IMG/VR virus record: IMGVR_UViG_3300046810_000100
Location: 1 to 64,000 of that record
Source of the DNA: a virus
Length of the DNA stretch: 64,000 nt
Reading direction: 5' to 3' (one strand)
The position numbers and the translations under genes were made by a program. Position 1 is the stretch's first letter. Each line of letters starts with the position of its first letter. The notes under the pieces are model-generated. The model saw only the letters and a program-made list of their open reading frames with translations. It was not told where the DNA came from and ran no database searches. Below are positions 1 to 64,000 of this stretch, in pieces.

Positions 1-2
1 TT

Positions 3-962
3 ACCGAACACCAAATGGTTTTCAACCAAGCGGTGAACTGGCAGACCGAGATCGCTAACTTCGTGATCGACTTCCAGCGTAAGCATGCTCGTGTAAACGG
101 TCCGTTGATGCAAGCGCTGGTACAGTGTGTTCTCGACAACAAGAAGATGTGGGTTCCTGACAGTAAGGAAGTGATTGAAGGTGAGGATGAAGCTAAGGTC
201 AAGATTATTCTGGCTGACTTCTTCAACTCCATCTACTGCACGCTGCCTGTACCTACCAGCACTGAAACCACCAACAAACTCATTGAGAGTCTGGAAGCGG
301 TAGATAAGCTGGTGGCGTCGTGGGAAGAGCTGTCGGGTACTGGGGTGGTCATGGCTCAGATGATCAAGTTGCTGGGTATTGAGGCAGAAGACTTCTCTGC
401 GGATGAGATCAAGGCCATGATCAAGTCTGTACTGAAGACTGAGGCCTTCAAGCGATTCAACCTGCCAATGCCGTTCGATGAGATTGTCAACGAAGGTAAA
501 GGCGGTGGTATTGCTTCCTTGGTACACCATATCGTTCACCAGCGTAACAACGTTGCTGACTTTGTGGCCAAGCTTATCATTGAGCGTTCCGATGCTGACG
601 GCAAGCTGCTCAAGGAATACAAAGGCAAGATCGACAAGAAGCTGGCAGCCAACGCTCCACCTGAAGAACCTTTGGGTGACGAAGGCGGCCTAGGCGGTAC
701 TGGTGAACCGGATGACGTGGAGCCTACGGGTGACGACGACCTCGCTGGCACTGGTGAGCCTGATGACAGCACTGTCAATGTAGATGAGCCGCCACCGATG
801 CCTGATGGTGAGACTCCTCCAGCAGACGGTGAAGAGCCACCTGCTGAACCTGTAGAGGGTGAAGAGAAGGCAGAAGGAGAAGAAGAGCCTCCTGTCGATG
901 GTTCCAAAGCGGGTAGTGACGATCCAACCGATCCTAACTACAACCCTTGGAAAGGTGCATAA
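3..962 (+). CDS. Hypothetical acidic-tailed phage protein (5' end probably cut by window edge)
   Basis: Not recognised. The frame stays open to the window edge and no Shine-Dalgarno precedes the first ATG at 15, so the true start may lie outside. The visible part has a helical N-terminal two thirds (about residues 1-215). After that comes a low-complexity acidic and proline-rich tail with the repeat GTGEPDD seen twice and many EGEE/PPADGE-type blocks, ending PNYNPWKGA. Such tails are common in phage structural or scaffold-like proteins, but that is only a suggestion. It is the only plus-strand gene before 10921 and converges on the minus-strand gene at 1039, with a strong hairpin between them. 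Confidence 0.85.
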   Translation, partial: TEHQMVFNQAVNWQTEIANFVIDFQRKHARVNGPLMQALVQCVLDNKKMWVPDSKEVIEGEDEAKVKIILADFFNSIYCTLPVPTSTETTNKLIESLEAVDKLVASWEELSGTGVVMAQMIKLLGIEAEDFSADEIKAMIKSVLKTEAFKRFNLPMPFDEIVNEGKGGGIASLVHHIVHQRNNVADFVAKLIIERSDADGKLLKEYKGKIDKKLAANAPPEEPLGDEGGLGGTGEPDDVEPTGDDDLAGTGEPDDSTVNVDEPPPMPDGETPPADGEEPPAEPVEGEEKAEGEEEPPVDGSKAGSDDPTDPNYNPWKGA

Positions 963-984
963 AGCAAAAAAGAAAAGACCTGAA

Positions 985-1018
985 GCTACCCCTACTCCCG
1001 CAAAGGAGTAGGGGTAGC
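985..1018. terminator. Bidirectional hairpin terminator between convergent genes
   Basis: A perfect 14-bp stem (985-998 with 1005-1018) with a 6-base loop. Read on plus, it is followed by CTTATGGCCGG and no U-tract. Read on minus, it is followed by a T-rich run (TTCAGGTCTTTTCTTTTTTG). It terminates the partial gene before it and the minus gene ending at 1039. Confidence 0.85.
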
Positions 1019-1038
1019 CTTATGGCCGGTTGACCGGA

Positions 1039-1656
1039 TTACTGAGCCGGCTCTTCCTCACCGCCAGTTGGTTCTTCAACTGGTGCTTCTGGAGCAGGGA
1101 TGGAAGCCACTACAGCGTCGTGTACACGCAGTGCCATCTCGGTAACGCTGGATTGCACCAGATCAGACTCGCCGATCGACAGCACACTTTCCAGGGTGTT
1201 CAGATCGGTGATTGCTTCATAACGAGCAACCAGTTCTTCTTCAGTCGGAGCAGGAGTTACCGGCTCTGGTTTGAAGTCCAGTTCGATCACGCTGAGCGCA
1301 CGGCTCTTCATGTCGCTGATGGCGCTGACAACGTCGGTGTTGTCGGCAGACTGAGGGGACTGTTCGATCAGCAGAGTCATGTAGGCTTTGGCCAGATCGT
1401 CCAGAGTTTCCAGGCCGGCGATCTGCGACAGCACAGCTTCGACGGTCATCAGTGGAACTTCGATCGGGGTCGGTACGGTCGGGGTAGCTTGAGCGGTCAG
1501 GCGGAAACGCGCCAGCTCGTTCAGTTGATCACCGAAAGGGATCAGGATGTTTTCGAAACGACGTTCGCGTTGACCGACAGCCACGAAGCGTTGGTTGGCC
1601 AGCAGTTGGGCAACTTCGCTGTTGGTAAGGTGTGCATATTTTTCGCTGAGGGACAT
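1039..1656 (-). CDS. Hypothetical protein, Pro/Glu-rich C-terminus
   Basis: 205 residues, not recognised. The N-terminus (MSLSEKYAHLTNSEVAQLL) is helical, the middle is a mostly helical domain interrupted by a Pro/Thr-rich linker near residues 57-67, and the C-terminal 25 residues are rich in Pro and Glu. Codons are strongly biased to C/G endings, as in the capsid gene, which suggests high expression; a virion role is inferred and unproven. The start is supported by a GAGAGAAG stretch just upstream on the minus strand. It has its own terminator and stands alone. Confidence 0.8.
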   Translation of the reverse strand: MSLSEKYAHLTNSEVAQLLANQRFVAVGQRERRFENILIPFGDQLNELARFRLTAQATPTVPTPIEVPLMTVEAVLSQIAGLETLDDLAKAYMTLLIEQSPQSADNTDVVSAISDMKSRALSVIELDFKPEPVTPAPTEEELVARYEAITDLNTLESVLSIGESDLVQSSVTEMALRVHDAVVASIPAPEAPVEEPTGGEEEPAQ

Positions 1657-1740
1657 GGATACTTCTCTCTATTCGATTGAGGAGATAGGAACTCGTGTTT
1701 CCTATAAAAGGCTAGATGCAGAAAAAAATAAACTAAAAGG

Positions 1741-1764
1741 TAGACCCCGGATACCCAGGGTCTA
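1741..1764 (-). terminator. Intrinsic terminator, U-tract type
   Basis: A 7-bp stem (TAGACCC / GGGTCTA, 1741-1747 with 1758-1764). On the minus strand it is followed by CCTTTTAGTTTATTTTTTTC. It ends the gene at 1769-2128 before the next minus gene. Confidence 0.75.
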
Positions 1765-1768
1765 TTAC

Positions 1769-2128
1769 TTAATGTAATGTTCTTTGCTGTAGCGGTTGTG
1801 TAGAGAACACGTAGATTGGGTCGGCTTGCTTGTCATCCTTCCGTTTGAACAGAATGATCCAATCTTTAAACGGTTGATCCTTGTAGAAGGTCGCAAAGGC
1901 TCGTGGGAGCGCTTCCTTAGTACCGACGTACAAGAAGGCATGGTGGTTCTCTAATACAGCTTCAAAGTCGTCTGCCGTGACTACAGCATCTAACTCAGTG
2001 ATCAATTCATCTGGCTTGCGGATTAACTCAGGCCAGTTATCAGTCAAGATCAAGCCTTTGAAATAATCGACGATCTGATCAATAACACTTGCACCCATTG
2101 CAGTAGCGGTGTGTAATTTGAGCAGCAT
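1769..2128 (-). CDS. Hypothetical protein
   Basis: 119 residues, not recognised. It starts MLLKLHTATAMGASVIDQIV and has mixed helix/strand composition with no membrane segment or metal motif. Hairpins flank it on both sides, so it is probably a separate transcription unit. Its downstream terminator has a clear U-tract, unlike most hairpins in the virion region. Confidence 0.75.
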   Translation of the reverse strand: MLLKLHTATAMGASVIDQIVDYFKGLILTDNWPELIRKPDELITELDAVVTADDFEAVLENHHAFLYVGTKEALPRAFATFYKDQPFKDWIILFKRKDDKQADPIYVFSTQPLQQRTLH

Positions 2129-2155
2129 GGCATCACCTATTATTAGACAAAAAAT

Positions 2156-2179
2156 AAAAGGAAGCGTTAGCCTCCTTTT
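2156..2179 (-). terminator. Intrinsic terminator, U-tract type
   Basis: AAAAGGA (2156-2162) pairs with TCCTTTT (2173-2179). On the minus strand the stem is followed by ATTTTTTGTC. It terminates the glycine-zipper gene at 2194-2541. Confidence 0.75.
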
Positions 2180-2193
2180 ACTCTTTATGTTCT

Positions 2194-2541
2194 TTAGATA
2201 GCTACGTCTGGGTTTACAAAGCAGTCAACCAGTGCGGCAACGTTCGAGCTTACGCCCACGCCTACCAGACCAGCAGCAGCGCCAGACAGGATCTTGCCAG
2301 TAGTACCGAACCATTCAGCAGGACCGAATACGGTACCAGCAGCGTAACCTACAGCCGCGCCAGCAGCGGCACCGGCGATTGCACCACCGACAGAACCACC
2401 ACGAGATACAGCAGCGAGGCCACCGAGGACACCGCCAACAACGCCACAAACTTGACCAACGTTAATACCACTATCGCGGGAACCTTCGATGTTCATCGAG
2501 TTGATGGCAGCGAGGTCAGCAGCAGAGAGACGTGCGTTCAT
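2194..2541 (-). CDS. Small glycine-zipper membrane-type protein
   Basis: 115 residues. The middle (about residues 28-72) is nearly all Gly, Ala and Val in repeated GxxxG spacing (GGVLGGLAAV, GGAIAGAAAGAAVGYAAG). A second Gly/Ala stretch runs near 82-102. Glycine zippers of this kind pack membrane helices in pore-forming peptides and in some phage virion or injection proteins. The N-terminus (MNARLSAADLAAINSMNIEG) resembles a short leader before the Gly-rich segment. No holin or bacteriocin can be assigned from sequence alone. An early-type promoter box lies about 50 bases upstream, so it may be an early host-takeover protein. Confidence 0.8.
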   Translation of the reverse strand: MNARLSAADLAAINSMNIEGSRDSGINVGQVCGVVGGVLGGLAAVSRGGSVGGAIAGAAAGAAVGYAAGTVFGPAEWFGTTGKILSGAAAGLVGVGVSSNVAALVDCFVNPDVAI

Positions 2542-2589
2542 AATGTATTACTCCAGAGATATAAGTGAAAGATATTGATTATCTTTATC

Positions 2590-2610
2590 CCACAAGTAAT
2601 ATAGACTTGA
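2590..2610 (-). promoter_or_regulatory. phiKZ-type early promoter box
   Basis: The minus strand reads TCAAGTCTATATTACTTGTG. It contains TATATTAC, which matches the AT-rich early promoter consensus reported for phiKZ and read by the virion RNA polymerase. It sits about 50 bases before the gene at 2194-2541. Confidence 0.65.
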
Positions 2611-2652
2611 AAAAGAATGTAACTTAAAAAACAAAAAAAATAAACATAGTAA

Positions 2653-2678
2653 CCTAGGAAGGGTTTCCCCCTCCTAGG
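2653..2678 (-). terminator. Hairpin terminator with TATG tail
   Basis: CCTAGGA (2653-2659) pairs with TCCTAGG (2672-2678), and GGG/CCC inside lengthens the stem. On minus it is followed by TTACTATGTTTATTTTTTTTG, so it carries both a TATG element and a U-tract. It ends the gene at 2706-5042. Confidence 0.75.
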
Positions 2679-2686
2679 CCACGCTA

Positions 2687-2706
2687 ATTTAACTGGCCAG
2701 TTAAAT
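2687..2706. repeat. 20-bp perfect palindrome at gene end
   Basis: ATTTAACTGG followed by its exact reverse complement, centred between 2696 and 2697. It overlaps the stop codon of the 2706-5042 gene and lies just inside the terminator hairpin. It could be a protein-binding operator or a second RNA hairpin. Confidence 0.7.
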
Positions 2707-5042
2707 CAACTCAGTGCCAGAAGGCACAGATGTTTACTGCGGGTTACGAAACGCAGAGTAGCTACGTTACGGTCCACAATGGAATAGCTGAACAACCACA
2801 TGTTACCGGACTCGTCAAACTTCAGCAGTTTGTCAGTCGATTCCGACATATAGTTATCGCCCATGGTTACATCAAACCCGTCTTCAATCATCTTGAAGTA
2901 TTCCGGGAACTTGCTGCGCTTGATAACGATAGGAACATCGTTTTCCAAGTGAGAAGGACCGCCACGTTTGTTCATGACGTTGATGTACATCGGACGTGCT
3001 ACAACCAACTCGAGTTCGTGCTTGAGCTTGTCGATTTCGGATTCTTCAGCCTGACCTTTACGGTACGGGTTTTCGAAGTCGAAGATCTTGACTTGCTCGT
3101 TCAGGTAGTTAACCTTCTCGGACTCTACCAGGTACGCACCAGTTTCTGGATCACGTTCCTTGAGGAATTCGAGCAGTGCACGGAAATCGTTGAACGCACT
3201 GGTAACAGACAAATGACGCTTGGCGTTCTTACGGCCTTCGTAGCCAGCACAGTTCACCAGCCAGTCATTGACCAGAGTGGTGTAGCGGGCGTCGATGAAA
3301 TTGATCAGTTCGGAGCTGATCAGGCCTTGATCGTTGTAGCGGGTGATTGCAGCGCAGGCATTCATGAAGCTAACGGTTTCCGTGTTGTCTTTAAACAGGA
3401 ACGGAAGATCGTTATGCAGACGGCGCTTTTCTTCAGGAGTGGCACAAACGTACACATCCCAAGGAACTGCGCAGAAACCCACGGCGCTTTCTTTGGTGAA
3501 CTGGCTAGTCAGACGCTGGTTAACACTGTTGATGGTGGATTCCAGATCAGCCGAAGCTTGCGAAACAACTGGATCCTTAACCACGATTACCGGCAGCGCT
3601 TGTTCCAGCTTGCGAACAGTTTCGATTTCGATGTCGAGACCGGCGCCGCCGTTTACTTCTTCCAGCTCAACTGGCTTCACGACCCAGGTATCTTCCAGGG
3701 ACGGATCTTCCAGCAGTGGCAGGAGTTTCTTTGGATCTGTCAGAACAGTTTGCATATTGAGCCCTTCTGCTCGAACGATGGTGCTGAACCAGCCATTGTC
3801 CACTTCGAGGTCCATGATCACGATACGGAAGCAACCAGGCATAACCGTTTCTTCCAAGCCCATTTCGGAATGCTTGGTGTACGCGTGCTTGATCTTAGTC
3901 CAATCGCTTTCAGGAATAACGTAGTGGTCTTGTTTACCGATGTTGCGGAAGAAACGGTTGAGTTGGAACTCTTTCCGGTTTAGCGGAGTGAGGTTGTTAA
4001 AGTCCTTACGTACTTCATCCCAGTTGCTCATAGGCTCACCTCCCATCGAAAACTCTTTGCGTGGTTGTTGATAAGCAGGTTTATTTTTCTGAGCAGCGTT
4101 ACGGTTAACCATGTCCATGATATCGTGAAACGAATCAGTAGCAGGAGGCAGGTTAGTTTGGTTGTTCTGCTCAAACGGCTGGTGTACATACTCGGACGCA
4201 GGACCGTACAGCATAGCAAAATCTGGACGGGTCGATTGAGGACGCTTGAACTCCAGGTTCGCGTACGGCGAAGTCTGGTTGAACACTTCGAACACTGCGC
4301 TAGTAGCTTCCTTGAAGTTCTCCAAGTTAGCGATGCGCATTTGCAGGCGTTGTGGCAGCCGCAAGCAATACTGCTTACCGGTCGGTGCCTTCATCAGCCA
4401 GTTAATCAGTTCGAAGAACAGGATATTGCGCGTTGCAATAAACGTACAGTTCAAGTATTCCTGCTGGGTCAACTGATCGCGGTTCCCCTGCCGGAGTAAT
4501 TCGATCAGTCCCTTACCGAAGAATGGCGCGCCGTTGATTGCCACAATCCGGGTAAAGTCGGCTTGCTTGTTTACATCGTCGATGAATGCGTTACAAACTT
4601 CATCCACCTGTCCCGCTTCGTTCATGCGAAAGCTTTCACGGGACTTCTTGTACTCTTCGTGTAACGGCCCTGCACGATGGTAGATCTGATAAATGAACTG
4701 TTGCATAGCGGCAGCAACACGCTCGATGTAATAAGCCATCGATTGAGGGTCGTTCTCAGGCGTAACCTTGAGAGCACGAAGTGCTTCGTCTTCGTACAAG
4801 GTAGTCCCGTACTGACCCCAGTTGAAGCCACCACCAGATTGTGTATTGGTAGTGTTGAGGCCAGATTGCAACATGTTGCGAACCATGTCCGCGCCAGACA
4901 TCTGAGGAGTCATGCCACCCATACTTGGGTTCATCATTCCCCCCATACCTGGGCGCGCACCCATCCCTGGTGCGGTACCCATATTGTTATCGGGCAGTTG
5001 TACAGCGGCTGGGTTTCGAGGGCGAAGGATACCGTCGTTCAT
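2706..5042 (-). CDS. Large phage protein with Met/Gly-rich N-terminus
   Basis: 778 residues from the ATG at 5042; an in-frame TTG lies two codons upstream, but GGAG spacing and codon identity favour the ATG. Not recognised. The first 60 residues are low complexity, rich in Met, Gly and Pro (GMGARPGMGGMMNPSMGGM). A long globular part with alternating helix and strand follows, with no obvious catalytic motif. A similar Met/Gly-rich segment is found at the C-terminus of the protein at 54076-55551, which is encoded beside the non-virion RNA polymerase genes. It lies directly downstream of the probable beta N-terminal subunit, separated by 30 bases, so it is likely cotranscribed with it. Confidence 0.85.
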   Translation of the reverse strand: MNDGILRPRNPAAVQLPDNNMGTAPGMGARPGMGGMMNPSMGGMTPQMSGADMVRNMLQSGLNTTNTQSGGGFNWGQYGTTLYEDEALRALKVTPENDPQSMAYYIERVAAAMQQFIYQIYHRAGPLHEEYKKSRESFRMNEAGQVDEVCNAFIDDVNKQADFTRIVAINGAPFFGKGLIELLRQGNRDQLTQQEYLNCTFIATRNILFFELINWLMKAPTGKQYCLRLPQRLQMRIANLENFKEATSAVFEVFNQTSPYANLEFKRPQSTRPDFAMLYGPASEYVHQPFEQNNQTNLPPATDSFHDIMDMVNRNAAQKNKPAYQQPRKEFSMGGEPMSNWDEVRKDFNNLTPLNRKEFQLNRFFRNIGKQDHYVIPESDWTKIKHAYTKHSEMGLEETVMPGCFRIVIMDLEVDNGWFSTIVRAEGLNMQTVLTDPKKLLPLLEDPSLEDTWVVKPVELEEVNGGAGLDIEIETVRKLEQALPVIVVKDPVVSQASADLESTINSVNQRLTSQFTKESAVGFCAVPWDVYVCATPEEKRRLHNDLPFLFKDNTETVSFMNACAAITRYNDQGLISSELINFIDARYTTLVNDWLVNCAGYEGRKNAKRHLSVTSAFNDFRALLEFLKERDPETGAYLVESEKVNYLNEQVKIFDFENPYRKGQAEESEIDKLKHELELVVARPMYINVMNKRGGPSHLENDVPIVIKRSKFPEYFKMIEDGFDVTMGDNYMSESTDKLLKFDESGNMWLFSYSIVDRNVATLRFVTRSKHLCLLALS

Positions 5043-5072
5043 GAACAAATAACTCCTAATGACCCTTATCTT

Positions 5073-6734
5073 TTACCAAGCTTTGGGGTCACGATAGCGC
5101 AAACGTTTCTCTGATTTCTCGTAAAGCTCTTTGAACTGAGGATCCAGTCCAGTGATCTTGCCACCGATCAGGTAAACGCATGGGGTTAAATAACCACGAC
5201 CATCAGGATAGGGTCCAGTTACCCTGAGATAGCTACAAACGAAGGGAAGTGATGCGTGTGCGAAACCGGCGCTGTCGCTGGTATCGAACTCTCCGCGCTT
5301 CTTAGCTTTGGTCGAGTTGGTGTAGACACGGTGCTGAGGCATACAGCCAAGCATGTAATCTACATAAGGGTTGTCAGTCGGTGTCGCTTCTTGAATGAGA
5401 TTGGTCGTGCGAGCATTGTCAATCTCCTTGATGTGAAAGTTGTTAGTCAAGAAACGGGCGACTTTCTTCTGTGATAGTTCACTGTTATTCTTGATCTCGT
5501 GTTTGAACTTGTTGGCGGCTGTAATCAGCTTGTCCAACGTAAACTCCAAACTCGCCAGCTCTTTATAGAACATGGACGCGCGATCAGTCGTTTGTACGAT
5601 TTCACTCCGGTTGGCAATGATGTAGTTGAACAGATCAAACATGTTCGCTACTACGATCGATTGACTGGCGAACTTCTTGATGGAATCTTCATCCAGATAC
5701 TCGTTGATGGAATCGAAGTGTTCATGCATCAAGCGCATGATGTAATCGTTGCTGTCACCGGACTTAACCGAGCAGCGTCCAATAATGAGTTTCCAGTAAT
5801 CCGGGTTATCGATGCAGTCAATGTCGAAGTACGACGACAAGCAGTCGATAATGAACAACAACGAGCAGGCGTATTGCAAACCCATGGAACTGAGTTCTTT
5901 ACGCTTGCTGGATTTGTTGCGTACAGCAATACCCAGATCGTGCGGCAGGAACTCCCCAAGGTGCCGGCTATTGGGAGAACTGCTACGGGTGAAGATTTCC
6001 CAGCGGTCTTTCGGCTGACATTCAGCGACCAGTACGTCTACTGGGCCGATCTCGTAATCGCACTCCCCGTAGATGTCCATGGCTTTACTGAAGCCCATGT
6101 TTGCAAAGATGTACCATCCAAGCAAGGGCATAGGTGTTTTGTTGTCGGTGATCTTCCGAGATTCCGTTGGGCTGTAGAACCGGTTCGCCGCCAGGTTGAT
6201 ATCCACCGTCTTGGACAGCACGTGTCCTGTCTCGGTAAATACCTGATCGAACTTAAAGTGCTCAACCCCAATCTTGAACTTGAAGCCCAAGACCTTAACG
6301 AACAAGGCGTTTTCTTTCGTAACGGGCAACCCACGTTCTGCCAGTACAAGCTGCAGACTGTAGTGAGTATCCCGCAGGAAGATATCGCCATAGATGTCAC
6401 AATACGGCAGCATGACGATCGTACTCATCGGAATGAGCTCGCCAGCTTTGTTACGGTATTCAAACAACAATCGTACCGGGTACAACGTCTCCTTGTGGAT
6501 GTCGAAGAGTTTACCACTGCTATTGACGAGGTTGTCAATGTACTCGCGTGGCGAAACCTTTACGAGATCCCGATAGTAGACCCCTCGTTTCTCGATGCTC
6601 TTGAAGATCATCTTGAGGGCGTTGTTGTAGTAGTGGAATCCGCCTTCAAACTCTTTCTGGTGGAATCCCTCCACGATGGTTTGGTTAAACCGTGGCATTG
6701 ACGCGTCAATTGCCTGTGCCAATTTCAGTGACAT
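5073..6734 (-). CDS. Probable non-virion RNA polymerase beta subunit, N-terminal part (phiKZ gp123-like)
   Basis: 553 residues. The segment around residues 108-140, containing LPYCDIYGDIFLRDTHYSLQ, looks like the region of bacterial beta where the polypeptide crosses the lobe (the GDIPLM/GTFIINGTERV region), but similarity is weak. Support comes from context. In phiKZ the major capsid gene (gp120) lies three genes from gp123, a beta N-terminal subunit of the non-virion polymerase; here the capsid gene, one unknown gene and this gene are in the same order and the length fits. It shares a transcript with the 6745-7884 gene, driven by an early-type box. It could instead be an unrelated replication protein; a profile comparison with beta would settle it. 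Confidence 0.6.
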   Translation of the reverse strand: MSLKLAQAIDASMPRFNQTIVEGFHQKEFEGGFHYYNNALKMIFKSIEKRGVYYRDLVKVSPREYIDNLVNSSGKLFDIHKETLYPVRLLFEYRNKAGELIPMSTIVMLPYCDIYGDIFLRDTHYSLQLVLAERGLPVTKENALFVKVLGFKFKIGVEHFKFDQVFTETGHVLSKTVDINLAANRFYSPTESRKITDNKTPMPLLGWYIFANMGFSKAMDIYGECDYEIGPVDVLVAECQPKDRWEIFTRSSSPNSRHLGEFLPHDLGIAVRNKSSKRKELSSMGLQYACSLLFIIDCLSSYFDIDCIDNPDYWKLIIGRCSVKSGDSNDYIMRLMHEHFDSINEYLDEDSIKKFASQSIVVANMFDLFNYIIANRSEIVQTTDRASMFYKELASLEFTLDKLITAANKFKHEIKNNSELSQKKVARFLTNNFHIKEIDNARTTNLIQEATPTDNPYVDYMLGCMPQHRVYTNSTKAKKRGEFDTSDSAGFAHASLPFVCSYLRVTGPYPDGRGYLTPCVYLIGGKITGLDPQFKELYEKSEKRLRYRDPKAW

Positions 6735-6744
6735 GTACGCTCCC

Positions 6745-7884
6745 TTAAGCTGACGTTAGCAATTTGTACCCCGTAAAAGCAACACCTGCCAGAGTGCCAA
6801 TTGCTTTTGCGAAGTCCCCCCAGGAGTTATGGGCTCCCTTCTGTTTAACAATATCTAAATTGGCTTTAGTAACCGTGTCCTTTATCTTGGATTCGAACTT
6901 GAACATGTCAGCAGTCATCTTGCCGCTGTTCTTAAGTTGATTGGCTTCCATTCGGTGCTCGAGCTTTAGCTGATTGATTTCAGTCTTGTGCGAATCATTC
7001 ACTTTCGTGAGTTCGCCGCTGAGCCTTACGTTATTGGTTTCTGCTTTGACTAAGGCTTCTGACAGGGTGTCAAGCTGTACTTTGAAGGTGCCGTTGTCTT
7101 TTTGCAGATCCTTTATCTTGGCCTCTGCCGCCAAGAAGCGTTCTGTATTGCCTCCTTTATCACACTCAGCTTTGGTTTTGAACAGCCCTAGCTGTTCTAG
7201 TTTTGCATTATCCAAGCTGGCAAAGGTGTAATATTGGGTCTCCCGTGGTTCAATACCGCGAGAAATACCAACATACAATCCGGGTTGTTTGGTCTTGTCA
7301 TAGTCGATCGGGACCTCAGTCGACTTACCCATGACATTCGTGTAGTAGGTATTGGAGACCCGCTGTGGATCGTTCATGTAAATAAAGCAATGCATCCCGC
7401 TGGAGTGCTCTGCTTCGCGGTCGTAGTTGTCGAACAGTTCTTGCAGTGTGTAGCCAGGAGTGTTCAGACAAGGCTTATCGAGGTTTTCCATCCCGATGTA
7501 CATTGTCACGCCCAGCAACTCACTGTGGATCGCATCGTTGCGCTCTACCATGCTTGGACCCAAGTTAATGGTGACCATCAAATCAGTAGGCATCGAGGTG
7601 TGATACTGTTCATTTACTTTCAGCAGCCTAGCACGTTCTTTACTAACCTCCACCAGAATTGTCTTATCCAGTTTAGTCAGTGCCGCACGTTCGTCCACCT
7701 GAAGGTTTTCCAGATAGACCCCTTGGATGCAGATGTGTACTTGATGCTCGGTACGGTAGGTCGGTTGGTTACTGCGCTTAACGATGTAGCTCAGTCCTCC
7801 CTTTACCTTAACGATAATCTCTTTAGCTGAAATATTGGTGATCCGATAATCTAACCGGAAACAATTCATATCAACGCCGTCCAT
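6745..7884 (-). CDS. Hypothetical protein with coiled coil and C-terminal hydrophobic helix
   Basis: 379 residues from the ATG at 7884, chosen because GGAGG lies 7 bases before it; an upstream in-frame GTG at 7896 would overlap that site. The N-terminal 230 residues are beta-rich with short hydrophobic strands. Residues about 245-345 are heptad-like and charged (coiled coil: LSGELTKVND, LKLEHRMEANQLK). The C-terminus has a hydrophobic stretch (IGTLAGVAFTGYKLL) that could be a membrane helix. It begins the operon that continues with the probable beta N-terminal subunit. Membrane anchoring with a cytoplasmic coiled coil is inferred; function is unknown. Confidence 0.8.
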   Translation of the reverse strand: MDGVDMNCFRLDYRITNISAKEIIVKVKGGLSYIVKRSNQPTYRTEHQVHICIQGVYLENLQVDERAALTKLDKTILVEVSKERARLLKVNEQYHTSMPTDLMVTINLGPSMVERNDAIHSELLGVTMYIGMENLDKPCLNTPGYTLQELFDNYDREAEHSSGMHCFIYMNDPQRVSNTYYTNVMGKSTEVPIDYDKTKQPGLYVGISRGIEPRETQYYTFASLDNAKLEQLGLFKTKAECDKGGNTERFLAAEAKIKDLQKDNGTFKVQLDTLSEALVKAETNNVRLSGELTKVNDSHKTEINQLKLEHRMEANQLKNSGKMTADMFKFESKIKDTVTKANLDIVKQKGAHNSWGDFAKAIGTLAGVAFTGYKLLTSA

Positions 7885-7933
7885 CGGATCCTCCACTTGA
7901 CTTTAAGAAGTCATAGTAAATACATAGTCCGAC

Positions 7934-7952
7934 TGATAATGTAGGTTTGAAA
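7934..7952 (-). promoter_or_regulatory. phiKZ-type early promoter box
   Basis: The minus strand reads TTTTCAAACCTACATTATCA, the same box as at 2590, 53632 and 58622. It sits about 50 bases upstream of the ATG at 7884 and would drive 7884, the probable beta N-terminal gene and the 2706-5042 gene. Confidence 0.65.
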
Positions 7953-7989
7953 ATCTTTACTGAAATAACAAAATGCAAAATAGACCCTA

Positions 7990-8021
7990 CCTCCTACCAC
8001 ACCCTAAGGCATGGTAGGAGG
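7990..8021 (-). terminator. Hairpin terminator after the capsid gene
   Basis: CCTCCTACCA (7990-7999) pairs perfectly with TGGTAGGAGG (8012-8021), a 10-bp stem and 12-base loop. On minus the tail is TAGGGTCTATTTTGCATTTTG. It insulates capsid transcription from the early box at 7934. Confidence 0.8.
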
Positions 8022-8103
8022 AGGAATCTACGGCGCTTCCTTTCACTCGTTAGCCTGACTCACCCACCTGGTGATAACTCACCGTAATAGGTGGACGGCA
8101 GGC

Positions 8104-10272
8104 TTACGGGTTTGGGGGAGTGGTGTCGTTGGTATCAACAACGCCTTGAACGCTAACACGCTGAACAGCCAGCTTGGTCAGCAGACCGTTGTCGCCCAGG
8201 AACTCACGCGCATCTTCGATGATCAGCGAGCCGATGATCGGGTTCAGCGGCCAGTGACGGAAGGTCGGCAGGGTCATTACGACACCGAAGTCCTGTTGGT
8301 CACGAGTCACGTTACCTTGAACGAGGATGTTCTCTTTCGAGACATTCACGCCGATGCCGCCCAGCGGGTTGATGAACTCGTTGGTGGAGTTGTTCTTCGG
8401 CACGATCAGGATTTGCCCGATCTGGCTGTCGAAGTTGGTCTCAACCACTTTCATCGGCACGGTAGGGCCGAGGCTACGAGCATCGCCCGAACGCATCAGG
8501 AAGCGGCTCAAGTTCTGGTGAACCACGACGGTCCATTCGATCTTGTCAGTACCGCCGTATTCAGCGATAGCCGCCAGGCCGGACTTGGTGTTCAGCGCGG
8601 AGGTGATGTCGCTGATTTCGTTCAGGAACACAGCAGAGACGTTGTCGAACACGTCCATCGAGTCCATGGACGACACGCGGTCGGCCAGCTTGATGCTGCG
8701 GTTGACAGCAGCCGCGGTAACGTAGTGCTGACCTGGCAGCACGTTGGAACCTTGGTTGTTGCCGACAACTGGAGCGCCGTCGATCGAAGTGATGTACTTC
8801 AAGTGTTCCTGAGCGACGTCGAACGCCTTCTTGGAGCACTGGTTGTTGATCGCGATCGACATCTGCTGGATGGCGAAGTCCAGGGAACCCTGGTTAACGT
8901 CGTCAGCAGAGATTGGGTACTTCACCGACACCGGGCTGTTGCGACGAACGCTCAGACGCTTGTTGGCGTCGAAGACTTCGATGCGGTAGCCGAAGTTGCC
9001 ACGGCTGGTGTTGGACACGTTGAAGCCAGCGTCCAGACCAACTACAGCGCCTTCAGTCATGCTGCGGATCAGAGCTTTCTGAGTGCTGTCAGCGCGAGCA
9101 ACGGAGATGGTGTTGCCGGTAGCGATTTCGCGCAGGGAATGCACGGTCGCTTGGCCGGAAGCAAGACGCAGCTCGTTGGTTTGACGCTGGTAGTTACCGC
9201 TCAGGCTGATGTTCAGCAGAGGCTCGTAACCGGCAGTCTTGAACGATGCGAACAGAGTTTCGCCGATAGCAGCGCCGTCTTTGTTCTGAACCGAGAAGCC
9301 TGGCAGGTCGCGCATGTGCATGTTGATTGCACGGTCGTCGGACGACTGACCTTGGGAGGTCGGACCGAAGGTGTTGTTCGACATCGACTTGGTGTTGACG
9401 AAGAACTTGCCGGCGGTGGCGCCGAGTTTCAGGGTGACAGCTACCGACTTGATGGTGATCGAGTTGCTTTCGATCTCGTCAGTCGAAGTCCAGGCGCGCT
9501 GGCCAGGAGCTTGGCACAGACCCAGCAGGTTTGGCACGGTGCCAGGAACCTTCAGGTACTGAGTGGCGTGCGAGCTACGGCCGTAGGCGTCAGCCTCAGG
9601 GTAGGTAGCGGTGGTCGGCGCGATCAGGGTGTCGTCGACGAAGAACAGACGGGTGTCGTCCTGAGCGTCGTCCGGGTAAACCGGGAACAGGTCCAGGACT
9701 TCGTCCTTGAACATTTCGCCGGTACGCAGCAGGCCGAAGATCGGGCGCAGTTCGGAAGCCGACTGCCAGGCGCTGTTGCCGTAGGCGTAGCTACCGATAC
9801 CAGCGGCACGAACAACCAGGTTTGCACCTTCGTCTTCGTAACGCACGGTGATGGTGGAGAACAGAGCTTCGGCCGCTTCGGTCTGCAGGTGAGACTGAGC
9901 GTTCAGAGTCAGGTTGGCCGCTTTGATGTCGGTCTCGCTGCCCTTGAAGTTCTGCATGGAGAAGCCTTCGTTACCAGCAACGCTGGCGAGGGCTTTACCG
10001 GCTTCTTCGAAAACCTGCATTTCGGCGGAAGGGATGCCTTCACGACCCAGCGATGCGGCGAACGCGTCGTAGGTCTTGCCGGTGACCTTGCCCATCAGGG
10101 TGGTCAGTTGCTGGCTTTCCATCCCGGCAACACCGCCGAGACCTTGTTGGAACGATTCGAACGACTCAGCCCCAACGACGGAGTTGAGCTTTTGGGAACC
10201 CAGGGCTTGCTTGACGGCGTGGAAGAGGTTACCGGTATTCTTCAGCGCCGCATTGACTGTTTTAAAGGCCAT
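8104..10272 (-). CDS. Major capsid protein precursor (phiKZ gp120-like)
   Basis: 722 residues. phiKZ-group major capsid proteins are about this long and lose a long N-terminal propeptide to the prohead protease, which cuts after S/A/G-x-E. This protein has GAE (34-36), GME (50-52), GNE (100-102) and AAE (133-135). Cleavage after AAE would leave a mature chain beginning ALFSTITVRYEDEG, which is likely the mature capsid subunit. The C-terminal two thirds are beta-rich, as expected of the HK97 fold with insertions. Codon use is extremely biased to C/G endings, in line with the most abundant virion protein. The start has AAAGGA upstream. A TATTTTATG box and a 16-bp palindrome lie between it and the next gene. 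Confidence 0.88.
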   Translation of the reverse strand: MAFKTVNAALKNTGNLFHAVKQALGSQKLNSVVGAESFESFQQGLGGVAGMESQQLTTLMGKVTGKTYDAFAASLGREGIPSAEMQVFEEAGKALASVAGNEGFSMQNFKGSETDIKAANLTLNAQSHLQTEAAEALFSTITVRYEDEGANLVVRAAGIGSYAYGNSAWQSASELRPIFGLLRTGEMFKDEVLDLFPVYPDDAQDDTRLFFVDDTLIAPTTATYPEADAYGRSSHATQYLKVPGTVPNLLGLCQAPGQRAWTSTDEIESNSITIKSVAVTLKLGATAGKFFVNTKSMSNNTFGPTSQGQSSDDRAINMHMRDLPGFSVQNKDGAAIGETLFASFKTAGYEPLLNISLSGNYQRQTNELRLASGQATVHSLREIATGNTISVARADSTQKALIRSMTEGAVVGLDAGFNVSNTSRGNFGYRIEVFDANKRLSVRRNSPVSVKYPISADDVNQGSLDFAIQQMSIAINNQCSKKAFDVAQEHLKYITSIDGAPVVGNNQGSNVLPGQHYVTAAAVNRSIKLADRVSSMDSMDVFDNVSAVFLNEISDITSALNTKSGLAAIAEYGGTDKIEWTVVVHQNLSRFLMRSGDARSLGPTVPMKVVETNFDSQIGQILIVPKNNSTNEFINPLGGIGVNVSKENILVQGNVTRDQQDFGVVMTLPTFRHWPLNPIIGSLIIEDAREFLGDNGLLTKLAVQRVSVQGVVDTNDTTPPNP

Positions 10273-10298
10273 GACTCAAATCCTTTACTGAGGATGTT

Positions 10299-10314
10299 AA
10301 CAAATATATTTGTT
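10299..10314. promoter_or_regulatory. 16-bp perfect palindrome in capsid leader
   Basis: AACAAATA followed by its exact reverse complement TATTTGTT. It lies between the promoter-like box (10333-10350) and the capsid start. An imperfect hairpin (TGTGTA/TACACA) sits just upstream of it. It may be an operator or a 5'-leader mRNA stabiliser. Confidence 0.55.
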
Positions 10315-10332
10315 TGTGTAAGTAGCGCTACA

Positions 10333-10350
10333 CATAAAATATAGTGGATT
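10333..10350 (-). promoter_or_regulatory. Candidate promoter of capsid gene (TATTTTATG box)
   Basis: The minus strand reads AATCCACTATATTTTATG. It keeps the early-box core CTATATT but ends TTTTATG, as do the sequences upstream of the head genes starting at 36217 and 39981. phiKZ late promoters are reported to carry a TATG-like motif, so a late promoter is the best guess. Confidence 0.5.
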
Positions 10351-10897
10351 AAGGGTTTTCAATACTAACCAGTTTGTAAACCTCTGCCAGAGTGAATTCA
10401 CCCAGGTTAGGTTTTGGGATTTTGCCGTTGTGAGATTCCATGTATCCCACCTTGGCAAAAACTGTTTCTAGCAATGCGCCAGAGAATGTTTGTGCTTCCA
10501 GTGAGTCCCAGCCGGGTACTTTAGAAGCGTCTTCCCCATTAAATAGAACAATGAGGGTATTCATGCCCGCGTCGAGACAAGCAAAGCTCTTCGTGGACTT
10601 GTAAATCTGGGTTAACGTTTCACTGTCAATGTCATTGAATGAACGCTCAACCATTCCGCCGTTGTAACCTTCCCCGAACAAATGTTTCGGGTCGAGAAGC
10701 GGAACGCCCATCTGTTGAGCAACGACATACTGGAACTTCAGGATGTGCGCTATCTCAGAGAATGTTACTTTCTGATGATATGATGCGAGTTTGGAAACAT
10801 CGCTGAACGGAATAGCTTGACTGACCAGCACGTCGCGCATGGAGCTGGTCAAGAACAAAACACGAAAGGACTTCCCTTGCGGGGTCTTAAGAATCAT
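10349..10897 (-). CDS. Hypothetical protein divergent from the replicative helicase
   Basis: 182 residues, not recognised. It starts MILKTPQGKSFRVLFLTSSM and has alternating short strands and helices, without a signal peptide, membrane helix or metal motif. It is divergently arranged with the DnaB-like helicase gene, only 23 bases apart, and both genes use the same palindromic CTCCTAGGAG as ribosome-binding site. Downstream is the capsid promoter region with no hairpin before it, so its transcript may run into the capsid gene. A small head or replication accessory role is possible; nothing in the sequence decides. Confidence 0.75.
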   Translation of the reverse strand: MILKTPQGKSFRVLFLTSSMRDVLVSQAIPFSDVSKLASYHQKVTFSEIAHILKFQYVVAQQMGVPLLDPKHLFGEGYNGGMVERSFNDIDSETLTQIYKSTKSFACLDAGMNTLIVLFNGEDASKVPGWDSLEAQTFSGALLETVFAKVGYMESHNGKIPKPNLGEFTLAEVYKLVSIENP

Positions 10898-10903
10898 TTT
10901 CAG

Positions 10904-10913
10904 CTCCTAGGAG
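10904..10913. promoter_or_regulatory. Palindromic Shine-Dalgarno shared by two divergent genes
   Basis: CTCCTAGGAG is its own reverse complement. Read on plus, GGAG is 7 bases before the ATG at 10921; read on minus, GGAG is 6 bases before the ATG at 10897. One 10-bp site therefore serves both genes in opposite directions. Confidence 0.8.
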
Positions 10914-10920
10914 TATCCTA

Positions 10921-12453
10921 ATGAACGATTTATTGGTACTGGTTAAGATTTTGTCTGCCCTTTATCAGGCCAAGAAACTTAAGGACACGAATCTCATCAC
11001 GGAATTGGTAGACACCCTTAACGAGTTGCCAGCTCCGAACGCAGATGTGTTCACGCAAGATAAGGGTATTCGCGATAGCATCAAAGCGACTATCCATTGG
11101 CTGCTGAAGCAGCCGGAAGACGAACCTGTCATAAAATCATTGTTGATGCAACGTGTCAACATGTTTGCGAAGAGTGACGAGGGTTTACGTGACACTATCT
11201 CTGCCGGTTTGGAAGACCTCGAATCGGAAGAGATGACCCGCAAGATTGTCTATCAACACATCACAGAGATCCGCCTGAACTCTGAGGGTGAAGACTTTGC
11301 CAAGCGGTTCAAGAAGTCATTGAAGGATTTCTACTTCAAGGACATTGGCGAAATGGAGATGGCCGACTGGTCTAACCTCGCCGACTTGATCAACGAACAG
11401 ATGGCTACTGTTTCGGAAGAACGCCAGAGTGAGATTGTTCACACTGTTACTTCCGAGACACCTGAGTCCTTCCATGAAGTCATTGAGATGGCTCAGAAGG
11501 AAAACAGCGTTGAAGGTATCATCAAGTCTCCGCTGCAAGGTTTGAACGAAGCACTGGAACCTGATGGTGGTTTCCGTCGTAGCAAGTTCTATCTGGTTAA
11601 CGCCCTGACCAACCGTGGTAAGTCTCTCACCATGGGCCACCTTACTGCTGGTGTAGGTTTGTACAACAAGCCTCTGCTGCGTAACAAGGCGAAGATTGCA
11701 ACGATCCTGATGGAGTCTGCAGAAGACACGATGGATCTGATCATCATGCGGATGTACAAGCTGGCGGTAATGGCCAAGCATGACATGGCGGGTGACTTCC
11801 AGACTGCTGATAAAGAAAACATTGTTGAGACCATTGTTCGTTGCTTTAAAGACAATGGCTGGTACTTGATCATTAACCAGATCGAATCGAGTAAGGATAC
11901 TGCTGCGGCAATGTTCGCTCGTGTTCGTCGTCTGGAAATGAAAGGCCACGAAATCATTTGGTACGCATACGACTACTGTGGTCTGCAAAACATTGACAAG
12001 ATTCCTGGAGAAACAAAATCCGATAAGCTGCAATTGCACTTCCGGAAGATCAGGGCTTTCATTATTGCTCGCGGTATTTGCTTTGTTACGCCTCATCAGC
12101 TGTCCCCAGCTGCGAAGATGAAGTTGCAAGAGTCTGATGAAGAGTCAGAAGTTTACTTTGCTCGTGAAGTTGCTGGTAAGTCCTTGACGGAGACCTCTAC
12201 CAAGATTACTAACGAAGTGGATGTGGAGATTACCATTCACGTTGCCAAGACTTCTTACAAGAACTACTTCACCTATTGCGTAGGTAAACAGCGTGGGGAA
12301 GGCTGTGCACCTGAGAAACGTTTTGGTATCTACGACCTCGATCCTGACAAAGGCTTGGTACACGATATCGGCAAGAAACCTGCTTACCGCCGTAGTTTGA
12401 CACAACGCCTCGACGACAATGGACAAATGGTAGCTGACTGGGATCATCTCTAA
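10921..12453 (+). CDS. DnaB-like replicative DNA helicase
   Basis: 510 residues. RecA-fold core of the SF4 (DnaB) helicases: a P-loop at residues 228-235 (ALTNRGKS, with Ala in place of the usual first Gly), the catalytic-Glu strand near residue 265 (TILMES) and a Walker B strand ending at Asp 351 (IIWYAYDYCG). A helical N-terminal 200 residues would form the collar. DnaB-family helicases encircle the lagging strand at the replication fork and hydrolyse NTP. The gene stands alone on plus, divergent from the 10349 gene by 23 bases, and ends in a long hairpin. The Ala variant of the P-loop is the only unusual feature. Family call firm; hexameric replicative role inferred. Confidence 0.85.
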   Translation: MNDLLVLVKILSALYQAKKLKDTNLITELVDTLNELPAPNADVFTQDKGIRDSIKATIHWLLKQPEDEPVIKSLLMQRVNMFAKSDEGLRDTISAGLEDLESEEMTRKIVYQHITEIRLNSEGEDFAKRFKKSLKDFYFKDIGEMEMADWSNLADLINEQMATVSEERQSEIVHTVTSETPESFHEVIEMAQKENSVEGIIKSPLQGLNEALEPDGGFRRSKFYLVNALTNRGKSLTMGHLTAGVGLYNKPLLRNKAKIATILMESAEDTMDLIIMRMYKLAVMAKHDMAGDFQTADKENIVETIVRCFKDNGWYLIINQIESSKDTAAAMFARVRRLEMKGHEIIWYAYDYCGLQNIDKIPGETKSDKLQLHFRKIRAFIIARGICFVTPHQLSPAAKMKLQESDEESEVYFAREVAGKSLTETSTKITNEVDVEITIHVAKTSYKNYFTYCVGKQRGEGCAPEKRFGIYDLDPDKGLVHDIGKKPAYRRSLTQRLDDNGQMVADWDHL

Positions 12454-12477
12454 AAGTGTAGTTAAACGTGAATAGTG

Positions 12478-12518
12478 TTAATACCCTCCTAGCCTTTGTA
12501 GGGCTAGGAGGGTATTAA
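12478..12518 (+). terminator. Long hairpin terminator with TATAGCCGG tail
   Basis: A 17-bp perfect stem (12478-12494 with 12502-12518) and 7-base loop. It has no U-tract; on plus the tail is TTATAGCCGGTACATG, matching the tails after the other plus-strand genes. Confidence 0.85.
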
Positions 12519-12556
12519 TTATAGCCGGTACATGCTGCAACCGCGTGTAAAGCGTT

Positions 12557-12736
12557 TTAAAGCGTTTTACGGTGTAACCCCTGACCAGCACACTTCTTTA
12601 CGACTGTTGTGCGTTTAGCAGGCGCTGGAGGCGGAGCAGGAGGTGGATCGAGTGGGCGTAATACCTTTACCTCTCGCCAATGGCTAGTAGGCTCCCCCAA
12701 ACACAGCAGCAGGATCTTCTTAATGAACGACAACAT
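12557..12736 (-). CDS. Small Pro-rich protein, 59 residues
   Basis: Found by reading the minus strand. It starts MLSFIKKILLLCLGEPT and continues to a proline-rich middle (DPPPAPPPAPAK) and a basic end (RTTVVKKC, HRKTL). The first 14 residues are hydrophobic with two lysines, resembling a membrane anchor or lipoprotein-like leader. AGGA lies about 7 bases before the ATG. It follows the 45-residue gene by 10 bases, so the two form a small operon. A direct repeat AAAGCGTTTT occurs twice in a row over its stop codon. Function unknown. Confidence 0.6.
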   Translation of the reverse strand: MLSFIKKILLLCLGEPTSHWREVKVLRPLDPPPAPPPAPAKRTTVVKKCAGQGLHRKTL

Positions 12737-12746
12737 TAGAACATCC

Positions 12747-12884
12747 TTAGATCACTGCGAGTGTCTGTTCAATCAAGCGATCGTGGTCAGCCTTCTGTAA
12801 AGCCATGCGCTCCGCGTCTTTTTCTTTCTTGACTGGTTTGGGAATAACTACTTTGAGTACTTTGATTGCTAAGCTATTTAACAT
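12747..12884 (-). CDS. Small basic protein, 45 residues
   Basis: The chain starts MLNSLAIKVLKVVIPKPVKK and ends IEQTLAVI. An amphipathic or hydrophobic N-terminal helix is followed by a highly charged helix (KKEKDAERMALQKADHDRL). AGGAAA is about 8 bases before the ATG. It is the first gene of a two-gene unit with the 59-residue protein. Not recognised; size, basic character and a helical N-terminus suggest a membrane-associated or host-interacting peptide, but that is inference. Confidence 0.6.
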   Translation of the reverse strand: MLNSLAIKVLKVVIPKPVKKEKDAERMALQKADHDRLIEQTLAVI

Positions 12885-12919
12885 ATCTAGTTTCCTGTAA
12901 GGCTAGAGCATAGAAGGAA

Positions 12920-12943
12920 CCTACCTCCCTAACGGAAGGTAGG
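12920..12943 (-). terminator. Hairpin terminator
   Basis: CCTACCT (12920-12926) pairs with AGGTAGG (12937-12943). On minus it is followed by TTCCTTCTATGCTC, again with TATG. It ends the minus-strand virion operon whose last gene stops at 13042. The rest of the 12944-13041 gap holds an AT-rich stretch and a run of nine C (12976-12984), with no gene seen. Confidence 0.65.
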
Positions 12944-13041
12944 GCTAGTTTATATTGAAAATATCTCCCACACATCCCCCCCCCTGCTTTCACAGAAGAG
13001 TATTCATTTCTGAACATAGGCATAGGGACATGACTGACGAA

Positions 13042-14382
13042 TTACTCGCCAGCCAGTTCTTCATCGCTTAGGAAGATGCCAATGGCCGAGTGTTCCCTGA
13101 ACACAGGTTGCCCTACGTTCTCAGTATCCATCTGCCACTCACAACGAATGTACTGAGTCGTTCCCTCCCGATACACCAGCTTGTCACTCCCACTCATGTA
13201 GTAGTAACGAACAGGCATAGCAGGAACAATCAAAGAACTGTCAGAGTTATGCCAAGCAACCTGAATCGAGTTACCGTCGTTCTTAGCATTCTGCGTTAGC
13301 ATCTTGCAGATGTTGTTGGTAGGCGTCCCGTGGAAAGGAACCATCTCTTCCCCACTGGCTCGCTTAGCCGTTTGATATTCCGACAAAGAGTCTTGACGTG
13401 TAGTAACTGCCTGACCCTTGTTGTAGTACCGACCGGTTTCACCCATAACAGCATCAGAACTAATAACTCGTTTACCAGTACCAACGTTCTGACGTTTGAT
13501 GTCAGAACCGTCTTTCTGGCTACCCCCACCTGTCGACAGAACGGTTATAGCCTTCCCATCTTCGAAGTAGGAACGTTTCAAGGTAGGGATGACGTTCTCG
13601 GGCACCCGATAGATGTTAAGCACCTTAGGCGCCGTCTCATAGCGTCCTAGACGGTACAGTGGGTAAATCCACCACATACCTTTACGGTAGTACTGCCCAA
13701 GACCTGTCGAGTACACCCCGAACTCGTCATGCTCCTGCAACCAGCTCCCCAGTTTAACCAGAGGCACAGCAGGACCAATAGCCACATGGCTGAATGACCG
13801 TTCATTATCAACCGGTCGTTCGATGTCCACTCCCTTAAACGCATCCGCACCCGTTACGGTAACCTTAACCCCGTATTCGGTTAACTGCCCGTGCATTACG
13901 TCGTAGAGAGTAGGCATGAGCATGACGTCAGCCACCATTTCGTTCTTCAACAAAGCGAAGCCGGTCTCCAGCAACTGGAAAGTCACCGTCACCATGTTGA
14001 TGTCATCTTTGGTGCCCAGATCCGCTAACGAGGAGTTACCACCTTGTTGTTCAGGGTTGCCATCCCCCAGGGGTACACAACGATAACGTTTCATAACCTG
14101 TTTGAAGCCCACACGTTCGATCACCTCAATGTAGAGGTTGTCTTTGTGTGGCAATACGTCCCGCATGTAAACACCGGGTTGGATCTGCGCCTTGAGCCGA
14201 GCATCGTCACTGTTAGCGCCAGCAAAGTTACTCAACCGAGCAAACCCGTTAGGAACTAACAACGGGATCTGCTGGGTAGGAGTGATGATGTTGGCATCCA
14301 CATTGAACAAACGCTCCGTACCCGTTGCATCAATGGCATTGGCGTGCGCAATGATGTTGGCTATGGGCTTTGGAAGTTCCAT
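13042..14382 (-). CDS. Putative virion structural protein
   Basis: 446 residues, not recognised. Beta-rich with many aromatic residues and short loops (WWIYPLYRLGRYE, VRYYYMSGSDK), as in tail or baseplate proteins. It contains TGTE near residues 20-23, a possible prohead protease site, though not followed by G or S as in the inner-body proteins. It is the last gene of a tight operon (16402-17952, 15129-16418, 14386-15132, then this), 3 bases after the previous stop. The operon sits in the virion block near the inner-body genes, so a tail, collar or baseplate role is plausible. Confidence 0.7.
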   Translation of the reverse strand: MELPKPIANIIAHANAIDATGTERLFNVDANIITPTQQIPLLVPNGFARLSNFAGANSDDARLKAQIQPGVYMRDVLPHKDNLYIEVIERVGFKQVMKRYRCVPLGDGNPEQQGGNSSLADLGTKDDINMVTVTFQLLETGFALLKNEMVADVMLMPTLYDVMHGQLTEYGVKVTVTGADAFKGVDIERPVDNERSFSHVAIGPAVPLVKLGSWLQEHDEFGVYSTGLGQYYRKGMWWIYPLYRLGRYETAPKVLNIYRVPENVIPTLKRSYFEDGKAITVLSTGGGSQKDGSDIKRQNVGTGKRVISSDAVMGETGRYYNKGQAVTTRQDSLSEYQTAKRASGEEMVPFHGTPTNNICKMLTQNAKNDGNSIQVAWHNSDSSLIVPAMPVRYYYMSGSDKLVYREGTTQYIRCEWQMDTENVGQPVFREHSAIGIFLSDEELAGE

Positions 14383-14385
14383 GGG

Positions 14386-15132
14386 TTAATCCGCCTTGAA
14401 GATCCAGTCGTTGTTGTCTGGCAGAGTGTCAACACTCATGAGACTGTCCGACATTGGGGAAATGGCGGAAGGGTAGAAGTTACCCATGTTGACTGGACCG
14501 TGCTCGATGTTGTAATCGTTGATCTCAGCCCCTTCGAGGGTATCGATGTGACTGATGAAGCTGATCTCGGTCTCTCCCGGGCCAGACCCCATACGGGCGA
14601 TCTGAAACAGCATCCCCATGGTGGCCAAGCCCTGACCCATTAGTTTGCTGTCCTGTTTACCCGCTTGACGAATCGCTTCGTTAACCTTGAACGGTTTGAT
14701 CCTCTTGTACAACGGGAAGATCAGGAAAGCCAAGCTCTCCAGTTTACGTAGCTCCTCCCGTGGTGGGTAATCCCTTACCGCTTGAGCACGCATGAGCTCA
14801 CACCACAGGGCGATGTATTCCTGGATTGACTCGTAGATCTCAGTGACGACGTCTACAGCCTTGTTGAACCCCAAGTCTTCATGGGACGTGATGTTGTCCA
14901 TGATGTCCAACAGTTGCGGGATCTTCATCTTGCGCAGCTGTGGGTCGCCGTAGTAACCGTGGTCGTTAGCGAAGCCGGGTTGAGACAGCTCGTAACGTTC
15001 ACGGAGTTGTTCGGTCGACATCAGGGTCTTCGGGGCAATCCACACCGGGAACTGACGGTTGTTCAAAATGTTAAACAGTGTGAGGATCTTCTCCCGCACT
15101 GTTGTATAACGGGTGGGCAGCATTTGGCTCAT
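14386..15132 (-). CDS. Putative virion structural protein
   Basis: 248 residues, mainly helical, not recognised. It starts MSQMLPTRYTTVREKILTL. Its ATG overlaps the stop of the 15129-16418 gene (ATGA), so translation is coupled. It has no catalytic or membrane motif. By operon position it is likely a tail or connector component. The phiKZ group has many virion proteins with no relatives elsewhere, and this is probably one. Confidence 0.7.
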   Translation of the reverse strand: MSQMLPTRYTTVREKILTLFNILNNRQFPVWIAPKTLMSTEQLRERYELSQPGFANDHGYYGDPQLRKMKIPQLLDIMDNITSHEDLGFNKAVDVVTEIYESIQEYIALWCELMRAQAVRDYPPREELRKLESLAFLIFPLYKRIKPFKVNEAIRQAGKQDSKLMGQGLATMGMLFQIARMGSGPGETEISFISHIDTLEGAEINDYNIEHGPVNMGNFYPSAISPMSDSLMSVDTLPDNNDWIFKAD

Positions 15133-16418
15133 AGTGGGGATCCGAGTTTACGGCTGATCTGAATCAAGAGGATCAAGATCGCACCGTAGTAAAGTTGTTG
15201 CCACTTCTCCAAAGAGAAATAGGTTTCACAATATGTCAGGAGCCGCTGGCGATCCACCAACTTGTTCTTCAGGACGTCCACCACGATACGCTCGAACTCT
15301 GTCTGTGGAACCCCTGTGTAGAACTCAGGAGAGAACAGATAGGCTACCTTGTGCTCCGGAGAGGTGTGCAAGATAGGGAAGCCGTCGTAGTTGAAGTACA
15401 TGTTGAGTTGCTGGTAGTTATCGGGATCGGTTGCTACAAACCAATCGAACTTGCTGGAACGCAGGTTACCGTACGTCCGGGTGTTGATCAGACGGTTGGT
15501 AGCGATGATCACCGCGTCGTTGTTCTTGCATTGAGGTAGGAGGTTGAAATCACCCCGCATCAATACTTCCCAGATGTTGATGGTGCCATACGAACCATAC
15601 TCACGACCGCCGTACTGCGTGGAGAACGTAGCGATCGGAGGATAGCTGTTACGTAGATCCGGTTCGATTACCGCCGACAGGAACTTCACCAGATACTGGT
15701 CGTAGATCTTGCGACCCACGTCATCTTCCCAAGCGATGGTTCGCTCGGCATTCCAGTAGAAGGTGTTCATGATCGAGTTGGCAATCGTCAACCGCCAGTT
15801 GAACAGTTTCTCTGCCGTATCGAACTCGGCAGGAGTCACTACGGAGATACCACCGTGCAGTGCAGAGTCCTTAGCGTACACGAACTCATCAACAACACGA
15901 CTGTTCAGCTTGGCGAAGATATCCTCCGTCAGGATGCACAGGATTTCGCACGTGCACAGGTAAACCTTGTTCGACGTGTTGTTACGGATCTCTGGCTGTT
16001 CCTTGATGTGACCGAGACCAGCACGACCTTCACCGATATCAACAATGAACACGTCCCAACGCACAGGAGTGAGGTCGAAAGCCAACCACATCTCGAACGT
16101 ATTGGAACTCTGACCAGTGAGGGGATCGAAGTTAAAGGAACCACTCCCATCCATCTTGCCGATCATTTGCTTGATGCGTTGATAGCTCTGGTACGTCGGA
16201 GCATTATCAGGAGCGAACGAAGCGGGTTCTTCATCAGGGCCGAGGAACTGACGGTAGTACTCCAGCAGACGTGGAATACCAGTAACCATCGTCAGCAGCG
16301 ACGTCTCAGGCTGATAAGAAGAATCAACGATGGTGTGCTTGTACGTGTTGCTGTAAATCTTGGGGCGTTCTGGTTCTGGAGGAACGTCTTGCCCCAACGG
16401 GTTAATTGCGAATGACAT
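15129..16418 (-). CDS. Putative virion structural protein
   Basis: 429 residues, not recognised. It starts MSFAINPLGQDVPPEPERPK with a proline-rich arm, then a mixed domain. The C-terminus is hydrophobic and basic (LYYGAILILLIQISRKLG) and may be a buried or membrane-facing helix. The start overlaps the previous gene by 17 bases and the stop overlaps the next start, showing a tightly coupled operon. The hydrophobic C-terminal helix is unusual for a soluble tail protein. Function unknown. Confidence 0.7.
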   Translation of the reverse strand: MSFAINPLGQDVPPEPERPKIYSNTYKHTIVDSSYQPETSLLTMVTGIPRLLEYYRQFLGPDEEPASFAPDNAPTYQSYQRIKQMIGKMDGSGSFNFDPLTGQSSNTFEMWLAFDLTPVRWDVFIVDIGEGRAGLGHIKEQPEIRNNTSNKVYLCTCEILCILTEDIFAKLNSRVVDEFVYAKDSALHGGISVVTPAEFDTAEKLFNWRLTIANSIMNTFYWNAERTIAWEDDVGRKIYDQYLVKFLSAVIEPDLRNSYPPIATFSTQYGGREYGSYGTINIWEVLMRGDFNLLPQCKNNDAVIIATNRLINTRTYGNLRSSKFDWFVATDPDNYQQLNMYFNYDGFPILHTSPEHKVAYLFSPEFYTGVPQTEFERIVVDVLKNKLVDRQRLLTYCETYFSLEKWQQLYYGAILILLIQISRKLGSPL

Positions 16419-17952
16419 GGCGGAGGTCCTCTACCAAAAGAAGTCGATGCGCTTGGAGACCCAAGTCCATCATGTATCGATTAATGCCAGTGCCGTCAAA
16501 TGGCAAGCCACGGCCCTTATCGATCTCACGACGAATACGAGGAATGTCTTCCAGCCAAGGTTGAGGGAGCGAAGCCCAGTCGTACCACGTGAAGATAGCA
16601 GGCAACAAGTTAATGTCGTCCTTGTTCTTAACGAGGTCATCCCAGAACGTGTTGGTGTAATCTCGGATGGCGTAATCCAGAGTCACCACGATACGGTACG
16701 TGTTCTGCATGGTCGGTGCACGGTTGAGAGTGATCATGCCAGTCTCATCCATACTCAGCTGAGTAGGCAGCACACGAATGTTGTCGCTGTACACCCAGAT
16801 CACAAACGGCGTGAAGAACTGAGTGAATGCCCACTCACGACGACGCAGGATATAGTTCTTAACCTGTTCGTTCCATTTGAAGCCGGGAATCTCGAAGATG
16901 TTACCCAGCTGTTGGGTAGGCAAATCCTGTAGCGCCAACCGAGCCTGAACAATAGGCTGTACCCACGACTGCTTCGGCATGGTCCAAGGATCATGATCCG
17001 GCAGTTTAAGGTAATACGGAGCCTGAGCAGCACGTGTCTCAACGCCTTGGTTGATCCAAGCCGTCTCAGGGGCCACACGGATCGCGTAGGGACGTTTAAA
17101 CGCCGCATTAGGGGCACTGATCCACTTCGCAGGGATCTGGTCCTGCCAGACGTTTAACGGGTACTCAATCTCCCAGTGAGTGAACTCATTGAAATAGAAG
17201 GAATACTTGAACTCCGCAGTAAACGTTCCCGATGTGTCACCCTTACGAGCACGGGCAATCAACGGCTCAGTAAACTGAATCCCGATGTTGGTCAAACAGA
17301 TCGGTACCACCAACCGCTTGTGCTTACCCGCCACGTTCATAATGGTGGTAAACGGCACCTTGCAGAACTTACTGAACCAATCACCGAAATCGAGAGTGGT
17401 TGGATCGTTCTTCTTCAACAGCCCGTGGACATCAGAGAACAGTTCCAGCAGACATGGATTGAGACCCATGTGTACGGTGGCATCAAACGCCATGTCGGTC
17501 ACTTGGTTTGATTGCAACCGATTGATACGACGAACATAGTGTTCTGCCAACTTACTGCTGTTGAATGTAGCGGCTACCGTGACTTCGATCTTTACACCGC
17601 TGAAGCCAGGATACAGTGCCATGGCAGGGGTGTGATCGTCATCGTTCATCCATACAGGACGTTCGGTAGGCTGGCGACGCTGGTTAGCATTGCCGTTGTT
17701 GAAATCGGTTTGCTGAATCTCGGGTACAATGTAAATCTTGTTACGGAACACCCCGTCGGTGTACATGTCACCACGGAGACCATCGTTGGCGTTGCTCCCT
17801 ACGAGTTTAGCGATCTCATTCTCACCGTTATAGTAAATCTGAGAAGCGTTCTCTAGGCCGTAGTACTTCAGTACAGCTTTGAGCGAATCGTAAATAGCAG
17901 GCCGAAGGAATGACTTGTAGTCATCTTCCGACATAACGGTTGATTTAAGCAT
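16402..17952 (-). CDS. Putative virion structural protein (first gene of tail-type operon)
   Basis: 516 residues, not recognised. Strongly beta-rich and aromatic in the middle (AEFKYSFYFNEFTHWEIEYP), as in tail or baseplate proteins, with a helical C-terminus (QAHRLLLVEDLRHVIRN). The start is uncertain: the first ATG (17952) and one six codons in (MSEDDY) are both possible, and neither has a strong Shine-Dalgarno. A hairpin just upstream separates it from the inner-body operon, so it begins a transcript. Confidence 0.7.
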   Translation of the reverse strand: MLKSTVMSEDDYKSFLRPAIYDSLKAVLKYYGLENASQIYYNGENEIAKLVGSNANDGLRGDMYTDGVFRNKIYIVPEIQQTDFNNGNANQRRQPTERPVWMNDDDHTPAMALYPGFSGVKIEVTVAATFNSSKLAEHYVRRINRLQSNQVTDMAFDATVHMGLNPCLLELFSDVHGLLKKNDPTTLDFGDWFSKFCKVPFTTIMNVAGKHKRLVVPICLTNIGIQFTEPLIARARKGDTSGTFTAEFKYSFYFNEFTHWEIEYPLNVWQDQIPAKWISAPNAAFKRPYAIRVAPETAWINQGVETRAAQAPYYLKLPDHDPWTMPKQSWVQPIVQARLALQDLPTQQLGNIFEIPGFKWNEQVKNYILRRREWAFTQFFTPFVIWVYSDNIRVLPTQLSMDETGMITLNRAPTMQNTYRIVVTLDYAIRDYTNTFWDDLVKNKDDINLLPAIFTWYDWASLPQPWLEDIPRIRREIDKGRGLPFDGTGINRYMMDLGLQAHRLLLVEDLRHVIRN

Positions 17953-17987
17953 GAGCGTAAACCCACAAGAAAAATAGTGAAGTCAGC

Positions 17988-18008
17988 AATGGGGGCAGAA
18001 CCCCCATT
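17988..18008 (-). terminator. Hairpin terminator
   Basis: AATGGGGG pairs with CCCCCATT (17988-17995 with 18001-18008). On minus the tail is GCTGACTTCACTATTTTTC. It ends the inner-body operon at the 18021 gene. Confidence 0.75.
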
Positions 18009-18020
18009 ACCAACTGTGGA

Positions 18021-18722
18021 TTAAACAGCGAAACGAACGGGTACAATCAAGCCAGAAGGCAACTGGACAATGGCCAAGTCACTGACCGTGTCTTTGGTGA
18101 TAACCTGCACCTTGGCGTCGAAGAAGTCTTCAACCGTTGGCTTGTAGTCGAAACCAAGCCCGCCAATGAATGCAGCTGCGTCTTCACAGAGCGTCATCGA
18201 CAGACCGTCTTCGGCCACTTCTGGTGCTTCGACCTTGAAGATCTTGCCAGCCAGTGCCAAACGAACGCGAGCACCTTCTACATCGAACGACGTATGCTCA
18301 AGCGCAGAGCAAGGCTGAACTTCATCACGAACGACGAAGATCAACACACCCATCACACTGACGCTAGAAGCGAGTGTTGGGACAGAGACCTGATAAGAGC
18401 AACCGCCTTGGAAGTCCACGACTTGGTCACCCACATCGTAGTCAGTGCCAGACACCAAATGAATCCGGTATTTGTCAGCGAGTTCCAACACAACCTTGTC
18501 CAGTGACTCACCCTGAGTAGCGGTGATGTCAATAACCCGGCCTTTCAGCAGGTCCAGCAGGTTGACCTTAGGCATTGTTGCTTTGCCCAAGACACCGTCC
18601 TTCTCTACTGTGAAGACCGCTACCGATTCCGAAGTGGCTACTGCATCCACCAAGGTGTAGCCCTCGGGCAGTTGATCCTTAACCCGGGTAAGCACTTGTG
18701 GATGAACTTTTTCCAAACCCAT
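18021..18722 (-). CDS. Hypothetical virion-block protein, paralogue of 20176-20661
   Basis: 233 residues. A segment GKATMPKVNLLDLLKGRVID (about residues 46-65) resembles GVIIDKVSLNDLFDGIPQDI in the protein at 20176-20661, so the two genes are likely paralogues that flank an inner-body gene. Composition suggests a beta-barrel type fold with short helices. AAGGAG precedes the ATG at 18722. It is the last gene of the operon. Role unknown; a decoration or portal-associated protein is one possibility. Confidence 0.7.
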   Translation of the reverse strand: MGLEKVHPQVLTRVKDQLPEGYTLVDAVATSESVAVFTVEKDGVLGKATMPKVNLLDLLKGRVIDITATQGESLDKVVLELADKYRIHLVSGTDYDVGDQVVDFQGGCSYQVSVPTLASSVSVMGVLIFVVRDEVQPCSALEHTSFDVEGARVRLALAGKIFKVEAPEVAEDGLSMTLCEDAAAFIGGLGFDYKPTVEDFFDAKVQVITKDTVSDLAIVQLPSGLIVPVRFAV

Positions 18723-18727
18723 TGCCC

Positions 18728-20164
18728 TTACTCCTTAGCTGCAGCAGCTTCTTTCGGTTTCTTATCGGCAGGATAGCTCTTCTTGGAGAAGATCTTCTCG
18801 TTGATACCGCTGATGGCCTTGACGATGGCATTGACACGCTTGTTGTGATCACCCACTTCTTTACGGGCAGTCTTCAGCGCTTCTTTAGCCTGAGCAATTT
18901 TGTCGTTGACCTGCGCCTTGGTGGCGGCCACGACATCCTTGTTCTTTTCGTCTGCACCGGAGACCTTGCCGTTCGCCGACTTCAGATCAGCAAGAGCTTT
19001 CTCGCCTTTCTTGAACGCTTCCTGCAAAGCACTACCGCTACTGATCTCTTTGTTGAGAACACCCAACAGAGCATCGAGGGTACGAGGACCGTCACCAGCA
19101 GTGTTCAAGCCGCTGATGGCTTTCTTCATTTCGCCGCTTGGGTCAGCCTTGTCACACAGAGCCAAGATACCAGCTTTCGCCGCATCGTTGATCTGTGCCG
19201 ACTTGTCTTCCATAGCCTGCAACGACTTCTTGTTGTTGTCGGCCTTGTCCTTGGCGTCAGAACCCTTCTCTTTATCCTCTTCAGGACTGATGAGTTCTTT
19301 GATAGCGCTGAAAGACTCCTTGATCGCTTCCCAGGCCTTTTCACCCAGATCCTTGAGTGCGTCAAGGACTGCACCTTCAGTGCCTGTTACAGCGTCGAAG
19401 GGACGCACGTTGTTGGCCATAGCCACGCCGTGTGCGTAATGGGCTTCGTAGGTAATACGACCATTGAGCAAGTCTTCCATACCTTGCAGCAGAGTCAACG
19501 CGTGATCCAGCTTGCAGCCACAACCACAGTCATCAGACTGGGCGCACTGTTCAGCGATCTCGAAATCGGGATCATCTGTTTCAGTACGGTCTTCTACCGA
19601 CGCAGGAGAGAACTCTTCTACGCCAGCCAGCATGCCGAGACGAGTGGTAACGAACACGTCCAACAGCTGGAGGATCTTGTCAGCGTATTCCAGTTGACGG
19701 ATGTTTACGCTGAAACCTTCGATCAGTGCAGGCTCGTGGCCTTCGTACACTTCAACGAAGTACTGGATGCGTTTGTAAGCGTGTTCCAGCCATTCTTCAA
19801 CCGCACCGCCACTCATGCCTTCGCTGGTCTTGTTACCCAGCGCACAGATCATCATAGCGACGTTCTTGGAAGGATCGAAAGAACCGTTGGCTGCATTAGC
19901 CAGCAATTCACCGAGGTACTGATTCAGTGGAGTGTTAACCAGCATCTCCGACGAATCGTAGTAAGCCAGTCGACTTTCCAGCGCGGCAGTGATAGCGTAG
20001 AGACGCTCTTTAACAGCAGCGATATCACCACCGCCGTCTACAACGTAACCGTAACCCAGGGAACGCAGGGTATTGACCATCACCGGGTTGCTTTCTTCTG
20101 TCAGGGCTTTCTCTTTACCCGACAGCAAGATACCGATTAACCCTAATTCAAAATAAAGGCTCAT
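18728..20164 (-). CDS. Inner-body (head-interior) type protein with TGTEG processing site
   Basis: 478 residues. Residues 260-264 read TGTEG, a G-x-E site of the phiKZ prohead protease type, preceded by HYAHGV and followed by an amphipathic helix (AVLDALKDLGEKAWEAIKES). A nearly identical layout (HYAQGV then VTGNEG then helix) is found in the protein at 38211-39293. The N-terminal 260 residues would be removed as a propeptide. They include a Cys-rich patch (DDCGCGC, 211-217) that is rare in this family. The C-terminal part is Lys/Ala-rich coiled helix. Inferred role: structural protein ejected with or packed beside the DNA. Confidence 0.75.
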   Translation of the reverse strand: MSLYFELGLIGILLSGKEKALTEESNPVMVNTLRSLGYGYVVDGGGDIAAVKERLYAITAALESRLAYYDSSEMLVNTPLNQYLGELLANAANGSFDPSKNVAMMICALGNKTSEGMSGGAVEEWLEHAYKRIQYFVEVYEGHEPALIEGFSVNIRQLEYADKILQLLDVFVTTRLGMLAGVEEFSPASVEDRTETDDPDFEIAEQCAQSDDCGCGCKLDHALTLLQGMEDLLNGRITYEAHYAHGVAMANNVRPFDAVTGTEGAVLDALKDLGEKAWEAIKESFSAIKELISPEEDKEKGSDAKDKADNNKKSLQAMEDKSAQINDAAKAGILALCDKADPSGEMKKAISGLNTAGDGPRTLDALLGVLNKEISSGSALQEAFKKGEKALADLKSANGKVSGADEKNKDVVAATKAQVNDKIAQAKEALKTARKEVGDHNKRVNAIVKAISGINEKIFSKKSYPADKKPKEAAAAKE

Positions 20165-20175
20165 CGCGATACTCC

Positions 20176-20661
20176 TTACTTAATCTTGATCGCAACCGAG
20201 CCGCGATAGATAGTAGACTTGCGGGCTTCTACATACAGGTAGTCATCCGCGGTTCCCAAGTCGACTTCAGCGCGACTCAGGTCATTCAACCCCACCAACC
20301 GTTTCCAGTTGCAGAAGTGCACAGACAGCGCATCGTCGTGTGCCCCCGGTTCTTCAAGAGGGACATCGTCGATGATCGGCTCTTCTACAGCAAGGTCGAT
20401 ATCAAACCCCGGAGCCACAGACCCCGTTACAAAATCAAAGTTGATACCGGTGATGTCCTGAGGAATACCATCGAACAGGTCATTCAAACTAACCTTATCG
20501 ATAATGACACCCTTGGTGCCCTCGTTACCCAGTACCGAATACTTGAACGTATTGGCATCCAGTTCGAGAGCCAAACCGAAACGTGGGTTCAGGTCGGTAA
20601 TGCGCAGACGTTCAAGACTGCCCCCGACAATGATGGTGCGATTCAAGCAATTAAGACGCAT
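20176..20661 (-). CDS. Hypothetical virion-block protein, paralogue of 18021-18722
   Basis: 161 residues. It contains a LGNEG sequence near residue 45, the same four residues as the inner-body processing site. The next segment resembles the middle of the 18021-18722 protein. The rest is beta-rich with an acidic loop (VEEPIIDDVPLEEPG). AAGGG lies about 9 bases before the ATG. It lies between two inner-body genes in one operon, so it is probably a head component. Confidence 0.7.
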   Translation of the reverse strand: MRLNCLNRTIIVGGSLERLRITDLNPRFGLALELDANTFKYSVLGNEGTKGVIIDKVSLNDLFDGIPQDITGINFDFVTGSVAPGFDIDLAVEEPIIDDVPLEEPGAHDDALSVHFCNWKRLVGLNDLSRAEVDLGTADDYLYVEARKSTIYRGSVAIKIK

Positions 20662-20666
20662 GGTGG

Positions 20667-21722
20667 TTACCCTTGGTTAACAGTGGCGGTCACTACGGTA
20701 ATGCCAGCGCTGATGACCTTAAGGAACAGCGTTTCCAATACCTTGATACTGGCCATCGCTTGAGAGACTTGTTTCTTAACCCCGGAGACAACCTTGTCCG
20801 CATTCAGCAGATCCAGTTGTTCCATTTCGTTGGCGGCAGTAACAGTCTTCTCCAGAGTCTTGATGAACTCAGACTCCAGTTTGGTAATGTCTGTCAGCAA
20901 CTTGTCGAACGCGGTGTTGCAGCGATCGAGTTTCTTGAACAGGGTACGGACCGTGGTATCGTTGGTGGTCCACTTCCCTTCCTTATCTGCTTCGAGCAAT
21001 TCAGGATCCGGATCGATCTGAACTTTGCCACCGGCCATAACGGTAACGTGAGTACCGCCGATGAACAGGGAGTTCTCCTTACCGAAGATCTTCTCCAGCT
21101 TGCCGTGGAACTGCTTCTCACCGTCTTGGTAGTGCTCCCAAGCTTTGCTGAGCTGACCGTGAGCCAGAACAGTCTGCTTAGTGTCATTAGAGAACCACTC
21201 GATAGCCTTGACGTATTCCTGGCCTTTAACGATGGCTGCTTCGAGACTATCAAGCGACTTTGCCATCCAGTCCAGATGATCGGGTACCTTGGCCTTACTG
21301 GCCCACAGGCTGATGTAAACCGGAGGGTAAGCATGGTAGCCTCCCTTAACACCGTTCTTGTCCAGAGCGGCTTCCAGCTTCTTCATCTTCGTCTCAGCGA
21401 TCTTGCTCTTGCTGGTAAAGAAGCTGAACAACCACTTGAAGAAGTTCTTCACCGCTTGGATAAGAGTACCCACGGTGTCTTTGACCCATTGGATCAAACC
21501 TTCGTTACCAACAACACCGTCCAGATCGGCGTGAGCACGTGGCAGGTGTTGCAAGGTATAACGGTAGTAACCTTCGCTACCATCAACTTGGTCGTATTCA
21601 TCAGACAGTTTGTCTTCGACCTTCTCTGCAACTGGCAATTGATCCCCACCGGCTTCGCTCTCGTAAAGCTCCATCACTGTAGGGGTATTAACAAAACGAC
21701 GAGCAAGTACCGACGTAGTCAT
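20667..21722 (-). CDS. Inner-body type protein with GNEG processing site
   Basis: 351 residues. The GNE at 72-74 (VVGNEGL) matches the prohead protease rule. It is followed by a long hydrophobic-amphipathic helix with phenylalanines (VKNFFKWLFSFFTSK). The rest is helical with repeated coiled segments and ends in a hydrophobic stretch (VISAGITVVTATV). It belongs to the paralogous head-interior family with 38211-39293, 32887-34392 and 23174-24199. The helix after the cut might insert in or contact membrane or DNA on ejection. A promoter-like box and a terminator lie just upstream. Confidence 0.75.
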   Translation of the reverse strand: MTTSVLARRFVNTPTVMELYESEAGGDQLPVAEKVEDKLSDEYDQVDGSEGYYRYTLQHLPRAHADLDGVVGNEGLIQWVKDTVGTLIQAVKNFFKWLFSFFTSKSKIAETKMKKLEAALDKNGVKGGYHAYPPVYISLWASKAKVPDHLDWMAKSLDSLEAAIVKGQEYVKAIEWFSNDTKQTVLAHGQLSKAWEHYQDGEKQFHGKLEKIFGKENSLFIGGTHVTVMAGGKVQIDPDPELLEADKEGKWTTNDTTVRTLFKKLDRCNTAFDKLLTDITKLESEFIKTLEKTVTAANEMEQLDLLNADKVVSGVKKQVSQAMASIKVLETLFLKVISAGITVVTATVNQG

Positions 21723-21738
21723 GTGAGAATACCTTTGG

Positions 21739-21757
21739 GTTATAAATATAGGCTGAA
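21739..21757 (-). promoter_or_regulatory. Candidate promoter, CCTATATTTATA box
   Basis: The minus strand reads TCAGCCTATATTTATAACC, close to the early box at 53632 but ending ATTTATA like the late-type boxes. It lies about 30 bases before the ATG at 21722. Confidence 0.45.
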
Positions 21758-21797
21758 CCTATAGCATCCTTCGAAAAAACAAATTGCAGCCATAAAG

Positions 21798-21829
21798 ACT
21801 ACTATCGGGGATTGCTCCCCGATAGTAGT
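21798..21829 (-). terminator. Hairpin terminator with TTTATGGCTGC tail
   Basis: A 13-bp perfect stem (21798-21810 with 21817-21829) and 6-base loop. On minus it is followed immediately by CTTTATGGCTGC and then TTTGTTTTTTC. It ends the gene at 21862-23121. Confidence 0.85.
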
Positions 21830-21861
21830 TACTTTACGTCTTTACAGCAGCACCGGCCGGA

Positions 21862-23121
21862 TTAGAACGACAGGTGAGCAGCAACGCCGTCGCAGCTGGC
21901 TTTCAGAGTCGACATGGTGTGCTTGGAGACCGCTTGAGTAACCGAAGCAGCCGAAGCGAAGATCGCTTTAACCAGGGTCACTTGCTTGTTGATCTCGGCA
22001 GTCTTGTCGCTGTCCGAAGCCTTGATGGCGTTCAGGCTGCCAACAACGCGGTCACGCTCTGCGTTGGTGAACTTCTTGGCCACTTTGTCGCCGCGGGTGC
22101 CGTTGGCAGCTGCTTTGTTGTGGTCCAGGATGCCCAGCAGAGCCGACTTGTCCAGCTTGGCCTTGGTTTCGCCGGAAGACAATTTCTTGGCTTCTGGGTC
22201 TTTCATGATCACGATCTTCAGGCTGCGAGCGTGGGTAGCTGCGTCGCCCAGATCTTTGATCTCGTTGTCGGCGAAGGACGCCTGAACGCGGATACCAGCG
22301 TCGATCGAGATGAGGACGTCAGTGTTGCCCGACTTCTTCTCGTTGTACTTGCCGGCAGCTTTGGCGTCGGACTTGATGGCCGAGATCACGCTGGCGTAAG
22401 CCGACTTGAAGCCTTCCAGGGTGATGCCCGAAACGTTGTTGCCCAGGGTAGCCAGTGCAGCAACGGCGTCTTGGGTAGCGTCCCATGGCTTGGCTTTGCT
22501 CGAACCGCTCAGGCCGTTCTTGGCGTAGTCGAAGTAGACGTTCCAGCCGCCCAGCTTGACTTGTTCCTTGATCTTGGCGCCGTCGTTCAGACGCTTGCGC
22601 AGCTGCTCGGTGCGACGTACCACGCCATCGGCCTGGTTGAAGATCGACACGAAGAAGTTGATCACGGTGTTGAAGATGTGCTTGATGAATTCGATCGCTT
22701 TGCGACCGTATTCTTTGATGGTGTCCATGATGGACTCCATGCCGGTGCGCGCCATCAGCTGAGCAGTGGCTGCGTCGGAGATGGATTCAGCACCCATGCG
22801 ATCGCCCTGGATGTTGCCGCCCAGTTTGTTCGCCAGCTTCACGCCGCGGTTGTAGAGCTGCGAGAACGCAACGCTGTTGAAGTTGCCGGAGCCCAGCAGG
22901 GATTCCAGGCCGTCAACAACTTCGACCGCTTCTTCAACGGCTTCTTCGAGGTCGGTGACTTGTTCAACCAGTTGTTCGATCTGGTTGGACTGCTCTTCGA
23001 TGACGACGGCAACTTCGGCCACTTCGGTCTTCACTGCTTCTTCAACAGCTTCAACCACGTCGGCAGCACCAGCGCCCAGTTCCAGGTCTTCAACACCAGC
23101 GTACATATCGAGAAGATTCAT
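21862..23121 (-). CDS. Major inner-body type protein precursor
   Basis: 419 residues. The first 75 residues form an extremely acidic Val/Glu coiled helix (EAVEEAVKTEVAEVAVVIEE), typical of a scaffold or propeptide. Candidate processing sites GAES (110-113) and GMES (127-130) follow; the same GAES and GMES strings occur in the capsid propeptide. Next is an amphipathic helix with Phe (AIEFIKHIFNTVINFF), then a helical, Lys-rich body. Codon bias is as strong as in the capsid gene, so this is probably the most abundant head-interior protein (compare phiKZ gp93). AAAGGA precedes the ATG. Two palindromes lie between it and the upstream gene. Confidence 0.78.
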   Translation of the reverse strand: MNLLDMYAGVEDLELGAGAADVVEAVEEAVKTEVAEVAVVIEEQSNQIEQLVEQVTDLEEAVEEAVEVVDGLESLLGSGNFNSVAFSQLYNRGVKLANKLGGNIQGDRMGAESISDAATAQLMARTGMESIMDTIKEYGRKAIEFIKHIFNTVINFFVSIFNQADGVVRRTEQLRKRLNDGAKIKEQVKLGGWNVYFDYAKNGLSGSSKAKPWDATQDAVAALATLGNNVSGITLEGFKSAYASVISAIKSDAKAAGKYNEKKSGNTDVLISIDAGIRVQASFADNEIKDLGDAATHARSLKIVIMKDPEAKKLSSGETKAKLDKSALLGILDHNKAAANGTRGDKVAKKFTNAERDRVVGSLNAIKASDSDKTAEINKQVTLVKAIFASAASVTQAVSKHTMSTLKASCDGVAAHLSF

Positions 23122-23134
23122 CTTTACATCCTTT

Positions 23135-23146
23135 TTCGTTAACGAA
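23135..23146. promoter_or_regulatory. 12-bp palindrome upstream of major inner-body gene
   Basis: TTCGTTAACGAA is a perfect palindrome 14 bases before the ATG at 23121, overlapping the likely leader. It could be an operator or RNA stem. Confidence 0.4.
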
Positions 23147-23158
23147 GGAAAATTGAGT

Positions 23159-23170
23159 GTTTAATTAAAC
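23159..23170. promoter_or_regulatory. 12-bp AT-rich palindrome
   Basis: GTTTAATTAAAC is a perfect palindrome just after the stop of the 23174-24199 gene and 40 bases before the next ATG. The pair with 23135 recalls the operator-like palindrome before the capsid gene. Confidence 0.4.
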
Positions 23171-23173
23171 AGT

Positions 23174-24199
23174 TTAGGCGAAAACACCAAGCACACCATG
23201 AATGTACCTGTCAGTGTAGCTAACCACTCGTGGAGTGAATCCGCTATAAAATGCCAGAGCGTTCGGTTCTCCAGCCAGGATCTTTTCACCCTCAGCCATT
23301 GCGCTTGAGCTAACCTTATCCAACTTACTAAGGTTAGTGTCGACAGCCTTGACCATTTCTGACCACGACTTGATAAAAGACAGGTAACTGTCATACGACG
23401 TCTTCAAGCGTTTGTGCATAGAGTTAACCTTATCGAGCTTGTTCAGCAATGAGCTGACTTCGGAGCGCGAGAAGGTGACACCAGATCCTGCCTCTGCAGG
23501 TGCGTCTCCGCCTATAAGATATTTAGGTGACTTACCTTCGTTGTACACGAACTCCCACGTCTTGCCACCTGGCAGTACGTCTGAGCTATGGGTATCACCT
23601 TTGGAGTGGGGCAGATTAAACATTGGGTACTTCAGCCCTTGGAACTCCTCTACCACGGCGAAGATGCCTTCAGCTGTGCTAACACCTTTCAACTTGCGTG
23701 CTACGATCAACTGCTTATCCAGGAAGCTCAACAAGCCCTTGCTGTGTTGATCCAGGATATCCAACGCACGCAGCAATAGATCCATATCATGCCCGATACG
23801 GTCTATGTCCCCTTCAGACGTCAACAAGGCAATGGTTTCTTTCGAGAGGTTAAGCTCGTGATCCTCTACCTTGCTAAAGTTCTGTAACAGCTTCTTGATC
23901 AGTACGTCGTTCTCGCTGAAAGCCTTGTAGAGCCCATTACCAGCAGCGCCCAGTGCCTTACCAAACAAACTGACAGTAGTACCGCCAACCCATTTGCTCA
24001 CAGAGAACAGACCGGATCCCAAATCCTTCATGCCAGTAACCAAGGTCTCTTTAAAGTCCTCGTTACCAGCCACTGCTACTGTTAGCCGGTGTGGGGCCTC
24101 CAGTAGCAGCTTGCCCAGGATTTCGACTTCACGCTGATCTTCACGCAGGACTGTGTGTGACTCCAGCCCTTCACGATACAGACGTTTCGTGCTACTCAT
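23174..24199 (-). CDS. Inner-body type protein with GNED processing site
   Basis: 341 residues. VAGNEDF (residues 43-49) fits the head-interior processing site, and a Gly-rich hydrophobic segment (GLFSVSKWVGGTTVSLFGKAL) follows about 20 residues later. The body is helical. The C-terminus (SYTDRYIHGVLGVFA) is hydrophobic. Member of the paralogous family. Here the residue after E is D instead of G or S, so cleavage is less certain. Upstream neighbour in the same operon is the 24215-25525 gene. Confidence 0.72.
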   Translation of the reverse strand: MSSTKRLYREGLESHTVLREDQREVEILGKLLLEAPHRLTVAVAGNEDFKETLVTGMKDLGSGLFSVSKWVGGTTVSLFGKALGAAGNGLYKAFSENDVLIKKLLQNFSKVEDHELNLSKETIALLTSEGDIDRIGHDMDLLLRALDILDQHSKGLLSFLDKQLIVARKLKGVSTAEGIFAVVEEFQGLKYPMFNLPHSKGDTHSSDVLPGGKTWEFVYNEGKSPKYLIGGDAPAEAGSGVTFSRSEVSSLLNKLDKVNSMHKRLKTSYDSYLSFIKSWSEMVKAVDTNLSKLDKVSSSAMAEGEKILAGEPNALAFYSGFTPRVVSYTDRYIHGVLGVFA

Positions 24200-24214
24200 C
24201 CTGACCCCCGACCC

Positions 24215-25525
24215 TTACTGGGTGTTTGCCTTGACCGACAGGTTGCTCAGTTCGATCAACCCATTGATGATCAGCGTGAGGTAGTTGGTAACCGAAGCAC
24301 GAAGTGTCAACAGTTCCATCTGGTTCTTGCGCACAACAGCAGAGAACGCTGTAAGCACTTGATCCTTCAACTCGTCGGACATCTCTGACTCGTAGATACC
24401 TTTGGTGATATCGTTGTAGTCACTGTCAGCCAACTTGTACTTGTCGCCGTTGTCGAAGGCCTTGCGCCATTCTTTCAACAGCTCATGCAGGTGCTTGCCG
24501 ATCGCTTTGCACTGACCGGACGACAGACTCTTCACTTCATTGCCCAGTTTAGGGAAGATGATTTCGGAGCTGTTCTGGAAGCCGGTGTATTCTTCTTCCA
24601 GATACAGGCGCAGATAGTTATCCACGTCATCCGTCGTATCAGCCTTATAAGCAGGCTTGGTCTGACGGGCATCGATGAAGTAAGCGCCACCCATGAGTTC
24701 CACAGACTGACGGGCGGTGATGCGCGCAGTAGTGTGTTCCTTGTTAGGGTAGGTGCATTCCTTGAAGCGTTCCGAAGGGATCGACACAGGCAGCAGCAGG
24801 AAGCGAGACAATGCTTCTTCCTGAGTGTTACCAGCGAACCCACCGAAGTAGCTCATGGTTGCGTTCATGGCGTTCTTGCTGTTCAGGTAGTAGTTACCCG
24901 ACAACGCAGCGATGGTGCGGCTCAGCTTGCTCACGTCACCAGTCCAGTCTTCGGAGACCTTACCGTTGATCTTGAACAGGTTGAACAGACGACTACCCAG
25001 CAGCAGGGTTTCCTTATTGTCGAAGGAACCCGACGCTTCCAGCCCACGTTCCAGTGCATCTACCGCTTCAGTCAGAGACTCTTGGTTCTGAGTGAAAACG
25101 ATGTAAGCTTCCTTGAACGCGATGTTGGAACGCAGGATTACTTCACGGGACTTCTTGATGAAATCCCCCAGGAAGTTCTCACAGCCCACCAGACGCGTGA
25201 AAATGAATTGGCTAGGCATCAGAGTGCGTCCAAGGCTTTCGGCGCCCTGAACGTGCTCCAGACCGTCTACAGGCGGAATGTCCACCTCAGAACGTACCAG
25301 TGCATTGTCCATGGCCGAAGCGAGCTCAGGAGTGACCTGATGCGGCTCGGTATCACGCAACACAGACCTGACCATAGCAACACGGTCTTTCGAATCGTCC
25401 AGTCGTTGCTGGAAGCGGTCCAGTTGACCAGTGTCGCGAGCCAAGCTAACGATTTCTTCAGACTTGACTACAGAGACCGCCGCCATTTCAGCAGCCAACT
25501 GCAGGTCCTGATTAATTTGACCCAT
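24215..25525 (-). CDS. Inner-body type or virion protein
   Basis: 436 residues. QGAES at 93-97 is the same processing-type string as in the capsid and the 21862 protein. A helical domain follows with segments like LVGCENFLGDFIKKSREVI. The C-terminal helix (LTLIINGLIELSNLSV) is amphipathic. GGAGGAG 9 bases upstream sets the start firmly. The gene overlaps the end of the 25512-26030 gene by 14 bases. Assignment to the head-interior family rests on the site, helix content and position. Confidence 0.68.
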   Translation of the reverse strand: MGQINQDLQLAAEMAAVSVVKSEEIVSLARDTGQLDRFQQRLDDSKDRVAMVRSVLRDTEPHQVTPELASAMDNALVRSEVDIPPVDGLEHVQGAESLGRTLMPSQFIFTRLVGCENFLGDFIKKSREVILRSNIAFKEAYIVFTQNQESLTEAVDALERGLEASGSFDNKETLLLGSRLFNLFKINGKVSEDWTGDVSKLSRTIAALSGNYYLNSKNAMNATMSYFGGFAGNTQEEALSRFLLLPVSIPSERFKECTYPNKEHTTARITARQSVELMGGAYFIDARQTKPAYKADTTDDVDNYLRLYLEEEYTGFQNSSEIIFPKLGNEVKSLSSGQCKAIGKHLHELLKEWRKAFDNGDKYKLADSDYNDITKGIYESEMSDELKDQVLTAFSAVVRKNQMELLTLRASVTNYLTLIINGLIELSNLSVKANTQ

Positions 25526-26030
25526 AGTAGCTGTCTCCTCCTAGGAGCAAAAGGATCCGCCCGACCACGCCGGCACCAACGCCAGACATCAAACGGTACA
25601 GATCGTTGTCGTAAACCTTGTCCTGATCTTTCAGGAAAGCCTCCCCGCCGCCGCTACGGATCGCTGGCGTGTAAGTGCCATGGCGAGCCTTAGTCAGACT
25701 GCGGAGTTTATTCTCCTCGATGTTAAGCGAGGTGATGATAGTCTGGTGACCGCAACGACCATTCAGATAATGAACGATGTCGCGTACCAGACTGGCCAAG
25801 GGTCCTTTGCCGGAATCAAAGTTGACTTCCAGAAACTGAGCAAAGGAACGACCGGTGAGGAGGTTAGCTTCACGCAGGGTTTCGATGGTTACTGCGCCCT
25901 TCATGATCAGATCGAAGTCGACGTAAGCGTCGTTCCGCAGACACTGAAGGTTCTTGAAGATCACCCCAAGATCGGAGTCACCCAGGGCAGCATTCGCGTA
26001 ACCATTTGGGGTAATCCGATACTCAGGCAT
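25512..26030 (-). CDS. Hypothetical virion-block protein
   Basis: 172 residues, not recognised. It starts MPEYRITPNGYANAALGDSD and ends in a hydrophobic Gly/Leu segment (MSGVGAGVVGRILLLLGGD). No processing site is evident. It overlaps both neighbours by a few bases, which indicates translational coupling in the inner-body operon. Its C-terminal hydrophobic segment could be buried or membrane-associated. Confidence 0.7.
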   Translation of the reverse strand: MPEYRITPNGYANAALGDSDLGVIFKNLQCLRNDAYVDFDLIMKGAVTIETLREANLLTGRSFAQFLEVNFDSGKGPLASLVRDIVHYLNGRCGHQTIITSLNIEENKLRSLTKARHGTYTPAIRSGGGEAFLKDQDKVYDNDLYRLMSGVGAGVVGRILLLLGGDSYYGSN

Positions 26031-26904
26031 ATTGGGCCTCGATTTCAGAGATGGAGTGATCGTTCTTGATGATCTTGTCCTGGTAGATCTCGATGCGACG
26101 ATCCAGATCAGGATCAGGCGAACCGTTACGCTTGTTGATCGCTTGCGAGATCTTCATAGCGAAGTATTCGTTGTCGCGACGCAGCTTGTCGATCCACATG
26201 CCCTGGATCTTGCTGATACCCAGGCCCAGCCAGAACAGCGGGTTGACGTTGTGGATACCGAAGCCTTTGTTCAGGACGTCGATATGACCGCTACCTTCGG
26301 AGGCCTTCAGCACGTCCAGAGAGGTCGGCGACACTTCGATGTCTGGCAGCTTGGCCATGTTGTCGAGGATGTAGCGGCCGCCCTTCATCAGGTCGATGGT
26401 GAACATGCGGTAGAACATCTCGCTACCGTTCATCCACTTGAGGTCCATGCCGGTCAGGTACTTGGAAGGCTCAACACCTTCGTTGTTCATGGTCAGCAGA
26501 ACTTCGTACATCATGCGGGAGTACTTGACCCAGAAGTTCATGTACTCGATGACGTTCAGGACGTTAGCCTGTTTGACGGACATCAGCTTACCGTCCCACA
26601 GGGTTTCCTTGTAGCTCTTGACCATCTTGGTGATCTCAGGGCTCAGCGCCTTGATAACACCCAGCCCGTGACGAGTGAACTCGATCAGGGTATCAGCTTT
26701 AAAGCCGGCCTGATGGATCGCCTTGTTCACGCCCTTGGTCAGAACCCACTTCTCGATCTGGGTCGACAGGTCGATGCTGTTGTTGATGATGCTTTCCAGA
26801 CCAGCATCCAGATCAGCCGCAGCGACTTCCACGTTGAGGATAGTGGAAAGGATTTCGTTCTGCTTGACCGTCTTGACGCCACCGACGTATTGAGTGATAT
26901 CCAT
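26023..26904 (-). CDS. Putative virion protein
   Basis: 293 residues from the ATG at 26904, which lies 6 bases after GGAGG. A GTG one codon upstream is less well placed. It overlaps the stop of the upstream gene (TGATG). Predominantly helical; GLES near residue 36 may be a processing site. It has aromatic helical segments (MNFWVKYSRMMYEVLL) and a Gly/Leu-rich segment (NPLFWLGLGISKIQG). The C-terminus is charged and coiled (LDRRIEIYQDKIIKNDHS). Function unknown, but the setting implies a head or tail component. Confidence 0.7.
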   Translation of the reverse strand: MDITQYVGGVKTVKQNEILSTILNVEVAAADLDAGLESIINNSIDLSTQIEKWVLTKGVNKAIHQAGFKADTLIEFTRHGLGVIKALSPEITKMVKSYKETLWDGKLMSVKQANVLNVIEYMNFWVKYSRMMYEVLLTMNNEGVEPSKYLTGMDLKWMNGSEMFYRMFTIDLMKGGRYILDNMAKLPDIEVSPTSLDVLKASEGSGHIDVLNKGFGIHNVNPLFWLGLGISKIQGMWIDKLRRDNEYFAMKISQAINKRNGSPDPDLDRRIEIYQDKIIKNDHSISEIEAQYA

Positions 26905-28022
26905 CACATGCCTCCGTTGAGCAACTTGACCAGGTCCGCCAAAGTGTTGGAACCCGAATCTTTTTTGGATTTGATGGCGATGTCTTTACGAGTGTAAGTC
27001 TCGTGCATATCGCTACCGTGCGTGTAGAACGTGTAGATACCACGGTCTTCGTCGCAGACAACAATGGTGTTGGCTACAACGGCCTTGAAGATGCCTTCAC
27101 GGGAAGAGGCGTTGTTGAAACGCTTACCGATGTCGAGTTCCAGCTGAGTAGCCGCATCTTTCGACATGATGAAGGTGTTGGCCATGCTGTTGAAGCTAAC
27201 CAGACCAGTACGAACAGCAGCCAGCTTGTTACCGTTCTCGCGCTTCTGCGCTTCCTTGTAATAGCCGGACATCTCTTCGTTGCGGATGTTGAAGCGGTCT
27301 TTGATGATGTCACGACCGGAGAGGAATTCAGGATAAGTGATTTCCTTGGTCTTGGCCATCAGCAGGCGAGCGAAGAAACCTTCTTCGATCTTGGCCGCAC
27401 TGAAGATACGCTTCAGGTCTTTGGCCGGCAACGGAACTGGGATCTGGCGGAAGGTCAACGGGAAGTCGATCTTGGTGCCGTTGTCGTTGTACAGAGTGGC
27501 CATAACCACTTTACCGACGGCGAGTGGGGTGTACTCAGCCATATCAGGAACGTTCTTGCCGTCGATACGAACGGTGTCAACTTCAGGCAGCTTGGCCTTG
27601 TCGTCTTCCTCGTTACCAGTAACAGCGCGGATGTTGTCATCCAGCGATTCACAGCCAGCCAGAGACATCATGCCAGCCCGGTTAGGGTTGATACCGCCGA
27701 TGATGTTCTCAACCTTCACGCCGAGGCCCACAGAGCCTTGCAGTGCGATGTGCGTCAGGGTAGCGACGATATCTCGCAGCATAACGATTTGCATCAAGTC
27801 CGACATGAATTCTTGGTGCAACAGCGAGGCTTCTACGGCCACCATTGGAGCAATGATTGCGCGGTTGGCGCTCTCATGGACCGAGGTGGTAGAAACCACA
27901 TTGTATGAACGTCGTACTTGACCTGCCACGTTGGCAGCGGAGTTTATGTCTTTACTGTCGGGATACAGTTTTGCCGCAATGTCCAGCAGGAAAGACCCCA
28001 GACCTACAATTTGGTTAATCAT
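26904..28022 (-). CDS. Putative virion protein
   Basis: 372 residues, not recognised. It begins MINQIVGLGSFLLDIAAKLY, a hydrophobic helix. CESL near residue 125 and VTGNEE near residue 135 both resemble processing sites, followed by an acidic stretch. The rest is mixed helix and strand. A ribosome-binding AGAGGTGAA precedes the ATG. It is divergent from the plus-strand gene at 28058 with only 35 bases between, so at least one promoter must sit inside a coding region. First gene of the long minus inner-body operon. Confidence 0.7.
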   Translation of the reverse strand: MINQIVGLGSFLLDIAAKLYPDSKDINSAANVAGQVRRSYNVVSTTSVHESANRAIIAPMVAVEASLLHQEFMSDLMQIVMLRDIVATLTHIALQGSVGLGVKVENIIGGINPNRAGMMSLAGCESLDDNIRAVTGNEEDDKAKLPEVDTVRIDGKNVPDMAEYTPLAVGKVVMATLYNDNGTKIDFPLTFRQIPVPLPAKDLKRIFSAAKIEEGFFARLLMAKTKEITYPEFLSGRDIIKDRFNIRNEEMSGYYKEAQKRENGNKLAAVRTGLVSFNSMANTFIMSKDAATQLELDIGKRFNNASSREGIFKAVVANTIVVCDEDRGIYTFYTHGSDMHETYTRKDIAIKSKKDSGSNTLADLVKLLNGGM

Positions 28023-28057
28023 GAATACTTCACCTCTTAATAACGGGAGCCAACGAC

Positions 28058-29131
28058 ATGGCTGATGATCCGAATCTTTACGATGGATGGTACGATAAGA
28101 CCCCGGGAAATGAACAACCTACTATTGCACTCGACTCGAACACTGTTGAAGAATGGCGAGAATACGTCTTCAGAGAAAACGGTGGTCCGGGGTACAACAG
28201 TGCTTTGGTCAACATGCTCAAGGGCGTCCGTATTTTAGGTCCCGGGAACCAGATGGCTCCCATCCCCGACGACACCATAGGATTAGTCTTCATTAACCGG
28301 CCGCTGTTGAACTTATCCGATGAAAACGTGATAAAACACCCTCAACTGTTGCCGCTTTATGAACCGACTCGCAACTCGTTACAGCATTACGTCAAGGGAT
28401 TGTTGGACCCTGTATGGGGTCGAGCAAACAGTGGTAACGATGCGCTGCATGACCCGATGTACCCGTGGATGGCTGGATTGACCAACTGTCTTAAAGTCAG
28501 TTCTGGTTTCCCAGACGTGTCGTTGAACGTAGAGAAGTCGCAACCTGGTATCCGTAAGGAAGTCTACCAGTACGTGAGCGGCATCCTCAAAGTCAACTAT
28601 GACTACGACATGCGTTTGAGCTTCCACAACCCTAAGCCTAACTTCGTTCCCTTTATCTTCGACGTGATCAACCACTACATCGAAGGGGTAACGCTGGGCG
28701 ATGAAGGGCTGGAACCTTATCCAGAAGCGTTGCTACAGAATTACCGCGATTATGACATGCGCATCTACCATGTCATCATGAACAAGAACATGCGCAGTAT
28801 CGAAGGTCTGTTCTGTAACGGCTACTCTTGGCCTAACACCTACCCATCGGGTGCGTTCAGCGCTATCGACCGCACACAGAACAGTCTGCGGGGCCAAGGG
28901 CAGGATGAAGTAGAGATCACCTTCCCAAGTATCGCCTTCCGTTACAACAACATTCGTATTGCGGATATGTTCAACCGCACTACTCTCTTCTTCAACCCAA
29001 ACATGAGTGCTCAGGTCCGTGAACAGAACTTCCGCCAGTTGAAGGTAAGCGAATACTTCGAAGGTGGTTATGCTGCTTATCCATGGATCAACGTGAACAG
29101 CATGGAAATGGAATACTGGAGTCCTCTGTAA
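28058..29131 (+). CDS. Putative baseplate or tail protein
   Basis: 357 residues, not recognised. Rich in Asn, Pro and Tyr with short loops, as in tail/baseplate proteins (FICNG-like and FHNPKPNFVPFIFDV segments). GGGAG is 7 bases before the ATG. The stop overlaps the start of the next gene (TAATG), so the two are a coupled pair on plus inside a mostly minus block. It is likely assembled with the 978-residue protein that follows. Baseplate assignment is by association. Confidence 0.65.
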   Translation: MADDPNLYDGWYDKTPGNEQPTIALDSNTVEEWREYVFRENGGPGYNSALVNMLKGVRILGPGNQMAPIPDDTIGLVFINRPLLNLSDENVIKHPQLLPLYEPTRNSLQHYVKGLLDPVWGRANSGNDALHDPMYPWMAGLTNCLKVSSGFPDVSLNVEKSQPGIRKEVYQYVSGILKVNYDYDMRLSFHNPKPNFVPFIFDVINHYIEGVTLGDEGLEPYPEALLQNYRDYDMRIYHVIMNKNMRSIEGLFCNGYSWPNTYPSGAFSAIDRTQNSLRGQGQDEVEITFPSIAFRYNNIRIADMFNRTTLFFNPNMSAQVREQNFRQLKVSEYFEGGYAAYPWINVNSMEMEYWSPL

Positions 29132-32067
29132 TGGCATTAACTCAAGACCAACTGGTCAGTCTGGCCAACAACCCTATCCGTGGGGTTAACACTGTCGTTA
29201 ACGATCTCGAGACCGCTTGGTTCGACAGAGCCATCTCGCAGAACAGCAAGTCTCACCCTTTCATCTACGCAACCGACCTCATCCTCGGTACTGGCTATGG
29301 TATCCTTAACCGGGTAGACGACGCCATTGCCAAGTTGTTCCCAGCGCACGCACGGTCTACCTCTGATCTCAGCCGCCACATGTCGGAAGAAGAACAGTAC
29401 GGTATGTTCGGTAACCCGTCGATCGTGCAGTTGCAGTTCGCTATTCTGGAGTCGGTGTTTCTGTCGCTGGCTAAAGACGTAACGGTACAGTCGGGTAAGA
29501 CGTCCTTCACGTACAAAATGCTGTTGCTGCCGAAGGACACCGAAGTCGAGTTCAATGGTTACACCTTCGCTATTGAGAACGGTATTGAAATCCGTTACAG
29601 CGAACAGACCAGCTATCAAGTGGTATACGACGACACTACCAACAACCCGATTGCGCCGATCTCTACCAACCTGCTGAAGAAAGCGCTGCGTGAGATCAAT
29701 GACAACGTCTACCTGACGATCGTTATCCCCGCGCGTCAGATCGCTTGCAAGCCTACCGAGAACTTGACGTCCAACTTGAGTTCTGGTTGCAACGGTACCA
29801 TCAACTTCAAAGACGACCTGTACGGCGTTCGTGCGTTCATGACCACCAACGGGGTTAAACGCGAGATCTTGGTGACCTACGACCAAGACGTGTTCAACCC
29901 GTCGACTGTAACTCTGTCGATTAACCTAAACGTTAGCAATGGGTCTTTCGACTACGAGATCCCTGACGTTTATATCGCCAACGGTTCGGGTATCGGTGTG
30001 ATTGACATCTATACCTACACGACCAAGGGTGAGTTGACCAAGGACTTTACCGAGGTCAAGCTGGATGAGGTGGGCATCAACTACCAAGACTATCGTTTTG
30101 GTGCGGGTACTCTGGGTCCTTACTCCTCTGCCCTGAAGAACACGGGTGGTGTGGCATGGCGTGCTATCAACGGTACCACAGGCGGTAGCAATGCCAAGTC
30201 CTTTGCTCAGTTGAAGGCTTCCTTCATTCAGGGTCGTCGTCAGCGTGTGTTGCCAATCACACAGAACAACCTGACCGGTACTGTTGAGAACTATGGTTAC
30301 GACTCTGTCAAGACCATCGACTACACGACCGGCCGTAAGTACTCCCTGACCAAAGAGCTGCCGATTCCTGACAACTCCAAGTTCTTCGCTCCAATGGCGT
30401 GCTTCGTGGGCAGTTACCTGTGCTCGGTGAATAACCTGATCGACAGCGGTGTGGTGATTGACAACGGTCAGCGTATCACCATTCCTCACAACGTGTTGTT
30501 CGACATCAGTAAGCCAAGCACTGTCTTGGTTAACGCGGTCATCAAGGCCTCCTACGCGGCTAAGAGCAACGCTGCGCTGGTAGACTTGGTATCGGACCAG
30601 ACGTTGGTCTACACGCCTTTCTACTACGTCATGGACCTGACAAACACCCAAGCGGTGTTGCGTACCTACCATCTCGATGAGCCGGTTGTTAACAACCAGA
30701 CCTTTGTGACTGAAAACAGCACACTGGGCATCGAAGTAGGCGTTGGGCAAATCAACATTGAACAACGCGAGGGTGGCTATCTTGTTACCTTGGTTACTGA
30801 GTCTGGCAAAAGCTACAAAGACCTGGATGACTCTCAGGTGGGCGTACAATTGTCTATCCAACCCGAGGACTCGAACAGCCTGGCTAGCATAGGGGCTACG
30901 TACTACGGGCAAACGGAAGGCGGTGAGCGGATCTGGCAGTTTGCGTTGGATACCAACTTCGATGTGGATGTCAACGACGTTATCTACTTCACCAACTTCT
31001 CGCAGTTCGGCAGTGTGCAGCCTAACACGGGCACTCCGCTGAATCTGGGCATGACGTTTATCTTCACCATGCAAGGCGATAGCGCCAACACTGGTACCTT
31101 GTCGGATCAGAAGATCGATCCTACGCTGTTCACAGTGCCGATGGTGGCGATCATCGAAACCCAGTACGCGGTTACACTGGGTCAGAAGCTGGGCAACCTG
31201 TACAGCCGTATACGGCCTCTCATCGGTGAAGCGCAGTACAAACGTCACACCACCCCGGTTCCTGAAACCTATCCCGCCACTGTACTCAAGCGTAAAGAGA
31301 ACGGCGAACTGGATCTGGTCGACGGTAAGCCGGTTATCCTGCATAAAGCAGGTGACGTCATGTATACCAACACCGTGCCACCTCAGGTTATCCTGAAGTA
31401 CAGCATTGGTGACTTCGTGTTGGATGACGAAGGTCAATATGTGGAAGTCGCTCCTCGTGACTTGCAGTACCACTGGGACTTCATCGCATTCGACGGTGCG
31501 TACTACTTCACCAAAGACGATTATGATCTGGAGTTTGCTCAGCAGACCAAAGATTACTTCGTCAACCACATCGGTCAGGACATGGACTCGTTCAACTCGT
31601 CCTTGCTCGACATGACCACACTGATGTACCAGCCACGCAACAAGATGGGTTACCAGAAGGTGGTGGTCAACAGCAACTATCAGTCCTACGTCAAACAGGA
31701 CCTGGGCTTTGTTGTAACCTTCTACCTTACTGCAACTGGCTACAAGAACGTCAGCCTCAAAGACGCGCTTACCGCCAGCACCCCTCAGGTCATCAACGAA
31801 GCGTTGTTCGGTGCTACTACCATCGACGTGAGTGGGTTAACCAAGTTGCTGAAGGACGGTACTTCGAGTGAAGTGGTATCGGTGAAGATGAGTGCATTGG
31901 CTGGTGACAGTTCGGTTGACGTTATCAGTAACGCCGACAGTCTGACTGGCTTCTGTGTGCGTAAACTGTTGCAGGAAAGTTCTGATGGGCTGTTGTCCAT
32001 CGTTGAAGACATTGACATCGTCTTCTTGCCACACGACGTATCCATGGTAAGCCTGGGTCCGGTGTAA
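29131..32067 (+). CDS. Large baseplate-wedge-like virion protein
   Basis: 978 residues from the ATG at 29131, which overlaps the previous stop (TAATG) and has GGAG 9 bases upstream; a longer reading from 29083 would run inside the previous gene. Beta-rich throughout. A segment near residues 120-145 (KMLLLPKDTEVEFNGYTF, then IEIRY) resembles the start of the T4 gp6 baseplate wedge family, where a strand-rich domain includes P+xTxhxxxxhxFxxxxxhEIR. The rest includes long repeats of strands and several Asn-rich turns. I infer a wedge or adhesin-like baseplate protein, but gp6 homology needs a profile search. It ends at a strong hairpin. Confidence 0.6.
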   Translation: MALTQDQLVSLANNPIRGVNTVVNDLETAWFDRAISQNSKSHPFIYATDLILGTGYGILNRVDDAIAKLFPAHARSTSDLSRHMSEEEQYGMFGNPSIVQLQFAILESVFLSLAKDVTVQSGKTSFTYKMLLLPKDTEVEFNGYTFAIENGIEIRYSEQTSYQVVYDDTTNNPIAPISTNLLKKALREINDNVYLTIVIPARQIACKPTENLTSNLSSGCNGTINFKDDLYGVRAFMTTNGVKREILVTYDQDVFNPSTVTLSINLNVSNGSFDYEIPDVYIANGSGIGVIDIYTYTTKGELTKDFTEVKLDEVGINYQDYRFGAGTLGPYSSALKNTGGVAWRAINGTTGGSNAKSFAQLKASFIQGRRQRVLPITQNNLTGTVENYGYDSVKTIDYTTGRKYSLTKELPIPDNSKFFAPMACFVGSYLCSVNNLIDSGVVIDNGQRITIPHNVLFDISKPSTVLVNAVIKASYAAKSNAALVDLVSDQTLVYTPFYYVMDLTNTQAVLRTYHLDEPVVNNQTFVTENSTLGIEVGVGQINIEQREGGYLVTLVTESGKSYKDLDDSQVGVQLSIQPEDSNSLASIGATYYGQTEGGERIWQFALDTNFDVDVNDVIYFTNFSQFGSVQPNTGTPLNLGMTFIFTMQGDSANTGTLSDQKIDPTLFTVPMVAIIETQYAVTLGQKLGNLYSRIRPLIGEAQYKRHTTPVPETYPATVLKRKENGELDLVDGKPVILHKAGDVMYTNTVPPQVILKYSIGDFVLDDEGQYVEVAPRDLQYHWDFIAFDGAYYFTKDDYDLEFAQQTKDYFVNHIGQDMDSFNSSLLDMTTLMYQPRNKMGYQKVVVNSNYQSYVKQDLGFVVTFYLTATGYKNVSLKDALTASTPQVINEALFGATTIDVSGLTKLLKDGTSSEVVSVKMSALAGDSSVDVISNADSLTGFCVRKLLQESSDGLLSIVEDIDIVFLPHDVSMVSLGPV

Positions 32068-32083
32068 AGCAGCTATAAGCCTA

Positions 32084-32115
32084 CCCCTCCTATCCCCGCA
32101 AAGGGATAGGAGGGG
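32084..32115 (+). terminator. Hairpin terminator with TATGGCCGG tail
   Basis: A 13-bp perfect stem (32084-32096 with 32103-32115). On plus the tail is ATATGGCCGGTACAGC; on minus it is TAGGCTTATAGCTGC. Neither side has a U-tract. It lies between the convergent genes ending at 32067 and 32132. Confidence 0.88.
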
Positions 32116-32131
32116 ATATGGCCGGTACAGC

Positions 32132-32890
32132 TTATTCGCCAGCAGGTTCTGCGAGTACAACGTCTGCGTAGGTAGCATTCAGCCACTCTGCGAAGAGGAA
32201 CGGCAACTTGATGAAAGGCACCAGACGATCCGAGGACCACTTGATATCTTCCAGCGACCAGTAATCACGTTCTTGACGGAAGAACGTACGCTTGAGGAAT
32301 TCTGCGTGGTCTGTCGCCAACTGATCCTTGAAAGACTGGATGAACAGGTAGTCACCATCCAGTACGCCAGTTGGTACGATGCGGATATGGTCCCAAGCCG
32401 TACAGGCCTCGTCGTTTACCATATCTTTGACTTCGTAGAAGTAGCCGTTGATGTAGCAGCAGTACTGCAACACGTTACGACGGAACTCGTCAACAGTTTC
32501 TTGGCCTTCAGGGGTAGGCTCGCCCTTAACCAACGCCGCGGTGATAGCGCACACCAGTTTCTCGATGTACTCGTGGATCAGGCCGAAGTAAGACACTACC
32601 TCTTCCATTTCACCAGTGAGCTTGCGCAGCTCATCCGCAGGCAACGCAGTGTAACGAATAACGTCACGGTTGGTCTTCGGGAACGTGTCCGACAACTGAA
32701 CTTTGAGCTTCTGCGACGACTGAGTATGAGTACCCCAGATCGTGTTGACGATGCGCAGAGCCACAGGAAGGGTAATCCCATCCTCCATGCTCTTGGTCAG
32801 CTGAACGGTCTCGTCGGCCATTTGCTGGGATACGGTAGTAGCAACCGCTTTAAGCTGGCTGATTTCCGCCCACAGGGATTCACGACTCAT
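32132..32890 (-). CDS. Hypothetical virion-block protein
   Basis: 252 residues, mainly helical, not recognised. A Cys pair (QYCCYING) and aromatic segments (YFYEVKDMV) are visible, and the C-terminus is aromatic then acidic. No processing site. The stop is next to the terminator and its ATG overlaps the end of the 32887 gene by 4 bases (ATGA), so it is coupled to that inner-body gene. Confidence 0.7.
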   Translation of the reverse strand: MSRESLWAEISQLKAVATTVSQQMADETVQLTKSMEDGITLPVALRIVNTIWGTHTQSSQKLKVQLSDTFPKTNRDVIRYTALPADELRKLTGEMEEVVSYFGLIHEYIEKLVCAITAALVKGEPTPEGQETVDEFRRNVLQYCCYINGYFYEVKDMVNDEACTAWDHIRIVPTGVLDGDYLFIQSFKDQLATDHAEFLKRTFFRQERDYWSLEDIKWSSDRLVPFIKLPFLFAEWLNATYADVVLAEPAGE

Positions 32891-34392
32891 ATCAGTTTAC
32901 CCCAACCAGTCTGTTTGGAGAAGTTGTTAACGATAGTCTTCAGACCACCGATATCGTTCTCCAGACCGAAGTTAATGTTAGCCGAGAGCTTCTCCATGAA
33001 GGTCTGTGCGTCGGCCGCCTTGATGAAGACCATGTGATCGTTGCCGATCAAAGGCGCGTGACCCTTGCTTTGAGCATCAAGAACGATCTCCTTGAGCTTA
33101 TCCAGGTCGTTAACGAAACCGGCGTAGTAGTACGCATGGGTCCGCTGGTGCCATTCGATCAGGTCGGTGATCTGCTTCTCTACCCGGCGCAGCTCGTTCG
33201 TTACGAAGAAGCAGAACTGAGTGAAGTTGCGGATGTTCAACGACAGCTTCTGATAGTTGGCCAACATGGTCGGAGCGTTGTACATCTTCGACATGAGCTC
33301 AACCTTCTCGGCATCCGAACGGTCGATCATGGTACCCATCGCCTTCCAGTTGACCTTGGAGATATCGATCTCGTCGCTGACCATGCCCATGTAGCGGGTG
33401 TTCAGATCCTGGATGTTGCTCAGGGTCTCGCCCACATTGACCTTGTCCAGCTTAACCACTTCCAGCTTGACGTTTTCCTGAAGCTTCTTCTGCACTTCAG
33501 TGAAGCCGTTGGTCAGCTCTTCGTTGGTGAAGGTGATACCGAACAGGGTGCTGTAGGTCTTCGACACCAGACCCACCAGCTCAGTCGAATCCAGCGCGAG
33601 AGTAGCTTCCTCGATAGCCTTCATCACGCGGTTGACTTCGGTCAGCGGCGCGGTGTTGTTGGCGGTGTGGTGACGAACCTTGCTACGGTTGAACTCTTCG
33701 CCCAAGGTCTTCTTGAAGGTCTTGAACGTACGCTCAGCCCGCTCGCCGATCTGCTTGATCTTGCCCATGGCCTGTTGCAACAGGGGAACGGTGTCAGACA
33801 ATTTCTTGACTTGATCACTGTCCTTGTCGAACTTGCTACGCAGCAGGTGCAGTTGCGCTTGGCGGTCTTGGTTCGGTGGCAGGTCACCCAAGAAGGTTTC
33901 CACGTTGTACACGTTGCCAGGGAAGCCCAAACCGTTCAGGGTCTTGGCGAACTCGATCTTCATCTCGTCGAGAGACTTGTTGATCTCTTCGTTGATGCGG
34001 GCGCTCTTACGGAAACCGAAGATGCCTTGGATCAGGTCGATAACCCAGTCGATGGCCATGCGGATGTACTTGATGATGGTTTCAATGAACTTCTTGAAAC
34101 CCTCTGCAATGGTGCTGAAGAAGCCTTCGGTGCCCATGCGTGCGTTACGCTCAGATGGGAACGGATCGTAGCTCTCAGTACCCGACAGGCTGAGCAGGAT
34201 AGCGGTACGCTTGGACAACTTACCCAGCGCCAGCTCTTCCGCACCCATGACCATAACAGTTGCGTTGTCTTGATCACTGTCCCGATAGAACTCGGTCAGG
34301 TCAATACGTTGCTTGTCTTCACCTGGCTGGTAGGCGTCGGTAGGCGCACTGTTACCCAGCTGGAAGTAGGAGTCGAGTTGCGATTCACTCAC
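32887..34392 (-). CDS. Inner-body type protein with MGTEG processing site
   Basis: 501 residues. GTE at 87-89 (MGTEGFF) is a processing site, with a second candidate at 71-73 (SGTES). A striking amphipathic-hydrophobic helix follows directly (FFSTIAEGFKKFIETIIKYI and then IDWVIDLIQGIFGF). The body is helical with repeated leucine/lysine coils. It is the clearest member of the head-interior family with 38211-39293, 20667-21722 and 18728-20164. It is coupled to the gene at 34385 (8-base overlap) and 32132 (4-base overlap). Confidence 0.75.
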   Translation of the reverse strand: MSESQLDSYFQLGNSAPTDAYQPGEDKQRIDLTEFYRDSDQDNATVMVMGAEELALGKLSKRTAILLSLSGTESYDPFPSERNARMGTEGFFSTIAEGFKKFIETIIKYIRMAIDWVIDLIQGIFGFRKSARINEEINKSLDEMKIEFAKTLNGLGFPGNVYNVETFLGDLPPNQDRQAQLHLLRSKFDKDSDQVKKLSDTVPLLQQAMGKIKQIGERAERTFKTFKKTLGEEFNRSKVRHHTANNTAPLTEVNRVMKAIEEATLALDSTELVGLVSKTYSTLFGITFTNEELTNGFTEVQKKLQENVKLEVVKLDKVNVGETLSNIQDLNTRYMGMVSDEIDISKVNWKAMGTMIDRSDAEKVELMSKMYNAPTMLANYQKLSLNIRNFTQFCFFVTNELRRVEKQITDLIEWHQRTHAYYYAGFVNDLDKLKEIVLDAQSKGHAPLIGNDHMVFIKAADAQTFMEKLSANINFGLENDIGGLKTIVNNFSKQTGWGKLI

Positions 34393-34783
34393 GGCCGGCC
34401 TCCAGCTCTTTCAACAGGTAAGCCACCAGAGTGTTGAACTGCTCGTTCTGAGTTACATCTTTGTCGTTGATGACGCAGGTGTATTCCTCAGCCTTTGGCA
34501 GGGTACCGGTCTGGGCCATGGCGCCGTTCAGGTTGTTGATGCGCCACAGGGCCTTCTGGTGAACCAGAGGGGCATTGATCGGCGACACGCTGTTCCACTT
34601 CTCCAGCATGGTCCAAGCCTTGGCGTCGACAGCAGAAGTCCACTGGCCGCCGGTGCGGTAGGCGTGACGGATCAGCGCACGGGCGAATGGTTCCACCAGG
34701 ATGGCGCTTTGTTCTACAGGGCAGGTGATGCCTTGTTCGGTCAGGTACTTCTTGTAGTCGAGGACGTGGATCAAATGAGACAT
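34385..34783 (-). CDS. Hypothetical virion-block protein
   Basis: 132 residues, not recognised. It starts MSHLIHVLDYKKYLTEQGIT; helical with several Trp residues (WTMLEKWNSVS, ALWRINNLN). No membrane segment or metal motif. The gene overlaps the start of the inner-body gene downstream by 8 bases. A small chaperone or minor virion protein is a guess only. Confidence 0.7.
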   Translation of the reverse strand: MSHLIHVLDYKKYLTEQGITCPVEQSAILVEPFARALIRHAYRTGGQWTSAVDAKAWTMLEKWNSVSPINAPLVHQKALWRINNLNGAMAQTGTLPKAEEYTCVINDKDVTQNEQFNTLVAYLLKELEAGRE

Positions 34784-34807
34784 GGGTAGTACTCCTGGGG
34801 ATAGTGG

Positions 34808-36217
34808 TTAGAATTCGTAAGTCTTGTCGGTTTCCGGTTCACCCCGGTTATCAGGGTCACGGCGTGCTTTAAGAGCTTGGAGTTTATGCGAGAAGGTGTT
34901 GACCTCATGGTTTGCCACAACCCCAGTATAATGCTCGATCTCTTGCAATTTAAAATCGCTCTGACTGAACACCCAACCCATGAAGCGATGGATAACAGTC
35001 GACTCGTACCAAGGGCGCAGGGTTTTAGCGTGCACCATCAGTTGATCGATTTCTTTAACCATCTGCGCCTTCTGGCTAGCAGGAGCAGATTTGTCTTCTT
35101 TCAGCTTCTGGATCAACTGACGAGCAGCGTCATCGAAACGACGGTGGTCGGCGTTGTACACACCAGAGTAGCCCTTGCTGAAATAGTCCATCACGAAGAC
35201 GAACGTGAACGTGAAGAAGCTGAACATCAATGCCACAGCGATACCACCAGCACCGAGGCTCATCATCAGGGCAGATGGGAACAGCAGCAGGGTGAACATG
35301 GTTGCGGTCAGCAGGCTGTTGACTACGGTCTGGATGCAGCCGTGGTCAGTCAGGATGGAGATAGCCGCAATGATACCCTTGTCACAGCCCATGCGAATGG
35401 CGTACATGTCGGCCACTACTTCAGACGACATACGTTCTACGCCGACAGAAAGACTGCGACGCATATTACGTTGCGACACCATTTTGTCGAAGTACACGAA
35501 CACTGCTTTATCGTCAGGGTCTTGAGCCAGACGTTGCAGTTCGGCTTGCTTGGCAGCAGGGACATCCAGCAGAGCACCGATATCCTTGAGCACCACGACC
35601 CGATCTTCTTCGGTATTCGAAGTGCGATAGAAACGCAGGGCAGCCTTGGCGGTCAAGTTGTCAGATACCACTGTGGACATCATCATACAGCCGCTGAACA
35701 CATGACCCAATTCGTGAGCGATAGCACCGCACAGAATACCTTGCAACGGGATACCGAACTTACCCACCTTATCTTTTGGGAAGGTCTGATTCAGGTTGAC
35801 GTTGATGCGCAGGGTAACAGGGACTGTTTGAAAGCTACCCGTAACCTTGCCGGTCTTGTAGTCGATACCGCCACGGAACAGCTTATCGGTGTTCTGCGTG
35901 AACCAACGGTACAATGTAGTCTCCGTGGTCTTCAGCAGTTCGTCGACCATGTCGTTGTTGAGGACGTGGTTCGGGGAGAAGTAGCCAGTGTCAACAGACA
36001 GGTTGCCGGACTGTTCGAACTTGATGTCGATGTTCTTGAAACCAGTGTATTCAGCGATGAGGGGTTTGATGCCCTTTGCTGATTCAGGCGACAGGAAACC
36101 TTCCGCATCAATCTGACTTTCAAGGTACGACGACAGCTTGGTGTAAAAGTCAGAGCTCTGGAAGTCGATGAACTCCATACCTGACACTGAGTGTTTCAAA
36201 AAATCCATCGAGATCAT
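34808..36217 (-). CDS. M48-type membrane zinc metalloprotease in the virion operon
   Basis: 469 residues. HELGH at 168-172 is the HExxH zinc site, and SSEVVAD (E266, D270) matches the third-ligand ExxxD motif of M48 proteases (HtpX/Ste24 type). Two hydrophobic helices lie at about 302-322 and 324-345, so it is membrane-inserting. Near the N-terminus, SGMEF at 12-16 resembles the phage GxE processing site. M48 enzymes cut membrane or membrane-proximal proteins. In a phage virion block this suggests a protein carried in the head and delivered into the cell envelope, which is inference. GAGGAG precedes the ATG. It is first in the operon with the 34385, 32887 and 32132 genes. Confidence 0.78.
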   Translation of the reverse strand: MISMDFLKHSVSGMEFIDFQSSDFYTKLSSYLESQIDAEGFLSPESAKGIKPLIAEYTGFKNIDIKFEQSGNLSVDTGYFSPNHVLNNDMVDELLKTTETTLYRWFTQNTDKLFRGGIDYKTGKVTGSFQTVPVTLRINVNLNQTFPKDKVGKFGIPLQGILCGAIAHELGHVFSGCMMMSTVVSDNLTAKAALRFYRTSNTEEDRVVVLKDIGALLDVPAAKQAELQRLAQDPDDKAVFVYFDKMVSQRNMRRSLSVGVERMSSEVVADMYAIRMGCDKGIIAAISILTDHGCIQTVVNSLLTATMFTLLLFPSALMMSLGAGGIAVALMFSFFTFTFVFVMDYFSKGYSGVYNADHRRFDDAARQLIQKLKEDKSAPASQKAQMVKEIDQLMVHAKTLRPWYESTVIHRFMGWVFSQSDFKLQEIEHYTGVVANHEVNTFSHKLQALKARRDPDNRGEPETDKTYEF

Positions 36218-36251
36218 TAATGAGTACTCCTCTATTTTTAGTACTGGGGCA

Positions 36252-36283
36252 CTATTAGTATAGCGCTAAAAGCGGGCATAAAA
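36252..36283 (-). promoter_or_regulatory. Promoter region of the metalloprotease operon
   Basis: Minus strand: TTTTATG (36283-36277) then CTATACTAATAG near 36263-36252, about 35-65 bases before the ATG at 36217. The first part matches the late-type TTTTATG box, the second resembles the early box. Which one is used is not decided. Confidence 0.45.
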
Positions 36284-36297
36284 TGCAGGGTATACCG

Positions 36298-38148
36298 ATG
36301 ACACAAAACACTTCACCTATTATCGCAAAAGTTTGCAAGCATGCGGCTTATGCGATGAGTCGTTTCGATAAAGGCAAAGACCTGTTGTGTGCGAAAATTA
36401 CTAACGTCCACGAAGATGGTAGCCGCAGCAACTCGTTTATTTCGTTAGAGAATTACAAGCAACCGTTCTGGATCGTTAAAGATGACCATCGTCGTTTTAA
36501 CCAGCCTAAAGATTACATCGAAGAACGTTTGGTAAGAGAGTACAAGGCTCCACGTTGCAAGATTCCGTTTGAAGTCAAGAAGCAGTTGTTTGGGGCAGCT
36601 GACTATAAGGCTACCATTCGTGACGTTAAGGGTTGCCCGGGTCATCAGTTCGTATTCGGGTTAGACCAAACCACCCCTGTTCACTTCAAGCAGAAGTTCT
36701 TCCAGAAGTATGGGGAGTATCAGGAGAAGGAACCGTACACCGTAGCAGCTTTCGACGTTGAAGCGGACATGGACTTCCCGGGTGAGAACAAGCCAATCAT
36801 GATGGCGTCTGTCACCATGAAGAACAAAGCTTACTTCGCAGCGATTCGTAGTTGGTATGACGAACCGGATGATGAGACTATCTTCCGTAAGCTCAAGGAA
36901 GCAGAAGACAAGTATTTGAAGGAACACTTGGAGCGTCGTAAGTGCACAGTTGTTTACGAGTTGTTCGATACTCCGGGCCAAGTGGCTTATGCCTGTATTC
37001 AGAAGTTCCACGAGTGGGAGCCTGACTGGGTATTGAGCTGGAACGCAAGCTATGACATGGAAGCCTGTGAGCGCGCTTTGATTGCTGACGGGTACAACCT
37101 TCCAGACGTCTACAGCGATCCAAGCATTCCAAAAGAGTTCCGTACCTACAACCTTAACCTCGGTCGTACTCACAAGGTTAAGGAGAACGGCGACCGTACT
37201 CCTCTGGAACCACAAGAGAAGTTCCCTACCGTTCGCACCATGGCTAAATGGCAGTGGGCGGATGCCATGTCGGGTTACGCTATTAAACGTTTCCCATTCG
37301 GTAAGCTGGAAAGCTACAGCCTAGAAGCTATCTCTCAGCGTGAAAACGTTAAAGGTAAGCTGTATACCGAGGAAGGCATGTCTTGGGGCCCGGGTAGCGG
37401 CCAGTGGCACCGGAACATGCAACGGCAGTACAAGTATCTGTACTCTTCATACAACATCGGGGATAACTTCCCAATTGAAGAGATTAACGAAAAGACTCTG
37501 GACTTCACTCTGTCGATTCCAATGTTGCTTCGTTACTCGGAGTACTTCAACTTCGTTTCGCAGCCTAGCCTTATCTCGGACACCTTGTCGTTTATTGCCA
37601 AGGATAACGGATACGTCTGGGGTAGCACTCCTTCGCAGCGTGATAAGTCCTTCACCGATAAGCTACCTACTCTGGACGACTGGATTGCTCTCCTCGATAC
37701 TGAGAAGAACGCCACCAAGGGTCGTGCTCTGTTTGTGGGTCTGGATGACGTTATCAGTTCGGGTCGTAGCAGTACTTCTGACCTTGACGTTGAAGGTGCT
37801 TACCCAACCGGTACTCTGGCTAACAACGCCAGTAACTACACAACCCAAATGGAAGTGTACGGTATCCAAGGGGCTGGTCCGTCGAAGTTCCGTGAGATCG
37901 CAGTTAACTATGCGTCCAGTACGCAGGCGAATGCGATCGGTCTGTGCCATGACCTGTTCCGCTTCCCAGAAATCGACAAGATCAAGCAAGTGTTCGAAGC
38001 TGCTCTGATCAACAAAGGTTTCGGTGAGCTGGTTAAAGAGATGCGTGCAAACCTGCCAGAAGAAGTTAGTGTTGACAACGTAGTATCGTTCCCTACTCCT
38101 GCACCGGCAGTAGAACCAACCGTAGAAGAAATGAAGAAAGCAGCATAA
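36298..38148 (+). CDS. Family-B-type DNA polymerase fragment (exonuclease domain plus motif A)
   Basis: 616 residues from the ATG at 36298 (AGGG 7 bases upstream; an ATG five codons earlier lacks a site). It has the 3'-5' exonuclease motifs: ExoI D153xE155 (FDVEAD), ExoII N249-D253 (WNASYDME) and ExoIII Y385-D389 (YNIGD). Near the C-terminus D497VEGAYP503 matches family-B motif A (DxxSLYP). No motif C (DTD) or clear motif B (KxxxNSxYG) follows, and the chain ends about 110 residues later in a Pro/Glu tail. So the polymerase palm is probably completed by another protein outside this window. Inferred role: proofreading half of the replicative polymerase. Confidence 0.72.
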   Translation: MTQNTSPIIAKVCKHAAYAMSRFDKGKDLLCAKITNVHEDGSRSNSFISLENYKQPFWIVKDDHRRFNQPKDYIEERLVREYKAPRCKIPFEVKKQLFGAADYKATIRDVKGCPGHQFVFGLDQTTPVHFKQKFFQKYGEYQEKEPYTVAAFDVEADMDFPGENKPIMMASVTMKNKAYFAAIRSWYDEPDDETIFRKLKEAEDKYLKEHLERRKCTVVYELFDTPGQVAYACIQKFHEWEPDWVLSWNASYDMEACERALIADGYNLPDVYSDPSIPKEFRTYNLNLGRTHKVKENGDRTPLEPQEKFPTVRTMAKWQWADAMSGYAIKRFPFGKLESYSLEAISQRENVKGKLYTEEGMSWGPGSGQWHRNMQRQYKYLYSSYNIGDNFPIEEINEKTLDFTLSIPMLLRYSEYFNFVSQPSLISDTLSFIAKDNGYVWGSTPSQRDKSFTDKLPTLDDWIALLDTEKNATKGRALFVGLDDVISSGRSSTSDLDVEGAYPTGTLANNASNYTTQMEVYGIQGAGPSKFREIAVNYASSTQANAIGLCHDLFRFPEIDKIKQVFEAALINKGFGELVKEMRANLPEEVSVDNVVSFPTPAPAVEPTVEEMKKAA

Positions 38149-38157
38149 GCAGCCATA

Positions 38158-38194
38158 AACCCTACCCACTCCGTTGTCGGGAGTGGGTAGGGTT
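38158..38194. terminator. 15-bp hairpin terminator between convergent genes
   Basis: AACCCTACCCACTCC (38158-38172) pairs perfectly with 38180-38194. On minus the tail is TATGGCTGC within 2 bases of the stem; on plus it is ATTCACGCTGC. It ends the polymerase gene and the inner-body gene at 38211. Confidence 0.85.
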
Positions 38195-38210
38195 ATTCAC
38201 GCTGCACGGT

Positions 38211-39293
38211 TTAGATGCAGAACACCTTGTTCATGGCTTCCGAAGCAGCCTTGACTTTGATGTAGTTCTGCTCGATCAGCTTGGCCAGGCGAGTGCCCAT
38301 CACAACGATCAGACGCAGAGCGGCGATGTCTTTCGACAGTGCGTCTTTGTCTTTGCCGTCTTTGGCGGACTTCATCTTGGCTTCAGCAGCATGCAGCAGT
38401 GCTTCGATCTTCGACTTCTTGCCTTTGACAACGTCGGAGAACTCTTTCACCATCTGGATGTTGGCCGAGCAGGCTTTGCTGAACGCAATGGCCTTGTCGA
38501 TGCTGTTGATCGAGGTAGCACCCTTCAGAGCGGTAATGAAGTGCGCGTCCTTGATGGTGAACTTGGTGATTTCAGCCGTCAGGTCGACCAGGTCGTTGGC
38601 GGTTTTGTTGCTACCCATCAGGTGGTCAGCAGCGTCGCCTTCAGCTTTGCTGTCGCCGCCGCCCAGACCTTTGGTGGTGAATGCCATCTTCACCTTGACC
38701 GCGCTTTCGATGGTCTTTTCCAGGTTGTGCTTGGCGGCGCCTTTCAGCTTCGGCAGGGTCTTGAGAGCTTCATGGATAGCTTTACGCTTTTCCTTGAGGT
38801 CGCCCTTCTTGGCTTCGGCCAGATCTTCAGCCAGAGCTTTGTCGCCGCCTTCAGCGTTGGCAACGGTAGCCATAGCAGCGATCTGCTTGTTGGCTTCTTC
38901 TTCGGTCTGAGTACCGGCTTCAGCAGCCTGCAGTTCTTTGGTGTTCTCGTCAACCGCAGTCTTGGCCACTTCTGCTTCTTTGGCGCTGTCACGGTTGAAG
39001 AAGAAGTCCCAGATGGACTTGAAGGTTTTAACGATGTAGTCATACACCGCTTTGAAGCCGTCGCCGATGGCCGAGAAGATGCCTTCGTTACCAGTTACCT
39101 GGGCAGCGGAAACGATACCAGCAGCGCTCAGAACGCCTTGAGCGTAGTGCTGGGCTGGAGTGAGAGTCAGGGACTCAGTACCCGCGATGTCCATCTGGTC
39201 GACGGTGTCGGTCAGGGAATCGAACATGATTTCCATGTGCGGGCTGTCTGGCAAACCGAAGCCGTCGCCATCCGGTTGGTATTCTTCGTTCAT
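38211..39293 (-). CDS. Inner-body type protein with GTES and GNEG processing sites
   Basis: 360 residues. AGTES (37-41) and VTGNEG (66-71) are two processing-type sites. Cleavage at the second leaves a helix rich in Phe and Tyr (AIGDGFKAVYDYIVKTFKSI) and then a Lys/Ala/Glu-rich helical body. The layout HYAQGV...VTGNEG matches HYAHGV...VTGTEG in the 18728-20164 protein, so they are paralogues. Codons are strongly biased as in the capsid gene, suggesting high copy in the head. Terminator and 15-bp hairpin follow. Role: head-interior core protein, inferred. Confidence 0.78.
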   Translation of the reverse strand: MNEEYQPDGDGFGLPDSPHMEIMFDSLTDTVDQMDIAGTESLTLTPAQHYAQGVLSAAGIVSAAQVTGNEGIFSAIGDGFKAVYDYIVKTFKSIWDFFFNRDSAKEAEVAKTAVDENTKELQAAEAGTQTEEEANKQIAAMATVANAEGGDKALAEDLAEAKKGDLKEKRKAIHEALKTLPKLKGAAKHNLEKTIESAVKVKMAFTTKGLGGGDSKAEGDAADHLMGSNKTANDLVDLTAEITKFTIKDAHFITALKGATSINSIDKAIAFSKACSANIQMVKEFSDVVKGKKSKIEALLHAAEAKMKSAKDGKDKDALSKDIAALRLIVVMGTRLAKLIEQNYIKVKAASEAMNKVFCI

Positions 39294-39339
39294 GAATCTA
39301 TTCCTTGCAAGGAGGGTTGGGTTAAACTGACGGCCGTGG

Positions 39340-39981
39340 TTAGACTTGGGTCAGGTAGCGGAAGTACTGCGTGAGGTTCTCTTTGCCTTTACGGTCAAAG
39401 TCGTGGATCACGTGAGCCAGGTCAACCAACTTGTCCAGCTTGTAGCGGGACACCCAGTTCTTCGCAACCATCGCCAGGAAGGTCATGTAGACCTGGTAGG
39501 TGCGGATGTACTGAGCAGGGTAGGTTTTGTCCAGACCCATGGTGAAGCGGAACTGGGTGCCTTTCTGGAAGACGTCCTTGTTGTCGCGGATGGCGTTCAA
39601 CAGTTCGTCAGTCACCAGGGCGTACTGAGGGAAGTCGAGTTTCAGCGTGTTGCCGACGGTCTCGATGAAGCTCACTTGTTCCTGAACTTCTTCTTCCTTG
39701 CTCTTGTAGCGCTTGGCGCCAGACAAGAACTCCATGTGTTGCTTGATACGAGCAACAATGACGTCGGTGGTAACGGTACCCTTGGCGTTCACCATTTTGT
39801 TAATGGCGATAACGTCTTGCTTAGGCACGAAGGAAGCTTCGGCGGTAGCAGGGGCAGCGGCAGCAGGAGGAGCAGCAACTGGTGCAACTTCCTTGGTAAC
39901 CACTGGAGCAGCTTCGGCTTCAGCCGGCGCTTTCCCGCTCAGGTCAGTAACCTGAGGAGAGGTAAAGGTGTCTTTGCTCAT
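39340..39981 (-). CDS. Putative abundant virion protein with Ala/Pro-rich N-terminus
   Basis: 213 residues. Residues 15-50 are Ala/Pro/Val low complexity (VAPVAAPPAAAAPATAEA), a flexible linker or arm. The remaining 160 residues are a compact helical domain with many aromatic positions (YIRTYQVYMTFLAMVAKNW). Codon bias is high, suggesting abundant virion copies. The ribosome-binding site is strong (AAAGGG 8 bases before ATG). Promoter-like TTTTATG box upstream. Function unknown; perhaps a tail tube or decoration-type protein. Confidence 0.7.
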   Translation of the reverse strand: MSKDTFTSPQVTDLSGKAPAEAEAAPVVTKEVAPVAAPPAAAAPATAEASFVPKQDVIAINKMVNAKGTVTTDVIVARIKQHMEFLSGAKRYKSKEEEVQEQVSFIETVGNTLKLDFPQYALVTDELLNAIRDNKDVFQKGTQFRFTMGLDKTYPAQYIRTYQVYMTFLAMVAKNWVSRYKLDKLVDLAHVIHDFDRKGKENLTQYFRYLTQV

Positions 39982-40037
39982 GAAAGGGCCCTTTCGTATG
40001 AGAATTTAAATAAGGGTGTCTGGTAAAGCCGTCGCGA

Positions 40038-40050
40038 CATAAAATACGGT
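40038..40050 (-). promoter_or_regulatory. TATTTTATG box upstream of 39981
   Basis: The minus strand reads ACCGTATTTTATG, closely matching the box before the capsid gene (ACTATATTTTATG). It lies directly after the hairpin at 40050-40087 and about 55 bases before the ATG. Confidence 0.45.
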
Positions 40051-40087
40051 TAATACCCCGGGAACCCAAAGGCCCCCGGGGTATTAA
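40050..40087 (-). terminator. 13-bp hairpin terminator
   Basis: TTAATACCCCGGG (40050-40062) pairs perfectly with 40075-40087. It abuts the stop of the 40088 gene. On minus the tail is ACCGTATTTTATGTCGCG, so terminator and TTTTATG box are contiguous. Confidence 0.8.
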
Positions 40088-40450
40088 TCAAAAGAGCTTT
40101 TTATCCAAACCCAGCTGCTGCATAATTGCTTTAAGATCTTTGTTGGTAGACGACTTACCATCGGCATCCGGAGGGTTAGGGTTGTCCAGCTTATCCCGTT
40201 CATTCCTTCCCTCCGTAATGCCGTCCAGCAACTCATCGGTCACGCACATCGGCCACTCCATGAAGTCTTTGAGACTAATAACCTCATGGAGCTTGTGGAA
40301 CCCGAACATCTTCCCACTCGACTTAAGAGACCACGGGTGATAATACTCGTGCTCTTCTTTGAAGTACTGTACCGACGAGAAAGGGGTCTTAGTCTTGGTG
40401 TTGTAGTAGTTCATGTTTAAGTCGTGGAGCATTGACTCACTGAACACCAT
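40088..40450 (-). CDS. Hypothetical protein
   Basis: 120 residues from the ATG at 40450, chosen because GAGGAG lies 3 bases before it; a longer reading to a TTG at 40489 has no site. Not recognised. Aromatic and His-rich in the middle (FKEEHEYYHPWSLKSSG) and acidic toward the C-terminus (NPNPPDADGKSSTNKDLK). The 40451-40551 gap upstream holds no gene that I see. Confidence 0.7.
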   Translation of the reverse strand: MVFSESMLHDLNMNYYNTKTKTPFSSVQYFKEEHEYYHPWSLKSSGKMFGFHKLHEVISLKDFMEWPMCVTDELLDGITEGRNERDKLDNPNPPDADGKSSTNKDLKAIMQQLGLDKKLF

Positions 40451-40551
40451 TGACTCCTCAGGCAAGTGAGCGGTAGACACACCGACCAACTGACTGTAGA
40501 CCTGTCTGTAAACAGGACTGAAGACTATTTCCCCTCTTCGCCCACGCGGAT

Positions 40552-42321
40552 CTATTCGGAGAGGGCTTCGGACTTGGCTCTGCCCGACTCCACCGCTTGC
40601 GCCAGCATCGCCAACTGGGTGAGGGTAAAAAAACTCATGATTGGGTCAATAGGAGTATAACCCAACTTGCGGTCCAGGAAGTGTTCCGGGTCCTGGAGGT
40701 CGCCCGACTGCTTGCTGCACACAGGGCACACGTAGTTCTGCACACCGATGAAGGTGCGAGACATGTACGGGGTCTTGTTCAGGATAAAGCGAGTCAGGTT
40801 ACGGTTCATGTCTGGGTGATCCAGAATGACCGCCATCACGCCTTCGTTGAACTCGGTGTCATCCGTGTCCTTACGAAGAATGATGATCTCTTCTTCGTCA
40901 GTACCTGGAGTTGGCAGGTTGATGTAACCCGATACCCAGTGGATGTATTCCGTCGAACCCAGCTCGTTGTGAGCCATGGTGATTTGGGTTGCATACTCGT
41001 CTGGATCAACAACCTTTTGACGGATGTCGAACAGCTGAGGGTTAACCCGGCCGATGAAGTAGTCGAAGGTATTGAACGCTTCGGTCAACACAGGTGGCGC
41101 AATCAGGAAGCACATGGTCTTGTCGTCGTTGTAGACACGGTTCGTTTCCAAACCGTAGGTCGCCGCACGACTCATTGCCAGCGTTTCTTCGATGGTGTAC
41201 TTCGCATGACCGTTGATGAGGTTGGCATAGATAGCCAGCTCTTCTGGAACACGCAGCGAAGGACGGATCTGTACCAGCTTGCTCGGCTCTACCAGGTGGA
41301 AAGCATCCCACTTGCAGGAAGGTGCCAAGCAGCGCAGGTTCAGGTTGACACCCTTGGTGTTCAGGGACTCGATCAACGCCACCACGAACTGTTCCATATC
41401 GTTCAGGGTGATAACGTTGGCCAGTTGGCGGAAGTCGCTGATGTCCGAGACGCTGCACGAGGTAATGCGCGTGGCCAGGAAGTTCCAGATGACGCGGATC
41501 GACGCAATGCGAGCAAGGACCGCACTGTTGTTGTTGATCTCACGCACATAGCCGACGATGGTACGACGGATATCGTTCAGCAGGTCGCCCATTTCCAGAC
41601 GGTTAGGACGAGTGAACGACAGGCTGACGAAGGAGTCACGCAGCAGTACGTCGAAGATCAGCTTGTCGCCGTTCGAACGCAGTGCAGAGCGACGCATTAC
41701 TTCAGCTGCAGAGAAACCCTTGGTAGAACGAGCAGGCTTCTTACCGACGATGTCGCCAGTAACGTAGTTGCCGCCACGATCGCTGAGGTTGGTGATACCC
41801 GCTTCGTTGCAGACGTGACTACGAACCTTGATCTCGTCCTGGATCTCCGACATGTACGCATACAGGTCAGCAGCATGATCGGCGATCTCTTTCGGAGTAC
41901 GACCAGGATAGGTTTCTGCAACGTACTGTTCCCAGTCGGCATTGGCCTTGTTCATGGTCGATTGGTTAACACGCCCTTCTTGTGCCATCGACACGAAGCT
42001 ATTGAACGTGAACCACTTACCGATCAGCTGTTGAGCTTCCAGCACGTCTTTCTTGCTGTTGCCCAAGAAGACAGTCAGGTAACCGCCAGCCTCACGCTCA
42101 GCAACCGACAGCTCGGCAAGCAGAGGGGATGCAGGAGGCACCATGTTGGTCATGGTGGTGTTTGCAGCATTGTGCTTGTCCTGGTGGGTAGCTTTCGCTA
42201 CCGCAGGTTGCACAGGGGCTGCAGGCTGTGCTGGCGCAGATGCTTGGCCTACAATACCAGCTTCGCCGACAGCACCACTCAGTTCAGTACCTGTGCTGTC
42301 GGTGTTAGGAGTATCAGTCAT
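40552..42321 (-). CDS. Large virion-block protein with four-cysteine zinc-type pairs
   Basis: 589 residues, not recognised. The N-terminal 60 residues are Ala/Pro/Thr low complexity. In the middle CLAPSC (C-x4-C) occurs, and near the C-terminus CPVC (C-x2-C); together they could bind one zinc ion, as in baseplate hub proteins of T4-like phages, but that link is weak. The rest is a mixed globular domain with a long helical middle. AAGGA precedes the ATG. Inferred to be a virion or baseplate assembly protein by position. Confidence 0.65.
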   Translation of the reverse strand: MTDTPNTDSTGTELSGAVGEAGIVGQASAPAQPAAPVQPAVAKATHQDKHNAANTTMTNMVPPASPLLAELSVAEREAGGYLTVFLGNSKKDVLEAQQLIGKWFTFNSFVSMAQEGRVNQSTMNKANADWEQYVAETYPGRTPKEIADHAADLYAYMSEIQDEIKVRSHVCNEAGITNLSDRGGNYVTGDIVGKKPARSTKGFSAAEVMRRSALRSNGDKLIFDVLLRDSFVSLSFTRPNRLEMGDLLNDIRRTIVGYVREINNNSAVLARIASIRVIWNFLATRITSCSVSDISDFRQLANVITLNDMEQFVVALIESLNTKGVNLNLRCLAPSCKWDAFHLVEPSKLVQIRPSLRVPEELAIYANLINGHAKYTIEETLAMSRAATYGLETNRVYNDDKTMCFLIAPPVLTEAFNTFDYFIGRVNPQLFDIRQKVVDPDEYATQITMAHNELGSTEYIHWVSGYINLPTPGTDEEEIIILRKDTDDTEFNEGVMAVILDHPDMNRNLTRFILNKTPYMSRTFIGVQNYVCPVCSKQSGDLQDPEHFLDRKLGYTPIDPIMSFFTLTQLAMLAQAVESGRAKSEALSE

Positions 42322-42343
42322 GAAGATAAGTCCTTGTTAATGG

Positions 42344-43159
42344 TCAGAGGATTTCTTTGGCCAGCGAAGCTTCCAGAGCGCCAGCTTCGTCGACTTGCTG
42401 CAGTTCGCCTACCAGTGGGGTCGGTTCTGCTTCGCCTTCAGCATCAGCGTCTGGCAGGAAGTCTTCCAGCGGACGCATGGTGCGGTATTCAGGAGCGATA
42501 CGAACGATACGCTCGTCGGAGACGCGTGCGCCGAACGCAGAGGAGTGTTCGCCTTCTGCCTTGTGCTCGTTCACGTATTCGTTGATCAGTGCTTCGATCG
42601 GCTGCAGCAGACCTTCCATCAGCTCCGGGATAGCGAACTGAACAACGTCGGCCAGAGTGTCGATGTAGTGGATGAAGATCGGCATGTAATCTTCGACCTG
42701 CTTCTCGGCGTTGATGAACTCGTACATCGCGTGGATGTCTTCCGAGATCGAGATCACCTTGCGGTCGAAGGCTTCGATCATCTCGGCCTGATGCGGCAGG
42801 ATGTCGTACTTCTTCATGTCGCTGAGACGGGTAACGATTTCGATACCGCCATGCACACCGCCGAGGACCGGGATCATTTCGTTGATGCCGGTGAGCACTT
42901 CGATGTTGGTCAGCGCTTTGATCTTGGTCTTGGCGAACTCAGGATCTTTCTGGAGTTCTTTGGCTGTGTCGATCACGCCTTTGGTGGCAACGGCATAACC
43001 GACGCGTGCGTTACGGGCGGCTTTGGCTTGTGGTGAACGACGGTCCTGTTGCTCTTGTCGGCGTCCCAGCTGTTGCTGTGTCTTGGCACGCTCGATGTTC
43101 GCAGCTTTCTTTTTCTGTTTCGAAGCTGCCGCACGCTTGGCTTGTTTATTGCTAGACAT
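42344..43159 (-). CDS. Putative virion or scaffold protein, basic N-terminus and acidic C-terminus
   Basis: 271 residues. The first 50 residues are very basic and Gln/Ala-rich (KQAKRAAASKQKKKAANIER), which suggests nucleic-acid contact. The middle is helical and the C-terminus is acidic (LPDADAEGEAEP). It is transcribed with the 40552 gene (22-base gap). It is divergent from the polymerase gene pair at 43199 with 39 bases between. Codons are biased to C/G endings as for abundant virion proteins. Not recognised. Confidence 0.7.
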   Translation of the reverse strand: MSSNKQAKRAAASKQKKKAANIERAKTQQQLGRRQEQQDRRSPQAKAARNARVGYAVATKGVIDTAKELQKDPEFAKTKIKALTNIEVLTGINEMIPVLGGVHGGIEIVTRLSDMKKYDILPHQAEMIEAFDRKVISISEDIHAMYEFINAEKQVEDYMPIFIHYIDTLADVVQFAIPELMEGLLQPIEALINEYVNEHKAEGEHSSAFGARVSDERIVRIAPEYRTMRPLEDFLPDADAEGEAEPTPLVGELQQVDEAGALEASLAKEIL

Positions 43160-43198
43160 ATGCTATGATTCCCTGATTAATCTAATAGGATAGCCTCA

Positions 43199-44107
43199 AT
43201 GCTCATCGAGACTAACGAAGCAGTTATTGTAAGCGAAGGAGAAGACTTTGCAGCCACCCTCCTCGGTGGTATTTGGGTTAGCTTTAAGGACGCTGTCCCC
43301 GCGCCTCAGGCTAAAATATTGACCGATGGGTTCAATTTAATTCTGTTGTCTGAACCTGAGTCGTTAATGCCGGGAGTCATCACCGAGATACTCATCGGCG
43401 AAGAGTACGACACGAACATCAAGAAGAAACAGATCTATGAACTGATCACCAACAATATAATCGACGTACTTACCAAAATGGGTTTCATCATCAACCTCGA
43501 TGAAGTTACTCATGAGCGCGTTGAGCAGTTGATCGAGATCGGCAACTTCTTCTACGAGATGGACAACTATGAAGACCTCATTGGTTTGGGTGATGTTCTG
43601 GATTCTACTGACATTCCCCCTGTTAGTCGGTTCCTACTGATCCTCCAGAAGTATCTGGGCGACAACGCTGACCTCGGCGAGCATGAACTGCTGATCGAAG
43701 ACGTCAGTGAAGTGACGTTGAAGGCGGTTCGTGACAACCTGAAGCAGGCCGATGTTGAAGATGGTATCCCAGAGACCCTGATCAAGCGTATACGGGCCAA
43801 CGTCGAGAACATCCGTGGTACGTACGCCTTTCAGCACGTCACCTCTAACGGTCGCGTAGGGAGCTCAGTAGATACATTGCTGTCCTTCTTCAAGCCTGAG
43901 CTGCAAAAGCTCATCGACTATCCCGATCACGACAACCTCGTACAGTATGGTAAGGAAGTCATCGCCATTTATCTGATCTCTGAATTGAATGATCAGCAGA
44001 TGCGTGAGCAACTCCTCGTCTATCTGAACAACGTCGTGACCGATCACCTTGCGCTGATTGCCATTGAGCAGTTAGTGGAAAAATTGGAAGAGCTCACTTA
44101 TGCTTAA
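43199..44107 (+). CDS. Hypothetical protein cotranscribed with beta' C-terminal subunit
   Basis: 302 residues, helical and acidic, not recognised. AGGATAG is about 7 bases before the ATG. The stop overlaps the next start by 8 bases, so the two are translationally coupled. That coupling suggests it helps assemble or package the polymerase subunit, which is inference. The phiKZ gene next to gp80 might be its counterpart. Confidence 0.7.
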   Translation: MLIETNEAVIVSEGEDFAATLLGGIWVSFKDAVPAPQAKILTDGFNLILLSEPESLMPGVITEILIGEEYDTNIKKKQIYELITNNIIDVLTKMGFIINLDEVTHERVEQLIEIGNFFYEMDNYEDLIGLGDVLDSTDIPPVSRFLLILQKYLGDNADLGEHELLIEDVSEVTLKAVRDNLKQADVEDGIPETLIKRIRANVENIRGTYAFQHVTSNGRVGSSVDTLLSFFKPELQKLIDYPDHDNLVQYGKEVIAIYLISELNDQQMREQLLVYLNNVVTDHLALIAIEQLVEKLEELTYA

Positions 44108-45395
44108 GATCGACTTCTTTAAACGCTGGTTCGAAATGAAAGCGTATGGAAGCAAGGCAGCTGTACAGTCTGTCATTGCTATTCAGCTGGATGATGAAGA
44201 CTCAGCTGGCGCCTTCAAGAAGATCCCTGGGGCGGTGTTCGTAGAGAAGGGTAAGTTCCACGCCATGCTAGACGGTGAGCAAGTCACCCTAGAAGGTAAT
44301 GTGGAAGAACCCTTCGCGGTAATGGACACCAAGTTCAGCTTCCCCGGTGACTTCCACCCTATCCTCAAAGATCAAGCTGTTGAGTCTACTTTCGGGCTCA
44401 TGCTGTTCAACGTGATCCTGTGGTGGGAACCCTTCATGGGTAAGGTGGACTACGTTAACACGTTCTTCACCAAGAAGCTTATCGAGGGTCACATCAGTCG
44501 TTTGATGGTGGACAACCCTAAGGAAGGGGAAACTGTTCCTGAAGGTAAGGCGTCGGTTGCAGACTGTCTGAAGTTCACCGAGAACTGCTACTACCTCGAA
44601 GGGCTGGGTGCTCACTTCGTTAAGCCGGGCGGTGTGGATGCACTGACTGTGTCCAAGGAGATCCTCAAGCGTAAGGACGAACTCCTGAAGCAACACGCCC
44701 ACGAACTGAACGATCCTGTTGTCTTCACTGCCATCTTGGATGAGCTGGTGGCAATGGACCGTGCAGAGATGATGAAGGGCAAGTCCAAGAACTTCTTTAT
44801 TAACGACAAGTTCATTGGTACTGCGCGTAAGCGTATGTTCATTGCGTTCGGTATTGAAGAGAACCCTACCAGCACTGGCTGGGTGGCGTTGCCGCGTTCT
44901 CTGGACCAAGGCCTTGACCCTGAGCAGATCGTTACTCAGGTGAACACTGCGGTCTCCGGTGCCTACTCCCGTTCCATGGCTACAGGTGAAGGTGGTTCTG
45001 CTGTAAAAGAAACACTGCGTCTGATTGGCCGTAGCAAGGTAGAAGGCACTGACTGCGGTACTCCTCGTGGCGAGATGAAGATCGTCCTGAAGGACAGCGC
45101 CAGCTATTGGATGGGTAGCAGTTATATCTCCAATGGCAAAGTGATCTTCATTGACAAGGAAGAACTGAACAAGATCATTGGCAAGCCTGTGGCTATGCGG
45201 GTTCCTCAGTTCTGTCTGACTGTTGATGGTGACTACTGCAAGACCTGCTTGGGCGAAGGCTTGAGCAAGATTGCTACCCGTCTGTCTGCTGAAGTGGTGC
45301 GCGTACCAACTGAGATGATGCTGCAACGAATGAAGGCGCACCACCAAGCCGGTTCGAACACAGTGGTCCTCAACCTCAAGACTGCAATCAAGTAG
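44100..45395 (+). CDS. Probable virion RNA polymerase beta' subunit, C-terminal part (phiKZ gp80-like)
   Basis: 431 residues. Residues 286-322 match the bridge-helix/trigger-loop end of beta' (SGAYSRSMATGEGGSAVKET then RSKVEGTDCGT; compare bacterial ...SGYLTRRLVDVAQD...DCGT). A zinc-type CLTVDGDYCKTC follows at 372-383, then a VPTEMMLQRMKAHHQAG stretch that mirrors the QSIGEPGTQLTMRTFH region. It is clearly distinct from the other beta' C-terminal subunit at 49194-51188. By synteny it is gp80-like and belongs to the virion-packaged polymerase, which would explain its late, plus-strand placement away from the early boxes. It ends in a hairpin. Confidence 0.75.
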   Translation: MLKIDFFKRWFEMKAYGSKAAVQSVIAIQLDDEDSAGAFKKIPGAVFVEKGKFHAMLDGEQVTLEGNVEEPFAVMDTKFSFPGDFHPILKDQAVESTFGLMLFNVILWWEPFMGKVDYVNTFFTKKLIEGHISRLMVDNPKEGETVPEGKASVADCLKFTENCYYLEGLGAHFVKPGGVDALTVSKEILKRKDELLKQHAHELNDPVVFTAILDELVAMDRAEMMKGKSKNFFINDKFIGTARKRMFIAFGIEENPTSTGWVALPRSLDQGLDPEQIVTQVNTAVSGAYSRSMATGEGGSAVKETLRLIGRSKVEGTDCGTPRGEMKIVLKDSASYWMGSSYISNGKVIFIDKEELNKIIGKPVAMRVPQFCLTVDGDYCKTCLGEGLSKIATRLSAEVVRVPTEMMLQRMKAHHQAGSNTVVLNLKTAIK

Positions 45396-45418
45396 CAAAA
45401 AAATAAACAACCTAAGCC

Positions 45419-45446
45419 CCCTAACAGCCCTCACAGGCTGTTAGGG
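45419..45446 (+). terminator. Hairpin terminator with TATGGCTGG tail
   Basis: CCCTAACAGCC (45419-45429) pairs perfectly with GGCTGTTAGGG (45436-45446). On plus the tail is ACGCTATGGCTGGTACAGG with no U-tract; on minus it is GGCTTAGGTTGTTTATTTTTTTG. Confidence 0.85.
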
Positions 45447-45465
45447 ACGCTATGGCTGGTACAGG

Positions 45466-46005
45466 TCATAGTGGAGCAAAGAGCGGCTCTAAACCGATAA
45501 GAGGGGCGCCCGGGGGTAACACCGGAAAGGAGAATGAAGTGTCAGGATAGATGGTGAACATCACCCTGTCCGTTAGATGCATCGAGGCATGCTCAAACCG
45601 CTTAGAGAACTCAGGCTGTTCGAGCACACTCTTGATTGCCATGATTTCGCTGATGTCATTGAAGTCACGGATCGAATCTACGATCATCCCCAGCTTGATG
45701 CAGATTGCTTCGCGATACTGCGGGCAATACTCCACTAGCTCGTCACCCGGTAACTGCACCCCGTCCTCTTTGTTCTTGTCGTGCAAGATGCTCAACAAGT
45801 ACTCGACAGAGCTCTCGAACTGAGACTCAGGGTCGTCACAATAATACAACGGGTCATCGCTGATTGGCCATTCAAATGGTTTGGTCATCTGAATAACTAC
45901 GAAGAGTCCCTCAATGAAGATGAGGTCCAAGAACTCCAGAGCAATATCTGAGTAGAGTTCTTCCCTAACTTGTGGATCGACCTTTATAACGAAGGTAGCC
46001 GCCAT
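45466..46005 (-). CDS. Hypothetical protein
   Basis: 179 residues, not recognised. It starts MAATFVIKVDPQVREELYS and has a helical, acidic body and a Pro-rich end (FPVLPPGAPLIGLEPLF). It is the last gene of the operon headed by the non-virion beta C-terminal gene at 53560. In phiKZ, genes 76-79 between gp75 and gp80 occupy the same place. Confidence 0.7.
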   Translation of the reverse strand: MAATFVIKVDPQVREELYSDIALEFLDLIFIEGLFVVIQMTKPFEWPISDDPLYYCDDPESQFESSVEYLLSILHDKNKEDGVQLPGDELVEYCPQYREAICIKLGMIVDSIRDFNDISEIMAIKSVLEQPEFSKRFEHASMHLTDRVMFTIYPDTSFSFPVLPPGAPLIGLEPLFAPL

Positions 46006-46007
46006 TA

Positions 46008-46385
46008 TCAGGCAACCGCTTCGTTTTCTTCGGTATCGATAACAACCATGATACCAGACATCGTGGTGTTGGTGATGTTGAAGATCTTGCCTTCGTACTG
46101 CTTGAGCAAACGAATGCTCTCGGCGTACTCAGGGTTCTTTTCGTACTGGTGGAAAGCCGCCAGTACTTCTTTGCCTTCCTGCTGGAAGTGCTTGCGCATT
46201 TCATCAGGGGAGATGATAGCAGCGGGAGCTTCCAGGAACTGGGCGGCCAGGAACTGAGACTGGTCCACGAACGGATCACCCATCAGCACGGAACGAATAC
46301 GCTCCTGAATGAGGCGCTGAACTAGGTGGTAGTTGCGGCAGGTTTCAATGCCAGGGGTCTTAACGAACTCGGTGCGGAACGCCAT
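46008..46385 (-). CDS. Hypothetical protein
   Basis: 125 residues, not recognised. It starts MAFRTEFVKTPGIETCRNYH and is helical with a short beta C-terminus (MSGIMVVIDTEENEAVA). It follows the next gene's stop by 2 bases on one side and overlaps the 46360 gene by 26 bases on the other, so all three are coupled. Confidence 0.7.
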   Translation of the reverse strand: MAFRTEFVKTPGIETCRNYHLVQRLIQERIRSVLMGDPFVDQSQFLAAQFLEAPAAIISPDEMRKHFQQEGKEVLAAFHQYEKNPEYAESIRLLKQYEGKIFNITNTTMSGIMVVIDTEENEAVA

Positions 46386-46812
46386 GGTAATTTCCTCTCA
46401 CAAGCAGTGTTACGTGGTTATTGAGTTTTTGGCTTATCGTAATACAGTCGACTGCCATGGTCCGATGCATGCAATCGATCTGTTCCTCATTGAGGCTGGT
46501 AGCTGTCCTGATGTAGTCTTCAACTTGTCCAGCGAAACGCATGATGTGTCCCATGGGATCTTGAATGAAGGCTTGTTGCTCCTCAAACGTAAATGACCAT
46601 GGTAACACTATCTCGCCGTGTTCGTTGTAAACTCTATCGTAAATCTGATCCCGATACCACTTGTCGTCGATACGTTCATCGTCGTGTTCGTAGTACAGGA
46701 CAAAGTCAGCCAACAAATCTTCGAACACACTTAAAACAACAGTGTTTGCTTTATTAAGGTCGGGGCACTCCAGGACTAGAGCCACGAGTTTCGGTTGGGT
46801 TTCATTGTTCAT
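46360..46812 (-). CDS. Hypothetical protein
   Basis: 150 residues from the ATG at 46812 (GTGGGA upstream); a TTG at 46842 would give 10 more residues and overlap the previous stop. Not recognised. Starts MNNETQPKLVALVLECPDL; acidic, helical, with a Tyr/Asp-rich patch (LYYEHDDERIDDKWYRD). Lies immediately downstream of the helicase gene. Confidence 0.65.
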   Translation of the reverse strand: MNNETQPKLVALVLECPDLNKANTVVLSVFEDLLADFVLYYEHDDERIDDKWYRDQIYDRVYNEHGEIVLPWSFTFEEQQAFIQDPMGHIMRFAGQVEDYIRTATSLNEEQIDCMHRTMAVDCITISQKLNNHVTLLVRGNYHGVPHRVR

Positions 46813-46838
46813 GATTAGTCCCACAGGAGATGACTCCC

Positions 46839-49133
46839 TCAATTGAGGGAGCAGCTCGATTCAATCAGCTTGAAGCTTTTCTGCTTACTTTCGAACGCAA
46901 CCTTGCGCTTCTGTAAGCATTCCTGATGCTTGCCCAAATCGTTACACACAGGGAATACAAACCGAGGTGTGATGCGATCGCCGAATTTACCCAGCAACGC
47001 ACGAAGCCGACCAATCATCTGTTTGTTACGTTGAATTGAGAACACAGTGTGGAAACAAATGGTCGTCACCAACCCTGGAATGTCTTTACCGGTACCGCAA
47101 CTACCTGGAGTGGTAATAACGATCTCGTGTTCCAGATACTTCGTCGGTGTCTTCTTATCCTTCGTCCCCAGATACGTACAGAAGTCCATGTCAGGATATT
47201 CCTTTTGGAACATAGCCAGCATGGTCTCGCACATATCAATTCGAGAGAAGAAGAACAAACACTTAGTCCCTTCTTCACGCACATCCAAGTAATACTCCCG
47301 GAACGCTTTGTTGGCGATATGGAAATAGAACTTGGTTAAGATCGGTGACTTGAGGATCGACGCCTCCAACGCCATGTCGTTGTAAATCCCGAACTGTACA
47401 GTCTTCAGGAAGAACTTGCGCTGACACAGGTGATAGATGTATGCGTAGATATCGATGTAGTTTTCGGCATCAGGTTCCTTAAGCCTGAGATTCACCGGCA
47501 ACATGATCCGATACATCTTGTCCATGAATGGATCGTCTGCCTTCAACGTTGCGGACAACAGGAGAACCTTCCTCATGTTACCATACATCAAAGACAGACT
47601 GACCTCATGGAAAGACTCATGCCCTTCGTCGATGATCCGATAACCAGCGTTGATCTTCCGGAAGATAGTATCCAACGGAACCGCAAGTGGATCTTTGCGG
47701 GTATTACGCAGGTAACCGGAGATGCGTGTCATCGGCAGAATGACAATCTTCGGATTGATGATCCCCTTCTCGATTTGCTCTCCCAATAGTGGCAGTGAGG
47801 CGTTCTCCCAGACACAGATGTCCTCGGGTCTAACCTCAATCATCTTGGCGATGTCATTGAGCCAGGTTGTGATGTAGCGAGGTTGTATGGTAATCAACGC
47901 ACGCTTACCCAACTTGACCATCGTGAACAACCCCATGTAGGTGTTGTGAGTCACAATGTAATCTTTGACAACGAAGCAGTGCGACGGATGCTCTACAGAG
48001 ATGCAGGTAGTTTCTACGCGGATGGTTTCGTCGATGGACACAATCTTCAGTGCCAGATCACGATTCTCTTTACCCCGCAGTTGATCTATCTTCGCCTCAT
48101 CGGTAAAGAAGATCTCTGGAGTCCGGTGTCTGATAGCAACAACGTTGTCAAAGTTCTTGAAGACTGCTTTGGCAACGCCACCAACACTTCGCACCAGATC
48201 CCGAACCATCTTGGCTGTAATCCCGTATTGACTACGGAACACAATTGCACCATCAGGTTGAGGCTCACCACCATTATCCATCAGGCCGCGCAGCAACCCC
48301 ATCCGTTGAGAATGGGAACCTTCCAGATACTTCTCACCCAAGACCCGATCGGTCTTACCAATGAGGTAAGGGTCGTGGATATCCCAACGGTCCACATTAC
48401 GCTCACTGGCTGTTAAAGGAATGCGCCAGACTTGGTCCGGGTTATCCAACAACTGTTGAGTGGTCATTACCCGCCATTGATTGCTGCCGTCCGGTCGTAC
48501 TTCCCACTGATGCTCAGGACACGCTACGATCGTCCTGCCGTCTTCAAACGTCAAACGGTAGGCCTTGGTCCTGCCTTGTGGGTAAACGCCTGTAACGTAC
48601 GTGTGGGAGCCGTCAGGAGCCATCACAAGGTCATTAACCCTGATCTGACCAATAGGCCTCCAACCGTGTATTGTTCTGACCGGTGTATCGTTGGCCAGTG
48701 CCTTACCGTAACCTGTGGCGGCATTGTTAATCTTGACAGCACCGTCAGCTAACTGATAGTCGATCCATTCCTTTTGGCCCTCACGAGGAACCTCAAAGCC
48801 TGCTTTCAACTTAAACGTACAATCTGCACCCACGATCTCTGGCTCATCATGCTGTTGAATGCGTGATGGGTTATAGCCGCGATACTGGGCGAATTCAATC
48901 AATTCCTTGAGGAGGCTACTCGGAATTCGGTACTCAGTCTTATCGTGATTAGACCGAGCGAACACATGGGTTACTTTCCACACCTGCTGGTTGGTCCCAG
49001 GAACTGGAACCTTCCCGGTCCTGTACAGATGAGATTTGCAGAAAGGCACAATCACCTTTGCACAGAAGTCATCGTAGTAACCGTAAATACGCAGGTAGTT
49101 GTGGGCCTTCGAGATAGTCGCCACATACCGCAT
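46839..49133 (-). CDS. SF2 DNA/RNA helicase precursor interrupted by an intein in the P-loop
   Basis: 764 residues before splicing, about 511 after. Host-protein motifs: motif I AATGYGK|T (residues 138-144 then 398), split exactly by the intein; motif II DEGH at 502-505; motif III LLLSAT at 524-529; a motif VI QMIGRLRALLG near the end. It resembles UvsW-type and other phage SF2 helicases used in recombination-dependent replication. Order beside gp74-like and before the small genes matches phiKZ gp75. Without splicing the P-loop is interrupted and the helicase would be inactive, so splicing must happen. Its ATG has GAGG 9 bases upstream. Confidence 0.82.
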   Translation of the reverse strand: MRYVATISKAHNYLRIYGYYDDFCAKVIVPFCKSHLYRTGKVPVPGTNQQVWKVTHVFARSNHDKTEYRIPSSLLKELIEFAQYRGYNPSRIQQHDEPEIVGADCTFKLKAGFEVPREGQKEWIDYQLADGAVKINNAATGYGKALANDTPVRTIHGWRPIGQIRVNDLVMAPDGSHTYVTGVYPQGRTKAYRLTFEDGRTIVACPEHQWEVRPDGSNQWRVMTTQQLLDNPDQVWRIPLTASERNVDRWDIHDPYLIGKTDRVLGEKYLEGSHSQRMGLLRGLMDNGGEPQPDGAIVFRSQYGITAKMVRDLVRSVGGVAKAVFKNFDNVVAIRHRTPEIFFTDEAKIDQLRGKENRDLALKIVSIDETIRVETTCISVEHPSHCFVVKDYIVTHNTYMGLFTMVKLGKRALITIQPRYITTWLNDIAKMIEVRPEDICVWENASLPLLGEQIEKGIINPKIVILPMTRISGYLRNTRKDPLAVPLDTIFRKINAGYRIIDEGHESFHEVSLSLMYGNMRKVLLLSATLKADDPFMDKMYRIMLPVNLRLKEPDAENYIDIYAYIYHLCQRKFFLKTVQFGIYNDMALEASILKSPILTKFYFHIANKAFREYYLDVREEGTKCLFFFSRIDMCETMLAMFQKEYPDMDFCTYLGTKDKKTPTKYLEHEIVITTPGSCGTGKDIPGLVTTICFHTVFSIQRNKQMIGRLRALLGKFGDRITPRFVFPVCNDLGKHQECLQKRKVAFESKQKSFKLIESSCSLN
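47943..48701 (-). other. Class 3-type mini-intein (253 residues) inside the helicase P-loop
   Basis: The intein is residues 145-397 of the precursor. It starts with Ala (ALANDTPVRT), not Cys or Ser, and ends VTHN before a Thr +1. It keeps the class 3 WCT trio: Trp66 (EHQW, block B), Cys233 (TTCISVEHP, block F) and Thr251 (VTHN, block G). Class 3 inteins splice through the block F Cys rather than an N-terminal nucleophile. A single, degenerate LAGLIDADG-like segment is present (MGLLRGLMDNGGEP, with NGG where TDG is usual), and no second motif, so the homing endonuclease is probably inactive. Confidence 0.8.
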
Positions 49134-49158
49134 ACAAAAAGCCTCTAAACCATTTAAA

Positions 49159-49174
49159 GGGGACCGGAGTCCCC
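49159..49174 (-). terminator. Short hairpin between polymerase and helicase genes
   Basis: GGGGAC pairs with GTCCCC (49159-49164 with 49169-49174). On minus the tail is TTTAAATGG, so only a weak terminator or an attenuator that reduces helicase expression relative to the polymerase genes. Confidence 0.5.
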
Positions 49175-49193
49175 CTTACGGGAGACCCCTCGC

Positions 49194-51188
49194 TTATGAC
49201 ACTCCATGATGGAGGAAACATTCCAACGGACTGGCTTGTCGATCTTTCACAGCAAAGGTGCGTGGGATGTTGATGGTGTTCTGTTGACGCTCAAAGATCA
49301 TCATCCCGCCACTGCCGCGGTTATCGATGCAACTGATGAAACTGGCGAAGTACTTCTCGCCCGGTTGCGTAGCCAATGCGTAAGAGTTGTTTGCCGGATC
49401 CTTAGCCAAAGCACATGCCAGGATCATTTCCACGTGGATCATGTTGATACCTTTGGTCTCTGCGTTGATCAGAGTCCAGAACTCGGTCATGACTTCACCG
49501 AAGATCTTAGGCGTGACCACTTGCTTCTTCCAAGCTGCGTTACGTTTGTTGAACGTCAGGAAGTTCTCTACCCGAGCCCGGTGCGCATCCAAGTCCTCAC
49601 GGACATATGGGAGTACGAACATTGGGTCGATCGAGTTCCAGTTGGCGAGGTCCACCGAGATGAACTTCTTGTCCTGTACCGTCCAGCCATTCTCCAGAAT
49701 ATACCGGAGGAATCCCATAGAAAAGCGGGCGTGGCGAGAAGATACTGACGTAATTGCTGGGTGCTGTTGAGTAGTAGTGCCGCCCACCATGATGTCTTCG
49801 ACTTCATACTGGAACGTTACTTCGCCGAAGTAAGGCAGTTTATCCAACGACACTTCGTCCAATACATCCAACGAACGCAAATCGGAAAGGTCCTTCACGA
49901 TGACTGACTTGAGGATCAGTCGTGTCCCTTCTTTACACAGTTCACCCGACAGGAAGATTTCGTCACCATTGGAATGGATAACGTCCTTATCCCGTTGGTG
50001 TGGTACAAACTTCTTGCTGACAGCATTTCGGATGAAGTGCTTAGTCGACAGCATTTTCTGACCCAACGGGTTACAGATGGTCGTACCGGAATACATCCCG
50101 ATGTTCGCATCCTTGCCCATGATGGTGTTGTACGGAATGGCCGACTTCATCATGCCATAGCACACACCACACGGACTACCCGGTGGGCTGTTACAGAAGC
50201 CAACCGAACGCAGGTTGAGTAGATCGCCTGCCTTGATTGTCTTGAGGTTCTTGTTGGTGATCAGGTCTAGCTTACCGTCATCTAGGATCCTGTACTTGCC
50301 CAACATCGAAGTGGCCATCTCGGTAGAAGCAACCCGAGTTGGAACCGTCTCCAAAGAACCACAGTCGGTGACGTGACCGATCGAATGGATAACCGCAGTG
50401 AACAAGTGAATCTTGCGGTGGAACCACTCGGAGTCCTTCAGGCCACGACCGTTAGAGTTAAGCGACTTACCAGAACCGCGACTGTCCCCCAAGGAGTCGA
50501 CCAGGTTAACGATCCCCTCCGCGTAGTTGGAGGTTACCGCGTTCGGCATGATGGTGTTGTTCAGGTCGAATACCGAACCACGAATGATCGCAGTCTGATA
50601 CGCTTGGTTGATACTCACACCACCTGTACGTGCCAACAGTGCCACAGTGTTGTCGTTCAGACTCTCGGCTTCTTTCAGGTAAACGCTGAACAGCATCTCC
50701 CCGTCGTCGATCGTCACTTCTTTGGCCAGAACCTTGCGCTTGATCTCAGCAATCCCAGGATCGGCCTTCAGGTCATCCACAGACTCTGCTACTGCAGAGA
50801 TAATTGAAGTCTCACTCATTACCACAATGAGATTGTTCAACTTGGTTTGCCACATGTGGACAACGCGTTTGTTGCGGTCCCACTCGGCTGGGTCGTGGAT
50901 ATCCGGACCCACTTCACCCAACGTATAGTTCATCGGGATTGCGAGGGTCTTGTCGTTATAGACAATTTCCTTACCAGCCGGAATGATCTCCTTGATCGAG
51001 TAAGGAAGTTTGTCGTAGATGCGGTGCAGCATCATTCCCTGCCAAGTCAGCAACAGGGAATACGTGTCCGTCATCATTTTCTCGCCGAAGTCATCCGTGA
51101 CCTCGACAGCCAGTCGGAACCCTCTCCAGCGGAGAGCTTTCTCTTCCGACAGATTAGCAAACTCGCGAAGGTTAAATTCCAAGGCCAT
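49194..51188 (-). CDS. Non-virion RNA polymerase beta' subunit, C-terminal part (phiKZ gp74-like)
   Basis: 664 residues. Residues 200-285 match the bridge-helix and trigger-loop area of beta': IIRGSVFDLNNTIMPNAVTS, then SNYAEGIVNLVDSLGDSRGSG (compare NFREGL..LQYFISTHGARKG), then a Lys/Arg-rich segment and TDCGSLE. A C-x7-C-x2-C group (332, 340, 343; FCNSPPGSPCGVC) corresponds to the zinc-binding part near CRKCYG. The next segment mirrors VNIGEAVGIIAAQSIGEPG. It directly follows the beta C-terminal gene (stop overlaps start) in one operon. Together these form half of the phage non-virion polymerase, which transcribes late genes in phiKZ. Confidence 0.82.
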   Translation of the reverse strand: MALEFNLREFANLSEEKALRWRGFRLAVEVTDDFGEKMMTDTYSLLLTWQGMMLHRIYDKLPYSIKEIIPAGKEIVYNDKTLAIPMNYTLGEVGPDIHDPAEWDRNKRVVHMWQTKLNNLIVVMSETSIISAVAESVDDLKADPGIAEIKRKVLAKEVTIDDGEMLFSVYLKEAESLNDNTVALLARTGGVSINQAYQTAIIRGSVFDLNNTIMPNAVTSNYAEGIVNLVDSLGDSRGSGKSLNSNGRGLKDSEWFHRKIHLFTAVIHSIGHVTDCGSLETVPTRVASTEMATSMLGKYRILDDGKLDLITNKNLKTIKAGDLLNLRSVGFCNSPPGSPCGVCYGMMKSAIPYNTIMGKDANIGMYSGTTICNPLGQKMLSTKHFIRNAVSKKFVPHQRDKDVIHSNGDEIFLSGELCKEGTRLILKSVIVKDLSDLRSLDVLDEVSLDKLPYFGEVTFQYEVEDIMVGGTTTQQHPAITSVSSRHARFSMGFLRYILENGWTVQDKKFISVDLANWNSIDPMFVLPYVREDLDAHRARVENFLTFNKRNAAWKKQVVTPKIFGEVMTEFWTLINAETKGINMIHVEMILACALAKDPANNSYALATQPGEKYFASFISCIDNRGSGGMMIFERQQNTINIPRTFAVKDRQASPLECFLHHGVS

Positions 51189-53560
51189 TAATTGATTCCT
51201 TCCAGTACGTCGTTTTCATTGGACAACTGTTCGATGAGTTCCAATACATCCGCCTCGATCGCTGGCGCTGGGTTACGCTTGACCTTATCCTTGACAACTG
51301 GAGCGGTCAGGCGCTCATGTCGAATCAACGTATTGTGATCCTCGAGGAGCTTGGGCGCAGGAGGCGCTAGGTTCTCAGGTTGAATCAGCTTGCTGAGGTC
51401 CTCAACGATTGGGATCTGTGTTGCCATAACCAGATTAGGTTCAGTCCGGTCAGACTCCACTTCATGTCGCAGAGTGTAGCCAGAGTCAGACAGCATGCTC
51501 GAAGACATACGGACTGCTCGGTTGTAGCCGTACTCATCAGGTTTGATGATCTGGTTGATGTTCATCGGATCGTCAGCACGAATGATACGCTGTGCCATAC
51601 GGTTCCGCAGTTCAGGAGAGTACCCCATGGCCAATTGCTTGACCGTTTCTTTGGCACCTACCTGGCTGACTCGCAAACGAGTTTCAGTTTCACCGGAGTT
51701 CCGGTTCCAGATCGCCCGCAGATAACTGCTGTACTTGTTGGCTTCGTTCAGCTTGGCTGGCATCCCGAATGGGTTAGCCATCGGCAACGACTGCGCCGAC
51801 ATATCCGTACCGAACTTGTCCAACAGCATGAAGTGCTGGTTGGTGATCAACACAGGGTTAACCGAACGTACCATTTCCCCCAAAGAGTTCTTGAAGGTAA
51901 TGTGTTCCGGCTTGTAGCTGTAAACCTTGCGCAGTTCACTGATGATCTCGATACCGTATCGCTTGGTATCGCTACGCACCTGCACACTGATCTGGTTCGC
52001 CGCCACGTAGTCCACGTGCTCGATGATGTCTTCGCGAGTAACAGTCACCGTACGCACCAGATCCCCAAACTCTGGGAAGCCAGTATCGTAGAACTCCATC
52101 AACTTCGCCATCGCTTCGATGTATTCACCTGCGTTACGCAGTTTGACCACTTCTTTATGGATGTTGATGTTAATGAAGTTAATGGATTGCTCCATCAGCA
52201 TCGAGAAGATCTGCCTACGGAATGCTGGTGTGTTGTTCACCATGATCTCGCAGACAGTACCGTCGTCGTAACGCGGAGCATCTTCATCCGGAATTACCCG
52301 AACAATTACGCCCTTGTCACCATTCATACCAGACATCTTGAACTTGGTACGACCCGGAACGATTTCACGCAGGGTGATGTTGATGTTCCAGTCTTTCAGT
52401 TTGACTCGCTTGACACCACGACTCAGCGGGTTGATCTTGCCGGTGGTGTTGTCACGAGTGTAGTTACCTAGAGCAAAGCGCAGGAAGTTATCCAGAGCCT
52501 CGGTCGTTGCGATGTCGTTGCCACGGTTAGCTTGAACGCGACCATGGTACCAACGTTTAACATCGTTCCACATATCGTTCTGACGACGCTCATAGCGGTC
52601 CAGGACGGCGTTGTGGGCTTGCTCGATGTACTCGGTAGACCGATTGTTCGAACGGTTCTTCATGCGATCGCTGAGGACTTCTACAGCCATCACTTCAGAG
52701 TTGATCGGCGCCTTGAACAGGATGTCGTGGATCTCATCCGGAATACGCAGTGCCTTCTTGGTCAGAGACACCAGCGCGTTCTCGGTTACCCGACGACGGA
52801 AGCCCATGACCAGACCATCCGGACGAATCGACTCACCACTCTCTGGGAACGGTTTCGGGTTCTCGTCAGTTCCGTACAGCATCAACGGAATCCACTCTTC
52901 CTCGTTCCAGCTATGTTTACGCTCATGCTTGAACATGCAACGCAGTTTGTTCTGCGCGCAGCTCTGCGTGATCGCAATGCCGTCCTCCTCGGTAAAGTGG
53001 AAGGATGCCGGAGCAACCTTGAGGTCCATGCCGAAGTTCCATTCACCAGTCTTACTGATACGTGGAGATTTGGCGAAGATCGTACCTTTAGGGAATGCTG
53101 CACCCTTGGTCAGTTTGCGCATGATGTTCTTATCATACACATACTCGAAACCTACGTACGTGTTCTGGGTGTTGTAACGCGGCAGCTCCAGAATGTCGTA
53201 CATGTTCTTTTCATCGTTCTTGAAAACGATATAGACCGGGTTCCATTTGTCGGTCATCTCACCCTGATTGCCCAGAGTGTTTACGTAGAAGATTTCTTCA
53301 ATGACCATGTTTGAAGGCGCTTCGATACGACGCGCAGTTTTGGCGTACTGATATTCGAAGCCGGTCTTGAGTTTACGCTCACTTGCTCCCGATGTCACCA
53401 CAGCTTTGGGAATCATGTTACCGACCATGTAGATACGAGTCGGCGAAGATACCCAAGGGAAAGCTACCAGGTTTGCACAAATACCCATGAGGGCCGGATG
53501 TAATTGGTTTTCTTTCCCAGCATACTGCAGTTTAGGAGACTCTTTAGTTACAATGCTCAC
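51188..53560 (-). CDS. Non-virion RNA polymerase beta subunit, C-terminal part (phiKZ gp71-73-like)
   Basis: 790 residues from a GTG at 53560 (AAGGAGAG upstream). FTEEDGIAIT (189-198) matches the beta FEDSI/L motif. KMSGMNGDKGVI (408-419) matches KMAGRHGNKGVI, the conserved nucleotide-contacting loop, followed by the Asp/Asp-rich turn and PAFRRQIFSMLMEQ like the later G-R-Q-LE-H segment. The phiKZ counterpart is split by an intron into genes 71 and 73; here the reading frame is continuous. An early-type box about 75 bases upstream would let the virion polymerase make it first. It overlaps the beta' C-terminal gene by one base. Confidence 0.85.
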   Translation of the reverse strand: MSIVTKESPKLQYAGKENQLHPALMGICANLVAFPWVSSPTRIYMVGNMIPKAVVTSGASERKLKTGFEYQYAKTARRIEAPSNMVIEEIFYVNTLGNQGEMTDKWNPVYIVFKNDEKNMYDILELPRYNTQNTYVGFEYVYDKNIMRKLTKGAAFPKGTIFAKSPRISKTGEWNFGMDLKVAPASFHFTEEDGIAITQSCAQNKLRCMFKHERKHSWNEEEWIPLMLYGTDENPKPFPESGESIRPDGLVMGFRRRVTENALVSLTKKALRIPDEIHDILFKAPINSEVMAVEVLSDRMKNRSNNRSTEYIEQAHNAVLDRYERRQNDMWNDVKRWYHGRVQANRGNDIATTEALDNFLRFALGNYTRDNTTGKINPLSRGVKRVKLKDWNINITLREIVPGRTKFKMSGMNGDKGVIVRVIPDEDAPRYDDGTVCEIMVNNTPAFRRQIFSMLMEQSINFININIHKEVVKLRNAGEYIEAMAKLMEFYDTGFPEFGDLVRTVTVTREDIIEHVDYVAANQISVQVRSDTKRYGIEIISELRKVYSYKPEHITFKNSLGEMVRSVNPVLITNQHFMLLDKFGTDMSAQSLPMANPFGMPAKLNEANKYSSYLRAIWNRNSGETETRLRVSQVGAKETVKQLAMGYSPELRNRMAQRIIRADDPMNINQIIKPDEYGYNRAVRMSSSMLSDSGYTLRHEVESDRTEPNLVMATQIPIVEDLSKLIQPENLAPPAPKLLEDHNTLIRHERLTAPVVKDKVKRNPAPAIEADVLELIEQLSNENDVLEGIN

Positions 53561-53631
53561 GATACAACTCTCCTTACTGTAGTCACATGATCCCCTAGTT
53601 AAAGGAGATCCAAATTCTTATACGTCTCTTC

Positions 53632-53652
53632 CTAATGATATAGGTTTAAAAA
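53632..53652 (-). promoter_or_regulatory. phiKZ-type early promoter box for polymerase operon
   Basis: The minus strand reads GTTTTTAAACCTATATCATTAG, the same box as before 7884 and 58586. Expected start near 53630, giving a 5' leader of about 70 bases before the GTG at 53560. Confidence 0.65.
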
Positions 53653-53687
53653 CGGTTAACGCCCCCAATTCTTTAAGGTATACAGTC

Positions 53688-54017
53688 ATGCCGATCCCGA
53701 ATAATGAGTCGGACAGTGATAAGACACTCTTCTACACTGATCGTTATAAAACCCTGGTTCGTTCTGAGAAGGAGATCCTGCTCAGAGGTGCTTCGGTAGT
53801 ACCGTTTACTGACCTGAGCATGGTGTATGCTTTCCGTACAGACTTCTACCGACTGCTGCGGACAATGAAGGTACCGGCCCATTTGCGTTGGACTGTTGCC
53901 TATCTTAATGATGTCATTGATCCCAACCAGGACATCTCGGAAATGCGTTCCTTCTTACAGGTTGACGAAACCGATCTGTATAAAGCCATTGCGCGAAATA
54001 ACACCACACAAGGCTAA
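53688..54017 (+). CDS. Small hypothetical protein
   Basis: 109 residues, not recognised. It starts MPIPNNESDSDKTLFYTDRY and has a compact helical domain with a Ser/Asp-rich start. AAGG is about 9 bases before the ATG. It is the only plus gene between the non-virion polymerase gene and a minus block. Divergent from the beta gene by 127 bases, whose gap holds the early box on minus. It ends in a strong hairpin. Confidence 0.7.
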   Translation: MPIPNNESDSDKTLFYTDRYKTLVRSEKEILLRGASVVPFTDLSMVYAFRTDFYRLLRTMKVPAHLRWTVAYLNDVIDPNQDISEMRSFLQVDETDLYKAIARNNTTQG

Positions 54018-54031
54018 AAAATAAAAGGTAA

Positions 54032-54061
54032 TAGCAATCTGGGGAGTACCCCAGATTGCTA
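54032..54061 (+). terminator. 13-bp hairpin terminator with TATAGCCGC tail
   Basis: TAGCAATCTGGGG (54032-54044) pairs perfectly with 54049-54061. On plus the tail is GCCTTATAGCCGC without U-tract. On minus it is ATTACCTTTTATTTTTTAG, so the minus side looks like an ordinary intrinsic terminator for the 54076 gene. Confidence 0.85.
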
Positions 54062-54075
54062 GCCTTATAGCCGCT

Positions 54076-55551
54076 TTAGAACGTAGTTGTCGCTGCGGCG
54101 CCAGTGAAGTCAACCATACCACCACCTGCCGAAGAAGCAGTAGTAGGCGATTGCGGCATCATCATCATGCCACCCATGCCGTTTGGCATCATCATCATTT
54201 GCTGTGGCATCATGTTCATCATGCCCATGTTACCCATGCCGCCCATACCACCCATGCCAGGCATGCCCATACCCATGCCCATCATGTTGCCACCCATCAT
54301 GTTGTTGTTCTCGATGCGGCCCAGTACGTTAGCGTAGCGGGTGCACTGATACACAACCTGACCACCGGTGATCGTGTTGATCGCGTAGTGGAGGACCTTA
54401 TTGTTCATGTAGTCAATTTCGGTCTTCAGGTACTTGTCACCTGGCTGCATCTGTGGAACTGTGGTGTCGTAGTCGCCGACATTCACATTACCACCCAGGT
54501 TAGGCTGGTTGTTGTTTTGGTTGTTGTTGACCTGCGGCTGCTGGTTCTGGTTCTGCTGGGGACGATTAACCGAGAACATGTTCGAGTTACTTGGCACGTT
54601 CTGTTGAGACGTGTCGTTTTCGTCGTTCGTGTTGTGGCTGTTGTAGTCCAGCATTGGAACCTGACGGTACCAGTCGCCCAGATCGTCCATGTGTTCCATC
54701 CAGCCGGTATCCAGCGGATAGAGACCCATCTTGTCGAAGTCAGCACGGAAGGTGTTCTGAACTCGATTCAACTGGTCAGCGATCTCGGCGTAAGCGCCGA
54801 GGTACGAGATCAAACGCGCGGCCACTTGGCTGGTGGATTCGTATTCGATATCGTCAGGCGATTGCACGATTGGCAGAATGCACTGGAACAGATGTTGCGC
54901 CAGCTTCAGAGCCCCACGGGATACGCTGAAGTTGTTCAGTTCCAGTTGCTGGTTGTCAGACTGACCTTCGCTACGCGCCAGACGCTTGGTGATCTCGTTG
55001 TAGAACGGGAACTGCGCCTTGGTTTTGTAGTAGACCTTCTCGCCGGTCTTGGTACTACGCCCGCCACCCTTGGTAACCTTAAAGTGGATGAAACGGTTGT
55101 CGAGCCCGTTGTCTTCCAGTTCTACGTTCATACGAGCGAACAGAGCACTCAGTTCGTCACGCACAGTACGCTTGGTACCCTTGAGTGGTTCCAGCATGTC
55201 CAGGATGTCCTGACGCCACGAACCCTTTGGCTTCTGGCTGGCAATGCCAAACAGAACCGCCGGATAGTTGCGGAAGGTATCCAGCAACTTGGCCGTGGTC
55301 ATCTTGCGGATGATCTTGAACACCTCGGTTTCTTTCGACGTGATGTTCTCACACGCCGGGTGGAAGAACGCCTTGTCCATGCAGTTACCGTCCAGCACTT
55401 CGGACAGCGGCAGGTACAGATCGTGCTCGTCGATGCGTACCGGGTATTCTTCCTTCTGGTTGTTCATAGTGAACAGGATTTTGCCATCGTCCTTGATCAC
55501 GCCGCCCCACGACATCAGCATGGATCGATAGAGCTTGTTCAATTCGTTCAT
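54076..55551 (-). CDS. Phage protein with Met/Gly-rich C-terminal tail (phiKZ gp69/70 position)
   Basis: 491 residues, not recognised. An N-terminal helical domain of about 300 residues is followed by an Asn/Gln-rich linker (QQNQNQQPQVNNNQNNNQ), then a small domain and a long Met/Gly tail (MGGNMMGMGMGMPGMGGMGG and more). Such low-complexity tails often drive self-association or phase separation; a similar N-terminal run is in the 2706-5042 protein. AAGGA precedes the ATG. Lies between gp68-like and the beta C-terminal gene, in the operon that starts at 58586. Function unknown. Confidence 0.75.
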   Translation of the reverse strand: MNELNKLYRSMLMSWGGVIKDDGKILFTMNNQKEEYPVRIDEHDLYLPLSEVLDGNCMDKAFFHPACENITSKETEVFKIIRKMTTAKLLDTFRNYPAVLFGIASQKPKGSWRQDILDMLEPLKGTKRTVRDELSALFARMNVELEDNGLDNRFIHFKVTKGGGRSTKTGEKVYYKTKAQFPFYNEITKRLARSEGQSDNQQLELNNFSVSRGALKLAQHLFQCILPIVQSPDDIEYESTSQVAARLISYLGAYAEIADQLNRVQNTFRADFDKMGLYPLDTGWMEHMDDLGDWYRQVPMLDYNSHNTNDENDTSQQNVPSNSNMFSVNRPQQNQNQQPQVNNNQNNNQPNLGGNVNVGDYDTTVPQMQPGDKYLKTEIDYMNNKVLHYAINTITGGQVVYQCTRYANVLGRIENNNMMGGNMMGMGMGMPGMGGMGGMGNMGMMNMMPQQMMMMPNGMGGMMMMPQSPTTASSAGGGMVDFTGAAATTTF

Positions 55552-55561
55552 TTGTCAGTCC

Positions 55562-56995
55562 TTACTTTGCAAAGTATTCAGTGATGTTGTCCATGAAGTT
55601 CTTGGCTTCTTGGAGGCCGAGTTCAGAGCCGGCGATGTTGGTGCTCGTACGGTTGATACAGTACGTAGCATTGACAAAGCGGCGAGTGTCTTCTTGATTA
55701 CCGTTGAAGAACAACTCAACGGACGTCTCACCGAACACCGAACATTGAACGTTCACGCTGATGATGGTGGTGGTGTGCATGAAGCCAGTCGTGTGCTTGG
55801 CAAAGAAGTGTTGCTTCAGCAGTTGCTTGAACTGTTCCACGCGGTTGATTGCGTATTCGTCATGGTGGAGTACCGAGCCGAATGCACCAGTGATGATTTC
55901 CACCCCATCATCGGATCCCACGATACCTTGCGTGTGATGCGGGTTGTTGGTGGCGCTGAAGTCTAGGTGGGTAAGACCACACTTGATCAGCAGGTGAACT
56001 GTCAGGTAAGCGACTTCCGAAGCGATTACTTCGAACGGACTGGCGCTGCCGTATTCCTTGGAACCGAACAGATTGTCCACAGCCCCAAAGGACGTTGGGT
56101 TCAACAGGTTCAGGTTCATTACGTCGAGCAGGTTGGAGAAGACATTGTTGATCTCCGCCATCGTCCAGCCCATGAAGCCAACCATCGACACAGTGCCGGT
56201 GCTCATCATCATGGTGCGGAAGAAGTCGTTACCAGTCAACGGCGTTTCCAGAATGCCAGGCGAGTTCAACGAATCACCAATAGCGTTCTCTACCTGACCG
56301 AAGCGTGCTTCGTTAGACACGTTAGCTGCGATCTTCAACAGTTCGCGAGCATGGTGTGCCGGGTTAAGGTTGTCAGTCTTGGACATGACCACGTTCTTGC
56401 TGAGGTCTGCTGCCAAGATACCGTCGAAAGCACCGGCGTGACCGTCAGTCTCGCAAGCCATGTAGCCCAACACTTCCTGTGCCACATCCGCAGGACGGAT
56501 TGCTTTCAGGTTGTGCTGTGCCATTGGATCGCCTTGCAGGAACTGGTGTGAGTTGATCACAGCAGTACTTGCCATTGGCAGGCCCATATTGTCAGCTGTC
56601 TGACGCGTGTTGGTAGTCCAGGAACGTACCGGTACAAACATGGCGTGTCCTTCAATGCCTTCGTGAGTTGCACCACCCCCAGTGATGTAACCCATTACCG
56701 ACAGCTCAGAACTTTCCAGCGAGTTGCTCTCAACAATGAAACGCAACAGACCGATACCGCGACGGATGTTGAAACCGTCTTCGATGTTCACCCAACCTTG
56801 TGGCATCTGACTCAAGTTGCCGGACTCATTGGCAATCTTGTTCATGGTTACCGGAGTAACGCCGCCCTGAAATTGTTCCATCTTCAGAGCGTCGATGTTC
56901 ATGGTGCTGACGTTCAGCTGGTTGTGACGGTGTACGTGGTCGTGGTTTGCGTTGCCCATACCGAAGATGGCTTCGGTTAGAAGAATCTCTGCCAT
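55562..56995 (-). CDS. Hypothetical protein of the non-virion polymerase operon
   Basis: 477 residues, not recognised. The first 30 residues include a His-rich stretch (NHDHVHRHNQ). The remainder is mixed with many Gly/Asn/Thr turns (YITGGGATHEG, FGSVLHHDEY). No catalytic motif. Lies 10 bases from the 54076 gene, so cotranscribed. In phiKZ the two genes between gp68 and gp71 hold the same place. Not known to be a polymerase subunit. Confidence 0.75.
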   Translation of the reverse strand: MAEILLTEAIFGMGNANHDHVHRHNQLNVSTMNIDALKMEQFQGGVTPVTMNKIANESGNLSQMPQGWVNIEDGFNIRRGIGLLRFIVESNSLESSELSVMGYITGGGATHEGIEGHAMFVPVRSWTTNTRQTADNMGLPMASTAVINSHQFLQGDPMAQHNLKAIRPADVAQEVLGYMACETDGHAGAFDGILAADLSKNVVMSKTDNLNPAHHARELLKIAANVSNEARFGQVENAIGDSLNSPGILETPLTGNDFFRTMMMSTGTVSMVGFMGWTMAEINNVFSNLLDVMNLNLLNPTSFGAVDNLFGSKEYGSASPFEVIASEVAYLTVHLLIKCGLTHLDFSATNNPHHTQGIVGSDDGVEIITGAFGSVLHHDEYAINRVEQFKQLLKQHFFAKHTTGFMHTTTIISVNVQCSVFGETSVELFFNGNQEDTRRFVNATYCINRTSTNIAGSELGLQEAKNFMDNITEYFAK

Positions 56996-57029
56996 GTGTG
57001 CTACTACCTCGTGAATGCTTAAACCCTGA

Positions 57030-58586
57030 TTAGGAATTGACCTGCCGGACCAATTCCATGAACTCGTTCTTTACTTCGATGCTGATGTCGATGCCAAACA
57101 AAGCACCTTGCTTCACCAAAGCATATACTTCCAGATCATCCAACACCCCGTATTCCAAGTTGGATCTCCAGATGCCGTTGCTGAACTTCTCAAGGAATTC
57201 ATTGGCGGCTACCAGGGCTTCGTTAAATGAACGCCCTTCGTTGTTACGTGTTTGGATGTCACAGATAGATGCCAAGAACTCCTTGTCATCCTCATTCAGT
57301 TTCATGCCGTCAGGATAGGTACGAATCCCAGTTGGATCTTTAATAGCACCCAGTACAGTCGGCAGATACTTGAAACCCATTTCCGCCAGCCTTACTTGCG
57401 CAAGACAGATGGCCGCCATCAACTGATCGTAACCAGCTGCTTCATAGATGAAGGGCGAGACCTTCCACGCAAAGGTCAGTTGCAGCAGCTTGAGGATATG
57501 ATCTTCGAGTTCGAAGTCCCAGTTAGGCGACAGGTTGTCGTAGATCTTCTCAACCAGTAATGGCTGATTCACCTTCAAAGCGATACAGGCGTACTTGAAC
57601 CGATCTTTGTACCGAGGGTTATCTTCTTCGTCAAACAGACCGAAGCTGAAGAACTCTGCGCTGACCGCTTCATCAGACGGACGAACATCTTCGCTAATCT
57701 GATACTTGTCATAGATCGAACGCTTGTCGTCATCCGACTCACTCGGGTAATCCCGTTTAGTGAAGTTGGTGCCGACCGATTCGTGTTGCTTAACCGAAGC
57801 GTTAATTGCGGTAGCAATGTTCTTGCCTTCTTCGGTTTCAGGGATTGCGGCACAACATAAACGATTGAACACGGTGTTAAACAATACCTTGTCCACAAAG
57901 TTCTCAACACTGACCACGCTATCTGGCTGTGCTGGGATCCCGCGTTTGTTGAAAGCGAAGTCCACGTAGGTCTTCAGCTTATGCCAACCCGGCATGCCTG
58001 TGATGGTTGGGTTGTCCTTGATCAGGTCACCGCATACCAGATCACTGAAACCAGAACCCATGATGTCTTCGAACCGGAACATCAGGCCAAAGATGATTGG
58101 GTAGATAGACCGCACCACGAATGCTAGTTTCACCAGCTCTACGTAATCGTGATCCATGATCGTGGTTTGTTCTGGATAGTCGCCTTTGCTGGCGGCTTCG
58201 CTCAGATCTTTAGGGATCTGTAGGTACTTCGAATACTGGATGAACGAGCAGTACTTGTAGATGTTGATGAAATCCAAGATCTCGTTGATGACCGGCTTCA
58301 GTTCTGCCAAGTCTTCGTTGTAGTCTTGGAACTTCCCTACCTCCACAATGTTCCACGCTTTCTGGTACAGGGAGAACAGTTCCAGTTGCTGATCATGATC
58401 CATGGTGCCTTGGATATAATCGTTCAAGCAATCAAACAGGTTGTACGTCGCTTCGTTACGATCACGAATTGCACGTTCCAGCTTGATACCGGCTTCCCCA
58501 TTGAACTTCAAAGTCTGTTCGTTGAAAGTGACCAGAATACTCTCGAACTTCTTGCTGGAGGTTCGGCGAATCGTAAGTTCTAACAT
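57030..58586 (-). CDS. Probable non-virion RNA polymerase accessory subunit (phiKZ gp68-like)
   Basis: 518 residues from the ATG at 58586, with GGAG 9 bases upstream; a TTG at 58601 is in frame but sits inside that site. Helical, acidic, no recognised motifs. The assignment comes from order: in phiKZ gp68 precedes gp69, gp70 and gp71-73, and here this gene precedes 55562, 54076 and the beta C-terminal gene. phiKZ gp68 is part of the non-virion polymerase and has no bacterial counterpart; size is similar. An early-type box lies 36 bases upstream. Not proven from sequence alone. Confidence 0.6.
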   Translation of the reverse strand: MLELTIRRTSSKKFESILVTFNEQTLKFNGEAGIKLERAIRDRNEATYNLFDCLNDYIQGTMDHDQQLELFSLYQKAWNIVEVGKFQDYNEDLAELKPVINEILDFINIYKYCSFIQYSKYLQIPKDLSEAASKGDYPEQTTIMDHDYVELVKLAFVVRSIYPIIFGLMFRFEDIMGSGFSDLVCGDLIKDNPTITGMPGWHKLKTYVDFAFNKRGIPAQPDSVVSVENFVDKVLFNTVFNRLCCAAIPETEEGKNIATAINASVKQHESVGTNFTKRDYPSESDDDKRSIYDKYQISEDVRPSDEAVSAEFFSFGLFDEEDNPRYKDRFKYACIALKVNQPLLVEKIYDNLSPNWDFELEDHILKLLQLTFAWKVSPFIYEAAGYDQLMAAICLAQVRLAEMGFKYLPTVLGAIKDPTGIRTYPDGMKLNEDDKEFLASICDIQTRNNEGRSFNEALVAANEFLEKFSNGIWRSNLEYGVLDDLEVYALVKQGALFGIDISIEVKNEFMELVRQVNS

Positions 58587-58621
58587 GTAATCAATCTCCA
58601 AACATATTTGATGTCACTAAC

Positions 58622-58642
58622 CTAATAATGTAGGCTTTAAAT
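58622..58642 (-). promoter_or_regulatory. phiKZ-type early promoter box
   Basis: The minus strand reads AATTTAAAGCCTACATTATTAG, matching the boxes at 7934 and 53632. It lies about 36 bases before the gp68-like ATG at 58586. Confidence 0.65.
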
Positions 58643-58685
58643 TCTTTTAGCGTCACCAAAAAACAGTTATCAGCCATAGGGGTAT

Positions 58686-58712
58686 AGAGCAGAGGGGTGC
58701 CCCTTCTGCTCT
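58686..58712 (-). terminator. Hairpin terminator with TATGGCTG tail
   Basis: AGAGCAGA (58686-58693) pairs with TCTGCTCT, and GGGG with CCCC inside. On minus the tail is ATACCCCTATGGCTGATAAC. It ends the SSB-like gene before the early box at 58622. Confidence 0.75.
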
Positions 58713-58737
58713 AATATGGGAGTTGTTTGCTCGACGA

Positions 58738-59451
58738 TTAGAAGTCGTCGTCGAAGTCCGCATCGCCACCGCTGGACTCGCCACCGCCACCACCGCCGTT
58801 GTAGCTGTTACCGCCACTGCGTTGACCGCCACCACCAGCATCACCACGAGGCTTCGGTGGTTCCCAGCCGGTCAGTTCCATGTGTTCCAGAACTGGCTTC
58901 ATGAAGCTGGTCCAGTGACGCACGGCCCAGCGGGACATTACACCGTGATCTTCCACGGTTTCGCCAGCAGCGTTACGCACCATTACCACAGTGCTGCGCG
59001 GACCCTTGAAGCGGAACACCGCCTTGTAATCGCCCTTGCTGTAGCCCACAGTGATCTGGCCATTGTCGTCACGAGTGATGACCATGTTGACCTGAACCAC
59101 TGGCTTGTCGGACATACGACCCGAACCGCCCTGGAACACGAACTGATGCTTGGCGAACACCAGCTTCTTGGTTTTGAAGTCGGCGTTGTTGGCAGCTTCG
59201 TTCAGAGCTTCGAACAGGATACCGCGATCGTAGGCGTCCATCTCAACTTCTTTGTGAGTGGACTTGCCTTCCTTGAAGACACCGTCGTTCACCTTCAGCA
59301 CGATCTGGCCGGTGATCTTCTGCTCGAACATCAGCTGAGCAGGATACTTGCCGCCTGGCATTGGCTCGTCGGTGCAAGGGTGTGCCTGACGGTAGTCGTT
59401 CAGGAATGTTTTCTTCCGTTGTTGACGCGGTGCTTGTTGCTGTCCGTTCAT
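58738..59451 (-). CDS. SSB-like single-stranded DNA-binding protein
   Basis: 237 residues. A Gln/Arg-rich start, a strand-rich domain of about 150 residues, a Gly-rich linker (residues about 200-227, GGGGQRSGGN and GGGGGG) and a short acidic, phenylalanine-ended tail (DADFDDDF). That architecture (OB-like domain, glycine-rich linker, acidic tip) is the hallmark of single-stranded DNA-binding proteins, where the tip recruits partner enzymes. OB-fold not verified by sequence match. Placed beside the Mre11-like nuclease and polymerase genes, so a role in phage replication is likely. Confidence 0.65.
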   Translation of the reverse strand: MNGQQQAPRQQRKKTFLNDYRQAHPCTDEPMPGGKYPAQLMFEQKITGQIVLKVNDGVFKEGKSTHKEVEMDAYDRGILFEALNEAANNADFKTKKLVFAKHQFVFQGGSGRMSDKPVVQVNMVITRDDNGQITVGYSKGDYKAVFRFKGPRSTVVMVRNAAGETVEDHGVMSRWAVRHWTSFMKPVLEHMELTGWEPPKPRGDAGGGGQRSGGNSYNGGGGGGESSGGDADFDDDF

Positions 59452-59520
59452 GTGTTCTCTACCTTTTGTACAAGCTGAAAAAGAGGGTGTTTAGTCTATA
59501 TTAATGGCATTACCGTGGAA

Positions 59521-60315
59521 TTAAAGCATCATCAAAAGACCTGCTTTATCCACTCCCTGAGGAAGATCGTTAATGGCTCCTCGTACTCGAGTCATCGAGG
59601 TAGCTGAGGTCCATTTGGCATCTATCGCGATCTTCTTCACCAGTTCCTTGATCGCATGCGAGGAGGACTTAAAGTTGACCGAGTTGTCACCGAAGATCTG
59701 GATGGTGAGTCGGTTAAAAGGAATGTAGTGAAGTTTATCCCCTCCAGTTAACTTGGTGTTCCACATGGTAAAGGATTTCAAATTCCCCGTGTGCGACTCC
59801 AATAGATAGAGTCTGCCAATGCCTGACACTTCCGTCAGGTCTACGACATGGTGTGTCAATACAATGCCTTTGCCTTTAAACTCAGGCATGCCGACATCAG
59901 TCTTGACCAGCAGCTTATCGTACTTCTTCAGGACAGCATCGAAGACCTTTTCGGCTACCTTGAGGTAGGCTTCTTTCTTCGAGTTCTCTTTAGGAACGTA
60001 CAAGTCAGCGTGCTTGAAACGACTCTTCAGCCCACGGTACGATGGCGCGTACACCACCATCTGAATCGGCTTCCCCTTTCGGTTCTGTTCGATGAATTTG
60101 CCGAGTAACAACAAGTCGCTCTCAACATCTTTAACGAGTTGGTCGACTTTGTTGTAATCCGGATCTGCTGCTTCATAAGACGCTTGCGCGTTACGGATCA
60201 GGGTCCGCAGGTTGAACAGAATTGTATCTGCTCCCCGCATTGCGTCAGCGCCACCGTTCTCGATGGCATATGACGTACCTACGGACATCCCGAGCCCACC
60301 AACTGCTCTGGTCAT
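59521..60315 (-). CDS. Hypothetical protein beside the Mre11-like nuclease
   Basis: 264 residues, not recognised. It starts MTRAVGGLGMSVGTSYAIEN; Gly-rich at first, then a charged helical part with a beta C-terminal half. Start supported by GAGGAG 5 bases upstream. Its ATG overlaps the stop of the 60312-61433 gene (ATGA), so it is translated with the nuclease and likely functions with it. Possibly a small helper or DNA-binding partner; unproven. Confidence 0.7.
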   Translation of the reverse strand: MTRAVGGLGMSVGTSYAIENGGADAMRGADTILFNLRTLIRNAQASYEAADPDYNKVDQLVKDVESDLLLLGKFIEQNRKGKPIQMVVYAPSYRGLKSRFKHADLYVPKENSKKEAYLKVAEKVFDAVLKKYDKLLVKTDVGMPEFKGKGIVLTHHVVDLTEVSGIGRLYLLESHTGNLKSFTMWNTKLTGGDKLHYIPFNRLTIQIFGDNSVNFKSSSHAIKELVKKIAIDAKWTSATSMTRVRGAINDLPQGVDKAGLLMML

Positions 60316-61433
60316 GTGAACTCCTCAAGAACCGCCCAGGCTTCGTCTACCGAAATCCCAGCCGCTTCAAGTTCGTCTGAGATTTCTGGAAGTAACGAAT
60401 CGTTAAGGTTCTCTTTGGTTAAAGACACACCTACGTAAACGTTCGAATCAAACATCGTGTCGTCTACTAGGATCCCTTTATCCACCTCGTTGTCAGACTT
60501 GAACCCTAGGTACGGGTAGTCCTTGGCGAGTACCGCCATTACCGGGTTAACAACTTCAGAAGATCCTCCTTTAATACGCAGTTGCGCGTGTAGCGGGAGT
60601 TTCTTTTTTGCAATGAACTCGTGAACATCTTTAACCAGTTGTTCTGCCCCAGTCTCTTTATCCACTTTCATGGTGACATAAGGCAAAGCATTTTTGTTTT
60701 CCCAGAAGACCGGATTAAACTTATTGGTCTTCTTATCGAGATCTACACAGTAACCGCCCTTGGGATGTTCTTCACCATGAGCGGTACGATCGAACGAGCC
60801 AGAAGTCCACAGCTTGCCCTTCTGTACGGGCGTGTGGATGTGACCAGCGAAGATCCCGTACTCGGCGATGGATTCCCATCGATCGAGGTTGTGCGCACTG
60901 TGGCGAGCCGCAGCATGCAACTGGAATTCGAACCCACCATGGAAGTAGATCAGATCGACCTTATCCATGTTCTTGGATTTCAATTCTTTCAGAGCGAGAT
61001 CCCAGATATCATCCGGAGTCATCTTGCCCATGTTGTCGGGTACATACATAACCGACAGATCATCAAACTGCTCGAACACCTGAATGCATAAGGTGTCGAT
61101 ATAACGGACATCGAATCCCCGAGGTGCTAGATTGAGGAAGTGACGTGGCTGCCCCCAGTCATGAGACGAAGTCCCTTCTAACCAGATAACAACCATATCC
61201 GGATTGGCTTCATGGGCCTTATCCAGAAACTCCCTTCCCCAATCCTTGATCTTGAAGTTATCAGCATTAGGGGAATCAACAACTCGTTCCATGAAATCAC
61301 CACCGAATACAACCATGTTGACCTTAGCCAAGTCATGATCGATCCACAGGAACTTCGACAGGTTACCCAAGATGTGAGTCGTAGGGGTAATCTGGTGTAG
61401 CGTGTGATGGTCAGAGCTCCATAGAAAACGCAC
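60312..61433 (-). CDS. Mre11/SbcD-like calcineurin-type nuclease
   Basis: 373 residues from a GTG at 61433, preferred over a TTG six bases upstream because AGGGGA is 7 bases away. Motifs of the calcineurin-like phosphoesterases: DxH (SSDHH), GD (VVFGGDFMER), the usual GNHD site replaced by TSSHD, then YFHGG and GHIH (IFAGHIHTP). These bind two metal ions. In Mre11/SbcD/T4 gp47 they process DNA ends for recombination. A paired ATPase (Rad50/SbcC) would be needed and is not in this window. The substitution of Asn in the third motif is unusual and may reduce nuclease activity. Confidence 0.75.
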   Translation of the reverse strand: MRFLWSSDHHTLHQITPTTHILGNLSKFLWIDHDLAKVNMVVFGGDFMERVVDSPNADNFKIKDWGREFLDKAHEANPDMVVIWLEGTSSHDWGQPRHFLNLAPRGFDVRYIDTLCIQVFEQFDDLSVMYVPDNMGKMTPDDIWDLALKELKSKNMDKVDLIYFHGGFEFQLHAAARHSAHNLDRWESIAEYGIFAGHIHTPVQKGKLWTSGSFDRTAHGEEHPKGGYCVDLDKKTNKFNPVFWENKNALPYVTMKVDKETGAEQLVKDVHEFIAKKKLPLHAQLRIKGGSSEVVNPVMAVLAKDYPYLGFKSDNEVDKGILVDDTMFDSNVYVGVSLTKENLNDSLLPEISDELEAAGISVDEAWAVLEEFT

Positions 61434-61454
61434 TTGCAAATCCCCTAATCCTAA

Positions 61455-62255
61455 TTAACATTCAAGCGGGTCTACCGGTGTCTCCCGTGTTTCCGCAGCT
61501 ACGCCTTTGGTGGCGTTTACCTTTACAGCGTTGAGGCACTCTGGGTTGAACTGGAACACCAGAGGAGTGTTACGGGTCAGACGCTCGACGAGTTCGAACT
61601 CTTCCTGGCTGATGTTCTCTTTACGGTAGTTCGCATAGAGAACGTGGCGCAGGCGGTTGATATCGTCGATCGGCGCAGCACCTTGCAGCAGGTTGTCCTT
61701 GATATAATAGACCTGCTGTTCAACTTCAGGGATGACGCCGTGTTTCTCGTAGAACTCTGGGATAACCATCTCGGTCAGAGTGATACGCTTCTTCTCAGCG
61801 AGCGTTTCTTTGATCTTGCGAGCGATACCTAGGTTGGCGTTCGGATCGTTCGCCTTGATGGTGTCCACGCTGTTGCTGTGGATGTAGCGACTGGCCTGTT
61901 GCAGCAGCTGAAACTCACGCGGCGACAGGTTGTGGGTGATCATTGGAGCAATCACCAGCAGTGGCTTGTGGTCATCGTCCACTACCATTACGGCGCGGGT
62001 GCCGTTGGCCGACAAACTGAACCATTCGTCAGCTTTGAAGTAGTTGATACCGCGGTAGTTGCCCAACGCGAACCCCATCAGCCACTTCTCTACGAACTCT
62101 TTCTCGTAGATGACGTGCGATACGTTGTGCGGCATGGTGCCGTCACTCATCATCGGCTTACCGTTAACCTTCTGAATCTGAACTTCATCAAGGAAACGGA
62201 AATCTTCCTTGATAATTTCTGCGCGTTCTTCCTTAGACAAATGCTGAGCTGCCAT
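61455..62255 (-). CDS. Hypothetical conserved-type phage protein
   Basis: 266 residues, not recognised. Helical with a hydrophobic middle (AVMVVDDDHKPLLVIAPMI) and an acidic, Cys-ending C-terminus. No catalytic motif recognised. Located in the replication/polymerase block, 22 bases upstream of the Mre11-like gene, so probably in one transcript with it. Confidence 0.7.
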   Translation of the reverse strand: MAAQHLSKEERAEIIKEDFRFLDEVQIQKVNGKPMMSDGTMPHNVSHVIYEKEFVEKWLMGFALGNYRGINYFKADEWFSLSANGTRAVMVVDDDHKPLLVIAPMITHNLSPREFQLLQQASRYIHSNSVDTIKANDPNANLGIARKIKETLAEKKRITLTEMVIPEFYEKHGVIPEVEQQVYYIKDNLLQGAAPIDDINRLRHVLYANYRKENISQEEFELVERLTRNTPLVFQFNPECLNAVKVNATKGVAAETRETPVDPLEC

Positions 62256-62257
62256 TG

Positions 62258-62662
62258 TTATCCGAGCCTCTTCTGATCAAGTACTTTGTATTTTTCACCC
62301 GTCACCAGTACAACCTTCGACAGATCGTAAACAATACCGTCCACGATGATCTTGGCTGCCAGTAACAGATGGTAATTGTTTTTCTGGCCTTCAACCTTCT
62401 CCATGGTCACGTTCACTTCAGACTTTGGGAAGAGCTCTTTAATGTAGCTGTCGAACTCAGTCTTGGTGCGATCTACCATGGTCTCCGGTGTAGTACCATG
62501 GGTAGCCCAGAGATAATAAAAAGAAGGAACCTGCCCGATTACCTTGCCTTGATCTCGGCGCGTGGTGAACCAGTACATGAAATGAAGTGCCAGTGCTTCT
62601 TGTGGGGATTTGATTTCCCAACCAACTTTGGAGGACATAGTCCCTACGCAATAACCTGCCAT
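62258..62662 (-). CDS. Hypothetical protein
   Basis: 134 residues, not recognised. It starts MAGYCVGTMSSKVGWEIKS; a second ATG at 62638 also has AGGG close before it, so the start is open. The body has an aromatic N-terminal half (HFMYWFTTRRDQ) and a beta C-terminus (AAKIIVDGIVYDL). It follows a terminator, so it begins an operon that continues to the nuclease. The 120-base gap before it holds a terminator and a short stem (ACAGC..GCGCTGT). Confidence 0.68.
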   Translation of the reverse strand: MAGYCVGTMSSKVGWEIKSPQEALALHFMYWFTTRRDQGKVIGQVPSFYYLWATHGTTPETMVDRTKTEFDSYIKELFPKSEVNVTMEKVEGQKNNYHLLLAAKIIVDGIVYDLSKVVLVTGEKYKVLDQKRLG

Positions 62663-62740
62663 GATGGAAACCCTTTAGTGATCGGACCCTCTATAAGAAT
62701 AAAACAGCAAAGCGCTGTAAGATGCGTGAAACAAAAAAAT

Positions 62741-62771
62741 AAACCAAGGAAGGCACACCCTCCCCTGGTTT
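62741..62771 (-). terminator. Intrinsic terminator, U-tract type
   Basis: AAACCA pairs with TGGTTT (62741-62746 with 62766-62771), with an imperfect GC-rich inner stem. On minus the tail is ATTTTTTTGTTTC. It ends the 62783 gene. Confidence 0.75.
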
Positions 62772-62782
62772 ATTAAAGTTGC

Positions 62783-63424
62783 TTATTCGTCGTCTGATGA
62801 GGTCTCAGCAGTAGCCAGCGGGTTGTTGCGCTCGCTGGTAACGTCGAACAGTTTCTTCGCACGATGATGGTCGATAGCGGCCCAAGTCTTATGGACATCT
62901 ACTCGCTCACGGAACGACAATCCACCACCCATGCTTTCCATGTAGTGAGTGTGTCGAGCCTGTTGCTTGTCATCGACCGTTTCGATATGAAGCATGCCGT
63001 TCATAGCACGACGATAGAAAATGTTTTCCTCACCAATACCGACACACAGCTTGCTGAAGTTGCCCTCGTAACCCTCGATCAGGTCGTTCTGGTAATCCTG
63101 CTGAATGCCAGTGTGCGCCATGATGTAATCGCGCATGAAACCCTGAGCACCTTGCAGACCATTGACACTGCCGAGGTAACCAATTTCAAACCGACTGACG
63201 TAATCGCCATCAGACTTACCCAACAACCGCTTGCTCATTTCCCATGCTCGGGAATTTACAAACGTATTGAACCCGTCTAGCGCTCGAGTAGCTTGATCAG
63301 CTAGCCAGCCTCCACCCTGCTGGAATGCTTGCGCGACTTGGTTCGTGTAGTTGGAGTACTTCTGCATTTGGTTTTCCGTATAGCTACCTGAAATAGCGTA
63401 CGTAAATGCGTGAGCACTGTTCAT
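62783..63424 (-). CDS. Hypothetical protein
   Basis: 213 residues, not recognised. It starts MNSAHAFTYAISGSYTENQM; a Tyr/Gln/Asn-rich N-terminus, then a helical body and a Ser/Asp end (AETSSDDE). It follows the beta' N-terminal gene by 19 bases, so it is cotranscribed with a polymerase subunit. In phiKZ the next gene after gp55 is its counterpart by position. Confidence 0.7.
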   Translation of the reverse strand: MNSAHAFTYAISGSYTENQMQKYSNYTNQVAQAFQQGGGWLADQATRALDGFNTFVNSRAWEMSKRLLGKSDGDYVSRFEIGYLGSVNGLQGAQGFMRDYIMAHTGIQQDYQNDLIEGYEGNFSKLCVGIGEENIFYRRAMNGMLHIETVDDKQQARHTHYMESMGGGLSFRERVDVHKTWAAIDHHRAKKLFDVTSERNNPLATAETSSDDE

Positions 63425-63443
63425 TAGTCCTGCCTCTAACTGG

Positions 63444-64000
63444 TTACGCCAAGATCGGTGTTTGCGACATCAGCGTGTTAAGGTTCATAAGGTTAGTGGC
63501 CGCCTGCCCAGCGTAGTCGCCAACCCTGAACGGAATGTTGCGGTCCAGCACTTGGTGGTGACCGAATGCGCCGTAAGCTTTCGCTTTGGATTCGTTGTCA
63601 ACCATGATAACAACATACACGTTGTCACCGTCAAAGTCGGCGTTGGCCTCTTTAACTGCCAAGATTGGAATCTTGATACTTTCGTCTTCAAGGTCCCGGT
63701 TGATACGCAGGAAGAATGCCCGCAGACTGAGATATTCAATCGACGGATTTCGACCAGCTTCGATGACACACTTACGGTTTACCTCCAGATCCGTAAAGAA
63801 TTCATCGATCAGTGGATCAATATTGTACGCCGCTTGGTTAATTCGACGAATTGCTTCGTACGGAGTATGACCACGACGATACAGGAACGAGGTGATGTGA
63901 TACTCCAGCATCGACAAGCACATCTTCCACGGAACCAACAGTTCGTCCGGGTTGATGATACCAGTCTGCGAGGTGATCACAGAACGACCGGTGAATGGCA
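63444..64000 (-). CDS. Non-virion RNA polymerase beta' subunit, N-terminal part (partial, 5' end outside window)
   Basis: The reading frame runs past the window edge; a GTG near 63980 is internal, as FTGRSVITSQTG matches the beta' FSGRSVI segment with the codons before it also coding. The catalytic loop NADFDGD, which binds the active-site magnesium with three Asp residues, is intact. Downstream residues continue the double-psi barrel. By synteny it is gp55-like, the beta' N-terminal piece of the non-virion polymerase, and it pairs with the beta' C-terminal piece at 49194-51188. The missing part is about the first half of a usual beta' N-terminal fragment. Confidence 0.8.
   Translation of the reverse strand, partial: PFTGRSVITSQTGIINPDELLVPWKMCLSMLEYHITSFLYRRGHTPYEAIRRINQAAYNIDPLIDEFFTDLEVNRKCVIEAGRNPSIEYLSLRAFFLRINRDLEDESIKIPILAVKEANADFDGDNVYVVIMVDNESKAKAYGAFGHHQVLDRNIPFRVGDYAGQAATNLMNLNTLMSQTPILA

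Follow-up and report, generated by a model that had tools for sequence, protein, structure and literature searches.

A fixed word behind gene-ending hairpins as a candidate terminator without a U-tract in an EL-group relative of phage phiKZ

Introduction

On the general view, release at intrinsic (Rho-independent) terminators requires a weak, U-rich hybrid when the enzyme is a multi-subunit RNA polymerase. The class II termination signal of T7 RNA polymerase, a single-subunit enzyme, is sequence specific and does not need a hairpin. Fixed words tied to terminator hairpins are also known in the form of DNA uptake sequences, which are built into the arms of the stem and function in the uptake of DNA.

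For phiKZ, the late promoters are described, in the excerpted text of PMC4666361, as carrying a TATG that is required in vitro and whose G is position +1; this TATG is read by gp123 of the non-virion polymerase (PMC4666361, PMC12809450, in excerpt). The consensus elemental pause is G-10Y-1G+1 (PMC7876045, PMC6336406), and in the sigma70-dependent promoter-like pausing of Escherichia coli, a promoter word that is met again after initiation can halt the polymerase (PMC7876045).

The DNA analyzed here, referred to as the window, is a stretch of 64,000 nucleotides from a giant bacterial virus, an EL-group relative of phiKZ, in which the word TATRGCYG (the element) stands behind predicted terminator hairpins. 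As at intrinsic terminators, the hairpin is G+C rich, lies just past the stop codon, and is often common to convergent genes, and there is a fixed feature in the first bases past the stem. However, a G/C-containing word here replaces the U-tract, and where these phages do have U-tracts, these are set off from the stem (mostly by 4 to 20 nt) and lie almost exclusively on one strand. Unlike the phiKZ late promoter, the element sits behind hairpins and is mostly aimed at opposite-strand genes; it also continues as YYG or GCYG and has R at the fourth place. Its pyrimidine-then-G end (Y-1 G+1), found in the phiKZ and 201phi2-1 motifs as well, resembles the elemental pause, but G at -10 is not enriched (12/35; 6 of 41 copies were dropped because upstream bases were lacking), and a G is found one base above -10 in 24/35, mostly as a stem base. 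The element shares with the T7 class II signal a fixed word in place of a U-tract-dependent stop, although 16 of the 27 copies in our record are linked to hairpins. In contrast to DNA uptake sequences, it lies mostly past the stem and in one orientation.

Materials and Methods

The window is part of a 164-kb record, and elements were counted in both. Hairpins were located with a home-made finder, restricted to Watson-Crick stems with no more than one mismatch, that misses weak hairpins, and genes were located with a home-made caller that will miss small genes. Motifs were discovered de novo, and each LLR was compared with that of the best shuffled run (8 to 12 shuffles per set). Counts from the three clade genomes are not independent because the genomes are relatives. 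A DNA similarity search of window positions 29083 to 38148 against the phage collection gave no match. Among the titles and abstract openings listed in searches of a literature collection lacking the subscription-only work on transcription in phiKZ and EL, none described the element.

Results and Discussion

Placement and composition of the element

A sequence-only reading had named nine places in the window at which the element follows a hairpin. TATRGCYG is indeed present past the stem at all nine, at offsets of 0 to +6 (Table 1), with some of the positions originally given being off by 1 to 3 bases. The window holds 12 copies in total, and the three that are not directly past hairpin stems are at 48872 (plus), 27543 (minus), and 21039 (minus). 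Among hairpin strands in the window, the element is found on 9/19 that end a gene and 0/9 that do not, where 0.034 would be expected by chance (binomial P = 1.6e-20). The comparison with chance that had been proposed as a possible refutation gave the same result over the whole record (16/42 gene-ending strands versus 0/22 others; 0.08 expected; P = 4e-33), and two relatives have 12/57 versus 0/35 and 13/59 versus 1/39. The hairpins are stable and G+C rich, with z values of -3.3 to -7.0 for the nine strands submitted to RNA folding.

Table 1. Positions of predicted hairpins, elements, U-tracts, and related features in the window
Feature	Positions	Strand	Remarks
Terminator hairpin (predicted)	983..1020	+	Between convergent 15-962(+) and 1039-1656(-); fold z -5.8
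TATGGCCG element	1021..1028	+	Offset 0
U-tract	966..971	- (early strand)	11 nt past hairpin 983..1020
U-tract	2636..2644	-	Past hairpin 2653-2678; ends same-strand run 2706-10897(-), which contains the gp123 homologue and the early-promoter-like site at 7955
Early-promoter-like site	2589..2615	-	
phiKZ gp123 homologue (beta-like subunit, non-virion RNA polymerase)	5073..6734	-	
Early-promoter-like site	7929..7955	-	
Terminator hairpin (predicted)	12478..12518	+	After DnaB-like helicase gene 10921-12453(+)
TATAGCCG element	12520..12527	+	Offset +1
Terminator hairpin (predicted)	21798..21829	-	After internal head protein gene 21862-23121(-)
TATGGCTG element	21787..21794	-	Offset +3; U-tract at +18
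Hairpin	32084..32115	.	Between convergent 29131-32067(+) and 32132-32890(-); element both sides
TATGGCCG element	32117..32124	+	Offset +1; consensus in 9/9 aligned phages
TATAGCTG element	32070..32077	-	Offset +6; consensus in 9/9 aligned phages
Hairpin	38158..38194	-	Between convergent 36283-38148(+) and 38211-39293(-)
TATGGCTG element	38150..38157	-	Offset 0; + side without element
Hairpin	45419..45446	+	Between convergent 44100-45395(+) and 45466-46005(-)
TATGGCTG element	45451..45458	+	Offset +4
U-tract	45399..45407	- (early strand)	11 nt past hairpin 45419..45446
Hairpin	54032..54061	+	Between convergent 53688-54017(+) and 54076-55551(-)
TATAGCCG element	54066..54073	+	Offset +4
U-tract	54017..54025	-	6 nt past hairpin 54032..54061; unit has early-promoter-like site 58644
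Hairpin	58685..58713	-	After gene 58738-59451(-)
TATGGCTG element	58671..58678	-	Offset +6; U-tract at +21
Early-promoter-like site	58618..58644	-	

The 41 copies collected from three phages begin with TATG in 25 cases and with TATA in 16; the base after the word is C in 27/41, and the next is T in 36/41. An extension to GGTACA, earlier described as frequent, is confined to a minority (3/9 copies in the window, 4/17 in the record), and we rejected it as part of the core, as it is absent in phages L016 and L018 and in the minority elsewhere. The reported scarcity of U-tracts past the element hairpins is borne out at seven of the nine; at 21794 and 58678 (both minus), there is a U-tract, at a distance from the stem of 18 and 21 nt, respectively. 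As a genome-wide repeat, the 8-mer does not stand out, since its 27 copies show no clear excess over the 22 of the backward-read word; thus, it is placement and not genome-wide abundance that sets it apart. Besides the hairpin-linked copies identified by the finder, ten copies lie within genes, and one is at 74479 (minus). By eye, this seventeenth copy adjoins an apparent imperfect hairpin that the finder missed.

The word might simply belong to the base of the stem, or have arisen by chance in stem feet rich in A/T, given that TATA is part of the stem in some hairpins and that the two copies at two-sided sites can partly pair. However, 34/41 copies start at or past the stem end, and one-sided sites have no partner word. 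Permuted words hardly occur: 600 column-permuted versions gave a mean of 0.06 at window hairpins, and the only one to reach 8, YATGGCTR, matches TATGGCTG itself. Furthermore, both copies at the 32084 junction fit the consensus in all nine aligned phages, while stem and spacer vary. This explanation is therefore extremely improbable. Being fixed, asymmetric, and in one orientation relative to transcription, the word could also be a double-stranded DNA binding site at which a phage or host protein blocks the polymerase. Such a roadblock would not predict an adjacent upstream hairpin or an offset that varies from -5 to +9 (41 copies, three phages), and we regard it as distinctly unlikely.

Promoter activity

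Because TATG begins most copies, the element could be a phiKZ-type late promoter placed behind terminators. As the sequence-only reading had anticipated, however, such a promoter would mostly fire antisense, with opposite-strand genes faced by 13/16 hairpin copies in our record, 9/12 in relative G001, and 11/14 in relative G005; same-strand genes are faced by 3/16 in our record. TATRGC is found no more than 80 nt upstream of only 1/10, 3/11, and 2/15 late-strand first genes, and in the 16 TATA copies the +1 position is occupied by A. Residues of the TATG pocket of phiKZ gp123 match at 4 of 14 positions in the window homologue, in a weak alignment of 21% identity. In phiKZ itself, the characterized promoter p119L continues as TATGTAGAC and not as TATGCYG, according to our own reading of the oligonucleotides printed in the excerpted text of PMC7618050. 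The antisense facing, the few upstream copies, and the poor pocket match led us to reject promoters behind terminators as very unlikely. When late-promoter motifs were sought upstream of the late-strand first genes of six phages, our record, G005, and RisingSun remained below the best of eight shuffles, and G001 and G009 exceeded the best shuffle by at most 1.0. EL yielded a weak C[TG]tTA[AC]GG (29.7 versus 24.3).

U-tracts and early promoters

U-tract terminators, overlooked in the sequence-only reading, are also predicted in the window, on one strand only. Early-promoter-like sites are likewise all on one strand in each of three phages (15/15, 19/19, and 19/19). At gene-ending hairpins in eight phages, U-tracts are present on 109/303 early-strand ends and 2/140 others, and 201phi2-1 (9/24 versus 0/8) brings the sum for nine phages to 118/327 versus 2/148. 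SPN3US is an exception, with U-tracts on both strands (21/35 and 7/16). On the late strand of our record, gene-ending hairpins have a U-tract in 0/16 cases and the element in 9/16; many gene-ending hairpins have neither signal (7/16 late-strand and 7/26 early-strand). Away from hairpins, the asymmetry is weaker (137 early versus 72 other in eight phages, with the early strand higher in 7/8), so part of the strand split is background. On late strands, enrichment of U-tracts is absent, which is not the same as active avoidance.

The element is commoner on the non-early strand, and also in units that lack an early promoter. Among early-strand units of three phages, those with an early promoter end in a U-tract only in 22 cases and with the element in 3, versus 13 and 17 for those without one (Fisher P = 7e-4 for the split); a further 30 early-strand ends have neither signal. 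These distributions bear on the possibility that the element marks a site of RNA processing or 3'-end stabilization, in which case transcripts would extend beyond it, a nuclease would cut at or near UAURGCYG, and the hairpin would protect the end. Although its location downstream of hairpins, in a single orientation and on strands where a gene ends, would be in keeping with this, processing leaves unexplained why U-tracts are confined to the early strand while the element is commoner elsewhere, and it gives no reason for a cut instead of a stop at convergent genes. We consider it unlikely, with the caveat that processing and termination look alike at the level of sequence.

Conservation at orthologous gene ends

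Relatives that are about 70% identical have the element at the same junctions, with different stems and spacers. Comparison of our record with G001 gives 27 pairs of orthologous gene ends, of which 8 have the element in both phages and 5 a U-tract in both; for G001 and G005, 10 of each kind are found among 45 pairs. No swap from element to U-tract is seen in three comparisons.

Candidate mechanism and significance

The gene-ending orientation, the two-sided convergent junctions, the conservation despite changes in the stem, and the opposite strand distribution of U-tracts argue for termination. The sequence-only reading, which preferred a stop or processing site used by the non-virion polymerase to a promoter, is thus partly borne out: termination is supported, whereas the polymerase is linked only indirectly, through the split of units by the presence or absence of early promoters. 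We infer, with fair but not high confidence, that the element hairpin functions as a terminator without a U-tract and that it serves the non-virion RNA polymerase.

Such a terminator would have two parts, a long, G+C-rich hairpin and, no more than a few bases behind it, a fixed word that reads TATRGCYG in our record and TATGCYG(T/Y) in phiKZ and 201phi2-1. As the word occupies the place of the U-tract, most copies would form the RNA-DNA hybrid at the time of hairpin folding. The non-virion RNA polymerase may read the word and halt near its end, at the pyrimidine followed by G, after which the hairpin would extract the RNA from the halted enzyme. A second class, a hairpin with a U-tract 0 to 21 nt further on, would end the units of the early-promoter strand, presumably transcribed by the virion RNA polymerase, and both signals could be present at gene ends that both enzymes read.

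A more doubtful extension is that the same word both starts and stops the non-virion polymerase: during elongation, the promoter-reading pocket would re-engage the non-template TATG, causing a promoter-like pause, and the hairpin immediately behind would terminate the RNA. It would follow that lineages exchange their promoter and terminator words jointly. The model for this is sigma70-dependent pausing, which differs in that its pauses are near promoters, are backtracked, and do not lead to termination (PMC7876045, in excerpt).

If the element does terminate transcription by the non-virion polymerase, a hairpin plus a G/C-containing word would represent a second solution to release, used by the late polymerase, and the U-tract (early) and the word (late) would offer a natural comparison within one genome. 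It would then be possible to tell from sequence alone which polymerase serves each unit of nucleus-forming phages, whose late promoters are difficult to locate. The claim can be tested at once in phiKZ, with its purified polymerase.

Occurrence in other phages

On the strand without early promoters, de novo discovery returned TATNGCYG in our record (LLR of 49.7 versus 28.4 for the best of 12 shuffles), a related [TG]TAYG[CA]CG in a 54% relative (42.7 versus 30.4), and TATGc[TC]GT in phiKZ (45.7 versus 25.4; 10 shuffles). The presence of the core word in phiKZ had escaped the sequence-only reading. G001 and G005, each searched alone, did not return the word from their late strands; the strict word is on 5/20 late-strand ends in either phage. 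The motif in 201phi2-1, TATgC[CT]g[TC], is on the plus strand, where the early motifs of that phage lie (45.4 versus 26.9; 8 shuffles), and the minus strand gave TAT[GT]T[CT]GT (31.1 versus 24.1). TATGYY accompanies 7/8 convergent hairpins of phiKZ, five of them on both strands, and is found on 22/53 ending versus 12/53 non-ending strands (P = 0.03). A search of related phages, as had been suggested, therefore recovered the core in phiKZ and 201phi2-1 but not in four others: the late strands of FishSpeaker and RisingSun gave no motif above shuffles, SPN3US has TATGYY in 0/51 cases and the element was not found there, and AR9 has 1/25. EL has a different word after its hairpins, [GC][GT]TTAT.

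The phage and its RNA polymerases

Of two proteins searched from the 164,248-base record that contains the window, a 994-residue protein has its best matches in EL-group phages (vB_PQ1, EL, and close kin) at 54-55%, as does the helicase at about 45-46%. Together with the multi-subunit RNA polymerase genes encoded within the window, one of which is homologous to phiKZ gp123 (beta-like subunit, non-virion polymerase), these matches identify the phage, by sequence, as an EL-group relative of phiKZ. According to PMC4666361, PMC12809450, and PMC10612078, phiKZ has two phage polymerases, a virion enzyme for early genes and a non-virion enzyme for late TATG promoters. In the vB_PQ1 record (PQ516283.1, 50001-100000; L014), the polymerase and helicase genes are annotated in many fragments, and short repeats are called as "CRISPR" in many places; the assembly is therefore probably poor.

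Features of the record
Feature	Position	Strand	Basis or signals
phiKZ gp123 homologue	5073-6734	minus	sequence match
Convergent hairpin	983		plus side, element; minus side, U-tract 6-11 nt away
Convergent hairpin	45419		plus side, element; minus side, U-tract 6-11 nt away
Convergent hairpin	54032		plus side, element; minus side, U-tract 6-11 nt away
Convergent hairpin	154451		element on one side, U-tract on the other
Hairpin	32084		element on both sides
Hairpin	131345		element on both sides
Candidate late promoter or operator	36218-36282	divergent	palindrome-like CTATTAGTATAG, then GGCATAAAATG

An element at the ends of genes

The sequence-only reading had named nine copies of an element just after terminator-like hairpin stems, and all nine were found in the sequence, here scored as TATRGCYG. 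Genes were called by a simple home-made script based on codon usage, and a home-made caller listed intergenic hairpins with at least 9 Watson-Crick pairs and at most 1 mismatch. A hairpin strand was considered gene ending when a same-strand gene ended no more than 150 nt before the hairpin, and the element was counted as present when it lay between -6 and +12 relative to the stem. In the window, it follows 9/19 gene-ending strands versus 0/9 others (0.03 expected from word frequency), and in the full record 16/42 versus 0/22. The word patterns were chosen after inspection of this record, and the counts over several phages pool related genomes. Column-permuted versions of the word gave a mean of 0.06, and the word is not in itself frequent (27 copies versus 22 for the word read backwards). 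Among 41 instances from three phages, offsets from the stem end range from -5 to +9 (mode, +3), and the exact words are TATGGCTG (19), TATAGCTG (10), TATGGCCG (6), and TATAGCCG (6). Hairpins followed by a U-tract also occur in the window, on the minus strand only, and 14 of the 42 gene-ending strands in the record have neither signal.

Searching viral contigs with the 994-residue protein, whose gene precedes the 32084 junction, gave 20 loci. The arrangement CRGCYATA-hairpin-TATRGCYG is kept in eight relatives of ~70% identity (9/9 aligned, counting the window; the alignment omits L015 and L029, in which the protein is identical to that of the window, and more distant loci), while stem sequence, loop, and spacer all vary around the kept words. 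Relatives at 54-59% have looser words, such as TTATGCCG. Across orthologous gene ends in the record and two ~70% relatives (G001 and G005), there were zero switches between element and U-tract, and either signal can be missing in one partner.

Signals at orthologous gene ends (E, element; U, U-tract; EU, both; none, neither)
Genomes	Pairs	E-E	U-U	EU-EU	EU-E	E-none	U-none	none-E	none-U	none-none
own/G001	27	8	5	1	1	4	1		1	6
own/G005	29	8	7	1	1	4	1	1	1	5
G001/G005	45	10	10	2			1			22

U-tracts and the early strand

Early-promoter-like sites (TTTTCARRYCTAYATTAY) were scanned in these three genomes with a matrix built from their own strict matches, and all lie on a single strand, hereafter the early strand (15/15 on minus in the record, 19/19 in G001, and 19/19 in G005). 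Elsewhere, the early strand is labelled from nine promoters annotated in EL and, for the other phages, from counts of shorter motifs; strict matches fall on the labelled strand in G009, another phage genome (9/9), phiKZ (8/8), and RisingSun (12/12), and number only 1 in FishSpeaker, 2 in 201phi2-1, and 1 in SPN3US, the last on the strand opposite to its TATATTAC majority. Over eight phages, U-tracts follow 109/303 gene-ending hairpins on the early strand versus 2/140 on the other, with P < 0.05 in six individually (phiKZ, 0.17; FishSpeaker, 0.066); 201phi2-1 has 9/24 versus 0/8. The split is absent in SPN3US (21/35 versus 7/16), and U-tracts are scarce on both strands of AR9 (1/16 and 2/9). 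Away from hairpins, U-tracts are also commoner on the early strand in 7/8 phages (sum, 137 versus 72), so the claim is kept to this: U-tracts are enriched after hairpins on the early strand.

Among the early-strand units of the three genomes, a U-tract is the only signal at the end of 22 that have an early promoter and the element is present at 3, versus 13 and 17, respectively, for units without one; 30 more have neither signal. Where genes converge, a single hairpin can be shared by the two signals, one on each side (983, 45419, 54032, and 154451), or carry the element on both (32084 and 131345). In 201phi2-1, both signals are present at 5/24 early-strand ends.

Promoter or terminator

A promoter sited behind terminators, which the sequence-only reading had also raised, is not borne out: 13/16 hairpin copies in the record face an opposite-strand gene, and TATRGC is rare upstream of late-strand first genes. 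In addition, section 2.5 of PMC12809450 lists fourteen gp123 residues that form the TATG pocket in phiKZ, and only F151, H331, S334, and Q466 match in the window homologue, in a 21%-identity alignment that may be wrong in places.

The element and the U-tract most likely serve the two phage polymerases, since phiKZ infection is described in PMC4666361 as resistant to rifampicin, an inhibitor of the host enzyme. The word occupies the U-tract place of an ordinary terminator, and an RNA 3' end at its last bases would thus put the stem directly behind the enzyme. As the word would not form a weak hybrid, release could not depend on rU-dA pairing alone, and a sequence-read pause would be the simplest substitute for the U-tract. 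TATRGCYG and TATGCYG both end in pyrimidine-G, like the bacterial pause consensus as quoted from PMC7876045 (G-10Y-1G+1), although the upstream G is not enriched (12/35; these 35, among 41 copies, are those whose upstream bases could be read). TATG is, strikingly, common to the late promoter and the terminators of phiKZ, and from this comes the boldest reading, that one word might serve for both start and stop.

Reach beyond the lineage

A simple motif search (zero or one motif per sequence; 8 to 12 dinucleotide shuffles as controls for each) returned words scoring above all shuffles on the strand without early promoters of the record (TATNGCYG), a 54% relative ([TG]TAYG[CA]CG), and phiKZ (TATGc[TC]GT), and on both the plus, early-motif strand (TATgC[CT]g[TC]) and the minus strand (TAT[GT]T[CT]GT) of 201phi2-1. 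The late strand alone of G001 gave another word (36.6 versus 30.4 for shuffles), and that of G005 did not return TATRGCYG (29.4 versus 30.9); the fixed word is nevertheless enriched after hairpins in both.

TATGYY is found at 7/8 phiKZ convergent hairpins, on both strands in five. It follows 22/53 ending versus 12/53 non-ending strands in phiKZ (P = 0.03) and 15/32 versus 6/26 in 201phi2-1, with the caution that non-ending strands thus also have it and that part of TAT often lies inside the stem. On its strand without early promoters, EL (L010-L013) has another, GTTAT-like word behind its hairpins. The search found none on the late strands of FishSpeaker and RisingSun, and the element is absent from SPN3US and AR9. 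The element, as judged from these words, is therefore a feature of some lineages and not of the whole group. Most of 13 convergent hairpins in SPN3US (L157-L168) are T-rich on both sides and none has the TATG word, unlike those of phiKZ, 201phi2-1, and the window phage.

Between the DNA polymerase gene and its divergent neighbour lies a candidate late promoter or operator, whose counterpart in several relatives reads CGCTATnnnTATAGCG, then GGCATAAAATG, and is recognizable by eye in relatives down to 54% identity.
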